Part shown: positions 1 through 64,000 of the stretch, piece by piece
How positions within the stretch are numbered: position 1 is the stretch's first letter
Layout of the letters: each line of letters opens with the position of its first letter
Source: Streptomyces akebiae
GTDB lineage: Bacteria; Actinomycetota; Actinomycetes; Streptomycetales; Streptomycetaceae
Length of the DNA: 64,000 bases
Assembly: GCF_019599145.1 (NCBI RefSeq)
Contig: NZ_CP080647.1
Location: 4,092,001 to 4,156,000 of the forward strand
Direction of reading: 5' to 3'
Notes under the pieces: model-generated
Seen by the model: only the letters and a program-made list of their open reading frames with translations
Databases searched by the model: none
Told to the model about the DNA's origin: nothing
Translations under genes and position numbers: made by a program

Positions 1-771
1 GCCCTCCTTCAGGATGTGGGTCTCGCCCCGGAGCCGGTACCGCTTGGCCCGGCCGTCGTCGTCGACCCACAGGTCCATGGTGAGCGTCTCCTCGATGCCC
101 AGCATCATGAACTGGTCGAGGCTGGTCGTCCGCAGCTCACGGGTCGCCTTGTCACGGGCGGCCGTCTGGGCGTCCCGCAGGCTCTTCGTGGTGACCGTTC
201 CCCGGTAGTGCGTGGTCCCGCTGCCGTCGACCGTCTCCGTACCGACCTCGCGGACCTTCTTCGCACCGGTCAGGAGAGTGGACTGCGCGAGCGGGCTCGC
301 CTCCAACGCGCTGGGCAGGACGCGGTACGTGTTGTTCTCCGCGCCGCCACGTCCCCACACGGCCGGCCCGACGCTGAACCACTCCTTGTCCGCGGGGGCG
401 CCGATGGCGGCCGGGTCCCCCTCGGCGTAGAGCACCCCGTCGGCGAACCGCACGTTGACGGGCTTGTCCTCGCTCGCGCCCAGCCCGGTCACTTCCATGC
501 GCATCGCGGTCGGCCGTACGGTCATCGCCGCCTCGACCCGCATCTTGCCGTGCTCCGGCACCGTGCCGCTCACCCGGTACCGCAGCGACGCGACGTCCGT
601 GGTCCGCTCGGCGGCCCGGGCCACGGCCTCGGCGGGTGTCCTCGGCTTCGCCTCGGCCTGCGCCTTTGTGCCGCAGGCGGTGGCACCGCCGAGCAGCGCG
701 GTCACGACGGCGATGCCGACCGCTCTGCGGCGATGTACGGAGCGTACGGAGCCGCCCGCGGCAAACCTCAT
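1..771 (-). CDS. LppX-like secreted lipoprotein, C-terminus cut by window edge
   Basis: The reading frame is open from an ATG whose complement lies at 769-771 to the first base of the window, giving 257 codons without a stop. The N-terminus has basic residues, a hydrophobic stretch and a lipobox (GGATACG), so the mature protein should be lipid-anchored on the outside of the membrane. The body is rich in beta-strand-like segments and includes motifs such as THYRGTV and TMDLWVDDDG that also occur in the next gene (DIDLWIDGDD, THYAGTV). This matches the LppX/LprAFG-LolA fold, which binds lipids in a hydrophobic cavity; the ligand is unknown. It and the downstream-numbered neighbour are tandem paralogues on the same strand. 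Confidence 0.8.
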   Translation of the reverse strand, partial: MRFAAGGSVRSVHRRRAVGIAVVTALLGGATACGTKAQAEAKPRTPAEAVARAAERTTDVASLRYRVSGTVPEHGKMRVEAAMTVRPTAMRMEVTGLGASEDKPVNVRFADGVLYAEGDPAAIGAPADKEWFSVGPAVWGRGGAENNTYRVLPSALEASPLAQSTLLTGAKKVREVGTETVDGSGTTHYRGTVTTKSLRDAQTAARDKATRELRTTSLDQFMMLGIEETLTMDLWVDDDGRAKRYRLRGETHILKEG

Positions 772-852
772 GTGTCCCCCTGTCACCTCACGCCCCACCT
801 CTGTGGGACGGCTGGGACACTAGCGCCGTCCGGTCGTGTGTGTCCCGCGAAT

Positions 853-1722
853 TCAGCTCGTCGGCAGGTGGCTCATCAGGTCCTTGTAGTCGACCGTCTC
901 GGCGGCCGATGGCTTTTCGGTGGAGACGTCGACGCCGTAGTCGCTGTAGTGGACCGTGGAGTTCACCGTGCCGTTCGCGGTGTCGGCCTTCTCGACCTTC
1001 TTGACCAGCAGGTCGTCGCCGTCGATCCAGAGGTCGATGTCGACGGTGGTGATGCCGGACGCCTTGAGCTGCTCCTCCAGCCGGGCCCGCGTCTCCTCGC
1101 CGAGGTTCGCGTTCCGCTCCTGGAGGTCGGCGACGTCCACGGTGCCGGCGTAGTGCGTGGTCCGCTGCCCGCGTACGTCCTCCTCGCCGACCTTCTCGAC
1201 ATCGCCGGAGGCCAGCAGGAGCCGGACGGACTGGTTCGGTGTGACGCTCTTGAAGTGCTCCTGCACATAGGCGCCGGAGGCCCCGCCGATCATCTCGTCC
1301 ATGTCCTCGTACGCGTACCTGATCCACCGCTTGCCGCCGTACTGTCCGGCGAACAGATCGCCCATGTCCGCGTAGTAGGCGTCCGGCAGGTAGCGGGCCT
1401 CGGTCGAGGTGATGCCCAGCCGGCGCATCTGGTCGGCCGCCTGGCCGCCCGTGTAGGTGATGGTCATGGTGCCGTCCAGGCCGTCGGCCCAGTCGACCTC
1501 GCCGTCCGCCTCGATGGACATCAGCTCGCCCAGGTCGCCGGTGGACTCGATCCGCGACGAGTCCGCGTCGCGGGTGGATTCGTCCGCGAGCTTCAGCGCC
1601 GCGAACGGATCGCCCCCGCCGTCCTCGTCCGAGCCCGGCGAGCCGCAGGCCACCACCCCCGTCAGCGCGGCCACCACCGCGAACGACACAGCCGTACGGC
1701 GACACGTGGTCGTCCTGGTCAT
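853..1722 (-). CDS. LppX-like secreted lipoprotein
   Basis: A 289-residue product beginning MTRTTTCRR, followed by a hydrophobic stretch and a clear lipobox (VVACG). A longer frame starts at 1815, but the ATG at 1722 places the signal peptide correctly and has a G-rich Shine-Dalgarno about 7 nt upstream. The mature part repeats the pattern of the preceding gene, including a THYAGTVDV segment and DIDLWIDGDD, typical of LppX/LolA-fold lipoproteins in actinomycetes. It probably binds a lipid or small hydrophobic molecule outside the membrane, but no ligand can be deduced. It lies between the rplA terminator and its paralogue, 81 bp from the latter, and may be cotranscribed with it. Confidence 0.85.
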   Translation of the reverse strand: MTRTTTCRRTAVSFAVVAALTGVVACGSPGSDEDGGGDPFAALKLADESTRDADSSRIESTGDLGELMSIEADGEVDWADGLDGTMTITYTGGQAADQMRRLGITSTEARYLPDAYYADMGDLFAGQYGGKRWIRYAYEDMDEMIGGASGAYVQEHFKSVTPNQSVRLLLASGDVEKVGEEDVRGQRTTHYAGTVDVADLQERNANLGEETRARLEEQLKASGITTVDIDLWIDGDDLLVKKVEKADTANGTVNSTVHYSDYGVDVSTEKPSAAETVDYKDLMSHLPTS

Positions 1723-1835
1723 CCGTCCCCACCCCCAGGGAGATTCACCGTGCTCCGCACAACAGGGCAGCACATTCGCGCGCGTATGCCCACCCGTACG
1801 CCGAAAGACCCGCACCGGGCCCGTATGCCGGAAAG

Positions 1836-1874
1836 GGACGAGCCCCGCACCTCGAAAGGTTGCGGGGCTCGTCC
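1836..1874 (-). terminator. Rho-independent-type terminator after rplA
   Basis: Two nearly perfect 17-base arms (1836-1852 and 1857-1874) form a GC-rich stem closed by a CGAA tetraloop. It sits about 45 bp beyond the rplA stop and before the lipoprotein gene, so it should end the rplK-rplA transcript. There is no long U run, as is common in Streptomyces. Confidence 0.75.
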
Positions 1875-1917
1875 TCGGGCTCTGCGTCCGCGACGCGACT
1901 GCCGGTGAGCGTCAGGC

Positions 1918-2643
1918 TCAGACGGCGGCCGGGTCCTCCTCGACGAGGAGGTTGCGGGTGCGGTTGGAGTCGATCGGAATGCCGGGGCCGATCGTGGTGC
2001 TGATCGCGGCCTTCTTGATGTAACGACCCTTGGCGGCCGACGGCTTCAGACGGAGGATCTCCTCCAGCGCCGCGGCGTAGTTCTCCACCAACTTGGTGTC
2101 GTCGAACGACGTCTTGCCGATGATGAAGTGCAGGTTCGAGTGCTTGTCGACGCGGAACTCGATCTTGCCGCCCTTGATGTCGTTGACGGCCTTCACGACG
2201 TCCGGGGTCACGGTGCCGGTCTTGGGGTTCGGCATGAGACCACGGGGACCGAGCACGCGGCCGAGGCGGCCGACCTTGCCCATGAGGTCCGGGGTGGCGA
2301 CGACGGCGTCGAAGTCCAGACGGCCCTTCGCCACCTCGTCGATCAGTTCGTCGGAGCCGACGATGTCGGCGCCGGCGGCGGTGGCGGCCTCGGCACGGTC
2401 ACCGGTCGCGAAGACCAGGACCCGGGCGGTCTTACCGGTGCCGTGCGGGAGGTTCACGGTGCCACGAACCATCTGGTCGGCCTTGCGCGGGTCGACACCC
2501 AGACGGAAGGCGACCTCGACGGTGCCGTCGAACTTGGACGTGGAGGTCTCCTTGGCGAGACGGACGGCCTCGAGCGGGGCGTAGAGCTTGTCCCGGTCGA
2601 CCTTGGCGTCCGCAGCGCGGAGAGCCTTGCTGCGCTTGCTCAC
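1918..2643 (-). CDS. rplA: 50S ribosomal protein L1
   Basis: The 241-residue product has the full length of bacterial L1. It starts [12 protein letters not shown] and carries the L1 signature region ([20 protein letters not shown]) and the C-terminal [19 protein letters not shown] stretch seen as [20 protein letters not shown]1 binds 23S rRNA at the stalk near the E site and in many bacteria represses its own operon by binding the rplK-rplA mRNA leader. The gene follows rplK on the minus strand with a 99-bp gap, the standard L11-L1 arrangement, and is followed by a strong hairpin. Confidence 0.98.
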
Positions 2644-2742
2644 AACTGCTCCTGTGTGTTCTGAAAGGAGTCGTGGTGTACGGGCCGAGCAGGCCCTACC
2701 ACGTGCGGCTCCGTGAGCCGCATGGTTCTACGAAGGTGGGGT

Positions 2743-3177
2743 TCAGCCCTCGACCGTGACGCCCATGGAACGCGCGGTACCGGCGATGATCTTCGCGGCG
2801 GCGTCCAGGTCGTTGGCGTTGAGGTCGGGCATCTTCGTCGTGGCGATCTCGCGGACCTGCGCCTCGGTGATCTTGGCGACCTTGGTCTTGTGCGGCTCGC
2901 CGGAGCCCTTCTCGATACCCGCGGCCTTGAGGATCATCTTGGCGGCCGGGGGCGTCTTGGTGACGAAGGTGAAGGAGCGGTCCTCGTAGACCGTGATCTC
3001 CACCGGGATGACCCACCCGCGCTGCGACTCGGTCGCGGCGTTGTAGGCCTTGCAGAACTCCATGATGTTGACGCCGTGCTGACCCAGGGCCGGGCCGACC
3101 GGCGGAGCCGGGTTGGCCGCACCGGCCTGGATCTGGAGCTTGATGAGCCCCGTGACCTTCTTCTTCTTGGGAGGCAT
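2743..3177 (-). CDS. rplK: 50S ribosomal protein L11
   Basis: 144 residues, full family length. The N-terminal domain has the proline-rich [20 protein letters not shown] segment that contacts thiostrepton and the GTPase-associated centre, and the C-terminal RNA-binding domain ends in [13 protein letters not shown]11 forms the base of the L7/L12 stalk and is needed for RelA activation. It lies downstream of secE and nusG but is separated from nusG by a terminator-like hairpin and a possible promoter, so it likely has its own transcription start. The Shine-Dalgarno AAAGGACC lies upstream of the ATG. Confidence 0.98.
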
Positions 3178-3273
3178 TACTCTCCGGGTCCTTTCGATTC
3201 GAGTGCGCCCTCATCCGGTTCGCGGCCAGATGAAGGCATACCGCACAACGATAGCGGGTATAGATGCGCGGCC

Positions 3274-3325
3274 AAAAACCGAGCAGGTCAGACAAGCTGC
3301 GGAGAGCTTGTCCGACCTGGTCGGA
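3274..3325 (-). terminator. Terminator/attenuator hairpin between nusG and rplK
   Basis: Read on the minus strand, arms of about 14 bases containing GGTCGGACAAGCT and AGCTTGTCTGACC flank a CTCCGC loop and are followed by TTTTT. This is an unusually canonical intrinsic terminator for such a GC-rich genome. A weak promoter candidate (TTGGCC, 16 nt, TATCGT) follows it on the minus strand, which fits separate control of secE-nusG and rplK-rplA. Confidence 0.7.
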
Positions 3326-3352
3326 AGCGTGGGTGGTATCGCCCCGAAGAAC

Positions 3353-4222
3353 TCAGTTCTTCTGGATCTGGTCGAACGACAGCTCGACCGGGGTCTCGCG
3401 GCCGAAGATCTCCACGAGGCCCTTGACCTTCTTCGAGTCCGCGTTGATCTCGTTGATGGTCGCCTGCAGCGTGGCGAACGGGCCGTCGGTGACGGTGACC
3501 GAGTCGCCGACCTCGAAGTCCAGCACCTGGACCTCGAGCTTGCGGGCGGGCGCCGGCTTGCCCTCGGCCTCGGCGGCCTCGCGGGCGGCCTTCTCCTCGG
3601 CCTCCGGGGCGAGCATCTTGACGATCTCGTCCAGGGTCAGCGGGTACGGGTCGTAGGCGTTGCCCACGAAGCCGGTGACGCCGGGGGTGTTGCGGACGAC
3701 GCCCCAGGACTCGTTCGTCAGGTCCATGCGGACCAGGACGTATCCGGGAAGCTTGTTCTGGCGGATCGTCTTGCGCTCGCCGTTCTTGATCTGCGCGACC
3801 TCTTCCTGCGGCACTTCGGCCTGGAAGATGAAGTCCTCGACGTTCAGCGAGACGGCACGCTGTTCGAGGTTGGTCTTCACGCGGTTCTCGTAACCGGCGT
3901 ACGTGTGGATGACGTACCACTCGCCGGGCAGGGTCCGCAGTTCCTCGCGGAGGGCCTCGACGGGGTCGACCGGCTCGGGCTCCTCCTCGGCGACCTCCTC
4001 GGTCGCCTCGTCCTCGTCCTCGTCGGCGTCCGCGTCGGCGGAGTCGTCCTCGACGTGCAGGGCTTCTTCCTCGGCCGGCTCCCCCGCCTCGGCCTCGGCA
4101 GCCTCGAACTCGTCGACGCCGTCCTCGGAGTCTGCTCCCTCGACGATGTCGAGTTCGTCGTCCACGGACTCGGCACCTTCACCGCGAGGCTCCATGGCGT
4201 CCTTCAGGTTCGGGTCAGACAC
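3353..4222 (-). CDS. nusG: Transcription termination/antitermination factor NusG
   Basis: With the GTG start at 4222 ([10 protein letters not shown]) the product has 289 residues; the frame upstream of it is open but unlike NusG. Residues 1-100 are an Asp/Glu-rich extension absent from short NusG proteins. The NGN domain begins at about residue 101 ([20 protein letters not shown]) and binds the RNA polymerase clamp helices. The C-terminal KOW domain ([15 protein letters not shown]) binds Rho or S10. It lies between secE and rplK, the standard bacterial order. The acidic extension is common in actinomycete NusG, and its role is not established by anything seen here. Confidence 0.97.
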
Positions 4223-4258
4223 GTGGCTGCTTCTTCCTGGATCATGGGGGTGGAACAC

Positions 4259-4291
4259 GCGAAAGGGGCGCCAGGTAACGGCGCCCTTCGC
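4259..4291 (-). other. Hairpin between secE and nusG
   Basis: Arms 4259-4272 and 4280-4291 are complementary (GGGGCGCC against GGCGCCC with flanking GCGAA/TTCGC) around a seven-base loop. It lies in the 76-bp secE-nusG gap and may act as a weak attenuator or mRNA-processing site. No U run follows. Confidence 0.4.
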
Positions 4292-4298
4292 TCTCGGC

Positions 4299-4586
4299 TC
4301 AGCCGAAGACGTACTTGGCGGCCTTGTCGAGGCCGAAGTCAATCACGGTGACAAGACCGATCATGATGACGACGAAGACGATGACCACCGTGGTGTAGGT
4401 CGTCAGCTGGGAGCGGGTCGGCCAGACGACCTTCCGCAGCTCCGCGACGATCTGGCGGTAGAAGAGCGCGAGACGCTTCAGCGGGCCCTTCTTGGCACGC
4501 TTGCCGCCCTTGCGGGTCTTCTTCTTGTCCTCGGGCACCTCGTCCTGGGCATCAGGCGTGTCGATGGAGCCCACGGCGTCCGTCAT
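4299..4586 (-). CDS. secE: Preprotein translocase subunit SecE
   Basis: 95 residues with a charged N-terminus ([15 protein letters not shown]), the amphipathic helix [20 protein letters not shown] and one C-terminal membrane helix ([20 protein letters not shown]). This is the typical single-TM actinobacterial SecE, which clamps SecY in the translocon. The WPTR motif is the family hallmark. It follows tRNA-Trp and precedes nusG on the same strand, as in many bacteria. Confidence 0.97.
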
Positions 4587-4700
4587 TCATCCTCACCTGA
4601 TTCCGGTCCGGGTCGTGGCCGTGCCGCGCCCGGTCTGAGCCGCACGGCGGAACATTGCTGTACGTACATGCGCACACATCCTGGCGTGAGGAGTGTGTAG

Positions 4701-4773
4701 CAGGGCCGGAGGGACTTGAACCCCCAACCGCTGGTTTTGGAGACCAGTGCTCTACCAATTGAGCTACGACCCT
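4701..4773 (-). tRNA. tRNA-Trp (anticodon CCA)
   Basis: A 73-nt cloverleaf on the minus strand. The acceptor arms AGGGTCG and CGGCCCT pair with one G-U, the D arm reads AGCTCAATTGGTAGAGC, the anticodon loop CTCCAAA gives CCA, and the T arm has GGTTCAAGTC. No CCA end is encoded. It lies just ahead of secE, a conserved linkage. Confidence 0.97.
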
Positions 4774-5024
4774 TTGCGGTTCTCCCCCAACGTACCGCAT
4801 CCGACCGAGTGCTCGGTGTGCACCTGCCGGGCGCGGCCGGTGAAGGCCAACGAGGAGAGAGCATACGTGGTCCGAGGCCTGCCGTCGAACAGAAAGCGCC
4901 CGCAGGGGCGTTGCTCGTCGAAGATCGACTGTTTCCGGCCGCAGATACGGACGGTTGTTCCGTGCCTGTTCAGTCTGTGAAACCCGCGTGCCCGGCGCGT
5001 TTCCTGTCTGAAACGATGGGGTCC

Positions 5025-6251
5025 ATGAGCCCTGCAACCCCTCCCACCGAGCGCCGGGTCTCCGCGCGCATCGGCGCGATCTCCGAGTCCGCCACCCTCG
5101 CCGTGGACGCCAAGGCCAAGGCACTCAAGGCCGCCGGGCGCCCGGTGATCGGCTTCGGCGCCGGTGAGCCCGACTTCCCGACCCCGGACTACATCGTCGA
5201 GGCGGCCGTCGAGGCCTGCAAGAACCCGAAGTACCACCGCTACACGCCGGCGGGTGGTCTGCCGGAGCTGAAGGCCGCGATCGCCGCGAAGACCCTGCGC
5301 GACTCCGGCTACGCGGTCGACGCCTCGCAGGTCCTCGTCACCAACGGCGGCAAGCAGGCCATCTACGAGGCGTTCGCCGCGATCCTCGACCCGGGCGACG
5401 AGGTCATCGTCCCGGCGCCGTACTGGACCACGTATCCGGAGTCGATCCGTCTCGCCGGCGGTGTCCCGGTCGAGGTGGTCGCCGACGAGACCACCGGCTA
5501 CCGGGTCTCCGTCGAGCAGCTGGAGGCGGCCCGCACGGAGAACACGAAGGTGCTCCTCTTCGTCTCCCCCTCCAACCCGACCGGCGCCGTCTACACGCGC
5601 GCGCAGGTCGAGGAGATCGGCCGCTGGGCCGCCGAGAAGGGCCTGTGGGTCCTGACCGACGAGATCTACGAGCACCTGGTCTACGGCGACGCGGAGTTCC
5701 ACTCGCTGCCGGTGGTCGTGCCCGAGCTGGCCGACAAGACCATCGTGGTCAACGGTGTCGCGAAGACGTACGCGATGACGGGCTGGCGCGTGGGCTGGGT
5801 CATCGGCCCCAAGGACGTCGTCAAGGCCGCGACCAACCTCCAGTCGCACGCCACGTCGAACGTCTCCAACGTGGCGCAGGTGGCCGCGCTGGCCGCCGTC
5901 TCCGGCGACCTGTCGGCCGTCGAGAAGATGAAGGAGGCCTTCGACCGCCGCCGCAGGACGATCGTGCGGATGCTCAACGAGATCGACGGTGTCCTCTGCC
6001 CGGAGCCCGAGGGCGCGTTCTACGCCTACCCGTCGGTGAAGGGCCTCGTCGGCAAGGAGATCCGGGGCAGGCGCCCGCAGAACACGGTCGAGCTGGCCGC
6101 GCTGATCCTGGAGGAGGCCGAGGTCGCGGTCGTCCCCGGTGAGGCCTTCGGCACCCCCGGCTATCTGCGTCTGTCGTACGCCCTGGGTGACGAGGATCTC
6201 GTCGAGGGTGTCTCCCGCATCCAGAAGCTGCTGGCGGAGGCGACGGACTGA
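5025..6251 (+). CDS. aspC: Class I/II pyridoxal-phosphate aminotransferase (aspartate aminotransferase type)
   Basis: 408 residues from ATG 5025 ([17 protein letters not shown]); an ATG three codons earlier at 5016 is also possible. It converts aspartate and 2-oxoglutarate to oxaloacetate and glutamate using PLP in the cytosol. Fold-type I landmarks are visible: the substrate loop [12 protein letters not shown], the [10 protein letters not shown] segment, [11 protein letters not shown] with the PLP-contacting Asp/Tyr, the Schiff-base lysine at about residue 247 in [16 protein letters not shown], and the C-terminal arginine in YLRLSYA. This is the prokaryotic Igamma AspC type. It is transcribed away from tRNA-Trp and ends at a strong hairpin. 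Confidence 0.95.
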
Positions 6252-6270
6252 CGTCGCGCGCTGCTCGCCG

Positions 6271-6308
6271 GGGCGGGTCACCTCCGAATTTTCGGGGGTG
6301 GCCCGCCC
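6271..6308 (+). terminator. Terminator after aspC
   Basis: Arms 6271-6287 (GGGCGGGTCACCTCCGA) and 6291-6308 pair over 17 positions with two G-U pairs around a short T-rich loop. The hairpin begins 20 bp after the aspC stop and is followed by TTTGT, so it fits an intrinsic terminator. Confidence 0.8.
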
Positions 6309-6395
6309 TTTGTCGTGGGCGAGTCCGTGTGCGAGCAAGACCACGTTCGAGGATTCCGCTTCCGGGACGACGTGGACGTGCGGCAGGATCGGGCG

Positions 6396-7448
6396 ATGGA
6401 GCGTGTACGTGATCTCTCTGAACTGCCCAAGGCCCATCTGCATCTGCACTTCACCGGGTCGATGCGGCCCACGACCGTGCTGGAACTGGCCGACAAGTAC
6501 GGGGTGCGGCTGCCCGAGGCGCTGACGGAGGCGCTGACCAGCGGCGAACCGCCGAAGCTGCGGGCGACGGACGAGCGAGGGTGGTTCCGGTTCCAGCGGC
6601 TGTACGACGCGGCGCGCTCGTGCGTCAGAGAGCCCGACGACATCCAGCGGCTGGTGCGGGAGGCCGCGGAGGAGGATGTGCGGGACGGTTCGGGCTGGCT
6701 GGAGATCCAGGTGGACCCGACGTCGTACGCGCCCCGGCTGGGCGGACTGATCCCGGCGCTGGAGGTCATCCTGGACGCGGTCGACAGGACGTCGCGGGAG
6801 ACCGGGCTGGGGATGCGGGTGCTGGTGGCGGCGAACCGGATGAAGCACCCGCTGGACGCGCGCACGCTGGCCCGGCTCGCGGTGCGGTACGCGGACCGGG
6901 GCGTGGTCGGATTCGGGCTCTCCAACGACGAACGCCGGGGCATGGCGCGCGACTTCGACCGGGCGTTCGCGATCGCCCGTGAGGGGGGCCTGCTGTCGGC
7001 GCCGCACGGCGGTGAGCTGAGCGGACCGTCGTCGGTGCGGGACTGCCTGGACGACCTGCACGCGAACCGGCTGGGTCATGGGGTACGGGCCGCGGAGCAC
7101 CCGCGCCTGCTGAAGCGGCTCGCCGAGAAGGGGATCACCTGCGAGGTCTGCCCGGCCTCGAACGTCGCGCTCGGCGTCTACGAGAAACACCAGGACGTCC
7201 CCTTGCGCACTCTGTTCGAGGCCGGTGTGCCGATGGCGCTCGGCGCGGACGACCCGCTGCTCTTCGGCTCGCGCCTCGCGGCCCAGTACGAGATCGCCCG
7301 CCACCACCACGGCTTCACGGACGAGGAGTTGGCGGAGCTGGCCCGTCAGTCGATCCGGGCGTCGGCGGCACCGGAGCTGGAGCGGACGAAGCTGCTGTCC
7401 GGGGTGGACGACTGGCTCGCCCGGCCGGCCGGGGCCGGGGCGTCCTAG
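6396..7448 (+). CDS. add: Adenosine deaminase
   Basis: 350 residues from ATG 6396 (MERVRDLSELPKAHLHLHFTG). It hydrolyses adenosine to inosine in purine salvage. The metal-binding H-x-H (HLHLH) is at residues about 14-18. The catalytic HGGELSGP segment, HGVRAAEHP, and the SxDDP-type LGADDPLLFG near the C-terminus complete the zinc and catalytic site. The longer open frame upstream lacks family similarity. It runs convergent with murB, and their stop codons lie inside one palindrome. Confidence 0.93.
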   Translation: MERVRDLSELPKAHLHLHFTGSMRPTTVLELADKYGVRLPEALTEALTSGEPPKLRATDERGWFRFQRLYDAARSCVREPDDIQRLVREAAEEDVRDGSGWLEIQVDPTSYAPRLGGLIPALEVILDAVDRTSRETGLGMRVLVAANRMKHPLDARTLARLAVRYADRGVVGFGLSNDERRGMARDFDRAFAIAREGGLLSAPHGGELSGPSSVRDCLDDLHANRLGHGVRAAEHPRLLKRLAEKGITCEVCPASNVALGVYEKHQDVPLRTLFEAGVPMALGADDPLLFGSRLAAQYEIARHHHGFTDEELAELARQSIRASAAPELERTKLLSGVDDWLARPAGAGAS

Positions 7449-7511
7449 AGCGTGTTTCGGAAGTCCCTTCGTCGCCCGCAGAGCAGAAGGGACTTCCGAA
7501 ACACGCCCTAG
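7445..7511. terminator. Bidirectional terminator palindrome containing both stop codons
   Basis: A near-perfect inverted repeat: the left arm begins at 7445 (CTAGAGCGTGTTTCGG, continuing AAGTCCCTTC) and the right arm ends at 7511, with a loop of about 15 bases. The add TAG (7446-7448) and the murB stop (complement of 7508-7510) both lie inside the arms. The two convergent genes therefore share one terminator with essentially no spacer. Confidence 0.8.
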
Positions 7512-8563
7512 AGGCGGACGCCGACCGTCACCGGCTCGTTGACCAGGGTGATCCCGAAGGCGTCCCGGACCCCGGTGACGACCTCGCGGGCCAGGGCGAG
7601 CAGGTCCTCGGTGGTGGCGGCGCCCCGGTTGGTGAGGGCCAGGGTGTGCTTGGTGGAGATCCGGGCGGGGCCGGTGCCGTACCCCTTGGTGAAGCCCGCC
7701 TTGTCGATCAGCCAGGCGGCGGAGGTCTTGGTGTGGCCGTCGCCGGCGGCGTAGGCGGGCGGGGTGACGTCGTCCCCGAGGCGCTCGCGCACGCGCGCGT
7801 GGAACGCGGCGAACTGCTCGGCGGTGAGGATCGGGTTGGTGAAGAACGATCCGGCGGACCAGGTGTCGTGGTCCTCGGGGTCGAGCACCATGCCCTTCCC
7901 CGCGCGCAGCTTCAGCACGGTCTCGCGGGCGTCGGCGAGGGGCACCCGGTCGCCGGGTTCGACGCCGAGGGTGCGTGCCGTCTCGGCGTACTTGATCGGT
8001 CCCGACAGGCCGCCCGCGTCCTCCAGTTCGAACCGGACCCGCAGGACGACGTACCGCTCGGGCTCGTCCTTGAAGCGGCTGTGCCGGTACGAGAAGGCGC
8101 ACTCGGTGTTCGGGACGGTGACCGTCTCGCGGGTGCGGCGGTCGTAGGCGACGACCTCGGTGATGGTGGAGGCGACCTCCTGGCCGTACGCCCCGACGTT
8201 CTGGATCGGTGTAGCGCCCGCGGAGCCGGGGATGCCGGCCAGGCACTCGATCCCGGCGAGCCCGGCCTCGACGGTCCGGGCGACCGCGTCGGTCCACACC
8301 TCGCCGGCGGCCAGCTCCAGCCGCGTCCCGTCGAGCGCGAAGCCCTTCGTGGCGATGACCAGCGCGGTTCCGGCGAAGCCCTGGTCCCCGATCACCAGGT
8401 TGGAGCCGCCCCCGATGAGCAGCAGCGGCGTACCGGTGTCGTCGGCCTCGCGGACGGCCGCGACGACCTCGTCGTCGGTGGTCGCGGTGATCAGCCGCCG
8501 CGCGGGCCCGCCCAGCCGGAAGGTGGTCAGCGGGGCGAGGGGGGCGTCGTGGAGTTCCTGCAC
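7508..8563 (-). CDS. murB: UDP-N-acetylenolpyruvoylglucosamine reductase
   Basis: 351 residues from GTG 8563 (VQELHDAPLAPLTTFRLGG); a further GTG at 8590 is in frame but adds residues the family lacks. MurB reduces enolpyruvyl-UDP-GlcNAc to UDP-MurNAc with NADPH and FAD in the cytosol. The FAD-binding region has GGGSNLVIGDQG, GIECLAGIPGSAGATPIQNVG and SYRHSRFK. The catalytic serine lies in SAGSFFTNPI and the terminal glutamate in LVNEPVTVG. It is transcribed independently of the dehydratase pair upstream on the same strand. Confidence 0.96.
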   Translation of the reverse strand: MQELHDAPLAPLTTFRLGGPARRLITATTDDEVVAAVREADDTGTPLLLIGGGSNLVIGDQGFAGTALVIATKGFALDGTRLELAAGEVWTDAVARTVEAGLAGIECLAGIPGSAGATPIQNVGAYGQEVASTITEVVAYDRRTRETVTVPNTECAFSYRHSRFKDEPERYVVLRVRFELEDAGGLSGPIKYAETARTLGVEPGDRVPLADARETVLKLRAGKGMVLDPEDHDTWSAGSFFTNPILTAEQFAAFHARVRERLGDDVTPPAYAAGDGHTKTSAAWLIDKAGFTKGYGTGPARISTKHTLALTNRGAATTEDLLALAREVVTGVRDAFGITLVNEPVTVGVRL

Positions 8564-8637
8564 GGGCTCAAGAGTACGAGACCCCCGCACCCGGGAGGGG
8601 CGGGGGACCGTGGGGTGCGGCCGCGCCGCGGGGCCCG

Positions 8638-9066
8638 TCAGGCCAGTCGTACGACCGCCCTGGACATGCCGAGGACCTTCTGGCCGCCGCTCATGGCCGT
8701 GAGGTCCACGCGGACGGTGTGGTCGTCGAGTTTGGCGCCGACCTTGGCGCTGACCTCGATGGTGGCGCCCTCGTCGTCGTTGGGGACGACGACGGGCTTG
8801 GTGAAGCGGACGCCGTACTCGAGGACCGCGCCCGGGTCGCCGGTCCAGTCGGTGACGACGCGGATCGCCTCGGCCATGGTGAACATGCCGTGCGCGATGA
8901 CGTCCGGGAGGCCGACCTCCTTGGCGAACTTCTCGTTCCAGTGGATCGGGTTGAAGTCACCGGAGGCGCCCGCGTACCGGACGAGGGTGGCGCGGGTCAC
9001 GTCGAAGGTCTGGGCGGGCAGTTCGGTGCCGACCTCGACGTCGTCGTAGGAGATCTTCGCGGTCAT
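8638..9066 (-). CDS. MaoC-family (R)-specific enoyl dehydratase, catalytic subunit
   Basis: 142 residues with the hot-dog fold hydratase-2 motif: YAGASGDFNPIHWNEKFA with the Asp/His catalytic pair, followed by the glycine-rich DVIAHGMFTM. It resembles the HadB/HtdY type that dehydrates 3-hydroxyacyl thioesters. Its gene starts 7 bp after the upstream subunit gene, and the two products probably form a heterodimer. In mycobacteria such pairs serve FAS-II; the substrate in Streptomyces is uncertain. Confidence 0.88.
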   Translation of the reverse strand: MTAKISYDDVEVGTELPAQTFDVTRATLVRYAGASGDFNPIHWNEKFAKEVGLPDVIAHGMFTMAEAIRVVTDWTGDPGAVLEYGVRFTKPVVVPNDDEGATIEVSAKVGAKLDDHTVRVDLTAMSGGQKVLGMSRAVVRLA

Positions 9067-9073
9067 CGGGTTC

Positions 9074-9526
9074 TCACGCCTCCTCGGCCGCGCGGGCCAC
9101 GAGCTTGGTCCAGGCGGTCACGACGTGCTCGCCGGACTCGTCGTGGACCTCGCCGCGGATGTCCAGGATGTCGTTGCCCGCGAGGGACTTGATCGCCTCG
9201 ATGGTGGAGGTGACGGTGAGGCGGTCACCGGCGCGCACCGGGCGCTTGTGGGCGAACTTCTGGTCGCCGTGCACCACCCGGCTGTAGTCGAGGCCCAGCT
9301 GAGGGTCCTGGACGACCTGTCCCGCCGCCTTGAAGGTGATGGAGAACACGAACGTCGGCGGGGCGATCACATCGGCGTACCCGAGCGCCTTGGCCGCCTC
9401 GGGGTCCGTGTACACGGGATTGGTGTCCCCCACGGCCTCCGCGAACTCGCGGATCTTCTCCCGGCCGACCTCGTAGGGGTCGGTGGGCGGGTAGGAACGC
9501 CCCACGAAGGACTGGTCGAGCGCCAT
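9074..9526 (-). CDS. MaoC-like N-terminal dehydratase partner subunit (HadA-like)
   Basis: 150 residues starting MALDQSFVGRSYPPTDPYEVGREKI, the FAS1-type dehydratase N-terminal domain family. It has DTNPVYTDPEAAKALGYADV and VVHGDQKFAHKRPVRAGDRL, which shape the acyl tunnel, but not the full catalytic D-x-x-x-x-H motif of its partner. It is the HadA-like half of a two-gene operon with the gene at 8638-9066, with 7 bp between them. The combined enzyme is likely a 3-hydroxyacyl-thioester dehydratase. Confidence 0.87.
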   Translation of the reverse strand: MALDQSFVGRSYPPTDPYEVGREKIREFAEAVGDTNPVYTDPEAAKALGYADVIAPPTFVFSITFKAAGQVVQDPQLGLDYSRVVHGDQKFAHKRPVRAGDRLTVTSTIEAIKSLAGNDILDIRGEVHDESGEHVVTAWTKLVARAAEEA

Positions 9527-9590
9527 GGGCTCGGCACCTCCTGGTTGCTGCGGATACGGCGGTACTGACCGGTACCGGTCGATCTAACGA

Positions 9591-9628
9591 CACGAGGCCG
9601 CCCCCGATCACTCGGGGACGGCCTCGTG
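9591..9628 (-). terminator. Terminator after rpmG
   Basis: Arms CACGAGGCCGCCCCCGA and TCGGGGACGGCCTCGTG pair around a TCAC loop. The hairpin lies 12 bp beyond the rpmG stop and before the dehydratase operon. Confidence 0.75.
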
Positions 9629-9640
9629 TACGAGCCTGTT

Positions 9641-9805
9641 TTATCGCGTTTCGCGGTGCGCGGTGTGCGCGTTGCAACGCGGGCAGTGCTTCTTCATCTC
9701 CAGTCGGTCCGGGTTGTTACGCCGGTTCTTCTTGGTGATGTAGTTCCGCTCCTTGCACTCCACGCAGGCCAGCGTGATCTTCGGGCGGACGTCGGTGGCA
9801 GCCAC
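9641..9805 (-). CDS. rpmG: 50S ribosomal protein L33 (zinc-binding form)
   Basis: 54 residues from GTG 9805 with a strong AAGGAG Shine-Dalgarno. The sequence [20 protein letters not shown] is followed by [19 protein letters not shown] and then HCPRC. Two Cys-x-x-Cys pairs mark the zinc-containing C+ paralogue; Streptomyces usually also has cysteine-free copies made under zinc limitation. It lies directly downstream of tRNA-Thr and tRNA-Met on the same strand, a conserved linkage, and is too short for many gene finders. Confidence 0.95.
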
Positions 9806-9896
9806 GTGAGTGCTCCTTGACGAACGGATGGGACAGGGTTCAACGCACAGAAGAGTAGCCGATCGAAGGACCGACCCCGCAATCGGCTACTGTCAG

Positions 9897-9969
9897 TAGC
9901 GGTGACCGGACTTGAACCGGTGACACAGCGATTATGAGCCGCTTGCTCTACCGACTGAGCTACACCGCT
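9897..9969 (-). tRNA. tRNA-Met (anticodon CAT, elongator type)
   Basis: A 73-nt cloverleaf with acceptor AGCGGTG/CACCGCT, D arm TAGCTCAGTCGGTAGAGCA, anticodon loop CTCATAA giving CAT, and T arm GGTTCAAGTCC. The fully paired first acceptor position and the absence of three G-C pairs under the anticodon argue against initiator tRNA. It is cotranscribed with tRNA-Thr. Confidence 0.93.
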
Positions 9970-10015
9970 GTGATGCGAGCAGATCCCGTCTCGCGACGGG
10001 AACCTTTCACACCAG

Positions 10016-10088
10016 AGCCCCAATACGGAATCGAACCGTAGACCTTCTCCTTACCATGGAGACGCTCTGCCGACTGAGCTATTGGGGC
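10016..10088 (-). tRNA. tRNA-Thr (anticodon GGT)
   Basis: A 73-nt cloverleaf with acceptor GCCCCAA/TTGGGGC, D arm TAGCTCAGTCGGCAGAGC, anticodon loop ATGGTAA giving GGT, and T arm CGGTTCGATTCCG. It lies 46 bp ahead of tRNA-Met on the same strand, followed by rpmG. Confidence 0.96.
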
Positions 10089-10099
10089 GAGCGATGAAG

Positions 10100-10129
10100 A
10101 CATTACACGCCCCACCGCCGTTCGCCCAA
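10100..10129 (-). promoter_or_regulatory. Probable promoter of the tRNA-Thr/tRNA-Met/rpmG unit
   Basis: On the minus strand TTGGGC and TAATGT are separated by 18 nt, and the -10 box ends about 11 bp before the tRNA-Thr gene. The rest of the 306-bp gap to the amidohydrolase start shows no gene or strong repeat. It must also hold that gene's plus-strand promoter, which was not identified. Confidence 0.5.
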
Positions 10130-10394
10130 ATCCGTTTCCCGGCCCGCATCCATGGGCCGTCCCGGGGCCGCCCACAGGTCGTCCACGGACCTTCGTGGAG
10201 CCGCCGGGAGCCGTCGTCCGCCGCGTTTCCGCAGGCCGCGCGGGTCTCACGCACACCACGGTTCCCAGCTCCCCCCCCGCCGCCTCCCGGCAGGTGAACC
10301 GCACCGGTACGACTATTGCGCTCCTCCGCGACGAGGGCGGGCGGCCCGCCTAGGCTCGACTCACTCTGCGTGATCTTGTAGCCCCAGGAGCGCG

Positions 10395-11663
10395 ATGCCC
10401 GACAGCCGCCCGCAGCCGTCCCCCTCCTCCTCCGGCCCGCCGTGGGGCCCGGACGAGGCCGGTGCCCTGCTGCTGTGCGGGGCGCGACTGACCGACGGCC
10501 GGGTGGTGGACGTACGACTGGGCGGCGGGCGGATCGAGGCGGTCGGCACGGCGGGCAGCCTGAGCCCCGGGCCCGCCGCGTCCGGGCTGTCCGCCACCCG
10601 GGTGGACCTCGGCGGCCATCTGCTGCTGCCGGCCCCCGTCGAGCCGCACGCACACGGCGACACAGCCCTGTCGGCCGACTTCGAGGGGCCCGTCCCGTAC
10701 GACGACCTGGACGTCCAGCGGCGGGCCACCGAGGCCGCGCTGCTGCAACTCGGGCACGGCGCCACGGCGTTGCGCTCGCACGTCCACGTGGGCGGCGTGC
10801 AGGGGCTGGGGGCGCTGGCGGCGGTGCTCCAGGCGCGGCGGGCGCTGCGCGGCCTCGTCGAGGTGACGACGGTGGCGATGCCCCGGGTGCTGACCGGGGT
10901 GGCCGGGGCGGACGGGCTCGCGATCCTGCGGGACGCGGTGAAGATGGGCGCCTCGGTGGTCGGCGGCTGCCCGGACCTGGATCCCGATCCCACCGGGTAC
11001 GTGGAGGCCGTCCTGGAGATCGCCTCCGAGCACGACTGCCCGGTCGACCTGCACACCGAGGGCGACGACCCGGCCCGGCTCGCGCGGCTCGCGGCCATGG
11101 CGGGCGGCCTGCGGCCCGGCGTGACGCTCGGCCCATGCGGCGGTCTCGCCCGCCTTCCCTCCCAGACCGCCGGCCGCGCCGCCGACCAGCTCGCGGCGGC
11201 CGGGGTGACCGTCGTCTGCCTCCCCCAGGGCGGCTGCGGCAGCGTGGACCGCCGGGGCACAGCGCCCGTGCGGCTGCTGCGCGCGGCCGGCGTGCGCGTC
11301 GCGGCGGGCAGCGGGGCGCTGCGGGACACGTCGAACCCGGTCGGCCGCGGGGACCCCCTGGAGGCGGCGTTTCTGCTGGCCTCCCGGTACGGGCTGCGGC
11401 CCGAGGAGGCGTACGACACCGTCAGCGGGGCCGCGCGTGCCGCCCTGGGCCTGCCCGAAGTCCGTGTCGAGGCCGGTTTCCCCGCCGAACTGCTCGCCGT
11501 GCGAGGGGCGCGGCTCGCGGGCGTGCTGTCCCTGGCGTACAGCCGGATCGTCGTGCACCGGGGGCGCGTCGTGGCGCGCACCAGCGCGGTACGCGAGTAC
11601 TGCGGCTCGGCGACGAGCCCGGCACCGGACCTGCCTCGGCAGGGGCGGGGAGAGCCGTCCTGA
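10395..11663 (+). CDS. Amidohydrolase, cytosine-deaminase-like
   Basis: 422 residues. The N-terminal beta-sandwich segment (GALLLCGARLTDGRVVDVRLGGGRIEAVG) is typical of imidazolonepropionase/cytosine deaminase-type amidohydrolases. The metal motif appears as PAPVEPHAHGDTAL, with later HVHVGGVQG, DLHTEGDDP and AAGSGALRDTSNPVGRGD, which carry His/Asp metal-ligand and substrate positions. The barrel closes with LRPEEAYDTVSGAARAALG and a C-terminal return to the sandwich. It probably deaminates or hydrolyses a cyclic amide in the cytosol, but the substrate cannot be read. Start is ATG 10395 after a CCAGGAGCG Shine-Dalgarno. Confidence 0.8.
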   Translation: MPDSRPQPSPSSSGPPWGPDEAGALLLCGARLTDGRVVDVRLGGGRIEAVGTAGSLSPGPAASGLSATRVDLGGHLLLPAPVEPHAHGDTALSADFEGPVPYDDLDVQRRATEAALLQLGHGATALRSHVHVGGVQGLGALAAVLQARRALRGLVEVTTVAMPRVLTGVAGADGLAILRDAVKMGASVVGGCPDLDPDPTGYVEAVLEIASEHDCPVDLHTEGDDPARLARLAAMAGGLRPGVTLGPCGGLARLPSQTAGRAADQLAAAGVTVVCLPQGGCGSVDRRGTAPVRLLRAAGVRVAAGSGALRDTSNPVGRGDPLEAAFLLASRYGLRPEEAYDTVSGAARAALGLPEVRVEAGFPAELLAVRGARLAGVLSLAYSRIVVHRGRVVARTSAVREYCGSATSPAPDLPRQGRGEPS

Positions 11664-11792
11664 GGCATGGGGTGGGCTGGAGCCGGGTGGGGTGGCGGTG
11701 CGGGGCCCGAGTGAGAGGCGCGCGGGGGCGTGCGGGCACGCGCGCGTGAGGTTCTGGTGTCTCCACGCGCGCGTGCCTGCGGACGCCGCCGG

Positions 11793-12881
11793 TCAGACGC
11801 TGAACATGCCGCTGCCGAACGGGCCGCCGAACTCCTCGACCGGGATCTCGGAGGCGCCCTTGGGCGCGCTGATGTCGCCGGCCTTGCCGAAGGTGAGGAC
11901 GAGGGGGGCCTTGGCGCCCTTCGCGTCGTCGGCGAGCACCGCGAGGTCGGTCTCGATACGGGTGAGGTCGCCGTTCTTGAGGGTGAAGTCGACCGCCACC
12001 TTCTTGTTCGGGGCGTCCTTCATGTCCTCGCCCGTCGGGAGTTCGGCGCCAGGCGGGAGATCGCCCTCGATGGGCTGGAGCTTGTCGACGATCCCGGTGA
12101 GCAGGTCGCGGAAGTTCGCCTTGGCGGTGATGACCTCGGTGCCGTCCTCGCCGTTCTTCGTCTTGAAGTCGACCTCGCGGGCGACGACCCCGCGGACGGC
12201 GTCGAGGATCTTCTTCTGGGTCTTGGCGCCGAGTTCGTCGGAGCCGCCCGAGCCGGAGCCGGCGCCCGCGTCCTCGGCGGCGTCCTGCAGGTCGGCTGTG
12301 TTGACCTTGACCCAGTCGCCCTCCAGGAGCGGCCGCAAGTGCTGCTCGCTCTCCGGGAGTTCGTCGAGCTCGTCGGCCGTGGGGAAGGGCATGCCCATCG
12401 CGTCGCCCATGGCCTGCATGTCGGCGCGGTAGTACGTGTAGTCGCCGACGAGCCGGTACTCGGCGAACACGCCCTCCTCGCCCGAGATCTTCATGCCCAT
12501 TCCGGTGACGTCCTTCTCACCGGACTCGGCCAGCGGCTTCTTCGACCTGACGGACACGTCTACGCGCAGTCCGGTGAAGAACTCCGCCATCTCCGGCGGC
12601 ACTTCCTCGCTGTCCTCGCCCATCAGCGCGACGAGGTCGTCCGGGTCGGCGTCGAGCCGTATGCCGAAGGCCAACGACTTCTGCTCGCCCAGCTGTTCGA
12701 CGGCGTTGTCGACCTTCTGGCCGGCGGTCAGGTTCTGCACGGTGCCGCAGGCGGCCACCGTGACGAGTACGGCCGCGGCACAGCCGACCCCGGTGAAGGC
12801 CCGGCGGGCGGCGGGTGCCGCCGCGACGGATGCGCGCTTCATGGACGTACGTACGACGGTCGTGGGCATGGCATGAGACAT
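11793..12881 (-). CDS. Secreted lipoprotein, LppX/LolA-like
   Basis: About 362 residues from ATG 12881 (MSHAMPTTVV); ATG 12842 (MKRASVAAAP) gives a more ordinary signal peptide, but neither has a close Shine-Dalgarno. The lipobox is VTVAACG. The mature protein has DNAVEQLGEQKSLAFGIRLD near its start and alternates predicted beta strands with lysine/aspartate-rich loops, like the lipoproteins at the window start. A glycine/serine-rich patch (GAGSGSGGSDE) lies in the middle. The lipid or drug ligand is unknown. It is divergent from the NAD-binding gene at 13003. Confidence 0.78.
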   Translation of the reverse strand: MSHAMPTTVVRTSMKRASVAAAPAARRAFTGVGCAAAVLVTVAACGTVQNLTAGQKVDNAVEQLGEQKSLAFGIRLDADPDDLVALMGEDSEEVPPEMAEFFTGLRVDVSVRSKKPLAESGEKDVTGMGMKISGEEGVFAEYRLVGDYTYYRADMQAMGDAMGMPFPTADELDELPESEQHLRPLLEGDWVKVNTADLQDAAEDAGAGSGSGGSDELGAKTQKKILDAVRGVVAREVDFKTKNGEDGTEVITAKANFRDLLTGIVDKLQPIEGDLPPGAELPTGEDMKDAPNKKVAVDFTLKNGDLTRIETDLAVLADDAKGAKAPLVLTFGKAGDISAPKGASEIPVEEFGGPFGSGMFSV

Positions 12882-13002
12882 GACGGTGATGAGTCCCCCC
12901 GTGATTTCCGGCGCTCGCCGATACGGCGAACATGGTTGAGACACTCGGGACGGCCGAATGGTTGCGCGGCAAACGCGTCCCGTCGGGCGTACGGTCGGAA
13001 AC

Positions 13003-13659
13003 ATGCGCATTGTCATCGCTGGAGGTCATGGTCAGATCGCGCTGCGGCTGGAGCGGTTGCTCGCCGCGCGTGGTGACGAGGTCGCGGGGATCATCCGCCG
13101 CGCCGAACAGACGGACGATCTGCGCGCGGCCGGTGCCGAACCGGTGCTGTGCGATCTGGAGTCGGCGTCGGTGGAGGAGGTCGCCGCGCATCTGCAGGGC
13201 GCGGACGCGGCCGTGTTCGCGGCGGGCGCCGGTCCGGGCAGTGGAACGGCCCGCAAGGACACGGTCGACCGCGGGGCGGCGGTCCTGTTCGCGGACGCCG
13301 CGGTGCGGACGGGCGTACGACGTCATCTGGTCGTCTCGTCCATGGGAGCGGACCCGGAGCACGAGGGCGACGACGTCTTCGACGTGTACCTGCGGGCGAA
13401 GGGCGAGGCCGACGCCTATGTGCGTGGCCTGGACGCCCTGGACTGGACGATCCTGCGGCCCGGCATGCTGACCGACGACGCCGGCACCGGCCTCGTACGT
13501 CTGGAGGCGTCCACCGGACGCGGTCCGGTCCCCCGCGACGACGTGGCCGCGACGCTCGTCGAACTCCTCGACACCCCCGCCACCGCCGGCCTGACGCTGG
13601 AGCTGATCAGCGGTTCGACGCCGGTGTCGGTGGCGGTGAAGTCGGTGGCAGGCAACTGA
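13003..13659 (+). CDS. NAD(P)-binding atypical SDR (NmrA/SDR_a5 type)
   Basis: 218 residues. The start MRIVIAGGHGQIALRL carries a G-x-x-G-x-x-A/G dinucleotide motif at the very N-terminus, which decides the ATG at 13003 over the ATG 15 codons upstream. Further features are AAGAGPGSGTARKDTVDRGA, VSSMGADPEHEG and a WTILRPGMLTDD segment, as in YwnB/HSCARG-type oxidoreductases that lack the classical Tyr-x-x-x-Lys. It may act as an NAD(P)H sensor or reductase with unknown substrate. Confidence 0.82.
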   Translation: MRIVIAGGHGQIALRLERLLAARGDEVAGIIRRAEQTDDLRAAGAEPVLCDLESASVEEVAAHLQGADAAVFAAGAGPGSGTARKDTVDRGAAVLFADAAVRTGVRRHLVVSSMGADPEHEGDDVFDVYLRAKGEADAYVRGLDALDWTILRPGMLTDDAGTGLVRLEASTGRGPVPRDDVAATLVELLDTPATAGLTLELISGSTPVSVAVKSVAGN

Positions 13660-13711
13660 ACGGGCGCCCCGAGGCGCCTCGGCCGGGTCTCCGGACCCGT
13701 GGTGCCTCGGG

Positions 13712-13918
13712 TCAGAACAGGGGCAGCTGACCGGGGAACTCGGGGACCACGAAACCGTCGAGCGCGGGCTGGGCCGCCCCGATCTGCGCCGGCCTGCGTG
13801 ACCCGGGACACGACACCAGTTCCCCGCTCGCCCCCGGCGGATCGTGCCGCGCGAACCGCCCCGCCACGACGGCGATCTCACGACGGCACTCGGGGCAGTT
13901 CCTGCGACGCGATGACAT
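13712..13918 (-). CDS. Small CxxC protein, conserved hypothetical
   Basis: A 68-residue product starting MSSRRRNCPECRREIAVV. It has a CPEC zinc-knuckle half near the N-terminus, HDPPG, and a lone cysteine in VSCPGSRRP, then ends LDGFVVPEFPGQLPLF. The composition is not that of a random frame: the third-codon positions are GC-biased in this frame. No function is recognised; zinc or nucleic-acid binding is possible. It lies downstream of tRNA-Tyr and its terminator. Confidence 0.6.
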   Translation of the reverse strand: MSSRRRNCPECRREIAVVAGRFARHDPPGASGELVSCPGSRRPAQIGAAQPALDGFVVPEFPGQLPLF

Positions 13919-13967
13919 GCAGTCAGTGTGCCTGGCCGCCGTCGTCCACCACCGGAGCCGTACACGA

Positions 13968-14011
13968 AGAAGCCCCTTCCTGACTGCTCTCACAGTCCGG
14001 AAGGGGCTTCT
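13968..14011 (-). terminator. Terminator after tRNA-Tyr
   Basis: Arms AGAAGCCCCTTCC (13968-13980) and GGAAGGGGCTTCT (13999-14011) are perfectly complementary around an 18-base loop. The hairpin lies 8 bp beyond the 3' end of tRNA-Tyr, whose minus-strand transcript it should end. Confidence 0.78.
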
Positions 14012-14018
14012 CTCCACG

Positions 14019-14100
14019 TGGCGGCGCCAGGATTCGAACCTGGGTAGGCTAAGCCGACGGATTTACAGTCCGCTCCCATTGGCCACTCGGGCACACCGCC
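14019..14100 (-). tRNA. tRNA-Tyr (anticodon GTA)
   Basis: An 82-nt class II tRNA with acceptor GGCGGTG/CGCCGCC, D arm GCCCGAGTGGCCAATGGGAGC, anticodon loop CTGTAAA giving GTA, a long variable arm (GTCGGCTTAGCCTACC) and T arm AGGTTCGAATCCT. Confidence 0.96.
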
Positions 14101-14266
14101 TGGGATTCGTCGCACTTCGAACCGCTTTTCGGCGGTGCTCCGTGGCGACGTCGTAAACGATACCTGATGCTCGGGGGTGCTTCGCCACCTGATTGATCAG
14201 TACTCGTGGGGGCTGGGTGGCTAGGCTTGTCGCCCCCTGATACACCGATACAAGGAGCCACAGGAC

Positions 14267-14755
14267 ATGGCCGACTCCAGTTTCGACATCGTCTCGAAGG
14301 TCGAGCGGCAGGAGGTCGACAACGCCCTCAACCAGGCCGCCAAGGAGATCTCACAGCGCTACGACTTCAAGGGCGTCGGCGCCTCGATCTCGTGGTCCGG
14401 CGAGAAGATCCTCATGGAGGCGAACTCCGAGGACCGGGTGAAGGCCATCCTCGACGTCTTCCAGTCCAAGCTGATCAAGCGCGGGATCTCCCTGAAGTCG
14501 CTGGACGCGGGTGAGCCCCAGCTGTCCGGCAAGGAGTACAAGATCTTCGCGTCGATCGAGGAGGGCATCTCCCAGGAGAACGCCAAGAAGGTGGCGAAGA
14601 TCATTCGTGACGAGGGTCCCAAGGGCGTCAAGGCCCAGGTCCAGGGCGACGAGCTCCGCGTCAGCTCCAAGAGCCGCGACGACCTGCAGGCCGTGATCTC
14701 CCTGCTCAAGGGCAAGGACTTCGACTTCGCGGTGCAGTTCGTCAACTACCGGTGA
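14267..14755 (+). CDS. YajQ-family nucleotide-binding protein
   Basis: 162 residues, full family length, beginning [20 protein letters not shown]. It has [11 protein letters not shown] and the conserved C-terminal [18 protein letters not shown] with [10 protein letters not shown]. Members have a double ferredoxin-like fold and bind cyclic di-GMP or nucleotides in some bacteria, where they act as co-regulators. Whether this one binds a dinucleotide cannot be told from sequence. It is a monocistronic gene closed by a hairpin. Confidence 0.93.
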
Positions 14756-14782
14756 CGAGCGGTAGGTAGAGCCCGCACGACG

Positions 14783-14824
14783 AAAGGGAGGGCATCACGG
14801 TGTCGCCGTGGTGCCCACCCTTTT
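14783..14824. terminator. Bidirectional terminator between convergent genes
   Basis: Arms GGGAGGGCATCACGG and CCGTGGTGCCCACCC surround a TGTCG loop and are flanked by AAA on the left and TTTT on the right. It therefore reads as a terminator in both directions, between the YajQ gene and the GlsB-type gene. Confidence 0.82.
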
Positions 14825-14842
14825 CGAGCGTGTGATGCGCCG

Positions 14843-15109
14843 TCAGCGGCGGGAGTGGCCGAACAGGATGCGGTAGGCGACCAACAGGACCAGGGAACCG
14901 CCGATCGCGGCCGCCCAGGTGGCGCCGTCGTAGAAGTTCTCGGAGATCGGGTGGTCCAGCCAGCGGGCGGAGATCCAGCCTCCGATGAAGGCGCCCGCGA
15001 CGCCGATGAGGGTCGTGCCGATGAAGCCGCCCGGGTCCCGGCCCGGCAGCAGGAACTTGGCGATGGCGCCGGCCAACAGTCCCAGAACGATCCAGCCGAT
15101 GATGCTCAT
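14843..15109 (-). CDS. GlsB/YeaQ/YmgE family stress-response membrane protein
   Basis: 88 residues starting MSIIGWIVLGLLAGAIAKFL. Three hydrophobic segments are joined by the family glycine motifs PGRDPGGFIGTTLIGVAGAFIGGW. It ends with a short basic tail (GHSRR). The family is transglycosylase-associated and stress-related in annotation, but the mechanism is unknown. Longer upstream frames on this strand are not supported. The start ATG at 15109 follows AAGGGCAGGTGCACCGC. Confidence 0.88.
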   Translation of the reverse strand: MSIIGWIVLGLLAGAIAKFLLPGRDPGGFIGTTLIGVAGAFIGGWISARWLDHPISENFYDGATWAAAIGGSLVLLVAYRILFGHSRR

Positions 15110-15263
15110 GCGGTGCACCTGCCCTTTCGTGCCGTACCTGTGCTGTGTTTCCCCCCACAGCGGCCGGGCGGCCCGGCCGTGCCTGATGTCTGTCCTGCCC
15201 TTGTTGTCCGCGAGGACGCCTCCGTGACACCTGGTGGTTGCGCTGATCAGTAGGGTGCGGCAC

Positions 15264-16532
15264 ATGACACAAGCCGGATCGGGCGCCGGACTGCGCCGCA
15301 CGCTCGGCGTCGGGGACGCGGTGGTCGTCGGACTCGGGGCGATGGTCGGCGCGGGGATCTTCGCCGCGCTGGGCCCGGCCGCGCGCGCCACCGGGTCGGG
15401 GCTGCTGCTCGGACTCGGGATCGCGGCGGTGGTCGCGTACTGCAACGCGATGTCGTCGGCGCGGCTGGCGGCCGTGTATCCGGCGTCGGGCGGCACCTAT
15501 GTGTACGGGCGTGAGCGGCTCGGGGAGTTCTGGGGGTATCTGGCCGGCTGGTCGTTCGTCGTCGGCAAGACGGCCTCGTGCGCGGCGATGGCGCTGACCG
15601 TGGGGGCGTACGTGTGGCCGGGGCAGGCGCACGCCGTCGCGGTGGCGGCCGTGGTGGCGCTGACGGCGGTGAATTACGGCGGCGTGCAGAAGTCGGCCTG
15701 GCTGACGCGGGCGATCGTGGCCGTCGTGCTGGCCGTCCTCGCCGCCGTCGTGGTCGTGTGCCTGGGGTCCGGCGAAGCCGACGCGGGGCGGCTGGACATC
15801 GGCGCGTCGGGCGGCGTGGGCGGAGTGCTGCAGGCGGCCGGACTGCTGTTCTTCGCGTTCGCCGGGTACGCGCGGATCGCGACCCTGGGTGAGGAGGTAC
15901 GGGACCCGGCGCGCACCATCCCGCGCGCGATCCCGCTCGCGCTGGGCATCGCGCTGGTCGTGTACGCGGCCGTGGCGGTCGCCGCCCTCGCCGTGCTGGG
16001 CTCCGGTGGGTTGGGGCGGGCCTCGGCTCCGCTGGCCGACGCGGTACGGGCGGCCGGGGTGCCGGGGCTGGTCCCCGTGGTGCGGGTGGGGGCCGCGGTG
16101 GCCGCGCTCGGGTCGCTGCTGGCGCTCATCCTGGGTGTCTCCCGCACGACCCTCGCGATGGCCCGCGACCGGCACCTGCCCGCCGCGCTCGCCGCCGTGC
16201 ACCCCCGCTTCCAGGTGCCGCACCGGGCCGAGCTGGCCGTCGGTGCGGTGGTCGCCGTCCTGGCCGCCACGGTCGACGTGCGGGGCGCGATCGGGTTCTC
16301 GTCCTTCGGGGTCCTCGCGTACTACGCGGTCGCCAACGCGTCCGCCTGGACGCTGAGTCCGGCGCCGGTGGCCCGGGTGGTGCCCGTGGTCGGGCTCGTC
16401 GGGTGCGCTGTTCTGGCGTTCTCGCTGCCCTCGTCGTCGGTGGGCGTGGGGGCGGCCGTACTGGGTGTGGGGGCGGCCGTGTACGGCGTACGGCGGTGGT
16501 GGGCGCGGCGGGGGCCGGTGGGGAGCGGCTGA
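15264..16532 (+). CDS. APC-superfamily amino acid permease
   Basis: 422 residues with about twelve hydrophobic helices. The first carries the APC signature (GVGDAVVVGLGAMVGAGIFA), and the second region includes YPASGGTYVYGRERLGEFWG. A cytoplasmic GEEVRDPARTIPRAIPLAL loop and SRTTLAMARDRHLP are both characteristic of cationic or branched amino acid transporters of this family. The start ATG 15264 is preferred because the added N-terminus of the longer frame is not family-like. Substrate is not predictable. Confidence 0.88.
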   Translation: MTQAGSGAGLRRTLGVGDAVVVGLGAMVGAGIFAALGPAARATGSGLLLGLGIAAVVAYCNAMSSARLAAVYPASGGTYVYGRERLGEFWGYLAGWSFVVGKTASCAAMALTVGAYVWPGQAHAVAVAAVVALTAVNYGGVQKSAWLTRAIVAVVLAVLAAVVVVCLGSGEADAGRLDIGASGGVGGVLQAAGLLFFAFAGYARIATLGEEVRDPARTIPRAIPLALGIALVVYAAVAVAALAVLGSGGLGRASAPLADAVRAAGVPGLVPVVRVGAAVAALGSLLALILGVSRTTLAMARDRHLPAALAAVHPRFQVPHRAELAVGAVVAVLAATVDVRGAIGFSSFGVLAYYAVANASAWTLSPAPVARVVPVVGLVGCAVLAFSLPSSSVGVGAAVLGVGAAVYGVRRWWARRGPVGSG

Positions 16533-16605
16533 GCCGGCGGGCTCGACCGGGGTGCGCGTGCGCGGCGCCGCGCTGCCGACGCGTTCGTACGGGACGCCTG
16601 CCGCG

Positions 16606-17004
16606 CTACCAGCGCTGCTGGGCGAACGGCTGGTCGGAGCGGACGATCTCGCGGCCCAGGGGCATCAGCGAGACCGGGACGAGCTTGAAGTTGGCGATGC
16701 CGAAGGGGATGCCGATGATCGTGACGCACAGGACGAGGCCGGTGACGATGTGGGTCAGCGCCAGCCACCAGCCCGCCAGGATCAGCCACAGGACGTTGCC
16801 CAGGCAGGAGGGCGCTCCCGCGTCACGGCGCTCGACGGCGCTGTACCCGAAGGGCCACAGGGCGTAGACACCGATGCGGAACGACGCGATGCCGAACGGG
16901 ATGCCGATGATCGTGATGCACAGAAGCAACCCTGCGAACAAGTAGCCGAGGAAGAGCCAGAAGCCGCTGAGGATCAGCCAGATGATGTTCAGTACGGTCT
17001 TCAC
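16606..17004 (-). CDS. YccF-domain inner membrane protein
   Basis: 132 residues consisting of two internal repeats, each with a hydrophobic stretch followed by the motif [11 protein letters not shown] (first [13 protein letters not shown], second [13 protein letters not shown]). This is the complete YccF architecture with about four membrane segments; function is unknown. Its ATG overlaps the htpX stop by four bases (ATGA), so the two are translationally coupled and probably cotranscribed. Confidence 0.92.
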
Positions 17005-17864
17005 TGCGGGGGACCTGCCATCTTCTCGAGTCGGGCGATGCGTTCCGCCATCGGCGGGTGGGTCGAGAACATCTTGGAGAATCCCCGGCCCGGCCGGAAG
17101 GGGTTCGCGATCATCATGTGGCTCGCGGTCTCGATCCGGGGCTCGGGGGGCAGCGGAAGCTGCTTGGTACCCGTTTCCAGTTTGCGAAGGGCACTGGCGA
17201 GAGCAAGTGGATCACCGGTGAGCTGGGCGCCGGAGGCGTCCGCCTCGTACTCCCGGGAGCGGCTGATCGCGAGCTGGATGAGGGACGCGGCGAGCGGCCC
17301 CAGGATCATGATCAGCAGCATGCCGAGGAGGCCGGGGCCGTCGTCGTCGTCCGAGCGGCCGATGGGGATCAGCCAGGCGAAGTTCACCAGGAACATGATC
17401 ACGGAGGCGAGGGCGCCGGCGACCGACGAGATGAGGATGTCGCGGTTGTAGACATGGCTCAGCTCGTGGCCGATGACACCGCGCAGTTCGCGCTCGTCGA
17501 GCAGGCGGAGGATGCCGTCGGTGCAGCACACGGCCGCGTTGCGCGGGTTGCGGCCGGTGGCGAACGCGTTGGGGGCGTCCGTCGGGGAGATGTACAGGCG
17601 CGGCATCGGCTGGCGGGCCTGCATGGAGAGCTCGCGGACCATGCGGTAGAGCGCCGGGGCCTCGAACTCGCTGACCGGGCGCGCGCGCATCGCGCGTAGA
17701 GCCAGCTTGTCGCTGTTCCAGTACGCGTACGCGTTCGTGCCGAGGGCGACGAAGACCGCGATGATCAGGCCCGTACGGCCGAAGAGGCTTCCGATGACGA
17801 TGATGAGTGCGGACAGTCCCCCGAGGAGTACGGCGGTCCTGAGCCCGTTGTGCCGGCGGTGCAC
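17001..17864 (-). CDS. htpX: Membrane zinc metalloprotease HtpX
   Basis: 287 residues from GTG 17864, preceded by GGAGGG at good spacing. Two N-terminal membrane helices ([20 protein letters not shown] and the next) are followed by the M48 motif [10 protein letters not shown] with the HExxH zinc site, a further membrane pair, and [15 protein letters not shown] carrying the third zinc-ligand glutamate. The substrate-proximal region has [20 protein letters not shown]. It degrades misfolded membrane proteins, with the active site in the cytosol. It is transcribed with yccF. Confidence 0.95.
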
Positions 17865-18034
17865 GGTACGCCCTCCAGGTCGTGCGGCAGGGGAACCCTT
17901 TGCTCGCTGTCGCTGTTGACTCCACTTCTCAGTGGACCCTCCCGTACTGGTCAACGCCAGGTGGGGAGCGCGAGTTCCCTGGTGCGCCCGGCCCGGCCGG
18001 TGGGCCGTGCGGGTGAGGGCGGGGCCCGCGTGCG

Positions 18035-19627
18035 CTAGAAGAGGCCGATGTCGGCGAAGCGCAGGACGAGCTGGGGTGCGCCGGACAGGGCGATGCCGAC
18101 GACTCCGGTGAGGGCGATGGCCAGGGTGAGCGGGGCGGGGACGCGGTGCGGCTCGGGGGCGCCGACGGTGTCGCCCTGCGGGGCGCGGAACAGCAGGGCC
18201 GTCCATTGGAGGTAGTAGAAGAGGGCGATCACCACGTTGACGGCCATCACGACGGCGAGCCAGCCGAGGCCCGCGTCCACGGCCGCCGAGAAGACGGTGA
18301 CCTTGGCGAACAGGCCGATGATCCCCGGCGGCAGTCCGGCGAGGCAGAGCAGGAAGAAGGCCAGGAGCAGGGCGGACAGCGGGCTCGACGCGTAGAGGCC
18401 CCGGTAGTCGCTGAGCCGGTTCAGGGACTTCGTACGGCCGACGAGAGCCGCCACGGCGAAGGCACCGAGGTTCACGGCGGCGTACATCAGGGCGTAGGCG
18501 ACGGTGGAGCCGACTGCCTTCTCGGCGTCGGCGGTGTCGTCGGCGTACGCGGCCGCCGCGATCGGTACGAGGAGGTACCCGGCCTGGCCGATGGAGGACC
18601 AGGCGAGCAGCCGGACCGCGCTGTACGCGCGCGTGGAGCGCTGTGCGAGCGCGCCGAGGTTGCCGACGGTCATGGTGAGGGCGGCCAGCACGGCTACGGC
18701 GGGGCCCCAGACGTCGGCGTACGACGGGAGGGCGACGACGGTGACGAGGATGAGGCCGGAGAACCCGACCGCCTTGCCGACCACGGAGAGGTAGGCGGCG
18801 ACGGGCAGGGGGGCGCCCACATAGGTGTCGGGGACCCAGAAGTGGAAGGGGACGGCGGCCGTCTTGAAGGCGAAGCCGATGAGGGTGAGGACGACGCCGG
18901 CCTGGGTGAGGGTGTGCAGCTGGCCGTCGACGTCCTGGACGCGGTCGGCGATCTCGGTGAGGTAGAGGGTGCCTGTCGTGGCGTAGACGAAGCTGATGCC
19001 GAGGAGGCTGACGGCGGTCGCGGTCACGGACGACAGGAAGAACTTCAGGGCCGCCTCGGAGGACCGTCGGTCGCCCTGTCGGATGCCGACGAGGGCGAAG
19101 GCGGGCAGGGAGGCGACCTCCAGGGCGACGACGAGGGTCGCGAGGTCGCGTGAGGCGGGCAGGAGCGCGGCTCCCGCCGCGGACGACAGCAGCAGGAACC
19201 AGAACTCCCCCTCGGGGAGGTTCTTCCGGTCGTCCTTCAGGGCCGTCATGGACAGCAGGGCGGCGAGGAGGGCGCCGCCGAGGACGAGGAACTGGACGAC
19301 GAGGGTGAACCGGTCGGCGGTGTAGCTGCACACGTCCGGGTCGCCGGTCAGGCAGAAGGTGGCGCGGTCGGCGTCCAGGAGGGGCACCAGGGCCAGCAGG
19401 GAGACGGCGAGACCCGCGACGGAGGCCCAGCCGAGCAGGGCCTTCCTGCGGTCGTCCGTGAAGAGGTCGGCGACGAGCACCGCGAGGCCGACGACCGCCG
19501 CGACGGTGGGCGGCGCGATCGCGAGCCAGTCGACGGACTGGACGACCGACTCGGCCAGGGTCTGGGTCAGGTTCTGGGTCAGGTTCTGGGTCTGGGCCTG
19601 GACCGGCGGCTGGGCCAAGGGGCTCAA
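18035..19627 (-). CDS. nuoN: NADH-quinone oxidoreductase-type subunit N
   Basis: 530 residues from a TTG codon at 19627. This start is favoured because AGGAGG lies six bases upstream and because TTGA overlaps the nuoM stop. The protein is a Mrp-antiporter-type proton channel with about 14 hydrophobic segments. Conserved charged membrane residues are seen in the [16 protein letters not shown] and [21 protein letters not shown] segments, including a helix-broken lysine. The N-terminus has a short repeat ([13 protein letters not shown]). It is the last gene of the truncated nuo operon. Confidence 0.93.
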
Positions 19628-21207
19628 CGGGTGCCTCCTGCGAGGAGCTGCTGCACGGCCGGGTCGGTCAGACCGAGGAGGGCCGCGGGCCAGAGGCCGG
19701 CGAGGACGGTGAGGGCGACGAGCGGGGTCCAGGCCGCGAACTCGTACGTCTGTACGTCCGCGAGTCGCGGACCCTGCTGTGGTTCCTGCGGTACGGCGCC
19801 CATGCAGACGCGGCGGACCACGATCAGCAGGTACGCGGCGGTGAGGAGCGTGCCGAACGCGGCGATCGTCATGAAGGTGAGGAAGGCCGGGCGGCTGAGG
19901 CCCTCGGCGGGCTCGAACGCTCCGAACAGGGCCAGCATCTCGCCCCAGAACCCGGCGAGTCCGGGGAGGCCCAAGGAGGCGACGGCTGCGAAGGCCAGCA
20001 GGCCGCCGAGGCGGGGGGCCCTGCCGTAGAGGGCGGCGCCGGTCTCCTGCGCGAGGGTGTCGAGGTCGGTGGTGCCGGTGCGGTCCTTCAACGCGCCGAC
20101 CAGGAAGAACAGCAGGCCGGTGATGAGGCCGTGGGCGATGTTGGCGAAGAGCGCGCCGTTCACGCCGGTCGGGGTCATCGTGGCGATGCCGAGGAGCACG
20201 AAGCCCATGTGGCCGACGGAGGAGTACGCGATCAGGCGCTTGAGGTCGCCCTTCGCGCCCTGCCGGGCGAGGGCGAGGCAGGCGAGGGAGCCGTAGATGA
20301 CGCCGACGACCGCGAAGGCGGCGAGGTACGGCGCGAAGGTGCGGAACCCGTCGGGTGTGATCGGCAGCAGGATGCGTACGAACCCGTACGTGCCCATCTT
20401 CAGCAGGACGCCGGCCAGCAGGACCGAGCCGACGGTCGGGGCGGCGGTGTGGGCGTCCGGCAGCCAGCTGTGCAGCGGCCACATCGGGGTCTTGACCGCG
20501 AGTCCGATCCCGATCGACAGAACGGCGATGACCTGCACGGATGTGGTCAGTGCGGGGTGATTGTCAGTGGCGAGTGCCACCATGTCGAATGTGCCCGCCC
20601 TGAGTCCGATCAGGAGCAGGCCGAGCAGCATGACCACGGAACCGAGCAGGGTGTAGAGGATGAACTTCCAGGCGGCCCGGGTGCGTTGCTCACCGCCCCA
20701 GCGGGCGATGAGGAAGTACATCGGGATGAGCACCATCTCGAACGCGAGGAAGAACAGCAGCAGATCGAGGACGGCGAAGGTCGCCAGGGTGCCGGACTCC
20801 AGGACGAGCAGGAGCGCGACGAAGGCCTTCGGGGAGGGCCCCGTGGGCATCTTGAAGTAGGAGTAGAGCGCGCAGAGGAAGGTCAGCAGCGCGGTCAGGA
20901 CCAGGAGGGGGAGGGAGATGCCGTCGATGCCGAGGTGGATGCGCACGTCGAGTGCCGGGATCCAGCTGATGTCCGTGCTCGCCTGCATCTTCGACGGCTG
21001 GTCGTGGTCGAAGCCGAGCGCGAGGACGATCGCGGCGATGAGGACCGCGCCGGTCACGGTCGTCCCGTGGCGCAGCACGGCCTGCTCCGGTGACTTCCCC
21101 TTCAGTCCGGGCGGAGCCGGCAGCAGAGCGGCGGCGGCGCCGAGGAGCGGCCCGACGACGATCAACGCCAGAAGGACCTGCATCACGGACTCGTTGATAT
21201 CGATCAC
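19624..21207 (-). CDS. nuoM: NADH-quinone oxidoreductase-type subunit M
   Basis: 527 residues from GTG 21207 (start 7 bp after the nuoL stop). It is a proton-pumping antiporter-like subunit with about 14 TM segments. Hallmarks are [23 protein letters not shown] with the conserved Glu, [21 protein letters not shown] with the conserved Lys and discontinuous helix, and [14 protein letters not shown]. The C-terminal part has [17 protein letters not shown]. The gene overlaps nuoN by its stop codon. Confidence 0.96.
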
Positions 21208-21213
21208 GCCTGC

Positions 21214-23220
21214 TCACGCTCCCGTGGCGACGACGAGGGCGGCGACCACCAGGACGACGGTGCCGGCGAGCAGCGCGCTCACATAGGTCTGGACGTTGCC
21301 GGTCTGGGCCTTGCGTACGGCCGCGCCCAGCAGGCGGGGCAGGGCGCCCGCGCCGCTCACGTAGGTGTCGACGACCTCGCGGTCGAGGAACCGGACGAGA
21401 CTCGCGCCGGCCCGGACCGGGCGGACGAAGAGCACCGAGTAGACGGCGTCCAGGTGGAAGCCGGCGGCGGCGTGGCGGTGCAGCGGGCCGAGCAGGAGGC
21501 GGCCCGGGTCCGCCGGGTCGGGTGCCGAGGCGACGTCCCCGTAGGCGGGGGTGTGGCTGGCGATGGCCTCCGCCTCGACGGTGGCGGCGTCCGCGTCGGG
21601 GTGGGCCGCGACGGCGCCCAGCGGTGGGTGGGCCACGGCCGTGGTGTACCGCCAGGCCGCGTACGTCACGAGGGCGCCGATCAGGGCGGCGCCGGTGCCG
21701 AGGACGGACGTGGTGAGGGTGGGGGCCAGGTCGTCGCCGTCGAACCAGTCGGGGAGCCTGCCGTAGGCGAGGCCGCCGAGGGCGAGGGAGGGGACGGCGA
21801 GCACCCACAGGACGACCGTCATGGTGAGCGGCTGCCGGCCGTGGTCGGGGGCCTCGGTGCCCTGGCCGCGGAAGGCGAGCAGCCACAGGCGGGCGGCGTA
21901 CGCGGCGGTGAGCAGGGCCGTGAGGACGCCGGCGACCAGGACGGTCCAGCCGGCGGCGGCCGGGACGTGCTCGACGGGGCCGGTGAGGGTGTGGCCGGTG
22001 GCGGCGTGCTCGGCGGCTCCGAGGACGGACTCCTTGGAGAAGAAGCCGCTGAAGGGCGGGATCGCCGCGAGGGCGAGCAGCGCCACGGTCATCGTCCAGA
22101 AGGCGTCGGGGACGCGGGCGCGCAGATGGCTCATGCGGGACATGGCGGCCAGGGAGTTGGTGCCGGACGCGTGGATGATCACGCCGGCCGCGAGGAACAA
22201 CAGGGCCTTGAAGGCGCCGTGCGAGAGGAGGTGGAAGACGGCCGCGCCGCGGTCGCCGACGGCGAGGGCGCCGGTCATGTAGCCGAGCTGGCCGATCGTC
22301 GAGTAGGCGAGGACGCGCTTGATGTCGTCCTGGGCGAGGGCGGCGAGCCCCGACCCCGCCATGGTGAGCGCGGCCATGACGGCGAGGACGACCAGGGCCG
22401 CCGAGGAGGCGGCGAAGACCGGGAGGAGACGGGCGACGAAGTAGACACCGGCGGCGACCATCGTCGCGGCGTGGATCAGCGCGGAGACCGGCGTGGGGCC
22501 CGCCATCGCGTCGGGGAGCCAGGTGTGGAGGGGGAACTGGGCCGACTTGCCGGCGACTCCGGCGAGGAGCAGGAGGGCGACGAGGGTGGGGTGGTCGAGG
22601 CCGCCGTCGGCGACGGTGGCGAGGATCCGCGTGATGCGGAACGACCCGGCGTCCGTGGCGAGGGCGAAGAGACCGATCAGGAAGGGGACGTCGCCGAGCT
22701 TGGTGACCAGGAAGGCCTTCAGGGAGGCGGCGCGGGCCTCCGAGGTCTCCCAGTAGTGGCCGACCAGGAAGTACGAGCAGATGCCCATGATCTCCCAGCC
22801 GACCAGGAGCACCATCAGGTCGCCGGAGTAGACGACGAGGAGCATCGCGGAGGTGAAGAGGGAGACGAGGGCGGCGTAGGAGGGGTAGCGCGGGTCGTCG
22901 CGGAGGTAGCCGGTCGAGTAGATCTGCACACAGGTGGCGACCAGGCCGACCAGGACGGCCGCAAGGGCGGCGAAACCGTCGATGTGCAGGGCGAGGTCGA
23001 TCGGGACCGAGCCGGTCGGGGTGAGCTGCGTGGCCGCGTCGACGGGCTTGTCACCGCCCTGGCGTACGGCGACCAGGACGGCCAGGGCGAAGGCCGTCAG
23101 GGTGGGCAGTACGGCGAGGGGGCGGACGAAGCCGGGGGCGGTGCGGCCGAGGAGCAGGCCGGCGGCGGCGCCGAGGAACGGGAGGAGGGGGACGAGGACG
23201 GCGAGGGTGGTCGTGGTCAC
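21214..23220 (-). CDS. nuoL: NADH-quinone oxidoreductase-type subunit L
   Basis: 668 residues, the full NuoL size including the C-terminal lateral-helix region. The start is a GTG that overlaps the nuoK stop (GTGA). Antiporter motifs are clear: [38 protein letters not shown], and [19 protein letters not shown] with the HA(A/S)TMV signature. The C-terminal stretch before the last helix is longer and more variable, as usual. It is the distal proton channel of complex I. Confidence 0.97.
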
Positions 23221-23633
23221 GCGGTGGCCTCAGCCTTCTCGCTCCGCTCGGGGTGGCCGGGCAGGCCGTGCTTCCGGGTGCCGTCGGGGTCGGGGGTGCC
23301 GTCCGGGTCGTCGGGGTGCTCGGCGGTGTCGCGGAGCTTGTCGATGTCCGCGGTGCCTCGGTTGCGGTGGACCGCGAGGACGATCGCCAGGCCGATGCCG
23401 ATCTCGGCGGCGGCGATGGTGATGGTGAAGAGCGTCAGGGCCTGCCCGGAGTGCAGGGTCTCCTCGGCGGTCCTGCTGAGCCAGACGTCGAAGGCGACGA
23501 GGTTGAGGTTGACCGCGTTGAGCATCAGTTCGACGGACATCAGGACGAGGATCGCGTTGCGGCGGGCGAGGACGCCGTACAGGCCCGTGCAGAAGAGGAG
23601 GGCGGAGAGCACGACGGGATAGGCGAGGTGCAT
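23217..23633 (-). CDS. nuoK: NADH-quinone oxidoreductase-type subunit K with charged tail
   Basis: 138 residues, against about 100 for typical NuoK. Residues 1-92 contain the three TM helices with both conserved membrane glutamates ([17 protein letters not shown] and [17 protein letters not shown]). The remainder is a hydrophilic Asp/Pro/Glu tail ([14 protein letters not shown]) with no family equivalent. The ATG at 23633 shares a base with the nuoJ stop. Confidence 0.94.
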
Positions 23634-24400
23634 CAGCGGGCGCCTCCCTTGGCTGACTCGGGGCCTGTGGGGTCGGTGGGTGTCGTGGGGGCGGCGGGTG
23701 CCTTCGGCTTGGTGGTGGCTGTCGGCTCGGTGGTGGCTGTCGGCTCGGTAGGCGTGGTCGGCTCGGTGGAGGTGGTCGGCTCGGTGGGGGCTTTCGGGAT
23801 CTTCGGGGTCTCGGGAGCCTTGTCCGTGGGGGGCGTGTCCGCCTTCGCCTTGCGGGAGAGGACGATCGCGCCGACCAGGGCGGCCAGCAGGAGGACCGAG
23901 AGGGCCTCGAAGGGGAGGACCCAGTTCTGGAAGAGGCTCTCGCCGGTGGCCTCGGTGGAGCCGGCGGCCGGGCCGTCCAGGTCGATCCAGGTGGTGCGGA
24001 AGGCGTCGACGACGACCCAGACGAGGGCGGCGGCCGACGCGACGGCCACCGTGAGGGCGGCCCACCGGTTGCCGGAGTCGGCGTCCGGGGAGCGGCCGAT
24101 GGGGGCCTTGGTGAGCATCAGTCCGAAGAGGAGGAGGACGACGACGGAACCGACGTAGATGAGGACCTGCACCCAGGCGATGAACTCGGCGGTGAGCAGG
24201 AGGTACTCGACGGCGAGTCCGCCGAGCGCCACCACCAGCCACAGGGCGGCGTGCACGAGTTGCCGGGTGGTGACGGTGACGAGCGCGGCGCCGAAGGTGA
24301 CGAGGCCGACGAGGACGAAGGCGATCTCGACCCCCGTCGGGGACAGGAAGCCCTGCGGTGCCTGGGCGAGGAGGCTCTGCGGTGCCCGGGTGAGGGTCAT
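23633..24400 (-). CDS. nuoJ: NADH-quinone oxidoreductase-type subunit J with Thr/Pro repeat tail
   Basis: 255 residues. Residues 1-195 carry five TM helices, including the [21 protein letters not shown] helix with the pi-bulge region. The last 60 residues form a Pro/Thr-rich tail with repeats of the [14 protein letters not shown] type. The tail contains no charged membrane element and should be cytosolic or periplasmic disordered sequence. The start ATG overlaps the nuoI stop (ATGA). NuoJ sits between NuoH and the antiporter chain. Confidence 0.94.
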
Positions 24401-24957
24401 GTGGCTTCTCCCTCGGTGTCGGCCGGCTCGGCCTGGGCGGCCGCGAGCTTCTCGGCTGTCTTGCGGGCGGCGGCCACTTCCTTGGGTTCCTCGGCGGCCG
24501 GGTCGAGGGCCGGTGGCGAGGGGACGGTCCACATCCACTCGCGGAGCTTGTCGCGCTCGTGGGTGAGTTCGTGGATGTCGGTCTCCGCGTACTCGAACTC
24601 CGGGGACCAGAAGAGGGCGTCGAAGGGGCAGACCTCGATGCAGATACCGCAGTACATGCAGAGGGAGAAGTCGATGGCGAAACGGTCCAGGACGTTGCGG
24701 CTGCGCTCGCGGCCGCCGGGGGCGGCGGGCGGGACCGTCTCCTTGTGGGAGTCGATGTAGATGCACCAGTCCGGGCACTCACGGGCGCACAGCATGCAGA
24801 CCGTGCAGTTCTCCTCGAAGAGCCCGATGACACCACGGGTGCGGGGCGGAAGCTCCGGCTGGACGTCCGGGTACTGCTCGGTGACGGTCTTGCGCGTCAT
24901 CGTGCGGAGGGTGACGGCCAGGCCCTTGGCGAGGCCACGACCGGGGATGGGGGCCAT
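24397..24957 (-). CDS. nuoI: NADH-quinone oxidoreductase-type subunit I (2x[4Fe-4S])
   Basis: 186 residues from ATG 24957. Two ferredoxin motifs are intact: [12 protein letters not shown] and [12 protein letters not shown], which bind clusters N6a and N6b. [10 protein letters not shown] follows the first. The C-terminus adds an Ala/Glu-rich stretch. Electrons from a ferredoxin-like donor would pass through this subunit to NuoB. The gene sits 2 bp after nuoH and overlaps nuoJ. Confidence 0.96.
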
Positions 24958-24959
24958 GG

Positions 24960-25928
24960 TTACCGGATCACCACCTTGACGATGCCGGTGAGGGCGATCT
25001 GGGCGAGGGAGAGGGGGACGAGGAGGGTCCAGGAGAGCTTCTGGAGCTGGTCCTCGCGCAGGCGGGGGTAGGTCACGCGGAGCCAGATGACGACGAAGGC
25101 GAGGACGGCGGTCTTCAGGAGGGTCCAGACCCAGCCGAGGCCCTCGGCGCCCCACGGGCCGTGCCAGCCACCGAGGAAGAGGACGGTGGTCAGACCGCAC
25201 AGGACGACGATGCCGGCGTACTCGGCGAGGAGGAACAGGGCGAAGCGGAGGCCGGTGTACTCGGTGTAGGCGCCGAAGATGATCTCCGAGTCGGCGACGG
25301 GCATGTCGAAGGGCGGGCGCTGGAGTTCGGCGAGGCCGGCGACGAAGAAGACGATCGCGCCGACGATCTGCCAGGGCAGCCACCACCACTCGAAGGCGTC
25401 GACGATGCCGACGAGGGAGACCGTGCCGGCCGCCATCGCCACGGAGGCCGCCGTGAGCAGCATCGGGAGTTCGTAGGCGAGCAGCTGGGCGGCGGTGCGC
25501 AGGCCGCCGAGGAGGGAGAACTTGTTGGCGGAGGCCCAGCCGGCCATCAGTGAGCCGAGGACGCCCACGCCCATCACGGCGAGGACGAAGAAGACGCCCG
25601 CGTCGATGACCTCGCCGACGGCGCCCTCGCCCGGGCCGATCGGGATGGCGAGGAGGACGAGGAGGTAGGGGAGGAGGGCGACGGCCGGGGCGAGTTGGAA
25701 GACCCGGCGGTCCGCGCCGGCCGGGACGACGTCTTCCTTCTGGGCGAACTTGACGCCGTCCGCGACGAGTTGGGCCCAGCCGTGGAAGCCGCCGGCGTAC
25801 ATGGGGCCGAGGCGGCCCTGCATGTGGGCCATCACCTTGTGTTCGGTCTGGCCGATGATCAAGGGGAAGGTCAGGAAGACGACGAAGACGATGAGGAGTC
25901 GCAGGGCGACGTCCAGAGCGTCGTTCAC
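24960..25928 (-). CDS. nuoH: NADH-quinone oxidoreductase-type subunit H
   Basis: 322 residues from a GTG that overlaps the nuoC stop (GTGA). It is the membrane anchor of the hydrophilic arm, with about eight helices. The quinone-tunnel loop is present: [27 protein letters not shown]-type [15 protein letters not shown], and [17 protein letters not shown] with its acidic residues. Quinone-pocket residues in NuoH would be expected to pair with NuoD, which this operon does not encode. Confidence 0.96.
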
Positions 25929-27469
25929 TGCGTGCCTCCTGTGGGGGGTTCGGGGTCGGGCTCGGCGGGGGTGGGCTCGGCGGGCGTTCCGTCGTGGTCG
26001 GGGTCGCTGGGCGGCGCGGGCTGCGGCGCGGGCTCGGCCTTCGGCTCCGCACCCGCCTCCGGCACGGTCTTCGGCTCGGGGGACGGCGCGGGCGTCGGCT
26101 CCGCACCTGACTTCCGCTCGGGCTTCGGCCCGGCCTCCGGCTCGGGCTCGGCCTTCGGCTCGGGCTCGGCCTTCGGCTCCGGCTCCCCTCCGGACTGCGC
26201 GGGCGCGGACTGCGGCTCCGGCCCCTGCCCGGACTGCGGCTCCGGCCCCTGCCCGGACTGCGGCTCCGGCGCCGGCTCCCGCCCGGCCTCGGGCTTCGGC
26301 TGCGTCTCCGGCCCTGCTCCCGCACTCGCCTCGGGCTCCGCCGTGGGAGCGTCGAAAGCCGGGCGGGCGTGGTGCCAGGGGGCGTCCGGGCTGCCCGAGG
26401 TGCGGCGTGGCTGGGGCGAGGGGGCGGGGGTGGCGCGCTGGCTCGTCGAGCCCTCCGACGCGGTGCGGGCGCGGCGAGGGCGCGTGGGACTGTCCGGCGC
26501 GGCGGAGGTCGCGCCGGCCGCCGACTGGCTCGCCGAACCCTCCGCCGCCGAACGAACCCGACGCGGCGGCGTGGGCGCAGACCCGGCCGAGGCATCCGAA
26601 GCCGGCCCGGCCGCCGACTGGCTCGCCGAACCCTCCGCCGCCGAACGAGCCCGACGCGGCGGCGTGGGCGCAGACCCGGCCGAGGCATCCGAAGCCGGCC
26701 CGGCCGCCGACTGGCTCGCCGAACCCTCCGCCGCCGAACGAACCCGGCGCGGCGGCGTAGGCGGAGAGTCGGCCGGGGCTTCCGAAGCCGGCCCGGAGGC
26801 AGGCTGGCTCGCTGAGCCTGATGTTGCCGAGCGGGTGCGGCGGGCCGGGCGGTCGGCGGTCGCGCCTCGAGTGGGGCGGGCCGGGGCCGGGGGGAGCTGG
26901 CCCTTGAGGGGGCCCCACTCGTTGGGGTCGGGGACGCCGGGAGGGAGCATCTGGCGGCGCCTGGGGCCACCGTGGGCCGCACCTGCCGCGGACTCCCCCG
27001 GCTCCTTCGCCCCGGGCCAGGCCTTGGCCACCCGGGCGGCCAGGACGAAGTCCTTGCGCAGGGGGTGGCCCTCGAAGTTCTCCGGGAGGAGGAGGTGGTC
27101 CAGGGCGGGGTGGCCCTCGAAGCGGACGCCGAACATTTCGTGCGTCTCGCGTTCGTGCCAGGCCGCGCCGGCGTAGATGTCGACGGCGGTCGGCAGGAGC
27201 GGGGAGGAGTGGGGGACCGTGGTGCGCAGCAGGAGGCGCCGGACCGGGGCCAGGGCCACCACGTGGGCCGCGACGCGGAAGCCCGTGCCCGGCTCGTCCA
27301 CCGCGCTCAGCCAGTCGAAGTACGTGCAGCCCAGGGTGGAACGGGCCGTGCGCAGCGCCTCGGTCCAGGATGCGGGCGGGACGTCCACGGTGAGGACGTC
27401 GTAGGACTCCTCGGCCGTGGCCTCGGGTCCGAAGAGCTCCTCGACGGAGGTGGGCAGCCAGCCGGTCAC
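25925..27469 (-). CDS. nuoC: NADH-quinone oxidoreductase-type subunit C with long disordered tail
   Basis: 514 residues. Only about 1-165 resemble Nuo[19 protein letters not shown], then the 30-kDa signature around [17 protein letters not shown] and [15 protein letters not shown]. The remaining 350 residues are low-complexity Pro/Ala/Ser/Arg then Pro/Glu/Lys sequence, including a 31-residue unit repeated three times and PEPQSGQG repeats. NuoC normally sits against NuoD, and fused NuoCD proteins exist, but no NuoD sequence is present in the tail. The start GTG overlaps the nuoB stop. The tail may be disordered, or a linker to an unknown partner. Confidence 0.9.
26514..26792. repeat. 93-bp tandem repeat inside nuoC (3 copies)
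   Basis: Three nearly identical units begin at corresponding bases 26521, 26614 and 26707, giving a period of 93 bp or 31 codons. Copies one and two differ by only a few bases. Diverged partial units flank the array on both sides. The unit keeps the reading frame, so copy-number change would alter only tail length. Confidence 0.92.
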
Positions 27470-28104
27470 TTGTCCCCCGCTTGCGCCTCGGTCGTCGTCG
27501 GTGGCTTCACCAGCGCGCTCTGCAGTGCCGCCGTCGACGGGCGGGGGGCGGTGCCGTAGCGCTCGCCCAGGGATTCCCTGGCGATCTTCTCCTGCAGCTT
27601 CAGGATGCCCTGGAGGAGGGCCTCGGGGCGGGGCGGGCAGCCGGGGACGTAGACGTCGACCGGGATGATCTGGTCGACGCCCTTGGTGACGGAGTAGGAG
27701 TCCCAGTAGGGGCCGCCGCAGTTCGAGCAGGCGCCGAAGGAGATGACGTACTTCGGCTCGGGCATCTGCTCGTACAGGCGCTTCACGGCCGGGGCCATCT
27801 TGTCCGTCACCGTGCCCGAGACGACCATGAGGTCCGCCTGTCGCGGGCCGGGGGCGAACGGGATGACGCCGAGACGGATGAAGTCGTGGCGGGCCATGGA
27901 CGCGGCGATGAACTCGATCGCGCAGCAGGCGAGGCCGAAGTTGAAGACCCAGAGCGAGTAGCGGCGGCCCCAGTTCAGGATCACCTTCATCGGCTCGGGG
28001 GCGAGGCGGGCGAGGGCGCCCAGCCGTTTGGGCTCCGGGAGGAGGACGGGCTGCGAGGCCGGGGCGCCCGGCTCCGGCGCGTTCGTTTCTGGCGTCACGT
28101 CCAT
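27466..28104 (-). CDS. nuoB: NADH-quinone oxidoreductase-type subunit B
   Basis: 212 residues from ATG 28104. The N2 cluster ligands are all present: [23 protein letters not shown] and [11 protein letters not shown]. The N-terminus has an extra 25 residues rich in Pro and Ala. NuoB transfers electrons to quinone at the NuoD/NuoH interface. It overlaps the nuoA end by ten bases. Confidence 0.97.
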
Positions 28105-28514
28105 GTCAGGACGCCCTTCCTGTATGCGTAGAGCAGGCCCACGGCGAGGAATCCGAGGAAGACGAACATCTCGACGAGGGTGGTCGCGCCGTAGCCGGGG
28201 TCGGCGAAGACCGTCGCCCAGGGGAAGAGGAAGATCGAGTCGATGGCGAAGATGACGTAGAGGAAGGCGTAGACGTAGTAGCGGACCTGGGTGTGGGCCC
28301 AGCCCTCGCCGACGGGGTCGACGCCGCACTCGTACGTCAGGAGCTTCTCCCGGGTGGGGACCTCGGGGCGCAGCAGGCGTCCCGCGCCGAAGGCGACGGC
28401 GACGAAGAGCACGCCCACGGCGGCGAGCAGTCCGACCACCGAGTAGGACTGGAAGTAGTCCGCCGCTACGGCGACGCTCGGTTCTGCCGCTACGGCGACG
28501 GTCGGTTCCGGCAC
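28095..28514 (-). CDS. nuoA: NADH-quinone oxidoreductase-type subunit A
   Basis: 139 residues from GTG 28514 ([21 protein letters not shown]), preceded by GAGGGAC. Three TM helices surround the conserved cytoplasmic loop with [16 protein letters not shown], whose cysteine loop reports the active/deactive transition in other systems. The first 20 residues contain an eight-residue duplication encoded by a 24-bp direct repeat. It is the first gene of the operon. Confidence 0.93.
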
Positions 28515-28541
28515 GTCCGTCCCTCGCTCCCTGGCCTGGCG

Positions 28542-28580
28542 ATACGTACGTACGGGATGCGGACGCCATACGTACGTCGC
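28542..28580. promoter_or_regulatory. Paired TACGTACGT palindromes ahead of nuoA
   Basis: Two self-complementary stretches, ATACGTACGTAC at about 28542-28553 and ATACGTACGTCGC at about 28568-28580, lie in the short leader between the proposed promoter and the nuoA start. They could be a repressor operator or an mRNA hairpin. No known regulator motif is recognised. Confidence 0.45.
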
Positions 28581-28604
28581 TGTTCGACGATCTGTACGCA
28601 CGGG

Positions 28605-28632
28605 AGTCTAGGCCCTGCTAAAGAGAGCGTAA
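28605..28632 (-). promoter_or_regulatory. Candidate promoter of the nuo operon
   Basis: On the minus strand TTACGC and TAGACT are separated by 16 nt, with a predicted start about 85 bp ahead of nuoA. The match to the vegetative consensus is moderate, and it is placed upstream of the TACGTACGT pair. Confidence 0.4.
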
Positions 28633-28779
28633 GCAGCCCGTCACAGGTCGGCATGCCCGAGTGCCGCCGTGATCGGGTCGGGAGGGGGCGGGAATGGAAC
28701 GGGGTGGGGTTTTCCCCAGGGCGGCCGGGGCGGTCCGCCTCATGGCGCGGGGCTGGAGCGGGCGGGCAGGCTGGTGGGC

Positions 28780-30006
28780 ATGACCGAACCCCTCTCCTCC
28801 CCGACCGGCTCCGGACGGCCGTACGGTCGTCCGCTGCCCTCCAGTCGCACGCCTTCCGATCCGCTGCCGCCCGCGCGGTTCGCGTTCGGGGGGCAGACCT
28901 GGCGGGAGATCGCGCATCTGCTGGCGAATCTGCCGGTCGCGCTGCTCGGGTTCGTGTACGTGACGACGGTGCTGTTCACCAGCGCGTTCCTGACGTTGAC
29001 GGTGATCGGTTTTCCGCTGCTCGCCGCCGCGCTGATGGGCGCCAGGCAGCTGGGGCGGCTGGAGCGGATGCGGGCGCGGGCGTTGCTGCGGGTGCGGGTG
29101 GACGAGCCGAGTCCGCTGCCGTTCCGTGGGAGCGGGCGGCGGGCCGACGAGGGCTTCATCGCGCAGGCGTGGATGAGCGTGAAGGATCCGGTCGGCTGGC
29201 GTTCGATGCTGTACGAGCTGATCCGGATGCCGTGGGCCGTCGCGACGTTCGTCATCACTCTGACGGGGCTGTTCGTGGCGTGGCCGGTGCTGCCGTACAT
29301 CGTGCGGGGGCTGACGAACGTGGACCGGGTGATGGTGCGGTCGCTGTTGTCGCCGTCCGACGAACTGGAGCGGCGGATCGCCGAGTTGGAGTCCGACCGG
29401 GGGGTCGTCGTCGATACGGCCGCGGCCGATCTGCGGCGGATCGAGCGGGATCTGCACGACGGGGCGCAGGCCCGGCTGGTGAATCTGGCGATGGGGCTCG
29501 GGCTCGCGAAGGAGAAGTTGCTGGAGGATCCCGACGCGGCCGCCACGATGGTGGAGGAGGCGCACGGCGAGGTGAAACTGGCGCTGCAGGAGCTGCGGGA
29601 CCTGGCGCGGGGGATCCATCCGGCGGTGCTGACCGACCGGGGCCTCGACGCGGCGCTGTCGGCGGTCGCCTCGCGTTGTACGGCGCCGGTGAAGGTGACC
29701 GTGGATCTGGCCACGCGGCCCGCCGCGGCGATCGAGGGCATCGCGTACTTCACGGTCTCCGAGCTGCTGCAGAACGTCAGCAAGCACAGTGGGGCGAGGG
29801 CCGCGTCGGTGGATGTGTGGCGGTCCGACGACCGGCTGCTGATCCAGGTGTGGGACGACGGGCGTGGGGGTGCGCGACTCGACGGGGGGAGCGGGATCGC
29901 CGGGCTGGCGGAACGGCTCGACGCGGTCGACGGGTTGTTCGTGATCGAGTCGCCGGTCGGCGGGCCCACGACGGTGACCGCGGAGTTGCCTTGGCGGGGG
30001 CGGTAG
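28780..30006 (+). CDS. Membrane sensor histidine kinase (HisKA_3/NarL-type), first paralogue
   Basis: 408 residues from ATG 28780. Residues 35-190 form a putative-sensor domain with four hydrophobic helices in two pairs. The dimerisation/phosphoacceptor segment reads ADLRRIERDLHDGAQARLV, with histidine in the LHDG motif. The HATPase_c region has TVSELLQNVSKHSGA (N box) and WDDGRGG plus GSGIAGLAERLDAVDG. It is the class that pairs with LuxR-type regulators. It sits divergent from nuoA, and the second kinase and a response regulator follow on the same strand. Confidence 0.93.
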   Translation: MTEPLSSPTGSGRPYGRPLPSSRTPSDPLPPARFAFGGQTWREIAHLLANLPVALLGFVYVTTVLFTSAFLTLTVIGFPLLAAALMGARQLGRLERMRARALLRVRVDEPSPLPFRGSGRRADEGFIAQAWMSVKDPVGWRSMLYELIRMPWAVATFVITLTGLFVAWPVLPYIVRGLTNVDRVMVRSLLSPSDELERRIAELESDRGVVVDTAAADLRRIERDLHDGAQARLVNLAMGLGLAKEKLLEDPDAAATMVEEAHGEVKLALQELRDLARGIHPAVLTDRGLDAALSAVASRCTAPVKVTVDLATRPAAAIEGIAYFTVSELLQNVSKHSGARAASVDVWRSDDRLLIQVWDDGRGGARLDGGSGIAGLAERLDAVDGLFVIESPVGGPTTVTAELPWRGR

Positions 30007-30094
30007 GTCCGACTGCCGGGGTGTGAGGGGCGCCTACTCGTCGTGGGTGCCCCTTCGGCGTGTGCGGGTGCGGGTCCGGTGGGGCTTCTGGTGG

Positions 30095-30139
30095 AGTTCC
30101 CCGCGCCCCTGAAAAGCGACGCAGGGGCTGCGCCCCCGC
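30095..30139. repeat. Dispersed intergenic repeat copy
   Basis: A copy of a GC-rich element with core AGTTCCCCGCGCCCCTG followed by GAAAAGC and a short inverted segment. Related cores occur at 31718-31754, 49224-49250 and twice at 52400-52582. All lie between genes. Confidence 0.7.
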
Positions 30140-30295
30140 TTCGTTTTCCGGCCCGCGGTTCCGGGGCCCGGGGCCCGGGGTGGGGAAAACCCCCCTACCG
30201 AGACGCCGACCCGCTCCATGGTTCCGGCGGGCGGTGGCGAGGAGGGTGGGAGTACGACATCGGGAGTGCGGGATCTGCGGAGGCGGGAGACGGTG

Positions 30296-31627
30296 ATGGC
30301 CACGGAGTACGGGGACGGGTACGGGAGTTGGGGCGAGGAGCGGCGGCGTCGGGTGCCGGCCGGGTTGCGGGCACCGTTCGAGGCGCGCAGCTGGCGGGAG
30401 TTCGGGTACGTGCTGCTGGGGCTGCCGATCGGGATCCTGCTCTTCACGTACGCCGTGACGATGGTGTCGGTCGGTGCCGGGCTGCTGATCACGTTTCTCG
30501 GGGTGCCGGTGCTGGCGGCGGGGCTGGCCGGGTGCCGGGGGTTCGGCGCGCTGGAGCGGGCGCGGGCGCGGGCGCTGCTCGGGGTGGAGGTGGCCGCGCC
30601 GGAGCCGCTGCGGACGAGGGGGCGCGGGGCGATGGCGTGGATGGGCGCCGTACTGCGCAGCGGGTCGTCGTGGCGGCAGTTGCTGTACGCGGTCGCGCAG
30701 TTCCCGTGGTCGGTGTTCTCGTTCGTGGTGGCGGTGACCTTCTGGACGTACGGGTGGGCGCTGCTGACGTATCCGCTGTGGTTCTGGGTGTTCCCCGTGT
30801 GGGCCGGGCAGGACGGGTTGCAGCTGTACGGGGACGAGACGCACTCGGTGTATCTGGACAACCCGTTCGAGGTGACCGTGACCGCGCTGGTGGGGCTGCT
30901 CTTCACGATGGCCACGCCGTGGATCGTGCGGGGTCTGACCATGGTCGACCGGGGCATGGTGGTCACGCTGCTGGGGCCGTCACGGCTGGGGGCGCGGGTC
31001 GTGGAGCTGGAGTCGGACCGTGGGGTCGTGGTCGACACGGCGGCGGCCGATCTGCGGCGGATCGAGCGGGATCTGCACGACGGGGCGCAGGCCCGGCTGG
31101 TGGCGCTGGCGATGGATCTGGGGATGGCGAAGGAGAAGCTGGCGGAGGACCCGCGGGCGGCGGCGGTGATGGTCGACTCGGCCCACGGGGAGGTCAAGAC
31201 GGCGCTGCGGGAGCTGCGGGATCTGGCGCGGGGGATCCATCCGGCGGTGCTGACCGACCGGGGCCTCGACGCGGCGCTGTCGGCTGTCGCCTCGCGGTGC
31301 GTGGTGCCGGTGGTGGTGGAGGTGGACCTGCCGGCGCGGCCGGTGCCGGCGATCGAGGGCATCGCGTACTTCACCGTGTCCGAGCTGCTGCAGAACGTCA
31401 GCAAGCACGCCGGGGCCTCGCGGGCGACCGTGGACGTCTGGAGGGTCGAGAACCGGCTGATGCTCCAGGTCATGGACGACGGCGTCGGCGGCGCCGACGC
31501 GGGGAACGGTTCGGGGCTGGCGGGGCTCGCCGAGCGGATCGGCGCGGTCGACGGCATCCTGGTCGTCGACTCGCCGACCGGCGGCCCGACCCGGGTGACG
31601 GCGGAGCTGCCCTGGCGGGCGGCCTGA
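30296..31627 (+). CDS. Membrane sensor histidine kinase, second paralogue
   Basis: 443 residues from ATG 30296 with a GGGAGA Shine-Dalgarno. It has the same layout as the preceding kinase. The sensor domain is longer, with an extra hydrophilic loop (GQDGLQLYGDETHSVYLDNP) between helices three and four. The phosphoacceptor segment ADLRRIERDLHDGAQARLV and the block LRDLARGIHPAVLTDRGLDA are identical to the first kinase. The N box is NVSKHAGA. The two kinases arose by tandem duplication and may form heterodimers or sense different inputs for one regulator. Confidence 0.93.
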   Translation: MATEYGDGYGSWGEERRRRVPAGLRAPFEARSWREFGYVLLGLPIGILLFTYAVTMVSVGAGLLITFLGVPVLAAGLAGCRGFGALERARARALLGVEVAAPEPLRTRGRGAMAWMGAVLRSGSSWRQLLYAVAQFPWSVFSFVVAVTFWTYGWALLTYPLWFWVFPVWAGQDGLQLYGDETHSVYLDNPFEVTVTALVGLLFTMATPWIVRGLTMVDRGMVVTLLGPSRLGARVVELESDRGVVVDTAAADLRRIERDLHDGAQARLVALAMDLGMAKEKLAEDPRAAAVMVDSAHGEVKTALRELRDLARGIHPAVLTDRGLDAALSAVASRCVVPVVVEVDLPARPVPAIEGIAYFTVSELLQNVSKHAGASRATVDVWRVENRLMLQVMDDGVGGADAGNGSGLAGLAERIGAVDGILVVDSPTGGPTRVTAELPWRAA

Positions 31628-31717
31628 GCGAGGCCCTGCGGGCGGCCCGAACGGGGGGCGCCTTCGCTGTGGGTGCCTTGTCTGCACAGGCGGGTGCGGG
31701 TGCGGGTGCGCTGTGGT

Positions 31718-31754
31718 TGCTCGCGCGGTTCCCCGCGCCCCTTCGGGGCGCGGG
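31718..31754. repeat. Dispersed intergenic repeat copy
   Basis: The core TGCTCGCGCGGTTCCCCGCG is followed by CCCCTTCGGGGCGCGGG, which folds back on it. It lies in the 355-bp gap between the second kinase and the regulator. The rest of that gap is GC-rich with GGGTGCGGGTGCG direct repeats and no supported gene. Confidence 0.7.
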
Positions 31755-31982
31755 TGCAGGGCCCGGGGTTGAGTCTCGGTGAGCGCGTCCAGGGGTTGCC
31801 GCCCCCTGGGCGCGCTCGTGTGTTTCCCGCTGTGCGCAGGCGTCGGTGACGGCGGTATTCGGCCGGTTCGGGGGGTGTTCCCGCCCCTGTTCCTCCCCTG
31901 TTTCCCCGTCGGTGCGGGAACGCTCCCGGATGCTGGAATGCTGGGGGCTGTCGCAGTGCGGGGTGCAGTGGGGGGATCAGGC

Positions 31983-32654
31983 GTGGAGGACAAGGTGCGG
32001 GTGGTCATCGCCGAGGATTCGGTGCTGTTGCGAGAGGGGCTGACGCGCCTGCTGACCGACCGGGGGCACGATGTCGTCGCGGGGGTCGGGGACGGGAACG
32101 CCCTGATCAAGACGATCACCGAGTTCGCGGCACAGGGGGACCTCCCCGACGTGGTCGTCGCGGATGTGCGGATGCCGCCGACCCACACCGACGAGGGCGT
32201 GCGGGCCGCCGTACAGCTGCGGAAGGCGCATCCGGAGCTGGGCGTGCTCGTGCTGTCGCAGTACGTGGAGGAGCGGTACGCCACCGAGTTGCTCGCGGGG
32301 TCCAGTCGTGGCGTCGGGTACCTGCTGAAGGACCGGGTGGCCGAGGTTCGGGAGTTCGTCGACGCCGTGGTGCGGGTGGCGCGGGGCGGTACGGCGCTGG
32401 ACCCGGAGGTGGTCGCGCAGTTGCTCGGGCGGAGCCGGAAGCAGGACGTGCTCGCGGGGCTCACCCCTCGGGAGCGTGAGGTGCTGGGGCTGATGGCGGA
32501 GGGGCGGACCAACTCGGCGATCGCCCGGCAGCTGGTCGTCAGCGACGGGGCCGTCGAGAAGCACGTCAGCAATATCTTCCTGAAGCTCGGGCTGTCCCCG
32601 AGCGACGGGGACCACCGCCGGGTTCTGGCAGTGCTCACCTATCTGAATTCATGA
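31983..32654 (+). CDS. LuxR/NarL-type response regulator
   Basis: 223 residues from GTG 31983 (VEDKVRVVIAEDSVLLREG); the GTG at 31995 with GGAGG just before it is an equal candidate. The receiver domain has the acidic pair in IAEDS, the phospho-acceptor Asp in VVVADVRMPP and the lysine in YLLKDRV. The C-terminal HTH follows LTPREREVLGLMAEGRTNSA and ends KHVSNIFLKLGL. It is the partner of one or both kinases just upstream. Position between nuo and kor suggests, but does not prove, control of one of those units. Confidence 0.94.
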   Translation: MEDKVRVVIAEDSVLLREGLTRLLTDRGHDVVAGVGDGNALIKTITEFAAQGDLPDVVVADVRMPPTHTDEGVRAAVQLRKAHPELGVLVLSQYVEERYATELLAGSSRGVGYLLKDRVAEVREFVDAVVRVARGGTALDPEVVAQLLGRSRKQDVLAGLTPREREVLGLMAEGRTNSAIARQLVVSDGAVEKHVSNIFLKLGLSPSDGDHRRVLAVLTYLNS

Positions 32655-32700
32655 TTATCTGACACCGTGTCAGGCAGGCTCCCGATTCCCTCCCCATCAC

Positions 32701-32784
32701 TCCCCATCCGTCTCCCCATCCGTCTCCCCATCCGTCTCCGCGTCCGCCTCGCCGTTCGTCTCCCCGTCCGCCTCGCCATCCGGT
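32701..32784. repeat. 12-bp tandem repeat (7 copies) upstream of korA
   Basis: Units of the form TCCCCATCCGTC start at 32701, 32713, 32725, 32737, 32749, 32761 and 32773. The first three are identical and the rest differ at one to four bases. The period is exactly 12 bp. The array lies between the response regulator stop and the korA start. Confidence 0.9.
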
Positions 32785-32898
32785 CTCCGGGTGGACAAGT
32801 CGAGCCGTCCTCCAGCCTCGCCGACGTAGGGTTGTCTTGGTGGGAGGGCCGGCGGGACGGCCGTTCCCGGACAGCCGCCTCAAGGGAGGTCCAGTTCA

Positions 32899-34836
32899 GT
32901 GACCAGCCAGGTCAGCAGCCCAGCGGAGCAGGCCGACGAGTCCGCTCTGGGAGAACTGAGGGAACAGCGCAATCCGGCGGGACCGAAGGACGTCCGTCGA
33001 CTCGATCGGGTGATCATTCGGTTCGCCGGGGACTCCGGTGACGGTATGCAGCTCACCGGCGACCGCTTCACCTCCGAGACCGCCACCTTCGGCAACGACC
33101 TCTCCACCCTGCCGAACTTCCCCGCCGAGATCCGCGCCCCCGCCGGCACCCTGCCGGGCGTCTCCAGCTTCCAGCTGCACTTCGCCGACCACGACATCCT
33201 CACCCCGGGTGACGCGCCCAATGTGCTCGTCGCGATGAACCCGGCCGCTCTCAAGGCGAACATCGGGGACGTGCCGCGCGGCGCGGAGGTCATCGTCAAC
33301 ACGGACGAGTTCACCAAACGGGCGATGCAGAAGGTCGGATACGCGACCAGCCCGCTGGAGGACGGTTCGCTGGACGGGTACAGCCTCCATCCGGTGCCGC
33401 TGACCACCCTCACCGTCGAGGCGCTCAAGGAATTCGACCTCAGTCGCAAGGAGGCCGAGCGCAGCAAGAACATGTTCGCGCTCGGCCTCCTGTCATGGAT
33501 GTACCACCGGCCGACCGAGGGCACGGAGAAGTTCCTGGCGGCCAAGTTCGCCAAGAAGCCGGCCATCGCGGCCGCCAACCTCGCCGCCTTCCGCGCGGGC
33601 TGGAACTTCGGGGAGACGACCGAGGACTTCGCGGTCAGTTACGAGATCGCCCCGGCGACGCAGGCCTTCCCCGTGGGGACGTACCGGAACATCTCCGGGA
33701 ACCTGGCCCTGTCGTACGGGCTGATCGCGGCCTCGCGGCAGGCGGATCTGCCGCTCTACCTGGGCTCGTACCCGATCACCCCGGCCTCGGACATCCTGCA
33801 CGAGCTGAGCCGGCACAAGAACTTCGGTGTGCGGACGTTCCAGGCCGAGGACGAGATCGCGGGCATCGGGGCCGCGCTGGGGGCCGCCTTCGGGGGTTCT
33901 CTCGCGGTCACGACGACCTCCGGGCCCGGTGTGGCGCTCAAGTCGGAGACCATCGGGCTCGCCGTCTCGCTCGAGCTGCCGCTGCTCGTCGTCGACATCC
34001 AGCGCGGCGGGCCGTCCACCGGGCTGCCGACCAAGACCGAGCAGGCCGATCTGCTCCAGGCCATGTACGGGCGCAACGGCGAGGCCCCGGTGCCGGTGGT
34101 CGCGCCGCGCACCCCGGCCGACTGTTTCGACGCGGCCCTGGAGGCCGCCCGGATCGCGCTGACGTACCGCACGCCCGTGTTCCTGCTGTCGGACGGCTAC
34201 CTGGCCAACGGCAGCGAGCCCTGGCGCATCCCCGAGCTCGACGAACTGCCGGATCTGACCGTGCAGTTCACCCAAGGGCCCAACCACACGCTCGACGACG
34301 GCACCGAGGTCTTCTGGCCGTACAAGCGCGACCCGCAGACCCTGGCCCGGCCCTGGGCCGTGCCGGGGACGCCGGGGCTGGAACACCGGATCGGCGGCAT
34401 CGAGAAGCAGGACGGCACGGGCAACATCTCCTACGACCCGGCCAACCACGACTTCATGGTGCGCACCCGGCAGGCGAAGATCGACGGGATCGACGTGCCC
34501 GATGTCGAGGTCGACGATCCGCACGAGGCGCGCACGCTGGTGCTGGGCTGGGGATCGACGTACGGGCCGATCACGGCGGCGGTACGGCGGTTGCGTACGG
34601 CCGGGGAGTCCATCGCGCAGGCCCATCTGCGGCACCTCAACCCCTTCCCGCGGAATCTCGGTGCGGTGCTGCGGCGTTACGACAAGGTGGTGATCCCCGA
34701 GATGAACCTCGGGCAGCTCGCCACGCTCGTCCGGGCGAAGTACCTGGTCGACGCCCACTCGTACAACCAGGTGAACGGCATGCCGTTCAAGGCGGAGCAG
34801 CTCGCCACGGCTCTCAAGGAGGCCATCGATGGCTGA
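32899..34836 (+). CDS. korA: 2-oxoacid:ferredoxin oxidoreductase subunit alpha (fused gamma-alpha)
   Basis: 645 residues from GTG 32899 behind GGGAGGT. The N-terminal gamma domain contains RLDRVIIRFAGDSGDGMQLTG and MNPAALKANI. The alpha domain, which helps bind thiamine diphosphate and the substrate, has YPITPASDILHELSRHKNFG, FQAEDEIAGIGAALGAAFGG and TTSGPGVALKSETIGLA. This is the two-subunit actinobacterial Kor type, which oxidatively decarboxylates 2-oxoglutarate (or another 2-oxoacid) and reduces ferredoxin. It overlaps korB by eight bases. Confidence 0.96.
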   Translation: MTSQVSSPAEQADESALGELREQRNPAGPKDVRRLDRVIIRFAGDSGDGMQLTGDRFTSETATFGNDLSTLPNFPAEIRAPAGTLPGVSSFQLHFADHDILTPGDAPNVLVAMNPAALKANIGDVPRGAEVIVNTDEFTKRAMQKVGYATSPLEDGSLDGYSLHPVPLTTLTVEALKEFDLSRKEAERSKNMFALGLLSWMYHRPTEGTEKFLAAKFAKKPAIAAANLAAFRAGWNFGETTEDFAVSYEIAPATQAFPVGTYRNISGNLALSYGLIAASRQADLPLYLGSYPITPASDILHELSRHKNFGVRTFQAEDEIAGIGAALGAAFGGSLAVTTTSGPGVALKSETIGLAVSLELPLLVVDIQRGGPSTGLPTKTEQADLLQAMYGRNGEAPVPVVAPRTPADCFDAALEAARIALTYRTPVFLLSDGYLANGSEPWRIPELDELPDLTVQFTQGPNHTLDDGTEVFWPYKRDPQTLARPWAVPGTPGLEHRIGGIEKQDGTGNISYDPANHDFMVRTRQAKIDGIDVPDVEVDDPHEARTLVLGWGSTYGPITAAVRRLRTAGESIAQAHLRHLNPFPRNLGAVLRRYDKVVIPEMNLGQLATLVRAKYLVDAHSYNQVNGMPFKAEQLATALKEAIDG

Positions 34837-35917
34837 GAGGTCCACGGAGACCGCGGGTACGGGCGGCTCGATCGAGGCGCTCTCCCTCGTGCCCAAGGCC
34901 ACGGCCCGGCAGTCCATGAAGGACTTCAAGTCCGACCAGGAAGTGCGCTGGTGCCCCGGCTGCGGTGACTACGCGGTCCTCGCGGCCGTCCAGGGCTTCA
35001 TGCCCGAACTGGGTCTGGCCAGGGAGAACATCGTCTTCGTCTCGGGCATCGGCTGCTCGTCCCGCTTCCCGTACTACATGGACACCTACGGGATGCACTC
35101 CATCCACGGGCGTGCGCCGGCGATCGCGACCGGGCTCGCCACCTCGCGGCGCGATCTGTCCGTCTGGGTGGTGACCGGGGACGGGGACGCGCTCTCCATC
35201 GGCGGCAACCACCTGATCCATGCCCTGCGACGCAATGTGAATCTGAAGATCCTGCTCTTCAACAACCGGATCTACGGTCTGACGAAGGGGCAGTACTCCC
35301 CCACGTCGGAGGTCGGCAAGATCACCAAGTCGACGCCGATGGGCTCGCTGGACGCGCCCTTCAACCCGGTGTCGCTGGCGCTCGGGGCGGAGGCGTCGTT
35401 CGTGGCGCGGACCGTGGACTCCGACCGCAAGCACCTGACGGAGGTGCTGCGGCAGGCCGCCGCCCATCCGGGCACGGCGCTCGTCGAGATCTACCAGAAC
35501 TGCAACATCTTCAACGACGGCGCCTTCGAGGTCCTCAAGGACCGGCAGCAGGCCGAGGAGGCCGTGATCCGGCTGGTGCACGGCGAGCCGATCCGGTTCG
35601 GGGCGGCCGGCGGCCGGGGCGTCGTCCGGGACGAGGCGACCGGTGATCTGAAGGTGGTCACCGTGACCCCGGAGAACGAGGCCCGGATCCTGGTCCACGA
35701 CGCGCACGCTCAGTCGCCCACCACCGCGTTCGCGCTGTCGCGGCTGGCCGATCCGGACACCCTGCACCACACCCCGATCGGTGTCCTGCGGTCCGTCGAA
35801 CGGCCCGTCTACGACACGCAGATGGCCGACCAGCTCGACTCCGCCGTCGACCGGTTCGGCAAGGGCGACCTCTCGGCGCTGCTGGCCGGCGGGGACACCT
35901 GGACCGTGGTCGGCTGA
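34829..35917 (+). CDS. korB: 2-oxoacid:ferredoxin oxidoreductase subunit beta
   Basis: 362 residues. It has the CPGCG motif near the N-terminus, a further cysteine in VSGIGCSSRFPYY and another in IYQNCNIFND, together able to hold one [4Fe-4S] cluster. Thiamine diphosphate/Mg binding is shown by VTGDGDALSIGGNHLIHALR with the downstream NNRIYGLTKGQYSPTS. The enzyme makes reduced ferredoxin from the TCA intermediate. Translation is coupled to korA by the overlap. Confidence 0.97.
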   Translation: MAERSTETAGTGGSIEALSLVPKATARQSMKDFKSDQEVRWCPGCGDYAVLAAVQGFMPELGLARENIVFVSGIGCSSRFPYYMDTYGMHSIHGRAPAIATGLATSRRDLSVWVVTGDGDALSIGGNHLIHALRRNVNLKILLFNNRIYGLTKGQYSPTSEVGKITKSTPMGSLDAPFNPVSLALGAEASFVARTVDSDRKHLTEVLRQAAAHPGTALVEIYQNCNIFNDGAFEVLKDRQQAEEAVIRLVHGEPIRFGAAGGRGVVRDEATGDLKVVTVTPENEARILVHDAHAQSPTTAFALSRLADPDTLHHTPIGVLRSVERPVYDTQMADQLDSAVDRFGKGDLSALLAGGDTWTVVG

Positions 35918-35964
35918 GCCGCGGCCGACCGCCGAGGGACGACCACCGTGGACGACGACTGAGC

Positions 35965-36002
35965 GACGAGGCCCGGGGCAGGGTTCAGCCCCGGGCCTCG
36001 TC
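35965..36002. terminator. Bidirectional terminator between korB and the HxlR gene
   Basis: Arms 35965-35979 and 35988-36002 (GACGAGGCCCGGGGC and its complement) pair perfectly around an eight-base loop. The hairpin overlaps the last codons of the HxlR gene and ends the convergent transcripts. Confidence 0.75.
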
Positions 36003-36380
36003 GTACGCCCGCCGGGCCCGCTCCACCTCGTCCATGCGGTCCTTCGTCCAGCCCGCCAGGGCGCGAACCTGTTCGGCGGCCTCGCGGCCGAGGTCGGTGA
36101 GGGAGTAGTCGACACGGGGCGGGATGACGGGCTTGGCGTCGCGATGGACGAGGCCGTCGCGCTCCAGGGTCTGCAGGGTCTGGGTGAGCATCTTCTCGCT
36201 GACCCGGCCGATGGCCCGGCGCAGCTCACTGAAGCGGTACGGCCGCTCCATCAGCTCGATCAGGACGAGGACGCCCCAGCGGCTGGTGACGTGCTCCAGG
36301 ACGAGGCGGTAGGGGCACATCCCCTCGGGGCTCATCTCGTACCTGTTCGCGGGCTGCGGCGACACCTTGCTTACGGCCAT
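35985..36380 (-). CDS. HxlR-family winged-helix transcriptional regulator
   Basis: 131 residues. The single N-terminal cysteine (MCPYRLVLEHVTSRWGVLVL), the helix pair RFSELRRAIGRVSEKMLTQTLQTLERDGLV, and the wing HRDAKPVIPPRVDYSLTDLGRE define the family. Members such as YodB, HypR and QorR sense electrophiles or oxidants through that cysteine. The gene is divergent from a quinone-reductase-like SDR with a palindrome between them, so it probably represses that gene and itself. Confidence 0.93.
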   Translation of the reverse strand: MAVSKVSPQPANRYEMSPEGMCPYRLVLEHVTSRWGVLVLIELMERPYRFSELRRAIGRVSEKMLTQTLQTLERDGLVHRDAKPVIPPRVDYSLTDLGREAAEQVRALAGWTKDRMDEVERARRAYDEARG

Positions 36381-36392
36381 GCCAGTAGCTTA

Positions 36393-36415
36393 CTTCAAAG
36401 TGGGTACTTTCGAAG
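36393..36415. promoter_or_regulatory. Probable HxlR operator
   Basis: An imperfect inverted repeat CTTCAAAGT (36393-36401) and ACTTTCGAAG (36406-36415), separated by GGGT, lies in the AT-richer 91-bp gap between the divergent HxlR and SDR genes. Its size and place fit a dimer site of a MarR/HxlR-type repressor. Confidence 0.65.
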
Positions 36416-36471
36416 AGTTAGTGCACCCCCTAGGGTGAGTGGCGCACCCGCCCCCCTGGAGGAGTTTCACC

Positions 36472-37326
36472 ATGAGCATCGTCGTCACCGGAGCCACCGG
36501 ACACCTCGGCACGTTCGTCATCGAGGGTCTGCTGGAGAAGGTACCGGCCGAGCAGATCACGGCCGTCGTCCGCAGCGAGGAGAAGGCAGCCGGATTCGCG
36601 GCGCGCGGCGTGAAGATCGCCGTGGCCGACTACAACGCCCCCGAGACCTTCGACGGCCTGTTCGCCGCCGGTGACAAGGTGCTGCTGATCTCGGGCAGCG
36701 AGCTCGGCGGCGACCGGGTGGGCCAGCACAAGGCCGTGATCGACGCCGCCAAGGCCGCGGGCGTGGCGCTCCTCGCGTACACCAGCGCTCCGGGCAGCCT
36801 GACGGCCGCGCTCGCCGACGACCACCGGGCCACCGAGAAGGCGCTGCTCGCCTCCGGGCTGCCCTACACCCTGCTGCGCAACGGCTGGTACAACGAGAAC
36901 TACACCGAGCAGCTCGCGCCGGTGCTGGAGTACAACGCCGTCACCCACGCCGCCGGCGAGGGCCGGGTCTCCTCCGCGGCCCGCGCCGACTACGCGGCCG
37001 CCGCCGTCGCCGTGCTGACCGGCGAGGGCCACGAGAACCAGACCTACGAGCTGGGCGGCGACACCGCGTGGAGCTTCGCCGAGTACGCGGCCGAGCTGAG
37101 CAAGCAGACCGGCAAGGAGATAGCGAACAACCCCGTCCCCGTCGAGGCGCTCACCGGCATCCTGACCGGCGCCGGGCTCCCCGGGTTCCTCGCCGAGATC
37201 CTCGCGGGCGTCGACGCGGCCGCCGCCAAGGGCGAGCTGGTCGTCTCCTCCGGTGACCTCTCCCGCCTGATCGGCCGCCCGACCACGCCGATCGAGGAGT
37301 CGATCACGGCGGCGCTGAAGGCGTGA
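36472..37326 (+). CDS. NmrA-type NAD(P)H:quinone oxidoreductase (QorB-like)
   Basis: 284 residues from ATG 36472 behind GGAGGAG. The N-terminal motif is IVVTGATGHLGTFVIEGLL, and it has KVLLISGSELGGDRVGQHKAVIDAAK, YTSAPGSLTA, LRNGWYNENYTEQL and EYAAELSKQTGK. These are hallmarks of QOR2/QorB-type SDRs that reduce quinones with NADPH. Regulation by the divergent HxlR protein, a usual electrophile sensor, fits such a role. Confidence 0.9.
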   Translation: MSIVVTGATGHLGTFVIEGLLEKVPAEQITAVVRSEEKAAGFAARGVKIAVADYNAPETFDGLFAAGDKVLLISGSELGGDRVGQHKAVIDAAKAAGVALLAYTSAPGSLTAALADDHRATEKALLASGLPYTLLRNGWYNENYTEQLAPVLEYNAVTHAAGEGRVSSAARADYAAAAVAVLTGEGHENQTYELGGDTAWSFAEYAAELSKQTGKEIANNPVPVEALTGILTGAGLPGFLAEILAGVDAAAAKGELVVSSGDLSRLIGRPTTPIEESITAALKA

Positions 37327-37400
37327 CCGGCCGGGGCTGAGCCTCCGCACCCCGGGGCCGTGCGCCCCGGTCGGCACCCCGGACTCCCCCTCTGGGCACC

Positions 37401-37452
37401 CACCCCCGGCTGTCATGACCGTATCCCGATACGGGCATGACAGCCGGGGGTG
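37401..37452. terminator. Long perfect hairpin after the quinone-reductase gene
   Basis: Arms 37401-37417 and 37436-37452 (CACCCCCGGCTGTCATG and complement) are perfect, and an inner stem CCGTAT/ATACGG extends it to almost 24 bp. It lies 74 bp after the SDR stop and 69 bp ahead of rarD. Terminator is the simplest reading; the AT-rich inner stem could also be an operator. Confidence 0.65.
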
Positions 37453-37521
37453 CTCGGCGTTACCTTCGGGAGACCGAGGGTTCGGGGTCGCGGCGGTGCG
37501 GCCGGGCGAGGAGGAGGGGCC

Positions 37522-38481
37522 GTGGCGGCGCAGTCGAGGGGCGAACACCGGATAGGGCTGCTGAACGGCTTCGCCGCGTACGGGATGTGGGGGCTCGTCC
37601 CGCTCTTCTGGCCCCTGCTGAAGCCCTCCGGCGCGCTGGAGATCCTCGCCCACCGCATGGTCTGGTCCCTCGCGGTCGTCGCCGTGGTGCTGCTGGTGCT
37701 GCGACGCTGGTCCTGGGCCGGTGAGCTGCTGCGACAGCCGCGCAAGCTCGGCCTGATCACGGTCGCGGCGGCCACGATCACCGTCAACTGGGGCGTCTAC
37801 ATCTGGGCCGTCAACACCCACCAGGTCGTCGAGGCCTCCCTCGGGTACTTCATCAACCCGCTCGTCACCATCGCCATCGGCGTCCTGCTGCTGAAGGAAC
37901 GGCTGCGGCCCGTCCAGTGGACGGCGGTCGGGGTGGGCTTCGCGGCGGTGCTCGTCCTCACGATCGGCTACGGACGGCCGCCGTGGATCTCCCTCTGCCT
38001 CGCCTTCTCCTTCGCCACGTACGGGCTGGTGAAGAAGAAGGTCAACCTCGGCGGCGTGGAGTCGCTCGCCGCCGAGACCGCGATCCAGTTCCTGCCCGCA
38101 CTGGCCTATCTGTTGTGGCTGGGATCGCGCGGGCAGGCCACCTTCGGCCCGGAGGGGACGGGGCACGCGCTGCTGCTCGCCGCGACCGGACTGGTGACCG
38201 CCCTGCCGCTGGTCTGCTTCGGGGCGGCCGCGATCCGCGTGCCCCTGTCCACGCTGGGGCTGCTGCAGTATCTGGCGCCGGTGTTCCAGTTCCTGCTGGG
38301 CGTCCTCTACTTCGGTGAGGCCATGCCGCCCGAGCGGTGGGCGGGCTTCGCGCTGGTGTGGCTGGCGCTGTCCCTGCTGACGTGGGACGCGCTGCGGACG
38401 GCCCGGACGGCACGGAGGCGACTGGAGGAGCTGAGCGTCGTCCCGGAGGCCGTCGAGGCGCGAACCCCGCTGGCCAAATAG
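37522..38481 (+). CDS. rarD: EamA-family transporter RarD
   Basis: 319 residues from GTG 37522 behind GAGGAGGGG; the frame is open upstream but not conserved in type. Ten TM helices are organised as two EamA repeats. The RarD signature GLLNGFAAYGMWGLVPLFWP starts the protein, followed by EILAHRMVWSL, NWGVYIWAVNTHQVVEASLGYFINPL and YLAPVFQFLLGVLYFGEAM. RarD proteins are drug/metabolite-type exporters of uncertain substrate. Confidence 0.93.
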   Translation: MAAQSRGEHRIGLLNGFAAYGMWGLVPLFWPLLKPSGALEILAHRMVWSLAVVAVVLLVLRRWSWAGELLRQPRKLGLITVAAATITVNWGVYIWAVNTHQVVEASLGYFINPLVTIAIGVLLLKERLRPVQWTAVGVGFAAVLVLTIGYGRPPWISLCLAFSFATYGLVKKKVNLGGVESLAAETAIQFLPALAYLLWLGSRGQATFGPEGTGHALLLAATGLVTALPLVCFGAAAIRVPLSTLGLLQYLAPVFQFLLGVLYFGEAMPPERWAGFALVWLALSLLTWDALRTARTARRRLEELSVVPEAVEARTPLAK

Positions 38482-38490
38482 CACCCTTGA

Positions 38491-39627
<1,137 letters not shown>

Positions 39628-39785
39628 GTAAGTGAGGGGTGACGCCCGGTAGGTGACGCTCCGGGTGGTTGGTTGTCGTTCCGGGGTCGGCCGGCGGTGG
39701 GGAGCGCCGCGGTCGGCCTCGGGTGCATGGGTGTGGGTGTGCGCGGGTGCGGGTGTGGGCGGGTGCGGGTGTGCGCGGGTGCGGG

Positions 39786-40520
39786 TCAGAGCGACCGGCG
39801 GTGGGTGGGGGCGGGGGTCGGAGGGCGGGTCACGGCCGCGGTGTGGCGGGCCGCGAGGACGTGGGTGTGTGCCGGGGTCGCGGTCGTCGACCTGAGGCGG
39901 GACGCGACCGAGGTGGGCATGCCGGCGCCGCGGGCGAGGTCGGCGGCCACGGCGGAGCGGAGTGCGCCGAGCCGGGCCGGCCGGCTGCTGCCACGCTCCG
40001 GGGTGAGCGCTCCTACGTCGGCACTCAGCGCGGCCCGTACGGCTCCGGGGTGCGTCGGGATGGGGGCGGCGCCCTTCGCGGGGGCGCGGGAGGGGTCGAG
40101 GCCTGCGGAGCGGAAGGCCGCGGCGCGGGCGCTGAAGGGGGCGGCGGCTCCCGGCTCGGTCGCGGTCGTACGGCGGTGAGGGGTGCCGGACGCGCCGACG
40201 GTACCGGGGGTGCCGTCCTGGGCGGTCGGTGCGCGTGTCGGGCGGACGAGGGTGCGCCAACTCACCGTGCCGGTCAACTCGTTGACGGTGACCTCGACTC
40301 GGGGACGCGGTCCGGGGTGGTGTTCGGTGGACGTCGGGGAGAGGGAGCGGTGGCGGGCCGCGCGGGACCGGTCGGTCGGGCGGTGGAGCGCGCCGTCGGG
40401 GGCGCCGGGTACGCGGCCGGAACGTCCGAGCGCGCCGTCGGGGACGCCGGGTACGCGGCCGGGGCGAGGGCGGTGGTGGCCTCGGGTGGGGTCGCTGGGA
40501 TAACTGGGGTTACTGGCCAT
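39786..40520 (-). CDS. Pro/Ala/Arg-rich protein coupled to the TPR gene, unknown
   Basis: 244 residues starting MASNPSYPSDP. Its ATG lies inside the last codons of the TPR-like gene (overlap 40510-40520), which indicates translational coupling. Near the N-terminus a short repeat (GRVPGVPDGALGRSG and GRVPGAPDGALHRPT) is visible, and a central hydrophobic patch VEVTVNELTGTVSWRTLVRP stands out. The rest is low-complexity Ala/Arg/Pro. No domain is recognised. The overlap and the nearby start argue for a real gene, but composition alone does not. Confidence 0.5.
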   Translation of the reverse strand: MASNPSYPSDPTRGHHRPRPGRVPGVPDGALGRSGRVPGAPDGALHRPTDRSRAARHRSLSPTSTEHHPGPRPRVEVTVNELTGTVSWRTLVRPTRAPTAQDGTPGTVGASGTPHRRTTATEPGAAAPFSARAAAFRSAGLDPSRAPAKGAAPIPTHPGAVRAALSADVGALTPERGSSRPARLGALRSAVAADLARGAGMPTSVASRLRSTTATPAHTHVLAARHTAAVTRPPTPAPTHRRSL

Positions 40521-43071
40521 GGGCGTAGGGGGCGGAGTCGAGGGCGCGGGCCCGGTCGGTGAGGCGGGTCATGCGGGTGCGGGCCTTCTCCAGTTGCTCC
40601 AGGTCGTCGGCGGCGGGGCCCGCGTCCGCGGCGAGGTCGGTCCAGACGGCGATCAGGTCGCGGCCCAGGTGCAGACCCTGAAGCGGGTCGCGGACCGCCC
40701 GCCAGGCGGCCGCCGCGCTCTGGATGTTGCCGTACGCGGCACGCTGGTCGCGCATGCGGTGGCGGAGACCGGCGAGGTCGAGGGAGAGGTGGAACGAGCG
40801 GAGGGCGTCACCGGCCAAGTAGGCGATGTAGGCGGTGAGTTCGCGGAGTTTCAGGACCTCGGGGTGCTGGGGGCCAAGCGTCGCCGTCGCCTGTGCGACC
40901 GTCTGCTCGGCCATCTCCGCGGCTTCCTGGATCCGGCCCAGTTTCACGGCCTCGTTGATGCGCGAGACGGGCTCCGCGAACGGTGACGGGGTGCCACCGT
41001 CCTCCGCCGGGTCCAGCACCGCCTCGGCCACCGCGTCGAACTCCCGTACCGGCGCGGGTTTCGGCGCGGTGTCCTCCTCCAGCACCTTCCACTCGGGGGC
41101 GGAGTACGCGTCGGACGCGGACTCCGCCGGAGGGGCCAGGGTGGCGGGGGGTGCGGGTTCCGGGGTGGGGGCGGTGGGCTGCGGGTGGATCGGCATCGGG
41201 GCCGGTCCCGGAGTCGGAGTCGGCGGCCAGGGCTGGGGTTCCAGCGAGGCGGGCCCGGACTCCGGGGTGGGACCCGGGGACGGGGTGTGTGCCGGCTCCG
41301 GGGTGGGGGCGTCGGTCGGGGCCGGGGGCCACGGCTGCGGGTTCAGGGAGGCCGGGGCCGAGCGGGGGGTGCTGGTCGAGGGCTGGGGCGGGGCTGCGGC
41401 CCGGTCCTGGTGCCAGGACGGGGAGGCCGTCCCGATCGGGGGCGGTTCGGGGTCCGTGAGCGGGCCGAACTCGCCGGTCGGGGGCGAGACGGTGCCGGCG
41501 GCCGGGGCGAGGTCCTGGGCGGGCTCGGGTGCCGAGGGTCGGGCCTCCGAGTCCACCGGGACGCCCGGCAGGGTGAGGGGGAGGCCCGGGGTGCGCGGTG
41601 GCCGCGCCAAGGGTCCGTCCTGCGGCTCCGGCACCGCGCGCAGCACGAACGTCGACGGAACGACCCCGCCCGACGCCGGCTGCGACGCGTCGCCCTGGTC
41701 GACACGTTCGCCCTGCTTCTCCTTCGCCGCCGTGAGGGGCATCGTCCGCGGCTGCGGCTTCACGGGCTGCGCCGCAGGCTGCGCGTGGGGCGCTGCGGCC
41801 GACTCGGGTGTGGGCGCGTTGGTGGACGAGGCGTGGTTCGGGGCGGGTGAGGGTGGTGGGGGTTCGGTGGCCTGCGCGCGGGCGGGCGGGGGCTCTGCGG
41901 GCGCGGGCGCGGGCGTCGGGTCGGCGAAGGGCCCTGACGTGGGCTTCGCCGCCGTCAGCGGAAGGGTGCTGGGCTCTCGCTTCGGGCGCTCGGGCTCCGG
42001 GGTGGAGGCGACCGGCTCCGCCGAGGGCGCCGGGTCGCCCGCCGCCAACCGCATCGTGCTCGGCTCCCGCTTCGCCTGCCCCTGAGGGTGCGACTGCGAC
42101 TCCGGCCGCGCGTCCGGCCGTACATCGGGCTGGGCGGTCGGCTGCGGCCGGTGCTGCTCGGGGTGCGCCGAACCCTCCGGCCCTGCCTGAGGCTGCCACT
42201 CCTGCTGCACCTCGGGCTGGGACGGAACCTGGGCCGGGGCCTGCCCGACCGACCGCGCCTGCCACTCGGCCGACCGAGCCCGCGGCTCACCGACCTGCGG
42301 CTCCCGCCCGGACTCGCCCTGCTGCTGCCAGCCGCTGCGAGGCTGCTGCTCTCCGCCGCCGTGTGGCTGCCACTCGGCCGGAGAGCGGCGCTCGGCGTCC
42401 GTCTGCGGCGCCCGCCCGGGGTCGGCCTGCGCGTGCTGTTCGGGGCGGGGCTGCCAGTTCGGGTCCTGGTGAGGGTGTGCCGAGGTGTGAGCCTGCGGGT
42501 GTGCGCCCCGCGAGTCGCCCTGTTCCTGCGGGAGTCGGCCCGTGGCCGCCGACTCCGGCACCGCGCGCAGCACATGCGTCGACCTGTCGCGACGCGGGGC
42601 CTGGGCCGGGGCCGAGGCAGGCGGTTCCGGTGCTGTCCACGCGTCCGTGCCCTCGCCGAGGTGGGCCGGCGCGGCCATGCCCGGCGCGATCCGCTCCTCC
42701 CCCTCGCGTACCGCCGCGCCCTCGCGCACGGCTGGCGCCCCCTCTGCCGCGAACCCCCTCGGCTCGCCCACCCGCACCGGCTCGCCGGCGTAGTGGCTGG
42801 AGCCGTCGACGTGGATCCGGAGGGGGACGACGTAGCCGATGCGTTCGTCGTGGACGGTGGCGAGAACGGGATGGCCGGTGGCGAGGGCCAGGCGGTGGAG
42901 GTAGTCGAGGGCGGCGCTCTGGAGGGACTCCCCGGCGGCCGGCGGTACCGGCATGCCGCCGACCGTCGCACCGGCCTCGGCCGAGACACGGACGTCGATC
43001 GGGGTGAGCCCGGCCGGCACACGTCCCGCGCGCTTGAGTTCCCGCTTCTGTTCGCGGCTGAGTCGAGTCAT
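40510..43071 (-). CDS. Large protein with disordered middle and TPR-like C-terminus
   Basis: 853 residues from ATG 43071. Residues 1-110 are globular (VPAGLTPIDVRVSAEAGATVGG, then LATVHDERIGYVVPLRIHVDGS). About 110-690 are a Pro/Gln/Ala/Glu-rich linker with repeated PSTM/PSTL-type motifs (KREPSTMRLAAGDP, KREPSTLPLTAAKP). Residues 690-853 look helical and TPR-like, with GRIQEAAEMAEQTVAQATATLGPQHP and LRELTAYIAYLAGDALRS. No signal peptide is seen, so it should be cytoplasmic. It lies seven bp after the lipoprotein gene and overlaps the next ORF. Confidence 0.75.
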   Translation of the reverse strand: MTRLSREQKRELKRAGRVPAGLTPIDVRVSAEAGATVGGMPVPPAAGESLQSAALDYLHRLALATGHPVLATVHDERIGYVVPLRIHVDGSSHYAGEPVRVGEPRGFAAEGAPAVREGAAVREGEERIAPGMAAPAHLGEGTDAWTAPEPPASAPAQAPRRDRSTHVLRAVPESAATGRLPQEQGDSRGAHPQAHTSAHPHQDPNWQPRPEQHAQADPGRAPQTDAERRSPAEWQPHGGGEQQPRSGWQQQGESGREPQVGEPRARSAEWQARSVGQAPAQVPSQPEVQQEWQPQAGPEGSAHPEQHRPQPTAQPDVRPDARPESQSHPQGQAKREPSTMRLAAGDPAPSAEPVASTPEPERPKREPSTLPLTAAKPTSGPFADPTPAPAPAEPPPARAQATEPPPPSPAPNHASSTNAPTPESAAAPHAQPAAQPVKPQPRTMPLTAAKEKQGERVDQGDASQPASGGVVPSTFVLRAVPEPQDGPLARPPRTPGLPLTLPGVPVDSEARPSAPEPAQDLAPAAGTVSPPTGEFGPLTDPEPPPIGTASPSWHQDRAAAPPQPSTSTPRSAPASLNPQPWPPAPTDAPTPEPAHTPSPGPTPESGPASLEPQPWPPTPTPGPAPMPIHPQPTAPTPEPAPPATLAPPAESASDAYSAPEWKVLEEDTAPKPAPVREFDAVAEAVLDPAEDGGTPSPFAEPVSRINEAVKLGRIQEAAEMAEQTVAQATATLGPQHPEVLKLRELTAYIAYLAGDALRSFHLSLDLAGLRHRMRDQRAAYGNIQSAAAAWRAVRDPLQGLHLGRDLIAVWTDLAADAGPAADDLEQLEKARTRMTRLTDRARALDSAPYAHGQ

Positions 43072-43078
43072 CGTTCCC

Positions 43079-43918
43079 TCACTCGGGTCGGGCAGAAGGA
43101 GAAGAAGAAAGAGGAGCTGTGGGGGTGGCGGCTGAGGCCGGGGTGGACGGGTCCGGTGTCGGTATCGCTGCCTCCACCGTACGCACCTCGTCCACCCGCC
43201 ACGGCTCGCCCTTGCCCGAGCGCACCAGCTTCACGTACACCGTGGCCTGAGGGCCGGTTCCCGTCCAGCCGTCGCGGCCGTGTGCCGTGCCGTCGACGAA
43301 GAGGGCACGGTAGGCGTCCCTGGCCGAGTCGGAGGGCGCGTCCCCGTCGTCGTCCGGTTCCACGTCGACCGTGGTCCACGCCTTGTGCGCGGCCCAGGAG
43401 TTCCACTGTTCACCGGCGCCGCTCGCGGGGCGGTACGAGCGTTCGGCCTTCGCCTTGGCGGCGGTGAACCAGCGCGCGGAGCGCAGGACGGCGTCGTGCG
43501 GGCCCGTGTCGTACTTGGTGTCGTAGCCGTACGCGACCTCGGTCCAGGCCTCGGCCACGGCGGTCGCGTCCGTCTCGTCGACGCCGGTGGGGCTCGGGAC
43601 GTGGGCGTCCGGGCCGAGCGATTTCCCGGAGGGGAGGGGGGCCTTGGGGGTGAAGGGCGGTTCGGACGTGGCCGTGGAGCCGCCCGCCGTCTCGCGGTGG
43701 TCCTCCAGGCCGCAGGCGGTGAGGACGGCCACACCGGTCACCGCCGCGAGCACGGCCACGCCCGCCCGCCGGACCGCGCCGGCCCGCCGGACCACGCCGG
43801 CCCGCCGGATCAGCCCGCCACCCGTTCCGTGCCGCGCACCGGGCACGTGCGGTCCGCCCGGGACCCGCGCTTCCCCGCGCGTGTCACGCTCCTCGCGCCC
43901 CCCGCGTGCATCACGCAT
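43079..43918 (-). CDS. Lipoprotein with VirB8/NTF2-like candidate domain
   Basis: About 279 residues from ATG 43918, with GTG 43927 as an alternative. An arginine-rich N-terminal stretch precedes a hydrophobic segment and the lipobox AVLTACG. The mature domain (AVAEAWTEVAYGYDTKYDTG to WRVDEVRTVEAA) resembles the NTF2-like fold of actinobacterial conjugation proteins such as TcpC, which replace VirB8 in Gram-positive systems. This assignment rests on pattern only. It is placed between the wall hydrolase and the TPR-like gene. Confidence 0.65.
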   Translation of the reverse strand: MRDARGGREERDTRGEARVPGGPHVPGARHGTGGGLIRRAGVVRRAGAVRRAGVAVLAAVTGVAVLTACGLEDHRETAGGSTATSEPPFTPKAPLPSGKSLGPDAHVPSPTGVDETDATAVAEAWTEVAYGYDTKYDTGPHDAVLRSARWFTAAKAKAERSYRPASGAGEQWNSWAAHKAWTTVDVEPDDDGDAPSDSARDAYRALFVDGTAHGRDGWTGTGPQATVYVKLVRSGKGEPWRVDEVRTVEAAIPTPDPSTPASAATPTAPLSSSPSARPE

Positions 43919-44022
43919 CGTGTTCACCCTCGTTCCCCTCCTCACCTCAGTGTCCTGCCCCGTCGAACCGGTCGTCCACGCCGAACGGCGGTTCCGTGCC
44001 GCCCACTTCGCCCTGCTCACCA

Positions 44023-45057
44023 CTACAGCCCCAGCCACGGCGCCGGATTCACGTAGGCCCCGTTCTGCTGCACCTCGAAGTGGAGATGGGCGCCCGTCGA
44101 GTAGCCGGTCGAGCCGACGAGGCCGACGCGTTGGCCGACCTTGACCTTGTCGCCGACGCCGACGTTGAGGCCGGACAGCATGTGGTTGTAGGTGGTGGAG
44201 ATGGTGTCGCCGTTGATGGTGCCGTGGGAGATGACGACGCGGTTGCCGTAGCCGTTGCTCCAGCCGGCGAAGGTGACCTCGCCGTCACGGGCGGCGAGGA
44301 CCGGCGTGCCGGCGGCCGCGCCGAAGTCGATGCCGGTGTGGAGTTTGCGGACCCCGAGCGTGGGGTGCATGCGCCAGCCGTACGGGGAGGTCACGGGCGG
44401 GTTGCCGGGGAGCGGCATCGCCATCTCCCGGCCGGCCGGGAGCTTGCCGGGCGGGTCGTCGACCGACTCGTACTTGGAGATCAGGGACTTGATGCGGGCG
44501 ACGTAGTTCTGGGTCTCGGTGTAGGGCGGGATGCCGCCGTACTTCTGCACGGCTCCCGGACCGGCGTTGTACGCGGCGAGCGCCAGGTCGAGGGTCTCGC
44601 CGGTCGCCTGGCCGCTGTCCTTGTAGCCCTGGACCTGCTTGGCGAGGGCACAGTCGTAGCGGCCCTGGGCCATGATCGCGTCGCCGGGGTCGTACGGCGA
44701 GACACGGCCGTTGCCGTCGTCGTCCTTGCCCCAGCTCGGCCAGGTGCCGGGCATGAACTGGCTCAGCCCCTCGGCGCCGACCGGGGACTTGGCGTTCGGG
44801 TTCCAGCCGGACTCGGCCTCGATCTGCGCGGCGATCACCGCCGGCTTGATGACATCGCACATGGCGCCGGCCTTGAGCACCCACGGCACGTACTCGGCGG
44901 GCACCTGGCCCGACTTGAGGCCTCCCCCGACGCCCTGCTCCTCGGCCTCGGCATCGCCGCCGCCGCTCACCGCGACCATCATGACCACCGGCATCATCAC
45001 GGCAGCCACACAGCCGCCGACGACCCAGGTCGTGACGGACCCTCCCCCGTTGGACAT
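44023..45057 (-). CDS. Bifunctional lytic transglycosylase / M23 endopeptidase
   Basis: 344 residues with one N-terminal membrane anchor (TWVVGGCVAAVMMPVVMMVA). The SLT domain (about 65-215) has AAQIEAESGWNPNAKSPVGA with the catalytic Glu82, GLSQFMPGTW and AALAAYNAGPGAV-type LALAAYNAGPG. The M23 domain has SPYGWRMHP, HTGIDFGA and HLHFEVQQNG, carrying the zinc ligands. It can cut both glycan and peptide parts of peptidoglycan. This is the classic Gram-positive VirB1-like component that opens the wall for a secretion channel. The Shine-Dalgarno GGGGAG precedes the ATG. Confidence 0.93.
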   Translation of the reverse strand: MSNGGGSVTTWVVGGCVAAVMMPVVMMVAVSGGGDAEAEEQGVGGGLKSGQVPAEYVPWVLKAGAMCDVIKPAVIAAQIEAESGWNPNAKSPVGAEGLSQFMPGTWPSWGKDDDGNGRVSPYDPGDAIMAQGRYDCALAKQVQGYKDSGQATGETLDLALAAYNAGPGAVQKYGGIPPYTETQNYVARIKSLISKYESVDDPPGKLPAGREMAMPLPGNPPVTSPYGWRMHPTLGVRKLHTGIDFGAAAGTPVLAARDGEVTFAGWSNGYGNRVVISHGTINGDTISTTYNHMLSGLNVGVGDKVKVGQRVGLVGSTGYSTGAHLHFEVQQNGAYVNPAPWLGL

Positions 45058-45390
45058 CTGCTCCCCTCAGCGTCGAAGCGGCGGGACGACGAAGTTCCGT
45101 CATGCTCCTGCCACTTGGGTCCAGTCAGACGAGTCTCGCCGCTCACCCCCACTCCACGCGTCACCGGTGCGTCACAGGCTCGTCGCAGGAACTCACGTCC
45201 CGATTCCCAAGCCGCCCGTACGCCGTGAAGATCGGGGGTGGGCGTCGCGCCGGGCACGCAACGGCGGCGGGCACCCCGCCGGGTGCGACGGGCGCCACGG
45301 GCTCAGGAAGACTGCGACGAGCGGACCGCGCCGAGCGGACCGCGTGATCAGCGGCGGAAACGGGGAGTGGTGGAGAGCGGTGATGCGGTG
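45058..45390. other. Divergent control region of the secretion-like cluster
   Basis: About 330 bp separate the minus-strand hydrolase gene from the plus-strand string. It contains no supported gene and must hold both promoters; no clear -10/-35 pair stands out. CCGAGCGGACCGCG direct repeats (GCGGACCGCGCCGAGCGGAC) occur near 45330. Confidence 0.4.
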
Positions 45391-45915
45391 ATGCGGCCGG
45401 ACACGGGACAGGCGGCGGCCGGGCCGGAGATCTGGGTGCGCGGTCCGGTGACGGAGCCGGAGGCACGGCCGCCGGATCCGGCGCCCCTGGCGGCGGCGAG
45501 CACGCGACGGTTCTCCTGGGTGGCCACGCACGGTGGCGCCGGGTCCACCACCCTCGCGACGGTCTTCGGCGGTCATGACGCGGGCCGCAACTGGCCGCGT
45601 CCCGACCAGGGCGAGCCGGGCTCGGTGCTCCTGGTGGGGCGCACGCACGCCGCCGGGCTCGACGCGGTCTCGCACACCCTGGACATCTTCCGGCGGGGCG
45701 ACGCGCCGCCGGGGCTCGACCTGGACGCGATCGTGCTGGTCGCGGACGCGCCCGGCCGGCTGCCCCGGCAGCTGGCGCAGCGCGTGAAGGTGATCGGTTC
45801 CGTCATAGACGTCTACCGGGTGCCCTGGGTGCCCGCCTGGCGCACCGGCGATCTCACCGGCCCGCCGCCCCGGGAGAGCGCGGCACTGGCCCGTCTGACC
45901 GGGAGGACCCCATGA
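45391..45915 (+). CDS. DUF6668-like protein with degenerate P-loop
   Basis: About 174 residues; starts at GTG 45370, GTG 45388 or ATG 45391 are all possible. The segment FSWVATHGGAGSTTLATVFGG sits where a ParA/MinD-type deviant Walker A motif would be, but has no lysine. LLVGRTHAAGLDAVSHTLDIF and DAIVLVADAPGRLP follow as in a Rossmann-type NTPase with the Asp strand. It may be an inactive ParA-like scaffold. Its TGA overlaps the next start (ATGA). Confidence 0.7.
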   Translation: MRPDTGQAAAGPEIWVRGPVTEPEARPPDPAPLAAASTRRFSWVATHGGAGSTTLATVFGGHDAGRNWPRPDQGEPGSVLLVGRTHAAGLDAVSHTLDIFRRGDAPPGLDLDAIVLVADAPGRLPRQLAQRVKVIGSVIDVYRVPWVPAWRTGDLTGPPPRESAALARLTGRTP

Positions 45916-46172
45916 GCAGCACCCTGTACGCCGCCGCCTCGACACTGGCCGGGCCTCCGGCCGTGGTCACCAACGAGCTCAACTACGTACTGAACATCCT
46001 CGCCTGGCTGGTCACCGCGGCCGGTGTGTGCGGGCTGCTGATCGTGGGCTCGCGGATGGCCATCTCGCTGCGGTCCGGGGAGGGCGACGAGCATCTCAGC
46101 CAGTTCGCGGTGGTCATGGGCGCCTGCATCATCGGCGCGACGGCCGGACCGATCGTGGGGTTCGTGCTGTAG
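45912..46172 (+). CDS. Small VirB2/TrbC-like membrane protein, copy 1
   Basis: 86 residues. A short N-terminus is followed by two hydrophobic helices (YVLNILAWLVTAAGVCGLLIV and FAVVMGACIIGATAGPIVGFVL) joined by the loop RMAISLRSGEGDEHLS. This two-helix layout with a small basic loop is that of VirB2/TrbC-type pilin precursors, without their long leader. It is closely related to the product of 46863-47159. The start overlaps the preceding stop and has GGGAGGA upstream. Confidence 0.75.
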   Translation: MSSTLYAAASTLAGPPAVVTNELNYVLNILAWLVTAAGVCGLLIVGSRMAISLRSGEGDEHLSQFAVVMGACIIGATAGPIVGFVL

Positions 46173-46206
46173 GGGGACGCCGAGCGGGACACCGGGCGGA
46201 AGACAG

Positions 46207-46249
46207 GGCGACGGCCCGCCGGTTCACGGGGAACCGGCGGGCCGTCGCC
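46207..46249 (+). terminator. Strong hairpin after the first VirB2-like gene
   Basis: Arms 46207-46225 and 46231-46249 are perfectly complementary over 19 bp (GGCGACGGCCCGCCGGTTC and complement) with a five-base loop. It lies 34 bp after the stop codon and should end or reduce transcription before the second copy. Confidence 0.75.
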
Positions 46250-46312
46250 GTGTCTTCGGGCGGCTTCGGCCCTGCCTGACGGCTCCCGCCGTGGCTTCGG
46301 GCGGCTTCTGGA

Positions 46313-46399
46313 GCGTCTTCAGGCGGCTTCCGCTGCGTCTTCAGGCGGCTTCCGCTGCGTCTTCAGGCGGCTTCCGCTGCGTCTTCAGGGGCTTCCGCC
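46313..46399. repeat. 22-bp tandem repeat between the two VirB2-like genes
   Basis: Units beginning GCGTCTTCAGGCGG start at 46313, 46335 and 46357 and are identical over 22 bp; a fourth of 21 bp starts at 46379. Related GGCTTCCGCCGTG stretches flank it to about 46440. Two copies of a CGACCCCGCCGCGCGAGGAC unit follow at about 46490-46540. The whole 690-bp spacer (46173-46862) contains no supported gene. Confidence 0.88.
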
Positions 46400-46862
46400 G
46401 TGGCTTCAGAAGCTTCCGCCGTGGCTTCGGGCGGTTTCTCGTAACGCGCGGGTACGCACCCGTCGTGCACCGAGTCGCAGCCCCGACGCACGACCCCGCC
46501 GCGCGAGGACACACGACCCCGCCGCGCGAGGACGCGCGGCCCCGTCGCACTTGGACACGTCGTCCTCTTCGCACACCGGTGCGATGCCCTCCACTTAGCC
46601 GCAGGTCCCGACGTTTCTGACGGATCGTCACTGTCCCGGACATGACGAGGAGTTCCCGTCTGTCACGAGCACGTCACCGACAGGTGCTGGATCACTACAT
46701 CGCTTGGTTTCGGCTCACAGCAGTCGCCAAGCTCACAGGGCGACCGGGAACCCGGGCACGTCACGCCGGCCCCGGAAACGACCCAATGTCCCATCCGCTC
46801 ACATCGGTCGACATCGTCCCGCCGCCCACGGCGGGACGGCCGAGACCACGGGGAGAAACCAC

Positions 46863-47159
46863 ATGCTGCACGCGATAGCCGCCAAGGCTCATCAGTCCGT
46901 CCTCCTGGCCGACGGCACGGTCCCCAACCCCAACCGCGACGCTCCCGCCGAACTCACCGGCAAGGTCGACACCGTGCTCGGCATCGTCGCCTGGGCCGGC
47001 ACCGCCGCCGGCGTCGCGGGTGTGCTGATCTGCGGCGCCATGATGGCGATCTCCATGCGCCGCGGCGAGGGCTCGGAGCACATGGGCCGACTCGGCATGG
47101 TCCTCGGCGGCTGTGTCCTGGTCGCCACCGCCGGCCCGCTCGTGAACTTCGTCTTCTAG
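46863..47159 (+). CDS. Small VirB2/TrbC-like membrane protein, copy 2
   Basis: 98 residues from ATG 46863 (GGGAGAAACC upstream). It has the same two-helix plan as copy 1: VLGIVAWAGTAAGVAGVLICG, loop MMAISMRRGEGSEHMG, then LGGCVLVATAGPLVNFVF. The N-terminus is 12 residues longer (AKAHQSVLLADGTVPNPN). The two copies share the spacing R-x-G-E-G-x-E-H before helix two. They are probably pilin-like or channel subunits. Confidence 0.77.
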   Translation: MLHAIAAKAHQSVLLADGTVPNPNRDAPAELTGKVDTVLGIVAWAGTAAGVAGVLICGAMMAISMRRGEGSEHMGRLGMVLGGCVLVATAGPLVNFVF

Positions 47160-47190
47160 TCGTCCGAGCACGTCGAAAGGGGGAGCGACG

Positions 47191-48000
47191 ATGCTGAACT
47201 CCGGCCGGGCCCACGGGGGCAGCGGAGAGTGGGAGCAGCCGTTCTGGCAGCAGCGGGGCTGGATCCTGTCGGCCGGGTTCCTGGCGGTACTGCTCGTCCT
47301 CGCCGTGCTCTTCGCGGTGACGGGCAACGGCGGCGAGGGGTCTCCCGGCGCGGCCGGCGATCCGGACCCGGCACCGACCTCGACCTCGGACACGGGCTCC
47401 GACAGTGGCTCGGACTCCGACGGCGGTGCGGACGGTGCCGGCGGTTCGGACAAGCGGCCCGCCGGGTGCCGCACCGACGACCGCGACCAGGCGGAGCCCA
47501 CCGAGGCGCCGCGCGACTTCCGCTGGAAGGCCAACGGCACCGGTCTGGTCCCGGTCTCCAAGGCGGCGGGCCCGCTCACGTACGACGGTCCGGTCTGGTC
47601 CTGCTTCGCCCACACCCCGCTGGGCGCCGTCATGGCGGTCCACTCCATCACCGACCACCTCAGCTACGACGGCTGGCGCGAGGTCGTCGACCGGCAGGTC
47701 GTGCCGGGCGCGGGCCGCGACGCGCTGATCGCGAGCCGCTCCCAGGAGGCGAACAAGTCCACCACGGGCTCGCCGGACGCCGGCGGCTACGCCGGGTTCA
47801 CGGTCCTGTCGTACGACGAGACACAGGCGACCGTGATGGTCCTGGTGCGCGGCATGGGCGACGGCGGCTACGGCTCCGCCTCGGTCACCGTGCGCTGGCG
47901 GGACGGCGACTGGAAACTCTCGCCCGACCCGGACGGCACGGTCTACAGCGGAGTGTCGCAGGTCAGCGGCACCGACGGCTTCGTCACCTGGGAGGCGTGA
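47191..48000 (+). CDS. Membrane-anchored protein, VirB8-position candidate
   Basis: 269 residues. Residues 1-22 are hydrophilic (EWEQPFWQQRGW), 25-45 a single TM helix (ILSAGFLAVLLVLAVLFAVTG), then a Gly/Ser/Asp-rich linker, and about 90-269 an extracytoplasmic domain with one cysteine pair (AGCRTDDRD and VWSCFAHTPLG). Short N-terminal cytosolic part plus one helix plus a globular outer domain is the VirB8 layout, but no sequence signature is recognised. It is followed after one base by the VirB6-like gene. Confidence 0.72.
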   Translation: MLNSGRAHGGSGEWEQPFWQQRGWILSAGFLAVLLVLAVLFAVTGNGGEGSPGAAGDPDPAPTSTSDTGSDSGSDSDGGADGAGGSDKRPAGCRTDDRDQAEPTEAPRDFRWKANGTGLVPVSKAAGPLTYDGPVWSCFAHTPLGAVMAVHSITDHLSYDGWREVVDRQVVPGAGRDALIASRSQEANKSTTGSPDAGGYAGFTVLSYDETQATVMVLVRGMGDGGYGSASVTVRWRDGDWKLSPDPDGTVYSGVSQVSGTDGFVTWEA

Positions 48001-48001
48001 G

Positions 48002-49183
48002 ATGGCCTGCTCCTGGAAGCTCTACGACTGTGTGATCGAAGAGGGCGGCAAGCAGTTCACCGAGGGGGCCGTGGTCGTCTTCGCCAAGGCGATCGGCGAC
48101 GGCGCGGCGGAGGTGCTCAAGGCGCTCAACGGCGTCTGGCTGAACATCGACGTGAAGGACCCGACGGGGAACGGCGGCGGCCACGGCCAGGCGACCGCCG
48201 GCAGTCCCATCGGTCAGATCACCGCGGAGGTCAACTGGATCGTCGCCTATGTCGCGGTGGCGTCGTTGCTGCTGGCCGCGATCAGGATGGCCGTGGACCG
48301 CAAGGGCCAGTCGATGCGACAGGCGTTCATGGGGATGTGGAAGGTCATCCTCGTCGGCGCGGCCTCCGTACCCGTGGTCACGGCCCTGATGAAGGCGTCG
48401 GACGCGTACGCCAAGGACGTCTACGCGAGATCGAACCTGGGTGACAAGGCCGCCGAGATGCTGGGCGTGCTGACGCTCAACCAGCCGGGTCTGGTGCTGA
48501 TCTTCGGTCTGCTGGTCATGCTGTCGAGCTTCGTGCAGATCGTGCTGATGTACATCCGCATCGGTGTCCTGATCATGCTGGTCGGCACGCTGCCGCTGGC
48601 CGCCGCCTCCTCGATGACCGGGTGGGGCGAGGGCTGGTGGAAGAAGCACATCGGCTGGCTCGCGGCCTGGCTGCTGTACAAGCCGGCGGCGGCCCTGATC
48701 ATCTACTCGGCCACCGCGATGACCAAGGACACCAAGGACCTGAACCAGGTGATCGCGGGCATGGGCATGCTGATCATGGCGGTCTTCGCCCTGCCCGCCC
48801 TGCTCAAGCTGATCGTCCCGGCCACGGCCGCCCTCGGCGGTACCTCGGGCGGCACGGTCGCCCTCGGCGCCGCCAACAACATGGCCTCCGGCGCGGTCAG
48901 CATCGCCGGCAGTGCCGTCGGCGCGGCCGGTCAGTCGGGCGGCGGCGGGGGCGGCGGTTCGACGGGCCCCCAGGGCTCACCCTCCTCGGGCGCGGGCGCC
49001 TCCGCGGGCGGTGCGGGTGGCGCCGGCGCTGCGGCCGGTACCGCCGCCGCGGGAGCGGCCACGGCGGGCGCGGCCGTCGCGGTCCAGGCCGCCGCCGTCG
49101 TCGTCCAGACCGGTATGCAGGCGGCATCCGAGGTCGCGGGCTCCCTGGACGACAACGACGGGATGAAGGGCCACAACCAGTAG
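48002..49183 (+). CDS. VirB6/TrbL-like polytopic membrane protein
   Basis: 393 residues. It starts MACSWKLYDCVIEEGGKQF, then has about six hydrophobic helices between 65 and 300 (IVAYVAVASLLLAAIRMAV, WKVILVGAASVPVVTALM, LVLIFGLLVMLSSFVQIVLM and others). The central part with WWKKHIGWLAAWLLYKPAAAL matches the TrbL/VirB6 pattern. The final 95 residues are Gly/Ala-rich. VirB6 forms part of the inner-membrane channel. A long hairpin follows the stop. Confidence 0.82.
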   Translation: MACSWKLYDCVIEEGGKQFTEGAVVVFAKAIGDGAAEVLKALNGVWLNIDVKDPTGNGGGHGQATAGSPIGQITAEVNWIVAYVAVASLLLAAIRMAVDRKGQSMRQAFMGMWKVILVGAASVPVVTALMKASDAYAKDVYARSNLGDKAAEMLGVLTLNQPGLVLIFGLLVMLSSFVQIVLMYIRIGVLIMLVGTLPLAAASSMTGWGEGWWKKHIGWLAAWLLYKPAAALIIYSATAMTKDTKDLNQVIAGMGMLIMAVFALPALLKLIVPATAALGGTSGGTVALGAANNMASGAVSIAGSAVGAAGQSGGGGGGGSTGPQGSPSSGAGASAGGAGGAGAAAGTAAAGAATAGAAVAVQAAAVVVQTGMQAASEVAGSLDDNDGMKGHNQ

Positions 49184-49184
49184 G

Positions 49185-49230
49185 GCGCTCCTGGGGGAAA
49201 GAGGCCGCAGGCCCTTTCCCCCAGGAGCGC
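49185..49230 (+). terminator. Hairpin between the VirB6-like and SCO6880-type genes
   Basis: Arms 49185-49201 and 49214-49230 (GCGCTCCTGGGGGAAAG and complement) are perfect over 17 bp and start two bases after the TAG. It may act as a partial terminator within the string. Confidence 0.65.
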
Positions 49231-49250
49231 GGGGAACTGCGCGAGCGACC
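49224..49250. repeat. Dispersed intergenic repeat copy (inverted orientation)
   Basis: Core GAGCGCGGGGAACTGCGCGA continues into CGACC, the reverse complement of the copies at 30095 and 31718. It overlaps the right arm of the hairpin just described. Confidence 0.7.
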
Positions 49251-49336
49251 ACGACGGACCCGCAGCCACCGAGCGACCGAACACCCCGAGCTCGTAGGCA
49301 GGGGAAACCAGCGAACTCAGCCGGAAGAAGGAACCC

Positions 49337-50830
49337 ATGTCCACCGACGCCCTCACGCGTCCCACCTACGGAAACTGGCGTCGCCCCCGCCGCCCCGGCC
49401 TCGGTCCACTCGGCCTCCTCGGCACCGTCGTGGCCTTCGGCGGACTCCTGGTCGCTCTGCTCGCCTCGCTGGTCTCTCTGCTGGCCGCGATCCTCGTCCT
49501 CATCCCCCTCGGCCTCTTCCTCGCGCCGCTCGCGCTGCGCACGGTGGACGGCCGCAACATCTACCAGGTGGTCGCGGTGCGTATCGGTTGGCTCAGGCGC
49601 AAGGCGAACGGCTCCACGACGTACGTCTCCGGCCCGCTCTCCAAGCGCCCCGGCGGCCGTTACCAGCCGCCGGGCCTGCTGGCCCGCACCAAGATGTACG
49701 AGGGCCGGGACGCGTACAACCGCGCCTTCGGGGTGCTCCACCACCCCGGCCGCAACCTCTGCACGGTGGTCCTGGCCTGCGAGCCGGACGGCGGTTCGCT
49801 GGTCGACCCCGAGCAGGTCGACATCTGGGTGGCGTCCTGGGGTGACTGGCTCTCGCGGCTCTCGCACGAGCCGGGCCTGCGCGGCGCCCAGGTCGTCGTG
49901 GAGACCGCGCCGGACACCGGGACGCGGCTGGCGGCCGAGGTGCTGCCGCGCATCTCGCCGGACGCCCCGGCGGCGGCCCGCGCCGTGATGGAGGAGGTCG
50001 TCGCGCGCTACCCGTCCGCCTCCTCCGAGATGCACACCTACATCGCCCTCACCTACGGCCCCACCGGCGGCCCCAAGCGGGACGTCGAGGACGTCATCAC
50101 CGACCTGTCCATGCGGCTGCCCGGCCTGCTGTCGGGCCTGGTCGCGGCCGGCGGCGGCTCCGCGTACCCGCTCTCCGCCGACCGGATCGCGGAGATCGTA
50201 CGGGTGGCCTACGACCCCGCCGTCGCTCCCGATGTGCTGAGCGCCCGTGCCGAGCAGACGACCACGGGCCTCGACTGGTCGGACGCGGGCCCGGCGGCGG
50301 CCGTGGAGTCGGTGCAGGCGTACAAGCACGACTCGGGGGTCTCGCGGACGTGGATGCTGACGCTGGCGCCGCGCGGCACGGTCCGCTCCAGCGTGTTGCG
50401 TGGCCTGCTGGAGCCCGCGTCGGGCACCCGCCGCAAGCGGGTCTCGCTGGTCTACCGCCCGATCGACCCGGCGACCTCCGCCCGCATCGTCGAGGCCGAC
50501 CGGCGTGCCGCGCACTTCATGGCGGGCTCCAAGCGGGGACTGGTGCAGGCACGGGCCAGTTCCGAGATGCAGGCCGCAGAGCAGACGGCGGCGGAGGAGG
50601 CGGCGGGTGCCGGGCTCGTGGAGTTCTCGCTGATGGTGACGGTCACCGTGGACAGCGAGGAGCAGCTGCCGGACGCGGCGATCACCGTACGCAACCTCCA
50701 GGCGTCCTCGCGCATCCTGATGCGTCCCGCCGACCGTATGCAGGCGTCCGCGTTCACCTGCACGCTCCCCGTCGGCCTGCTGCCGTGGGAGCACACCCTC
50801 GTTCCGTACCAGATCCGGGAGGCGCTGTGA
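49337..50830 (+). CDS. SCO6880-type T4SS protein (VirB3/PrgI plus VirB4 N-terminal region)
   Basis: 497 residues. The first 75 hold two adjacent hydrophobic helices (LGLLGTVVAFGGLLVALLAS and ILVLIPLGLFLAPLAL) as in PrgI/VirB3. The rest, from GWLRRKANGSTTYVSGPLSKRPG to QASAFTCTLPVGLLPWEHTL, is the region that in VirB4 lies before the ATPase domain. No P-loop is present; the ATPase is encoded by the next gene, which starts in an overlap (GTGA). This split arrangement is known from actinobacterial loci annotated SCO6880 family. Confidence 0.85.
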   Translation: MSTDALTRPTYGNWRRPRRPGLGPLGLLGTVVAFGGLLVALLASLVSLLAAILVLIPLGLFLAPLALRTVDGRNIYQVVAVRIGWLRRKANGSTTYVSGPLSKRPGGRYQPPGLLARTKMYEGRDAYNRAFGVLHHPGRNLCTVVLACEPDGGSLVDPEQVDIWVASWGDWLSRLSHEPGLRGAQVVVETAPDTGTRLAAEVLPRISPDAPAAARAVMEEVVARYPSASSEMHTYIALTYGPTGGPKRDVEDVITDLSMRLPGLLSGLVAAGGGSAYPLSADRIAEIVRVAYDPAVAPDVLSARAEQTTTGLDWSDAGPAAAVESVQAYKHDSGVSRTWMLTLAPRGTVRSSVLRGLLEPASGTRRKRVSLVYRPIDPATSARIVEADRRAAHFMAGSKRGLVQARASSEMQAAEQTAAEEAAGAGLVEFSLMVTVTVDSEEQLPDAAITVRNLQASSRILMRPADRMQASAFTCTLPVGLLPWEHTLVPYQIREAL

Positions 50831-52341
50831 GCACGCGCGCAGCTGAAGGTTCCGCAGGTCAGACACGTCCCACACGTCCCGTACGGCCTCAGGTGGCGCC
50901 CCCGCGGGGGTGGTTCGGCCCCGGCGGCGGCCAGGTCGGGCATGTCGACCCGCCCGCGCTGTGGCGGGCCACGACGGTCCAGGCGTGCGGTCTGTGGCCC
51001 TTCGCGGCGGGTTCCGGCGCCCCCATGACCGGGGTGCCGCTCGGCCAGCACCTGCACACGGGCGCGACGGTCTGCGGCGACCCCATCTCCTGGTTCACCC
51101 GCGCCCGTTACATCTCCAACCCGTCGCTCTTCATGCTGGGGATGCCGGGCCTCGGCAAGTCCACCCTGGTCAACCGCATGCTGATCGGCATGGCGGCCAC
51201 GGGCATCACCCCGCTGGTCCTCGGCGACCTCAAGCCCGACTACGCCGACACCGTCCGGGCGCTCGGCGGTCAGGTGATCTCCATCGGGCGCGGGGTGGGC
51301 GGCATCAACGTCCTCGACCCCGGCGCGATGGGCGAGGCGGCGCTCCGGATCGGCGGCGAGCGGGGACGGATCCTGGCGGCGGAGGCGCACGGCCGAGTGC
51401 TGAACATGGTCGCGGCGCTCATCACCATCGTCCGGGGCCGCCCGATGGACGACCACGAACAGTCGGTGCTGTCGGCGTGCCTGCATCACCTGACGGAACG
51501 TACGAAGCCGGGCCGGGCCCCGCTCCTGCCCGACCTCCTGAAAGTGCTGGACGAGGGCCCGGACCGGGTGCGGGCGGTGACCCTCGACCGGGGCGACGTG
51601 GCCCGCTACCAGGAGGCGGTGGACCCACTGCACCGCTCCCTGCTCGGTGTGCTGGACGGCCCGCTCGGCGACACCTTCGCCTCCGAGACCTCCACCCGTA
51701 TCGACCCGGCGTCGCCCGCCGTCTGCGTCGACATCTCCCGGATCGGCGAGGCGGACACACAGCTCACGGCGGCGGCGATGCTGGCGGCGTGGTCGGACGG
51801 CCTCGGCACGGTCGCGGCGGCCCACGCGCTCGCCGACGCGGGCCTCGCACCGCAGCGCTGGTTCTTCACCGTCCTCGACGAACTCTGGCGCCCCCTGCGG
51901 GCCGCCTCCGGCATCGTCGAACGCATCGACGCGCTCACCCGCCTCAACCGGTCCCTCGGGCTCGGCGACGCGAAGATCACGCACACGTTGAAGGACGCGG
52001 AGGCGCTGGGCAGCGAGGCGGACCGGGCGAAGGCGCGCGGCTTCGTGGAGCGGGCCGGGATGGTGGTGTGCGCCGGGCTCCCCCGTACGGAGATGCGGGA
52101 GCTCGGCGAGATCGTCGGTCTGTCGGAGCGGGAGATCGACCTCGTGTCGTCGTGGTCGTCACCGCCGGGGTGGGCCAGCACGGGGGGCAACGAGGAGCCG
52201 CCCGGTCGTGGCCGGTTCCTGATCAAGGTGGGCGGCCGGCCCGGGATCCCGATCAAGGTGTCGATCACGGACACGGAGCGGGAACTCCACAACACGAACA
52301 CGAGGTGGACGCCGACGCTGTCGAAGGGTGGGCGTGTGTGA
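50827..52341 (+). CDS. VirB4-like ATPase
   Basis: 504 residues from GTG 50827. Walker A is GMPGLGKST at 105-113, followed by LVLGDLKPDYADTVRALGGQ. A Walker B candidate FFTVLDELWRPLR lies near 350. The Glu-rich downstream region LGLGDAKITHTLKDAEAL is family-like. A proline-rich N-terminus (RPTRPVRPQVAPPRGW) precedes the core. VirB4 powers assembly and substrate transfer in T4SS. It pairs with the product of 49337-50830, with which its start overlaps. Confidence 0.87.
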   Translation: MSTRAAEGSAGQTRPTRPVRPQVAPPRGWFGPGGGQVGHVDPPALWRATTVQACGLWPFAAGSGAPMTGVPLGQHLHTGATVCGDPISWFTRARYISNPSLFMLGMPGLGKSTLVNRMLIGMAATGITPLVLGDLKPDYADTVRALGGQVISIGRGVGGINVLDPGAMGEAALRIGGERGRILAAEAHGRVLNMVAALITIVRGRPMDDHEQSVLSACLHHLTERTKPGRAPLLPDLLKVLDEGPDRVRAVTLDRGDVARYQEAVDPLHRSLLGVLDGPLGDTFASETSTRIDPASPAVCVDISRIGEADTQLTAAAMLAAWSDGLGTVAAAHALADAGLAPQRWFFTVLDELWRPLRAASGIVERIDALTRLNRSLGLGDAKITHTLKDAEALGSEADRAKARGFVERAGMVVCAGLPRTEMRELGEIVGLSEREIDLVSSWSSPPGWASTGGNEEPPGRGRFLIKVGGRPGIPIKVSITDTERELHNTNTRWTPTLSKGGRV

Positions 52342-52399
52342 GCTTGGGGGGTTAGGGGTGGGGGCCTTGGGGTGGGGGGCCGGTTCGTGTGCGGGTGCG

Positions 52400-52582
52400 G
52401 GTGCGGGTGCGTGGGGCGTCTCGCGCAGTTCCCCGCGCGCCTGAAGACCAGGCCCCTGCGGGCCTGGAATGGCCCAGCGGCCTGAAAAGCGGCGTCGGCT
52501 GCGGGAGGAAAAGCACGGGGCGCAGCCCCGGCTTTTCAGGGGCGCGGGGACTGCGCGAGAAGCCCCACGCACCCGCATCCGC
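52400..52582. repeat. Inverted pair of dispersed repeats in the 364-bp gap
   Basis: The left copy (about 52400-52440, core TCTCGCGCAGTTCCCCGCGC) and the right copy (about 52541-52582, core GCGCGGGGACTGCGCGAGA) are inverted relative to each other and include matching GTGCGTGGGGC/GCCCCACGCAC extensions. Between them are GGCCTGCGGGCCTGG-type small palindromes. The whole 52342-52705 gap contains no supported gene. Confidence 0.8.
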
Positions 52583-52705
52583 CATCGCACCGCACCCCCC
52601 ACCCCATCAGGCGCCCCCGGGGGTCGAAGGGGCACCGCCCCTGGGGACGGGACGGGTAGGGGCGGCGGGGGCGAAGAAGAACTTCGATCAGACGGGGGAA
52701 CAGAG

Positions 52706-54457
52706 ATGGCCACACGCAAGCAACCACACACCACCACCGACGACCTACTGCCCTGGATCATCCCCGGCACCGCCCTGCTCATCGGCACCCTCTTCCTCAC
52801 CGCCTGGCTCGGCGGCACCCTCGCCGCCGCCCTCACCGGCGCCGGCTGGCACCCACCCCCCTTCACCCTCACCACGATGAAGACCCTCGTCACCGACGGC
52901 CCCGCGGCCCTCTGGCCCACGACCTCCTCCGGCACCCTCACCGCCGGCATGGGCACAGTCCTCGGCGGCGCCCTCACCCTGTTCATCACCCCCGTCGTCC
53001 TCGTCCGCCGCCGAGGCAGGAAGCCCAGCGGCCTCGCGGGCCGACGCGAACTCTCCGCCCTCCTCCCGAAGGGCGCCGCCGCCCGCGCCCGCCAACTCCG
53101 CCCGTCCCTCCCCAGGTCCGGCAAACTCCCGCCGGACGAGACGGGCAACCTCCTCGGTGACCTGGAGCCCGGCGGCCCCGAACTCCGCAGCAGCTACGAG
53201 GACGTGGAACTGGACCTGATGGCACCGAGGGCCGGCAAGTCCACCGGCATCGCCGTGCCCCGTGTCCTGCGCGCCCGCGGCAGCGTGCTGCTGACGTCGA
53301 ACAAGGCGGACGTGTACAGCGTGACCCGGGCGGAACGCGAACGCGCTGGCAGCGTCTGGACGTTCGACCCGCAGGGCATCGCGCACACCCCGCGCGGCCT
53401 GTGGTGGGACATGCTCGCCGACGCGGCCACCATCGAGGGCGCCCGCCGGCTGGCCGGCCACTTCGTCGGCGCGGTCAACGACGACGCCTCCAAGCGGGAC
53501 TTCTGGATCTCGGCTGCCCAGAACACGCTCACCGCGCTCTTCCACGCGGCCAACCGGGGCGAGCGGCAGATCGGCGAGGTGCTGTCGTGGCTCGCGGACC
53601 CGGCCGACCGTACGCCCGTCGACCTGCTGCGCGACGCGGGCATGGCGGCCCTCGCCGACCAGCTCCAGGGCACCGTCCAGGGCGCGGTGGAGACCCGCGA
53701 CGGCATCTACGAGACGGCCCGCCAGTGCGTGGCGTGCCTGCTCGACCCGACGATCGCGGCCTGGGCGAGCCCGGACCCGGGGCTGCCGCAGTTCCTTCCC
53801 GAGCGGCACGTGCTGTCCCGCGACACCCTCTACCTGCTCTCCAAGGACGGCGGCGGCTCGGCCGCCGGTGTCATCGCCGCGTGCGCCGACTCCGTCCTGC
53901 GCGCGGGTGTCGTGGCCGCCGAACGGATGGGCGGGCGCCTGGACCCGCCGATGACGGCGGTGCTGGACGAGGCCGCCAACGTCTGCCGGATCTCCGACCT
54001 GCCCGACCTCTACTCCCACTTCGGCTCGCGCGGCATCAACGTCGTGACGCTGCTCCAGAGTTACCGCCAGGGCACCCGGGTGTGGGGCGAGGCCGGGATG
54101 GACGCGCTGTGGGGTGCCGCGACCATCAAGCTGCTCGGCGCGGGCCTCGACGACGCGGACTTCGTGGAGAAGGTCTCGCGGCTGGTCGGCGAGCACGACG
54201 TGTCGACGGTGAGCTACTCCCGCGGCAGGGACGGGCGTTCCCGCTCCACCTCGTACCGCCTCGAACGCATCCTGCCCGCCGACCGCATCCGCGCCCTCCC
54301 CAAGGGCACCGCCCTCCTCCTCGCCACCGGGGTCAAGCCCGCCCTGGTCCGCCTCCGCCCGTGGTACGCCGAACCGGGCGCCGACCGCATCGCGCTGGCC
54401 GCCCAGGCCGAGGTCAAGGCCATCACGGCGAGGGCGACGGAGAGGATCGCCCGATGA
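52706..54457 (+). CDS. VirD4/TraG-like coupling ATPase
   Basis: 583 residues from ATG 52706. Two N-terminal TM helices (14-42 and 79-100) anchor it. Walker A is MAPRAGKST at 172-180 and Walker B is MTAVLDEAANVC. SNKADVYSVTRAERERAG and RGINVVTLLQSYRQG are typical of TraG/VirD4-type coupling proteins that bring substrate to the channel. Conventional Streptomyces plasmid transfer uses a single FtsK-like TraB instead, so this is a different machine. It overlaps the following 27-codon ORF (ATGA). Confidence 0.9.
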   Translation: MATRKQPHTTTDDLLPWIIPGTALLIGTLFLTAWLGGTLAAALTGAGWHPPPFTLTTMKTLVTDGPAALWPTTSSGTLTAGMGTVLGGALTLFITPVVLVRRRGRKPSGLAGRRELSALLPKGAAARARQLRPSLPRSGKLPPDETGNLLGDLEPGGPELRSSYEDVELDLMAPRAGKSTGIAVPRVLRARGSVLLTSNKADVYSVTRAERERAGSVWTFDPQGIAHTPRGLWWDMLADAATIEGARRLAGHFVGAVNDDASKRDFWISAAQNTLTALFHAANRGERQIGEVLSWLADPADRTPVDLLRDAGMAALADQLQGTVQGAVETRDGIYETARQCVACLLDPTIAAWASPDPGLPQFLPERHVLSRDTLYLLSKDGGGSAAGVIAACADSVLRAGVVAAERMGGRLDPPMTAVLDEAANVCRISDLPDLYSHFGSRGINVVTLLQSYRQGTRVWGEAGMDALWGAATIKLLGAGLDDADFVEKVSRLVGEHDVSTVSYSRGRDGRSRSTSYRLERILPADRIRALPKGTALLLATGVKPALVRLRPWYAEPGADRIALAAQAEVKAITARATERIAR

Positions 54458-54537
54458 GGCCGCCGGGGGCCCGGCAAGTACGGCTGTACGTCTCCTCGTA
54501 CGTGCCGGAGAAGCTCGTCGAAGGGAGCAGTCGATGA
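54454..54537 (+). CDS. 27-residue coupled ORF
   Basis: The ORF starts at an ATG overlapping the coupling-protein TGA and ends in a TGA overlapping the DUF4913 ATG, so both junctions are ATGA. The product MRPPGARQVRLYVSSYVPEK continues LVEGSSR. It could be a micro-protein, or only a translated bridge that carries ribosomes to the next gene. The Shine-Dalgarno of the next gene lies within it. Confidence 0.45.
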   Translation: MRPPGARQVRLYVSSYVPEKLVEGSSR

Positions 54538-54953
54538 CCACCACCGCCGTCGAACAGCACAGTCCGGAACAGCCGCTCCCCGCCGTGGGCCCGCCGTTCA
54601 TCCTCTACCTCGACGGCGCCGAGTACGCCGAGGAGATGCACGGCCTGGCCGTCTGGGTCGGGGATCTGCTGCTCCCGGTCTACGGCCGCGAGGTCACCTC
54701 CCAGCAGCCCTGGTGTCCGCGCTGGTGGGAGCACCTGGAGGCGGTGGCCCGGCTGCACGCCCTGTGGCTGGCCTGGCAGGAGCTCACCGACCCGACGGCG
54801 GGCCCGTCGGGTCCGGCCGTGTGGCACCGCGACCACCTCGGGCCCGTCATGGCCGAACTCCGCTCCCCCGGCGGCCCGTTCGCGGGCTGCAAGGCGGGCG
54901 CCCACCGCGCGAAGCAACCGCCGACCGTGGAGCCGTACGGGACGGGGAGCTGA
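54534..54953 (+). CDS. DUF4913 protein
   Basis: 139 residues. The core LYLDGAEYAEEMHGLAVWVGDL, then WCPRWWEHLEAVARLHALWLAW, WHRDHLGPVMAELRSPGGPFAGC is the DUF4913 pattern. Members often occur beside plasmid-type or transfer genes in actinomycetes. It has no signal peptide or membrane segment. Function is unknown. It is the last gene of the plus-strand string. Confidence 0.85.
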   Translation: MTTTAVEQHSPEQPLPAVGPPFILYLDGAEYAEEMHGLAVWVGDLLLPVYGREVTSQQPWCPRWWEHLEAVARLHALWLAWQELTDPTAGPSGPAVWHRDHLGPVMAELRSPGGPFAGCKAGAHRAKQPPTVEPYGTGS

Positions 54954-55001
54954 GCGGGGCCCCGGGCGGGCAGGAGCCCCGCCGTGGGGCGAACCCTACC
55001 C

Positions 55002-55036
55002 GTCAATTACCCGGGACTGAAGTCCCGGGCTTGCTG
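55002..55036. mobile_element. Possible solo end of an IS605-family element
   Basis: The stretch GTCAATTACCCGGGACTGAA continues AGTCCCGGGCTTGC and contains the hairpin CCCGGGACT/AGTCCCGGG. This resembles the right-end/omega-RNA-tail hairpin of IS605/IS1341-type elements in actinobacteria. No tnpA or tnpB frame lies nearby, so it is at most a remnant. The rest of the 54954-55392 gap shows Pro/Gly-rich open frames that are not convincing genes. Confidence 0.4.
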
Positions 55037-55392
55037 CCAGGCGAGGCAGAAACCGGGCCCCGGGCAGGGGGCGGCGAGTCTTCAGGCAGCGGCCGGGCAG
55101 CGGTCGTCGACCGGGCCGGGGGTGCCGGGGCAGCAGGGTCCGGCCACCGGCAACCCGTTCGCGGGCGCCGCCAAGCGCCGTACCGGCGGGATGAGCGGTG
55201 GGGCCGACGGGGTCGCCCCCGGTGGCGCAAGGCCCGCACCAGGGCCGTCCGCACCTGCCCGCCCCGCCCGGTCCGCCCACGCCGCCCACCCCGGGCGGAC
55301 CGGGCGGACCGGGCGGACCGGTCCGCTGAGGAACCGCGGGGAAGTCCGCGAGATCCCCCAGTTCGACGAGCCCGAAGAACCCCTGGAAGGCC

Positions 55393-56868
55393 ATGGAACC
55401 GCACACCTCACCGCGCCCCGATTCGCCACCGCCACCCGGCGCCGTCCCCACCGACGCCCTCCCCACCGACGCCCACACCGCAGACGCCCTCACGTCCCTG
55501 TCGGCCGTGCGCATTGCCGCCGGTGTGCGGGCGGGGGAGCTGCGGGCCCTCGACGTCGTCGCGGCCGCGCTCGCCCGGATCGAGCGGGCCGAGCCCACGC
55601 TGTGCGCGTTCGTGGAGGTGTGGGCGGAGGAGGCCCTGCGGCGCGCCGGTGAGGTGGATGTGCGGGTCGCGGCAGGCGTGTGGCTGCCGCTGGCCGGGGT
55701 GCCGATCGGGGTGAAGGGACGGTCCGGGCTGCGTACGGCGGCGGCACGGGCGCTGGTCGCGGCCGGGTGCGTCCCCGTGGGCGCGACCTCCGTGCCCGGC
55801 CCCGGCACCCCCTGGCAGACCTGGGGGCTCGGCTCCGGCGGCCGGACCGTCAACCCCTGGCGGGCCGACCGCACTCCGGGCGGCTCCTCCGCCGGGTCCG
55901 CGGCGGCGGTCGCAGCGGGCCTGGTACCGATGGCGACCGGCACGGACGGCGCCGGGTCGGTGCGCATCCCCGCCGCCTGGTGCGGCATCGTCGGACTGAA
56001 GTCCACGAACGGACTCCTCCCCTCCGCCGACCGCACGGGCCTCGCCTCGGCCGGCGTCCTCACCCGCCACGCGTCCGACGCGGCGGCGTACTGGCGCTGC
56101 ATGACGGATGCAGCCGAGGCCGCGCGGGAGTCGGAAGCCGCCGCAGGAAGTGGGCCGAACGGCGACGGACGGAAACAGCCGAGCCCACCCGGGACGGCCG
56201 AAGCGACCCGGGCAGCCGCCGACGGCGATGCGACGCCGGCGGCCGGGACCGGCGCAGCCGCCGCGCTCGGCGCGAGTGCCGACACGCCACGCCCGGCACA
56301 GGCGGTACCCGCGGGCGACCGTGCCCCGGCTCCCCCGGTCGCCGTCTGGTCGGACGACCTCGGCTTCGCCGACGTCGAACCGGGCATCGCCGCGATCGCC
56401 CGTGCCGCCGCCCTCCGCCTCGCGGACGCGGGTCTCGTGCGGCAGGCCCCCTCTCCCCCGTGGTCGGCCGGTCCGCGCACCCGGCGGGAGCCCGGCGCAC
56501 TCACCCTGGAGGACCCGGGACCGGCCTGGCTCACCCTCCGCGCCGGAGCGCGTGTCGATCCGGCGCACCTCCGCGCGGCCCGGGAGGTCCGCGCCGAGAA
56601 CGACCGGCGGCTCGCCGCGCTCTTCGCCGAGGCCGACCTGATCCTCACCCCCACCACGCCCAACCCCCCGCACGGGCACGACGGGCCGGGGGACCGCTAC
56701 TCCACGGCTCTCACCTGGGCGTTCAACCTCAGTGGCCACCCGGCGCTGAGCATCCCGGCGGGCTTCGACGCCGACGGCTGCCCGGTCGGCCTCCAGCTCG
56801 TCGCCCGGGACGGCGAGGAGGCCCTGCTGCTCCGGGTCGCGGAAGCCGCCGAAGCCGTCCAGGCGTAA
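55393..56868 (+). CDS. Amidase signature-family hydrolase
   Basis: 491 residues. The catalytic Ser-cisSer-Lys set is visible: Lys108 in AGVPIGVKG, Ser165/166 in [10 protein letters not shown], and nucleophile Ser189 in [16 protein letters not shown]. The C-terminal region has [21 protein letters not shown] Ala/Gly/Pro-rich insertion of about 60 residues ([13 protein letters not shown] onward) interrupts the fold around 240-300. It hydrolyses an amide, possibly a nitrile-derived or drug amide; substrate is not determined. Similarity to GatA is only at the motif level, and no gatB or gatC is adjacent. Confidence 0.92.
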
Positions 56869-56896
56869 CCCCATGAGCGGGCATCGCCGCGCCACC

Positions 56897-56925
56897 TTGG
56901 CATCACATGCGTACGCATATATTGT
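56897..56925 (+). promoter_or_regulatory. Promoter with a palindromic operator for the FMN reductase gene
   Basis: TTGGCA and TATTGT are separated by 17 bp. The spacer contains the perfect 12-bp palindrome ATGCGTACGCAT at 56907-56918, so a repressor bound there would block polymerase. The translation start is about 43 bp downstream. Confidence 0.65.
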
Positions 56926-56967
56926 GTCTGCATGTAATCGTCGTACGCCGCATACCAGGGGGACCCC

Positions 56968-57597
56968 ATGACCCGCCGTTTCCTGTTCGTGCTCGGCAGC
57001 AGCCGCTCCGACGGCAACACCGAGATGCTGGCCCGTGCGGCGGCGGAGCAGCTGCCGGACGATGTCGAGCAGGTGTGGATCGATCTGGCCCGGCATCCGC
57101 TGCCGGACTTCGAGGATCTGCGGCACGACAGTGACCACGTGCGCCCCGAGGGCGACAACAGGGCGCTGCTGCTGGACGCCACGCTCGCGGCCACGGACAT
57201 CGTGATCGCGTCGCCGCTGTACTGGTACTCCGTGTCCGCCCACGTCAAGCGCTACCTCGACCACTGGTCGGGCTGGCTGCGCACCCCCGGTCTCGACTTC
57301 AAGGAGCACATGGCCGGCCGCACCCTCTGGGGCGTCACCGCGCTCGCCCACGACGAGGAGGAGGTCGCCGAGCCCCTCGTCGGGACGCTCAACCACTCCG
57401 CCGCGTACCTCGGCATGCTCCCCCACTGCCTTAAAGGCGTGGGAGGTACCCCCATCGGCGGAGTGCTGCTGGGCAACGGCAGCAAGCCCGGCGACGTACT
57501 CCGGGACACCGCGGCCCTGACCCGCGCGAAGACGTTCTTCACCGTGGAGCCGCCGTTCGCGCGCTTCCCGTACGACAGGGAGGAGTCCGCAGCCTGA
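56968..57597 (+). CDS. NADPH-dependent FMN reductase (flavodoxin fold)
   Basis: 209 residues from ATG 56968. The N-terminal phosphate loop is FVLGSSRSDGNTEMLARAAA. The flavin loop is IVIASPLYWYSVSAHVKRYLD, then WSGWLRTPG. These are family hallmarks of the FMN_red group that transfers electrons from NAD(P)H to flavin, quinones or azo compounds. An unusual 13-residue insert (LPHCLKGVGGTPI) occurs at about 151-163 and is encoded by a repeat-like DNA segment. Confidence 0.9.
   Translation: MTRRFLFVLGSSRSDGNTEMLARAAAEQLPDDVEQVWIDLARHPLPDFEDLRHDSDHVRPEGDNRALLLDATLAATDIVIASPLYWYSVSAHVKRYLDHWSGWLRTPGLDFKEHMAGRTLWGVTALAHDEEEVAEPLVGTLNHSAAYLGMLPHCLKGVGGTPIGGVLLGNGSKPGDVLRDTAALTRAKTFFTVEPPFARFPYDREESAA
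57418..57456. repeat. Intergenic-type palindromic repeat inside the FMN reductase gene
   Basis: The reverse strand reads TGGGGGTACCTCCCA then a short palindrome and GTGGGGGAG. This is the style of the TGGGGGTACC repeats common between Streptomyces genes. Here it spans exactly 39 bp, so it adds 13 codons without a frameshift. Confidence 0.65.
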
Positions 57598-57603
57598 GTC
57601 GCC

Positions 57604-58524
57604 TCAGGCGGTGATGTCCTTGGCCGTGAACCTCGCCCACGCCGCCGAGCCGAACACCACCGCGTACAGGGCCTGGAGGCCCAGGTTGCGCTGGAGGTCG
57701 TCCCAGTAGACCGGCTCGCGCATGAGGTCGGCGAAGGAGAGCCAGTAGTGGGAGAAGAAGTACGGGTGGAGGGCGTCGAGCTGGGGGATCTGGTCGAGGA
57801 TCTGGACGGTGATGAGCAGCCCGACCGTGGTGGCCATCGCCGCGATCCCGCTGTTGGTGAGGGTGGAGACGAACAGCCCGAGGGCCGCGACCCCGATCAG
57901 TGACGCGGCCACCGCCAGCGCGATCAGCAGGGCCCGCAGCAGTCCCTCGGCGAAACTGATCCGCGTACCGGAGATCGTGGTCAGGTCCCCGAGGGGGAAG
58001 AGCAGGGCCCCGACCGCCAGTGCGGAGGCCGCCACGACGAGGGTCGCGACCAGGCAGAACGTCATGGTCGTCGCGTACTTGGTGAGCAGCAGCCGGGTGC
58101 GGCCGGCCGGTGAGACGAGCAGATAGCGGAGGGTGCCCGCGTTCGCCTCGCCCGCGATCGCGTCCCCGGCGATCACACCGACGGCCATCGGCAGGAAGAA
58201 GGGGAGCGTCGCGGCCAGCGCCGTGAACACCAGGAACAGGCCGTTGTTGGTGATCTGCGCGATGAACGCGGGCCCGCCACCGCCGCCGCCCCCTCCGTCC
58301 GGTCCGCCGCCCATCGACGATCCGTCACCCGTCTCGATCCGCACCGCGATCCCGACGAGGATCGGCACCGCCGCGAGCACACCGAGCAGCGCGATCGTCC
58401 GCCACCGCCGGAAGGTCGTCAGCAACTCGCTGCGGAACAGCCCGAAGGTCCACAGGAGGCTGGGGGTACGGACGGGGGCGGTCGGCGCGGTGGTCTCCGC
58501 CCCCGGTGTGTCAGCCCGCGACAT
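57604..58524 (-). CDS. ABC exporter permease
   Basis: 306 residues from ATG 58524, overlapping the ATPase gene by 14 bases. Six hydrophobic helices are visible, the first followed by a Gly-rich loop (GGGPDGGGGGGGG) and the second unit starting NNGLFLVFTALAATLPFFLP. It belongs to the ABC2/NatB-type membrane proteins. It should form the channel for the ATPase encoded immediately upstream. Substrate unknown. Confidence 0.92.
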   Translation of the reverse strand: MSRADTPGAETTAPTAPVRTPSLLWTFGLFRSELLTTFRRWRTIALLGVLAAVPILVGIAVRIETGDGSSMGGGPDGGGGGGGGPAFIAQITNNGLFLVFTALAATLPFFLPMAVGVIAGDAIAGEANAGTLRYLLVSPAGRTRLLLTKYATTMTFCLVATLVVAASALAVGALLFPLGDLTTISGTRISFAEGLLRALLIALAVAASLIGVAALGLFVSTLTNSGIAAMATTVGLLITVQILDQIPQLDALHPYFFSHYWLSFADLMREPVYWDDLQRNLGLQALYAVVFGSAAWARFTAKDITA

Positions 58525-59491
58525 CGAAGCCCTCCCCCGTGAGTGCCACGAACGCGTCCTCCAGGGAGGCGCGTTCGAGGGCGAACCCGCGGACGCGCAC
58601 GCCCGCGGTGACCAGTGCAACGTTCAGTTCGGCGAGGTCCCGGCCGGGCGGCGGCGGTTCCGCCGTCACCCGGCCGCCTGCCTCGGTCCCGGCGCTCTCC
58701 GCCCCCTCGACCCCCTCGACCACGACCACGTCGGCGACTCCCTGCTCCTTGAGCACCCGGGCCGCGTCCGCCGTGTCGGGGGTGGTGACGACGAGACGGC
58801 CACGTGCGCCGGCGGCCAGGTCGGCGACCGCGCCCTGGACGATGAGCCGGCCCCGCGCCATGACGGCGGCGTGGGTGCACACCTGCTCGATCTCGTCGAG
58901 GAGGTGGGAGGAGAGGAAGACGGTGGTGCCGTCGGACGCCAACTCCCGTACCAGGGTGCGGATCTCACGCATCCCCTGCGGGTCGAGCCCGTTCGTCGGC
59001 TCGTCGAGGACGAGGAGCCGACGCGGCTGGAGCAGCGCCGCCGCGAGACCCAGCCGCTGTTTCATGCCCAGCGAGTACGCCTTCGCCTTCTTGCCGGCGG
59101 CGGCCGCGAGCCCCACCCGGTCGAGGGCGGCCGCGACCCGCGTACGCCGGGTGCGCGGGTCGGCGGTCGGGTCGGCGGAGTCGTAGCGGAGCAGGTTGTC
59201 GCGGCCGGAGAGGAAGCCGTAGAGGGCGGGGCCCTCGATGAGCGCGCCGACGTGCGGGAGGACGGTCCGGGCGGAGCGCGGCATGGGCCGGCCGAGGACC
59301 TGGGCCGTGCCCGAGGTCGGCTCGATCAGACCCATCAGCATGCGGATGGTGGTGGTCTTGCCCGAGCCGTTCGGGCCGAGGAAGCCGAAGACGCTGCCGC
59401 CGGGAACCGTGAGTTCCAGATGGTCCACGGCCACCTGTCCGCCGCGGAAGGTCTTGGTCAGCCCCTGGGTGTGGATGGCTGCGTCGCTCAT
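58511..59491 (-). CDS. ABC transporter ATP-binding protein
   Basis: 326 residues from ATG 59491 with a GAGGGGAG Shine-Dalgarno. Walker A is GPNGSGKTT, the Q-loop follows, the signature is YSLGMKQRLGLAAALL and Walker B RRLLVLDEPTNGLDP, with H-loop SSHLLDEIEQVC. The C-terminal 90 residues are a variable domain rich in Ala/Glu. It is of the DRA/NatA class, and energises the permease gene it overlaps. Confidence 0.95.
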   Translation of the reverse strand: MSDAAIHTQGLTKTFRGGQVAVDHLELTVPGGSVFGFLGPNGSGKTTTIRMLMGLIEPTSGTAQVLGRPMPRSARTVLPHVGALIEGPALYGFLSGRDNLLRYDSADPTADPRTRRTRVAAALDRVGLAAAAGKKAKAYSLGMKQRLGLAAALLQPRRLLVLDEPTNGLDPQGMREIRTLVRELASDGTTVFLSSHLLDEIEQVCTHAAVMARGRLIVQGAVADLAAGARGRLVVTTPDTADAARVLKEQGVADVVVVEGVEGAESAGTEAGGRVTAEPPPPGRDLAELNVALVTAGVRVRGFALERASLEDAFVALTGEGFDVAG

Positions 59492-59507
59492 GGCTCCCCT
59501 CGGGTAC

Positions 59508-59553
59508 GGCCGGTGGGCCGGGACGGCAGGCTCGCCGTCCCGGCCCACCGGCC
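59508..59553 (-). terminator. 20-bp hairpin between the LolA-like gene and the ABC ATPase
   Basis: Arms 59508-59527 and 59534-59553 (GGCCGGTGGGCCGGGACGGC and complement) pair perfectly with a six-base loop. A further copy of one arm lies at 59569-59591. It fills most of the 105-bp gap and may attenuate transcription into the ABC genes. Confidence 0.7.
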
Positions 59554-59596
59554 GGGCATCGCTGCTTCGCCGTCCCGGCCCGCCGGCCGGGCGACA

Positions 59597-60964
59597 CTAC
59601 TTCGCCGCGTCGGCCGCCTTCACCAGGGCGTCCTTGGTGACCGCGCCCGCGTACACGGTGCCGTCGTCGGTGAAGAGGACGTTGATCAGCCGGGTCTTGA
59701 AGACCGTACCCGAGCCGAACTCGCCCTTGACCTGGTCGCCGAGGGAGTTCAGGAACCCGTCGACCCGGGCGTCGCCGGACGAGTCGCCGCCACCGGTGGG
59801 CATGCCGGCCTCGGACCCGCCGTCGAACACGGCGATGGTGCTCCAGCCCTTGCCGATGGTCTTCAGCCCGTCGAGCCCGCTCGCGAACTCCGCCTCGGAG
59901 CCCTTGCCGTCCTTGGACTCACGGCCCTTGAACTCACCGTCCTTGAACTCACCGTTCTTGCCGGGCCCCTCGAACACGGAGTCGCCGGACCCGGACGCGT
60001 GGCCGCCCGCCTTCTCGACCTCGTCGGCCTCGGTGACCTTCGCGCCCTTCGGCGGGGTGAAGTCGAACGTCGACGCGCTCGGCTTGCCGAAGTCGACCTT
60101 CGTGAAGCCCGCGTCCACGACGGCCGCGCCGCCGCTCGCCGGGGTGAGCGTGAACTTCAGCGGCAGGCCCGTCTTCGCGTCGACGGCGATGGAGATCGCC
60201 CCGACCGTGGAACCGGACTGCTTGGGCTTGACGACCAGCTTGTACGCGTCGCGCCCGGCGACCTGCGCGGTGCCGTCGACGACCACGGACGTGGTGTCGT
60301 CGACGGCCTTCAGAGCCTCCTCGGCGAGCTGCTGAGGCGTGGCGGGCACGTCCTCGGCGGTGTCCGGGGCGCCCTTGCCGCCCTTGTCCGGGCCTTCCTT
60401 CCCCTCGCCCTCCGGGCCCGCGCCGGTCGCGTGGTAGACCTCGTTCGAGGCGCTGTCGTACGCCCACAGGTCGTCGCCGTTGTGGATGACGCTGTACTCG
60501 GCCGCCTCGTCCAGCAGCGACAGCTTCTGCTTGTCGGGGCCGTCGGCGGCGATCCGCAACGTGTGGGTGCCGGAGGCGAGTTCGAGAAGCTTGGAGGAGG
60601 GGTCCGCGGAGGAACCGCCGTCGCCGCCGGGCGCGGCCTGCGATCCCAGGCTGTCCGCCAGGCCGCCCAGGTCGGGCAGGCCCAGATCCGTGGTGATCTT
60701 CACCGTGCCGGACACCTGCTGCACGTCCGAAGCGGCGATCTTCTCGATGAGTTCCTGCGCGCTGATCTTCGGCAGATCGGGGTCACCGGAGCCGGCGAAG
60801 GCCGGGACGAGCCCGATGGTCGCGGCCGCCACGCCCAGCACGGTGACCGGGACGACGTACCGCGCGGCCTTGCGTCGCCGTGCCGAGCGCGCCTCCTCGG
60901 CCTCGGCCGCGAGCGCGGCCGCGTCGCCGGACCGGGCGCTGTCGTCGGTTTCGTACGGTGCCAT
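59597..60964 (-). CDS. LolA-family secreted/membrane-anchored protein (DUF2092-like)
   Basis: 455 residues. Residues 1-35 are charged, then a TM or uncleaved signal (YVVPVTVLGVAAATIGLVPAF), then an extracytoplasmic domain of the outer-membrane lipoprotein carrier LolA type. Motifs include SAQELIEKIAASDVQQVSGT, YVIHNG-like YSVIHNGDDLWAYDSASNEV and DGLKTIGKGWSTIAVFDGG. A Gly/Lys/Asp-rich repeat (EFKDGEFKGRESKDGKGSE) sits near the middle of the C-terminal half. Presence beside an ABC exporter suggests a shared lipid or lipoprotein export task, but Streptomyces has no outer membrane. Confidence 0.82.
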   Translation of the reverse strand: MAPYETDDSARSGDAAALAAEAEEARSARRRKAARYVVPVTVLGVAAATIGLVPAFAGSGDPDLPKISAQELIEKIAASDVQQVSGTVKITTDLGLPDLGGLADSLGSQAAPGGDGGSSADPSSKLLELASGTHTLRIAADGPDKQKLSLLDEAAEYSVIHNGDDLWAYDSASNEVYHATGAGPEGEGKEGPDKGGKGAPDTAEDVPATPQQLAEEALKAVDDTTSVVVDGTAQVAGRDAYKLVVKPKQSGSTVGAISIAVDAKTGLPLKFTLTPASGGAAVVDAGFTKVDFGKPSASTFDFTPPKGAKVTEADEVEKAGGHASGSGDSVFEGPGKNGEFKDGEFKGRESKDGKGSEAEFASGLDGLKTIGKGWSTIAVFDGGSEAGMPTGGGDSSGDARVDGFLNSLGDQVKGEFGSGTVFKTRLINVLFTDDGTVYAGAVTKDALVKAADAAK

Positions 60965-61333
60965 GTGTGCCTTACCTCCGTCGTCGGCGGCGGCGTCTAC
61001 TCGGAGCCGCCATTCTCACCCGAATCGGTGAGGAGTGGTGATACCCATCTGACCAAATCGGCCGGAGGGAATCGTCAGACTCGGGACTCAACTCCACGTA
61101 CTGCTACGGGATGACATGGCGACCCGTCAGGGATGACATGACGGGGCGGCACCTCCCCACAGCCCGTGGGGGACGACGCCGACGGGCAGGATCGCGCCCC
61201 CTAAGGGACCCCTAGGGGACGCCGACGCCCACTCCTGGAAGGCGGCAGCATCCGGGGGCTCGCCTCAGAGGGCTGGCCCAAGAGGGCTGCTGGCCTCAGA
61301 GGGCTGGCCTCAGAGGGAACCCGGTCCGGGTGA
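60965..61333. other. Intergenic region with imperfect GCCTCAGAGGG repeats
   Basis: The 369-bp gap between the LolA-like start and the polyprenyl synthetase stop has no supported gene. Imperfect units of GCCTCAGAGGGCTG occur at about 61262-61318, and CCCTAAGGGACCCCTAGGGG near 61200. They could be part of the synthetase's transcript end. Confidence 0.5.
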
Positions 61334-62344
61334 CTAGCCGGCGCGGTGCACCACGGCGTCGCACAGCTCCACCAGCGCCGCCTTCGCGTCGCACTCCGGC
61401 AGGGGGGCCAGCACGGCGCGGGCCTCCTCCGCGTAGCGGATGGTGTCGCGGCGGGCCTGCTCCAGGGCGGGGTGGACGCGGAGCCGGGCCAGGGCCTCGG
61501 CGTGGCGGGCGTCGTCGGTGAGGTCGGAGTCGAGCAGCTCACACAGGGCGATGTCGTCCGCCAGACCCAGTCGGCCCGCCCGCTCGCGCAGCCGCAGCAC
61601 CGGCATGGTCGGCACACCCTCGCGGAGGTCCGTGCCGGGGGTCTTGCCCGACTCGTGCGAGTCGGAGGCGATGTCGAGGACGTCGTCGGCGAGTTGGAAG
61701 GCGACACCGAGCCGCTCCCCGTACTGGGTCAGCACGTCGACCACGGTCTCGTCGGCCCCGGCCATCAGTGCGCCGAGCCGTCCGGCGACCGCGACCAGCG
61801 ACCCGGTCTTGCCGCCCAGCACGTCGAGGTAGTGCTCGATCGGGTCGCGTCCGTCGCGCGGCCCGGCGGTCTCCAGGATCTGTCCGGTGACCAGCCGTTC
61901 GAAGGCCTCGGCCTGGATGCGGACGGCGTCGGGGCCGAGATCGGCGAGGACGTGGGAGGCGCGGGCGAAGAGGAAGTCGCCGGTGAGGACGGCGAGCGAG
62001 TTGTCCCAGCGGGCGTTGGCGCTCGGCACGCCCCGGCGCACCTCGGCCTCGTCCATCACGTCGTCGTGGTACAGCGTGGCCAGATGGGTCAGCTCGACCA
62101 CGACCGCCGAGGGCACGACACCCGGCGCGTACGGGTCGCCGAACTGCGCCGCGAGCATCACCAGCAGCGGGCGGAACCGCTTGCCGCCCGCGCGCAGCAG
62201 ATGCTGGGCGGCCTCCTGGATGAAGGGGACCTCGCTCTTGGTCGCCTCCAGCAGACCCTCTTCGACGGCCGCCATTCCGGCCTGGACATCGGCTTCGAGA
62301 GCCTGGTCCCGCGCGCTCAGCCCAAATGGCTCGACGACGGTCAC
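61334..62344 (-). CDS. Trans-polyprenyl diphosphate synthase
   Basis: 336 residues. The first aspartate-rich motif is LYHDDVMDEAEVRRG (DDxxD), the second QLADDVLDIASD (DDxxD), with AGGKRFRPLL and KTGSLVAVAGRLGA as further conserved segments. It condenses isopentenyl diphosphate with allylic diphosphates. Long-chain synthases of this type make the quinone side chain (menaquinone in Streptomyces). The product length cannot be read reliably. It lies in a single-gene minus-strand unit. Confidence 0.94.
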   Translation of the reverse strand: MTVVEPFGLSARDQALEADVQAGMAAVEEGLLEATKSEVPFIQEAAQHLLRAGGKRFRPLLVMLAAQFGDPYAPGVVPSAVVVELTHLATLYHDDVMDEAEVRRGVPSANARWDNSLAVLTGDFLFARASHVLADLGPDAVRIQAEAFERLVTGQILETAGPRDGRDPIEHYLDVLGGKTGSLVAVAGRLGALMAGADETVVDVLTQYGERLGVAFQLADDVLDIASDSHESGKTPGTDLREGVPTMPVLRLRERAGRLGLADDIALCELLDSDLTDDARHAEALARLRVHPALEQARRDTIRYAEEARAVLAPLPECDAKAALVELCDAVVHRAG

Positions 62345-62836
62345 GAGGGTTCTCCTGTCTGCTGACGTCTACTGACGGTCACACGGTCACACGGTCGGTC
62401 TGGGTCGCTCTCACGGTCGATGACACAGTTTGTCGATCTGTCGCTGCCATCACCCGAGTCAGCGTATCCGGTCACCTTTCGATCACCACGAGCGCCCACG
62501 GGTCGACGCGCGTACGGCACCCGCGCGAGGCCCGCCCCGGCCCCCGCCCCGGCCCCGGCCCCGCCGTCGGAGGACCCCGCGGACCCCCGGAGGTCCCCGG
62601 TACACCCCCGAAGGCGTCCCCAAACACCTGGTCCGAGTTGACCGATTTGCCGCATAGCGAGCACTTCACCCGACTCCTCCCGTGAGTTGAGTCACCCGCC
62701 CCGGGCGGGGCAACCTTCCGGCGCCAGGTCGACTTTCCCTTTGCGGTAGGCAAGTTGACCCCGGAACACGCATCGGAAATTGCCGCCGAATCACACCAAA
62801 GTCAAGGTCAACTAGACCTACCGGCCAAACCGGGAC
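62345..62836. other. Divergent region between polyprenyl synthetase and LysM hydrolase
   Basis: About 490 bp without a convincing gene. It contains the promoter for the synthetase and Pro-rich simple sequence around 62520-62600 (CCCCGGCCCCGGCC). A frame at 62472-62753 on the minus strand includes CSLCGK but lacks further support. Confidence 0.4.
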
Positions 62837-62865
62837 TTGTTCCGATCGTGTGCTCTCGCATACGT
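62837..62865 (+). promoter_or_regulatory. Candidate promoter of the riboswitch-LysM transcript
   Basis: TTGTTC and ATACGT are separated by 17 bp, with a predicted start near 62872, about 70 bp ahead of the riboswitch core. The match to the consensus is moderate. Confidence 0.4.
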
Positions 62866-62940
62866 TCACACCCCGTCCGGACGGACCGCCGAATCCTGCC
62901 GCCGCCCGGACTCCCCACCCATTGACCACTCATCCACGCA

Positions 62941-63117
62941 CGGCAGGAGCGGGGGACCCAGGTAAGCGCCGGTCCGGCATTTCCCCCATCGGACCGACTA
63001 GGGGTGAAGCCACGCGCAGTACGCCCAGCGGACGCGACACGCACAGCGACCGCCCAGGCGACGCACGTGGCCGGGCATCTCCAGCCCGAACCCGACAGCT
63101 CACCTCGCAGGCGACGG
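62941..63117 (+). ncRNA. Cyclic-di-AMP riboswitch (ydaO/yuaA type)
   Basis: The conserved blocks of this class are in order: GGAGCGGGGGACCCAG at about 62946, CTAGGGGTGAAGCC at about 62998, then AGCCCGAACCCGACAGCT followed by CACCTCGCAGGCGACGG at about 63083-63117. The 5' and 3' halves should form the two-fold pseudosymmetric ligand sites. It ends about 10 bp before the Shine-Dalgarno. In Streptomyces this riboswitch controls cell-wall hydrolase genes such as rpfA; binding of c-di-AMP is known to switch expression off. The downstream gene is a wall hydrolase. Confidence 0.93.
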
Positions 63118-63130
63118 AGAGGAATCCGCC

Positions 63131-63883
63131 ATGCCCGCACGAGGCAAACACCGCCGTCCCAGAAGCAACGCGTTCACCCGTGGCGTGCTCGCCGCCGGAA
63201 CGGGCGGGGCCGCCCTGGCCCTCCCGCTCACGGTCGCCACGACCGCGAGCGCCGCCACCCCGGCCCAGGCCGTCGGCTCCGTCCAGTCGGCCCCGCAGTC
63301 CGCCCCCGCCGTGGCGCAGCCCAAGTCCGCGACCTACACCGTGGTCTCCGGCGACACGCTCTCCTCCATCGCCCGGAAGCACGGCGTCAAGGGCGGCTGG
63401 CAGCGGCTCTACAAGGACAACCGCGCCGCCGTCGGCGACAACCCGGCCCTGATCCGCCCGGGCCTGAAGCTGAAGGTGAACGGGACGAAGGCGGCCACGG
63501 CGAAGAAGTCGTCGACGGCCTCGAAGACCACCACGGCCACGCAGGCGTCGGTCAAGACGTACCCGAACAACCTCGACGGCTGGATCCGCGAGTCGCTGGA
63601 CATCATGGCGCAAAAGGGAATTCCCGGGACATACAACGGGATCCACCGCAACATCATGCGCGAGTCCTCGGGCAACCCGCTGGCGATCAACAACTGGGAC
63701 TCCAACGCGGCCGCGGGCACCCCGTCGAAGGGCCTCCTCCAGGTCATCGACCCGACGTTCGCCGCGTACCACGTGTCCGGCACCCCGTACGACCCGTACG
63801 ACCCGGTCGCGAACATCACGGCGGCCTGCAACTACGCCGCCGACCGGTACGGCTCGATCGACAACGTGTTCGGCCCGTACTGA
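63131..63883 (+). CDS. Secreted LysM + lytic transglycosylase (SLT-type) cell-wall hydrolase
   Basis: 250 residues from ATG 63131 with GAGAGGA upstream. A twin-basic signal-like N-terminus (RGKHRRPRSNAFTRGVLAAG) leads to a hydrophobic stretch and an Ala-rich cleavage region near 42. The LysM module occupies about 67-115 (TYTVVSGDTLSSIARKHG). The transglycosylase-like domain has IMRESSGNPLAINNWD with the catalytic Glu, then GTPSKGLLQVIDPTFAAY. It should bind peptidoglycan and cleave its glycan strands during growth or germination. Expression is under the riboswitch upstream. Confidence 0.94.
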   Translation: MPARGKHRRPRSNAFTRGVLAAGTGGAALALPLTVATTASAATPAQAVGSVQSAPQSAPAVAQPKSATYTVVSGDTLSSIARKHGVKGGWQRLYKDNRAAVGDNPALIRPGLKLKVNGTKAATAKKSSTASKTTTATQASVKTYPNNLDGWIRESLDIMAQKGIPGTYNGIHRNIMRESSGNPLAINNWDSNAAAGTPSKGLLQVIDPTFAAYHVSGTPYDPYDPVANITAACNYAADRYGSIDNVFGPY

Positions 63884-63902
63884 GCCCCACCCACTCCGCA
63901 CT

Positions 63903-63934
63903 CGTTCCCCTGGGCCGGCGGGCCCAGGGGAACG
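63903..63934. terminator. Bidirectional terminator
   Basis: Arms 63903-63916 and 63921-63934 (CGTTCCCCTGGGCC and complement) are perfect over 14 bp with a GGCG loop, followed by TTTGTT. It separates the LysM gene from the convergent HAD gene. Confidence 0.82.
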
Positions 63935-63939
63935 TTTGT

Positions 63940-64000
63940 TCAGCCGAACAGCCGGTCCAGCACGACCGCGATCCCGTCGTCCTCGTTGGAGAGGGTCACC
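63940..64000 (-). CDS. C-terminus of a HAD-superfamily (Cof-type) hydrolase
   Basis: Only the last 20 codons are inside the window: the frame reads VTLSNEDDGIAVVLDRLFG then TGA at 63940-63942. The segment SNEDDGIAVVLDRLF is the usual end of Cof/HAD-IIB phosphatases in actinomycetes. The catalytic part lies beyond the window, so the assignment is tentative. Confidence 0.6.
   Translation of the reverse strand, partial: VTLSNEDDGIAVVLDRLFG

Follow-up and report, generated by a model that had tools for sequence, protein, structure and literature searches.

A relaxase-free type IV secretion-like gene cluster in the Streptomyces akebiae chromosome that may export proteins

The 64,000 nt window (Streptomyces akebiae contig NZ_CP080647.1, assembly GCF_019599145.1, positions 4,092,001 to 4,156,000), the whole stretch of DNA that was analysed, carries a near-complete set of type IV secretion system (T4SS) genes in the chromosome at window positions 39786-54953. 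The T4SS-like machine announced in the original prediction was confirmed, and all of the parts it named lie where it had placed them, though the DUF6668 gene had been overlooked. The set comprises an SLT/M23 enzyme, two VirB2-like proteins, a protein in the VirB8 position, a VirB6-like protein, a split SCO6880 and VirB4 pair, a VirD4 protein, a DUF4913 protein and DUF6668. The set is more than a chance assembly because the dN/dS values of the core genes are far below 1 and the same order recurs in related chromosomes. The explanation preferred here, at chances just short of even, is a domesticated protein-exporting T4SS, a relative of the MOBP-type conjugation machinery that actinobacterial plasmids carry, without relaxase and MobC.

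Four genes are transcribed on the reverse strand. The w1 gene (39786..40520) predicts a 244 aa candidate secreted substrate with the C-terminal tail PTSVASRLRS...PTHRRSL, and w2 (40510..43071) an 853 aa protein with a conserved N-terminal domain, a Pro-rich middle and a TPR-like C-terminal domain (PF13424 at 0.0053, below the cut-off). The product of w3 (43079..44038) is lipoprotein-like, with a lipobox-like LTAC read by eye, and w4 (44023..45057) predicts a VirB1-like SLT transglycosylase joined to an M23 endopeptidase (PF01464, 4.3e-15; PF01551, 8.9e-31).

The remaining genes are on the forward strand. The first encodes DUF6668 (45391..45915; PF20373, 5.4e-7), which has a ParA/MinD-like predicted fold, and is followed by two genes for small membrane proteins that match each other in tblastn. 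One, VirB2-like (45912..46172), has no significant match to a VirB2 family, and the other, VirB2/TrbC-like (46857..47159), matches PF04956 at 3.5e-4, under the family cut-off. The protein in the VirB8 position, w7 (47191..48000), has a predicted TM helix and an NTF2-like domain; structure comparison gave an NTF2-like fold at a middling Z, and its sequence profile found nothing better than E 0.042 in the PDB. The VirB6/TrbL-like membrane protein (48002..49183) has no Pfam match and is assigned from position and distant similarity, as it is 22% identical to CmdD (E 8e-8) and 30% to its counterpart in L094, both from other T4SS-like loci of this genome. The next two genes predict an SCO6880-family protein (49337..50830; NF042935, 8.4e-163), corresponding to VirB3 and the N-terminal part of VirB4, and a VirB4-like ATPase (50827..52341) with the Walker A sequence GMPGLGKST. 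They are followed by genes for a VirD4/TraG-like coupling ATPase (52469..54457), which matches PF12696 (1.4e-31) and PF02534 (4.1e-18) above the cut-off and also PF10412, and for a DUF4913 protein (54534..54953; PF16259, 8.4e-29). The HMM comparison proposed earlier thus gave strong matches to the VirD4/TraG and SCO6880 families and weak ones to the VirB4 families (NF045975, 2.3e-9; NF045971, 1.2e-8), far below the curated cut-offs.

The core genes are under purifying selection, with dN/dS of 0.03-0.08 for VirB4, 0.05-0.11 for SCO6880, 0.06-0.20 for SLT/M23 and 0.09-0.26 for VirD4. Constraint is looser in w1, w2, w3 and w7, with values of 0.26-0.40 for w3 and 0.31-0.67 for w1, which has no in-frame stop in 9 homologues.

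The DUF6668 model (mean pLDDT 83.7) has ParA 3cwq as its best PDB match (E 1.5e-3), and in Foldseek neither this model nor that of w7 has a match at E 0.001 or better. The deviant Walker A of ParA is KGGxGKT, and the DUF6668 alignment has the consensus HGGAGxxT in its place, many short rows stopping before that part. DUF6668 is therefore without the deviant lysine Walker A of ParA/MinD ATPases, though the fold resembles ParA, and by analogy it may be a ParA/MinD-like protein with a VirC1-like role. The N-terminal domain of w2 is also matched at another T4SS locus, L093 (E 1.6e-4).

A Pfam scan of 20 reading frames from 36.4-58.6 kb, a few of them spurious and VirB4 being scanned separately in the right frame, found no relaxase, integrase or rep family. 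The nearest tRNA gene, for tRNA-Tyr (14018-14100), is ~26 kb from the locus. The original prediction was right that no relaxase lies nearby. An overlooked MOBP relaxase nearby was rejected, as tblastn with the relaxase of L177 gave none near the locus. A relaxase such as an ICE or plasmid carries within the element was not found among the scanned proteins of the locus. To the left is a forward-strand gene for an M28 peptidase (38545..39579; PF04389), found both beside the locus and in non-carriers, and to the right are genes for an amidase (55393..56868, forward strand; PF01425), a flavoprotein (56968-57597; PF03358) and an ABC transporter (57604-59548; ABC2), an order kept in non-carriers. 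The chromosomal setting between conserved flanks is therefore as predicted.

Close relatives share one site, with the locus between the M28 peptidase and amidase/ABC genes, and this site is conserved in clade A1; the ABC transporter genes are on the right in 14/18 clade A1 loci and the M28 gene adjoins on the left in 8/20 genomes checked. Clade A2 loci occupy other sites, which indicates earlier relocation of the machine. Among 200 Streptomyces genomes, VirB4 is found at ≥89% in 8 and at ≥80% in 22, and the M28 flank in 144 at E 1e-100, paralogues included. Hence the synteny comparison upholds conserved flanks and order, but the locus is patchy and not core to Streptomyces. Non-carriers were sampled at 18 sites, selected for their M28 identity; w2 and DUF6668 are retained at 16 of these, with neither in L165 and L170, and w2 is 52-66% identical in both end domains to the retained genes. 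A truncated lipoprotein (w3) gene in the non-carrier L185 points to at least one loss of the locus, and S. scabiei has lost VirD4 and DUF4913 and retained the rest. According to the original prediction, absence from most relatives would mark the locus as an ordinary mobile element. The absence is real but the conclusion does not follow, since the flanks and, mostly, w2 and DUF6668 persist at the non-carrier sites sampled, unlike the departure of an ordinary element.

A tree of the flanks (9 carriers, 33 non-carriers) intermixes the two, pairing L024 with L185 (support 1.0), L019 with L186/L187 (0.999) and L025 with L170 (0.96), and a single ancient loss is therefore not supported. In the DUF6668 tree all non-carriers except L185 form a separate group, so repeated loss alone is an insufficient explanation, and in some lineages alleles may have been replaced through recombination, or the locus gained. 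The locus does not have the look of an ordinary mobile element, nor that of a remnant that is dead.

Further evidence comes from sister loci. Genes matching FolD-like, zeta-toxin or GT4-conflict families in Pfam are present in 9/17 A1 loci (four truncated loci, L016, L017, L018 and L022, being left out), 5/7 A2 loci and 0/55 clade B loci; all three families are missing from 8 of the 17 A1 loci, and in the window no toxin gene lies beside VirD4. Small partner genes precede the toxin-like genes, at a spacing of -4 to +13 bp in the 6 pairs measured. The zeta genes may simply belong to toxin-antitoxin pairs of the ordinary kind. A lipoprotein gene that would bring the A1 count to 14/17 is not counted as cargo, as it lies beyond other flank genes in L029 and L037; the count covers FolD, zeta and GT4. 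A literature search returned no match for GT4-conflict or DUF6668, and a single one for SCO6880 together with type IV secretion.

A C-terminal tail of the AxRLR type is common to the FolD, zeta and w1 products. Its motif, A[AGS][RK]LR, lies 37-56 residues before the C-terminus and is followed by a Pro-rich stretch that often ends in Arg. Within the last 95 residues this motif occurs in 20 of 1332 coding-like ORFs of 21 A1 and 7 A2 loci, and 17 of the 20 are w1, FolD or zetaA. By family, the strict motif is present in 7/9 FolD, 8/8 zetaA and 8/15 w1 proteins, and absent from 3/3 GT4, 2/2 zetaB, 2/9 FolD and 7/15 w1. Shuffled w1, FolD and zetaA tails contain it in 0.03-1.3% of cases, frequencies that are not unbiased because the motif was spotted by eye before counting. 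The tails are low in complexity. When a tail profile was run on six carrier genomes, w1 or FolD of the T4SS locus was among the matches, at E values of 9e-15 to 6e-3; the best value in G183 was 0.0056, hardly better than the noise of six non-carriers (best 0.0076). As three top matches (G038 FolD, G103 w1 and G000 w1) are rows of the profile and the others share w1 homology, this comparison shows the location of the tail and not its function. In tblastn, w1 matches only loci of T4SS-bearing genomes, with none in 33 non-carrier neighbourhoods. The original prediction could not say what the machine moves, and the toxin-like genes of sister loci, together with the tail they share with w1, narrow the choice.

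The closest known arrangements are those of SCO6880-type MOBP plasmids, Streptomyces sp. NBC_01431 plasmid unnamed2 and Miniimonas pS16-2, which have the SCO6880-VirB4-VirD4-DUF4913 order of the window and VirB4 proteins 54-57% identical to its own. The NBC_01431 plasmid also begins with DUF6668, followed by three unnamed genes that correspond, by position only, to VirB2, w7 and VirB6. PLSDB types this plasmid as non-mobilizable despite its annotated relaxase. In contrast to the window, these plasmids carry a relaxase and MobC after DUF4913, whereas the SLT/M23, lipoprotein, w2 and w1 genes and the chromosomal site are particular to the window.

This shared order, with MOBP relaxase and MobC directly after DUF4913 in L177 and L179, and the retention of VirD4 and DUF4913 could also mean that the locus exports DNA as a mobilisation helper for a relaxase encoded elsewhere, on a plasmid or integrated element. 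Four relaxase families were searched (PF03389, PF08751, PF03432 and PF13814), and among 10 carrier genomes they are found in 0, 2, 6 and 7, respectively. At least one match thus occurs somewhere in 9/10. However, no match lies within 0.7 Mb of the locus on its own contig (those in G226, G227 and G230 are on other contigs), G183 carries a complete locus but no match to any of the four, and in S. akebiae itself the nearest PF03432 match is 1.2 Mb away and the nearest PF08751 match 2.8 Mb away, with no match to PF03389 or PF13814. Among the loci compared, the L177 relaxase matches only L177, L179 and, weakly, L005. Export of DNA also leaves the toxin-like genes unexplained and is judged unlikely. 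A relic of a conjugative element that once integrated and is now decaying, with no present function, would fit the patchy distribution, the loss of VirD4 in S. scabiei, the truncated gene in L185 and the looser constraint on w1, w2, w3 and w7, but it is hard to reconcile with the low dN/dS of the core genes and the full gene sets in many species, and is very improbable.

Equally improbable is a hyphal channel for sporulation and chromosome segregation like that of S. coelicolor cmdA-F (SCO4126-4131), the deletion of which is described as impairing both processes (PMC2782261). The window locus is, on sequence comparison, a distant paralogue of this core Streptomyces operon, and both are chromosomal with the same core order and a split VirB4/SCO6880. 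It is not cmd itself, as the Walker A pattern of CmdB maps to 5.45 Mb in this genome, and the window VirB4 is 22% identical to the protein encoded there; L006, at 4.63 Mb, is dismissed as the site of cmd for the same reason. Four proteins share no more than 22-26% identity, the L156 genes include no significant match to w4 or DUF6668, and the cmd pattern is present in 52/61 genomes whereas the window locus is patchy, making a core developmental role unlikely. Little more credible is relaxase-free import or export of chromosomal DNA between hyphae by a domesticated system like archaeal Ced/Ted, which are described as chromosomal, relaxase-free T4SS derivatives, with a VirC1/ParA-like gene in Ted loci (PMC9905601). 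The ParA-like fold predicted for DUF6668 would agree with this, but Ced/Ted moves DNA, toxin genes going unmentioned in what that source describes, whereas the toxin-like genes and tails here point to proteins, and no HerA-, NurA- or Rad50-like family is present among the scanned locus proteins.

The combination of no DNA-nicking partner and toxin-like, tailed genes in related copies suggests export of proteins to rivals rather than of DNA. VirD4 and DUF4913 are also requirements of a DNA-transfer machine, which counts against protein export. For the preferred protein-exporting T4SS, w4 would open the cell wall, and the VirB2-like, w7, VirB6-like, SCO6880 and VirB4 proteins would build an energised channel. 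VirD4 would recruit protein substrates through the C-terminal tail, with DUF6668 and w2 bringing them to the machine. In the window, w1 is the candidate substrate. Sister loci would provide FolD-like and zeta-kinase substrates and probably GT4 enzymes as well, the gene for each following that of a small partner that may be an immunity protein, antitoxin or chaperone. The machine would probably serve to deliver such proteins to adjacent hyphae or bacteria in a contact-dependent manner. A bolder form, possible but rather less probable than the general reading, is an antibacterial, contact-dependent Gram-positive T4SS that injects tail-marked zeta, FolD-like and GT4 toxins into neighbours, w2 and DUF6668 being a fossil module in species that lost the channel. 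Stenotrophomonas maltophilia (and Xanthomonas) have an antibacterial T4SS that has been described with C-terminal effector recognition and neighbouring partner genes (PMC8262851), a proposed likeness, although its tail is different and the window locus belongs to a Gram-positive envelope.

Streptomyces conjugation is commonly regarded as a TraB affair. The FtsK-like TraB, which transfers DNA in the same genus, is described as a dsDNA translocase that works without other known T4SS subunits (PMC12857230). The view that the window holds a different device stands in that it is T4SS-like, but it is not the only one in the genome, which has cmd as a core operon and another three loci with VirD4. 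Among the matches listed in the literature search, no paper except PMC2782261 reports such a Streptomyces locus. If the protein-export reading is true, Streptomyces would possess a contact-dependent weapon, and the search for its substrates would gain a signal that can be tested. The site is also an example of two accessory genes persisting after loss of a secretion machine.

The 80 loci kept, of 143 in a VirB4 search of reference genomes, were divided by gene identities and flanks into A1, the group of the window locus (n = 18), A2 (n = 7) and B (n = 55). The plasmid search matched 475 records. VirB4 of at least 80% identity was present in 22 of 200 Streptomyces genomes and of at least 89% in 8, with S. 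akebiae counted in both. ABC-transporter genes form the right flank in 14 of the 18 A1 loci, some of the remainder ending at contig ends, and the M28 peptidase gene adjoins the locus on the left in 8 of 20 genomes checked (L013, L014, L015, L020, L021, L023, L029 and L037). A c-di-AMP riboswitch (RF00379; window 62917-63126) lies 8 kb to the right of the T4SS locus (39786-54953) and precedes a reading frame at 63131. The A2 loci occupy sites other than the A1 site, indicating that the machine was relocated in the past; in two of them, L038 and L060, an RpoC-like gene comes next. Clade B machines (L033-L092, L011, L012 and L178; VirB4 80-88%) are encoded on chromosomes of Streptomyces and of the Micromonospora type as well as on large linear plasmids. 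Of the 55 chromosomal B loci, 38 have a member of a sigma-factor-like gene family (identified by eye) in their vicinity.

The absence of a relaxase beside the window locus, as claimed in the original prediction, was upheld for the stretch scanned with Pfam (36.4-58.6 kb). In the S. akebiae genome, PF03432 matches at a distance of 1.2 Mb from the locus and PF08751 at 2.8 Mb. Among 10 locus-bearing genomes, S. scabiei included, PF03432 was found in 6, PF08751 in 2, PF03389 in none and PF13814 in 7, and one genome (G183) had no match to any of these four families. In the plasmid relatives L177 and L179, DUF4913 is followed by MobC and relaxase genes. Among the loci searched by tblastn with the L177 relaxase (PF03432), those matched were L177, L179 and, weakly, L005, and no others. 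No annotated relaxase is present within the stretches examined of the clade B loci L011, L012 and L178; PLSDB types the L011 and L178 records as MOBP.

The S. akebiae genome contains four PF12696 (TraG-D_C) matches, at 1.40, 1.93, 4.15 (the window) and 4.64 Mb. The core operon cmdA-F, deletion of which is described in PMC2782261 as causing defects in sporulation and chromosome segregation, was placed at 5.45 Mb via its Walker A pattern, which is found in 52 of 61 genomes including this one. The cmd operon (105 aa, 288 aa, B6-like, SCO6880-type, VirB4 and D4-like) and the window locus have identical gene order, but the four proteins compared share just 22-26% identity. The window locus was therefore rejected as a cmd orthologue and is considered a paralogous machine. 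A T4SS-like locus at 4.63-4.66 Mb (L006/L093) encodes a one-piece VirB4 (999 aa), TcpC, VirD4 and an SLT/M23/NlpC protein, together with toxin-like GT4-conflict (51%) and zeta (33%) genes and the small partner gene p382 (43%). The region at 1.337-1.400 Mb (L007, L095) is ICE-like, with a TrwC relaxase at 1.337 Mb, giant reading frames of 2969 aa and 3634 aa, and a split VirB4/SCO6880 that resembles cmd (38-47%) more closely than it does the window locus.

Twenty M28 neighbourhoods, picked for high M28 identity, comprised one carrier of the T4SS (L157), one cut short (L176) and 18 non-carriers. Flank order is maintained in the non-carriers; the amidase or the ABC genes are missing at some of these sites. 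DUF6668 and a gene like w2, whose product has a TPR-like C-terminal domain, are each present at 16 of the 18 sites (the L167 w2 copy by tblastn only), and L165 and L170 have neither. In a second set of 15 non-carriers, which was selected for having DUF6668 and hence gives no measure of frequency, w2 is also present in 12, and 2 of the 3 misses are at contig ends. As DUF6668 was detected in only 63 of 200 Streptomyces genomes, of which 37, by hand count from two lists, had no VirB4 match at 1e-60, the pair is lost or too diverged for detection in most Streptomyces species. Two copies of the w2-like gene occur in L027, L157 and L182, with w1 between them in L182.

In non-carrier L185, the w3 lipoprotein gene is reduced to a relic of 66 residues between w2 and DUF6668, with 79% identity to carrier L024. 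The flank tree makes L185 the sister of L024 (support 1.0), and the DUF6668 tree places it within the carriers (supports 0.85-0.94); L185 is a case of loss of the T4SS locus. Since the remaining non-carriers form a group of their own in the DUF6668 tree, old divergence, recombination or gain within part of the genus may apply to them. Among carriers, dN/dS from up to eight pairs was 0.03-0.08 for VirB4, 0.05-0.11 for SCO6880, 0.06-0.20 for SLT/M23, 0.09-0.26 for VirD4, 0.10-0.25 for DUF6668, 0.07-0.41 for VirB6-like and 0.17-0.43 for DUF4913, with upper values of 0.35-0.52 for the VirB2-like, w3, w7 and w2 genes. In S. scabiei 87.22 (L021:11455-11646), VirD4 and DUF4913 are missing and VirB4 is followed directly by the amidase; the other locus genes are present.

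Toxin-like genes were counted in 17 A1 loci (the window, L157, L181 and 14 of the 18, excluding the truncated L016, L017, L018 and L022), with copies outside the Pfam-scanned set identified by tblastn alone. Genes of the zeta-toxin, FolD-like (THF dehydrogenase) or GT4-conflict families are present in 9 of the 17 A1 loci and 5 of 7 A2 loci, whereas the 55 B loci have none. In another five A1 loci and one A2 locus, the only gene of this set is one for a lipoprotein of unknown family; the window, L020, L021 and L076 have no member of the set. The toxin-like genes are mostly to the right of VirD4/DUF4913; the zeta genes of L038 and L060 are instead part of the operon that encodes the machine, on the left side of SCO6880. 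Upstream of the toxin-like genes are small partner genes (p90 for zetaA, p152 for FolD-like, and p382), spaced by -4 to +13 bp in the six pairs measured.

A C-terminal motif, A[AGS][RK]LR, spotted by eye and counted afterwards, occurs in 20 of 1332 coding-like ORFs of A1 and A2 loci, 17 of which are w1, FolD or zetaA, and in 12 of 2563 such ORFs of B loci, where the hits resemble chance occurrences or shadow ORFs. Positioned at -37 to -56, it is found in FolD (7/9), zetaA (8/8) and w1 (8/15, the others having near variants such as AARMR and AARLT), and not in GT4 (0/3) or zetaB (0/2). With a profile of this tail, the strong matches fell in carriers, at their T4SS loci, and three of these were rows of the profile itself. 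In six non-carriers the matches were only weak (best 0.0076), and two of these genomes had none. Homologues of w1 were detected solely in loci of T4SS-bearing genomes, the search of non-carriers covering neighbourhoods rather than whole genomes.

The window locus can be assigned with high confidence to a T4SS-type machine; that it exports proteins is a tentative reading, about evenly poised. Relaxase-free domestication occurs in the archaeal Ced/Ted systems, where, as described in PMC9905601, the cargo is DNA and Ted has a VirC1/ParA-like gene. DUF6668 has a predicted ParA-like fold (best match 3cwq, E 1.5e-3) and the Walker A lysines are absent from its alignment, so that ATP use by this protein is doubtful. 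The S. maltophilia T4SS is described in PMC8262851 as killing bacteria with effectors recognised from C-terminal sequences and with adjacent immunity genes. By analogy with the RP4 and R388 systems, for which PMC11045733 describes antagonism as possible independent of cargo, such antagonism would be a further possibility for the window machine. The simplest account is a T4SS that exports proteins without a relaxase, with w1 as its resident candidate substrate.
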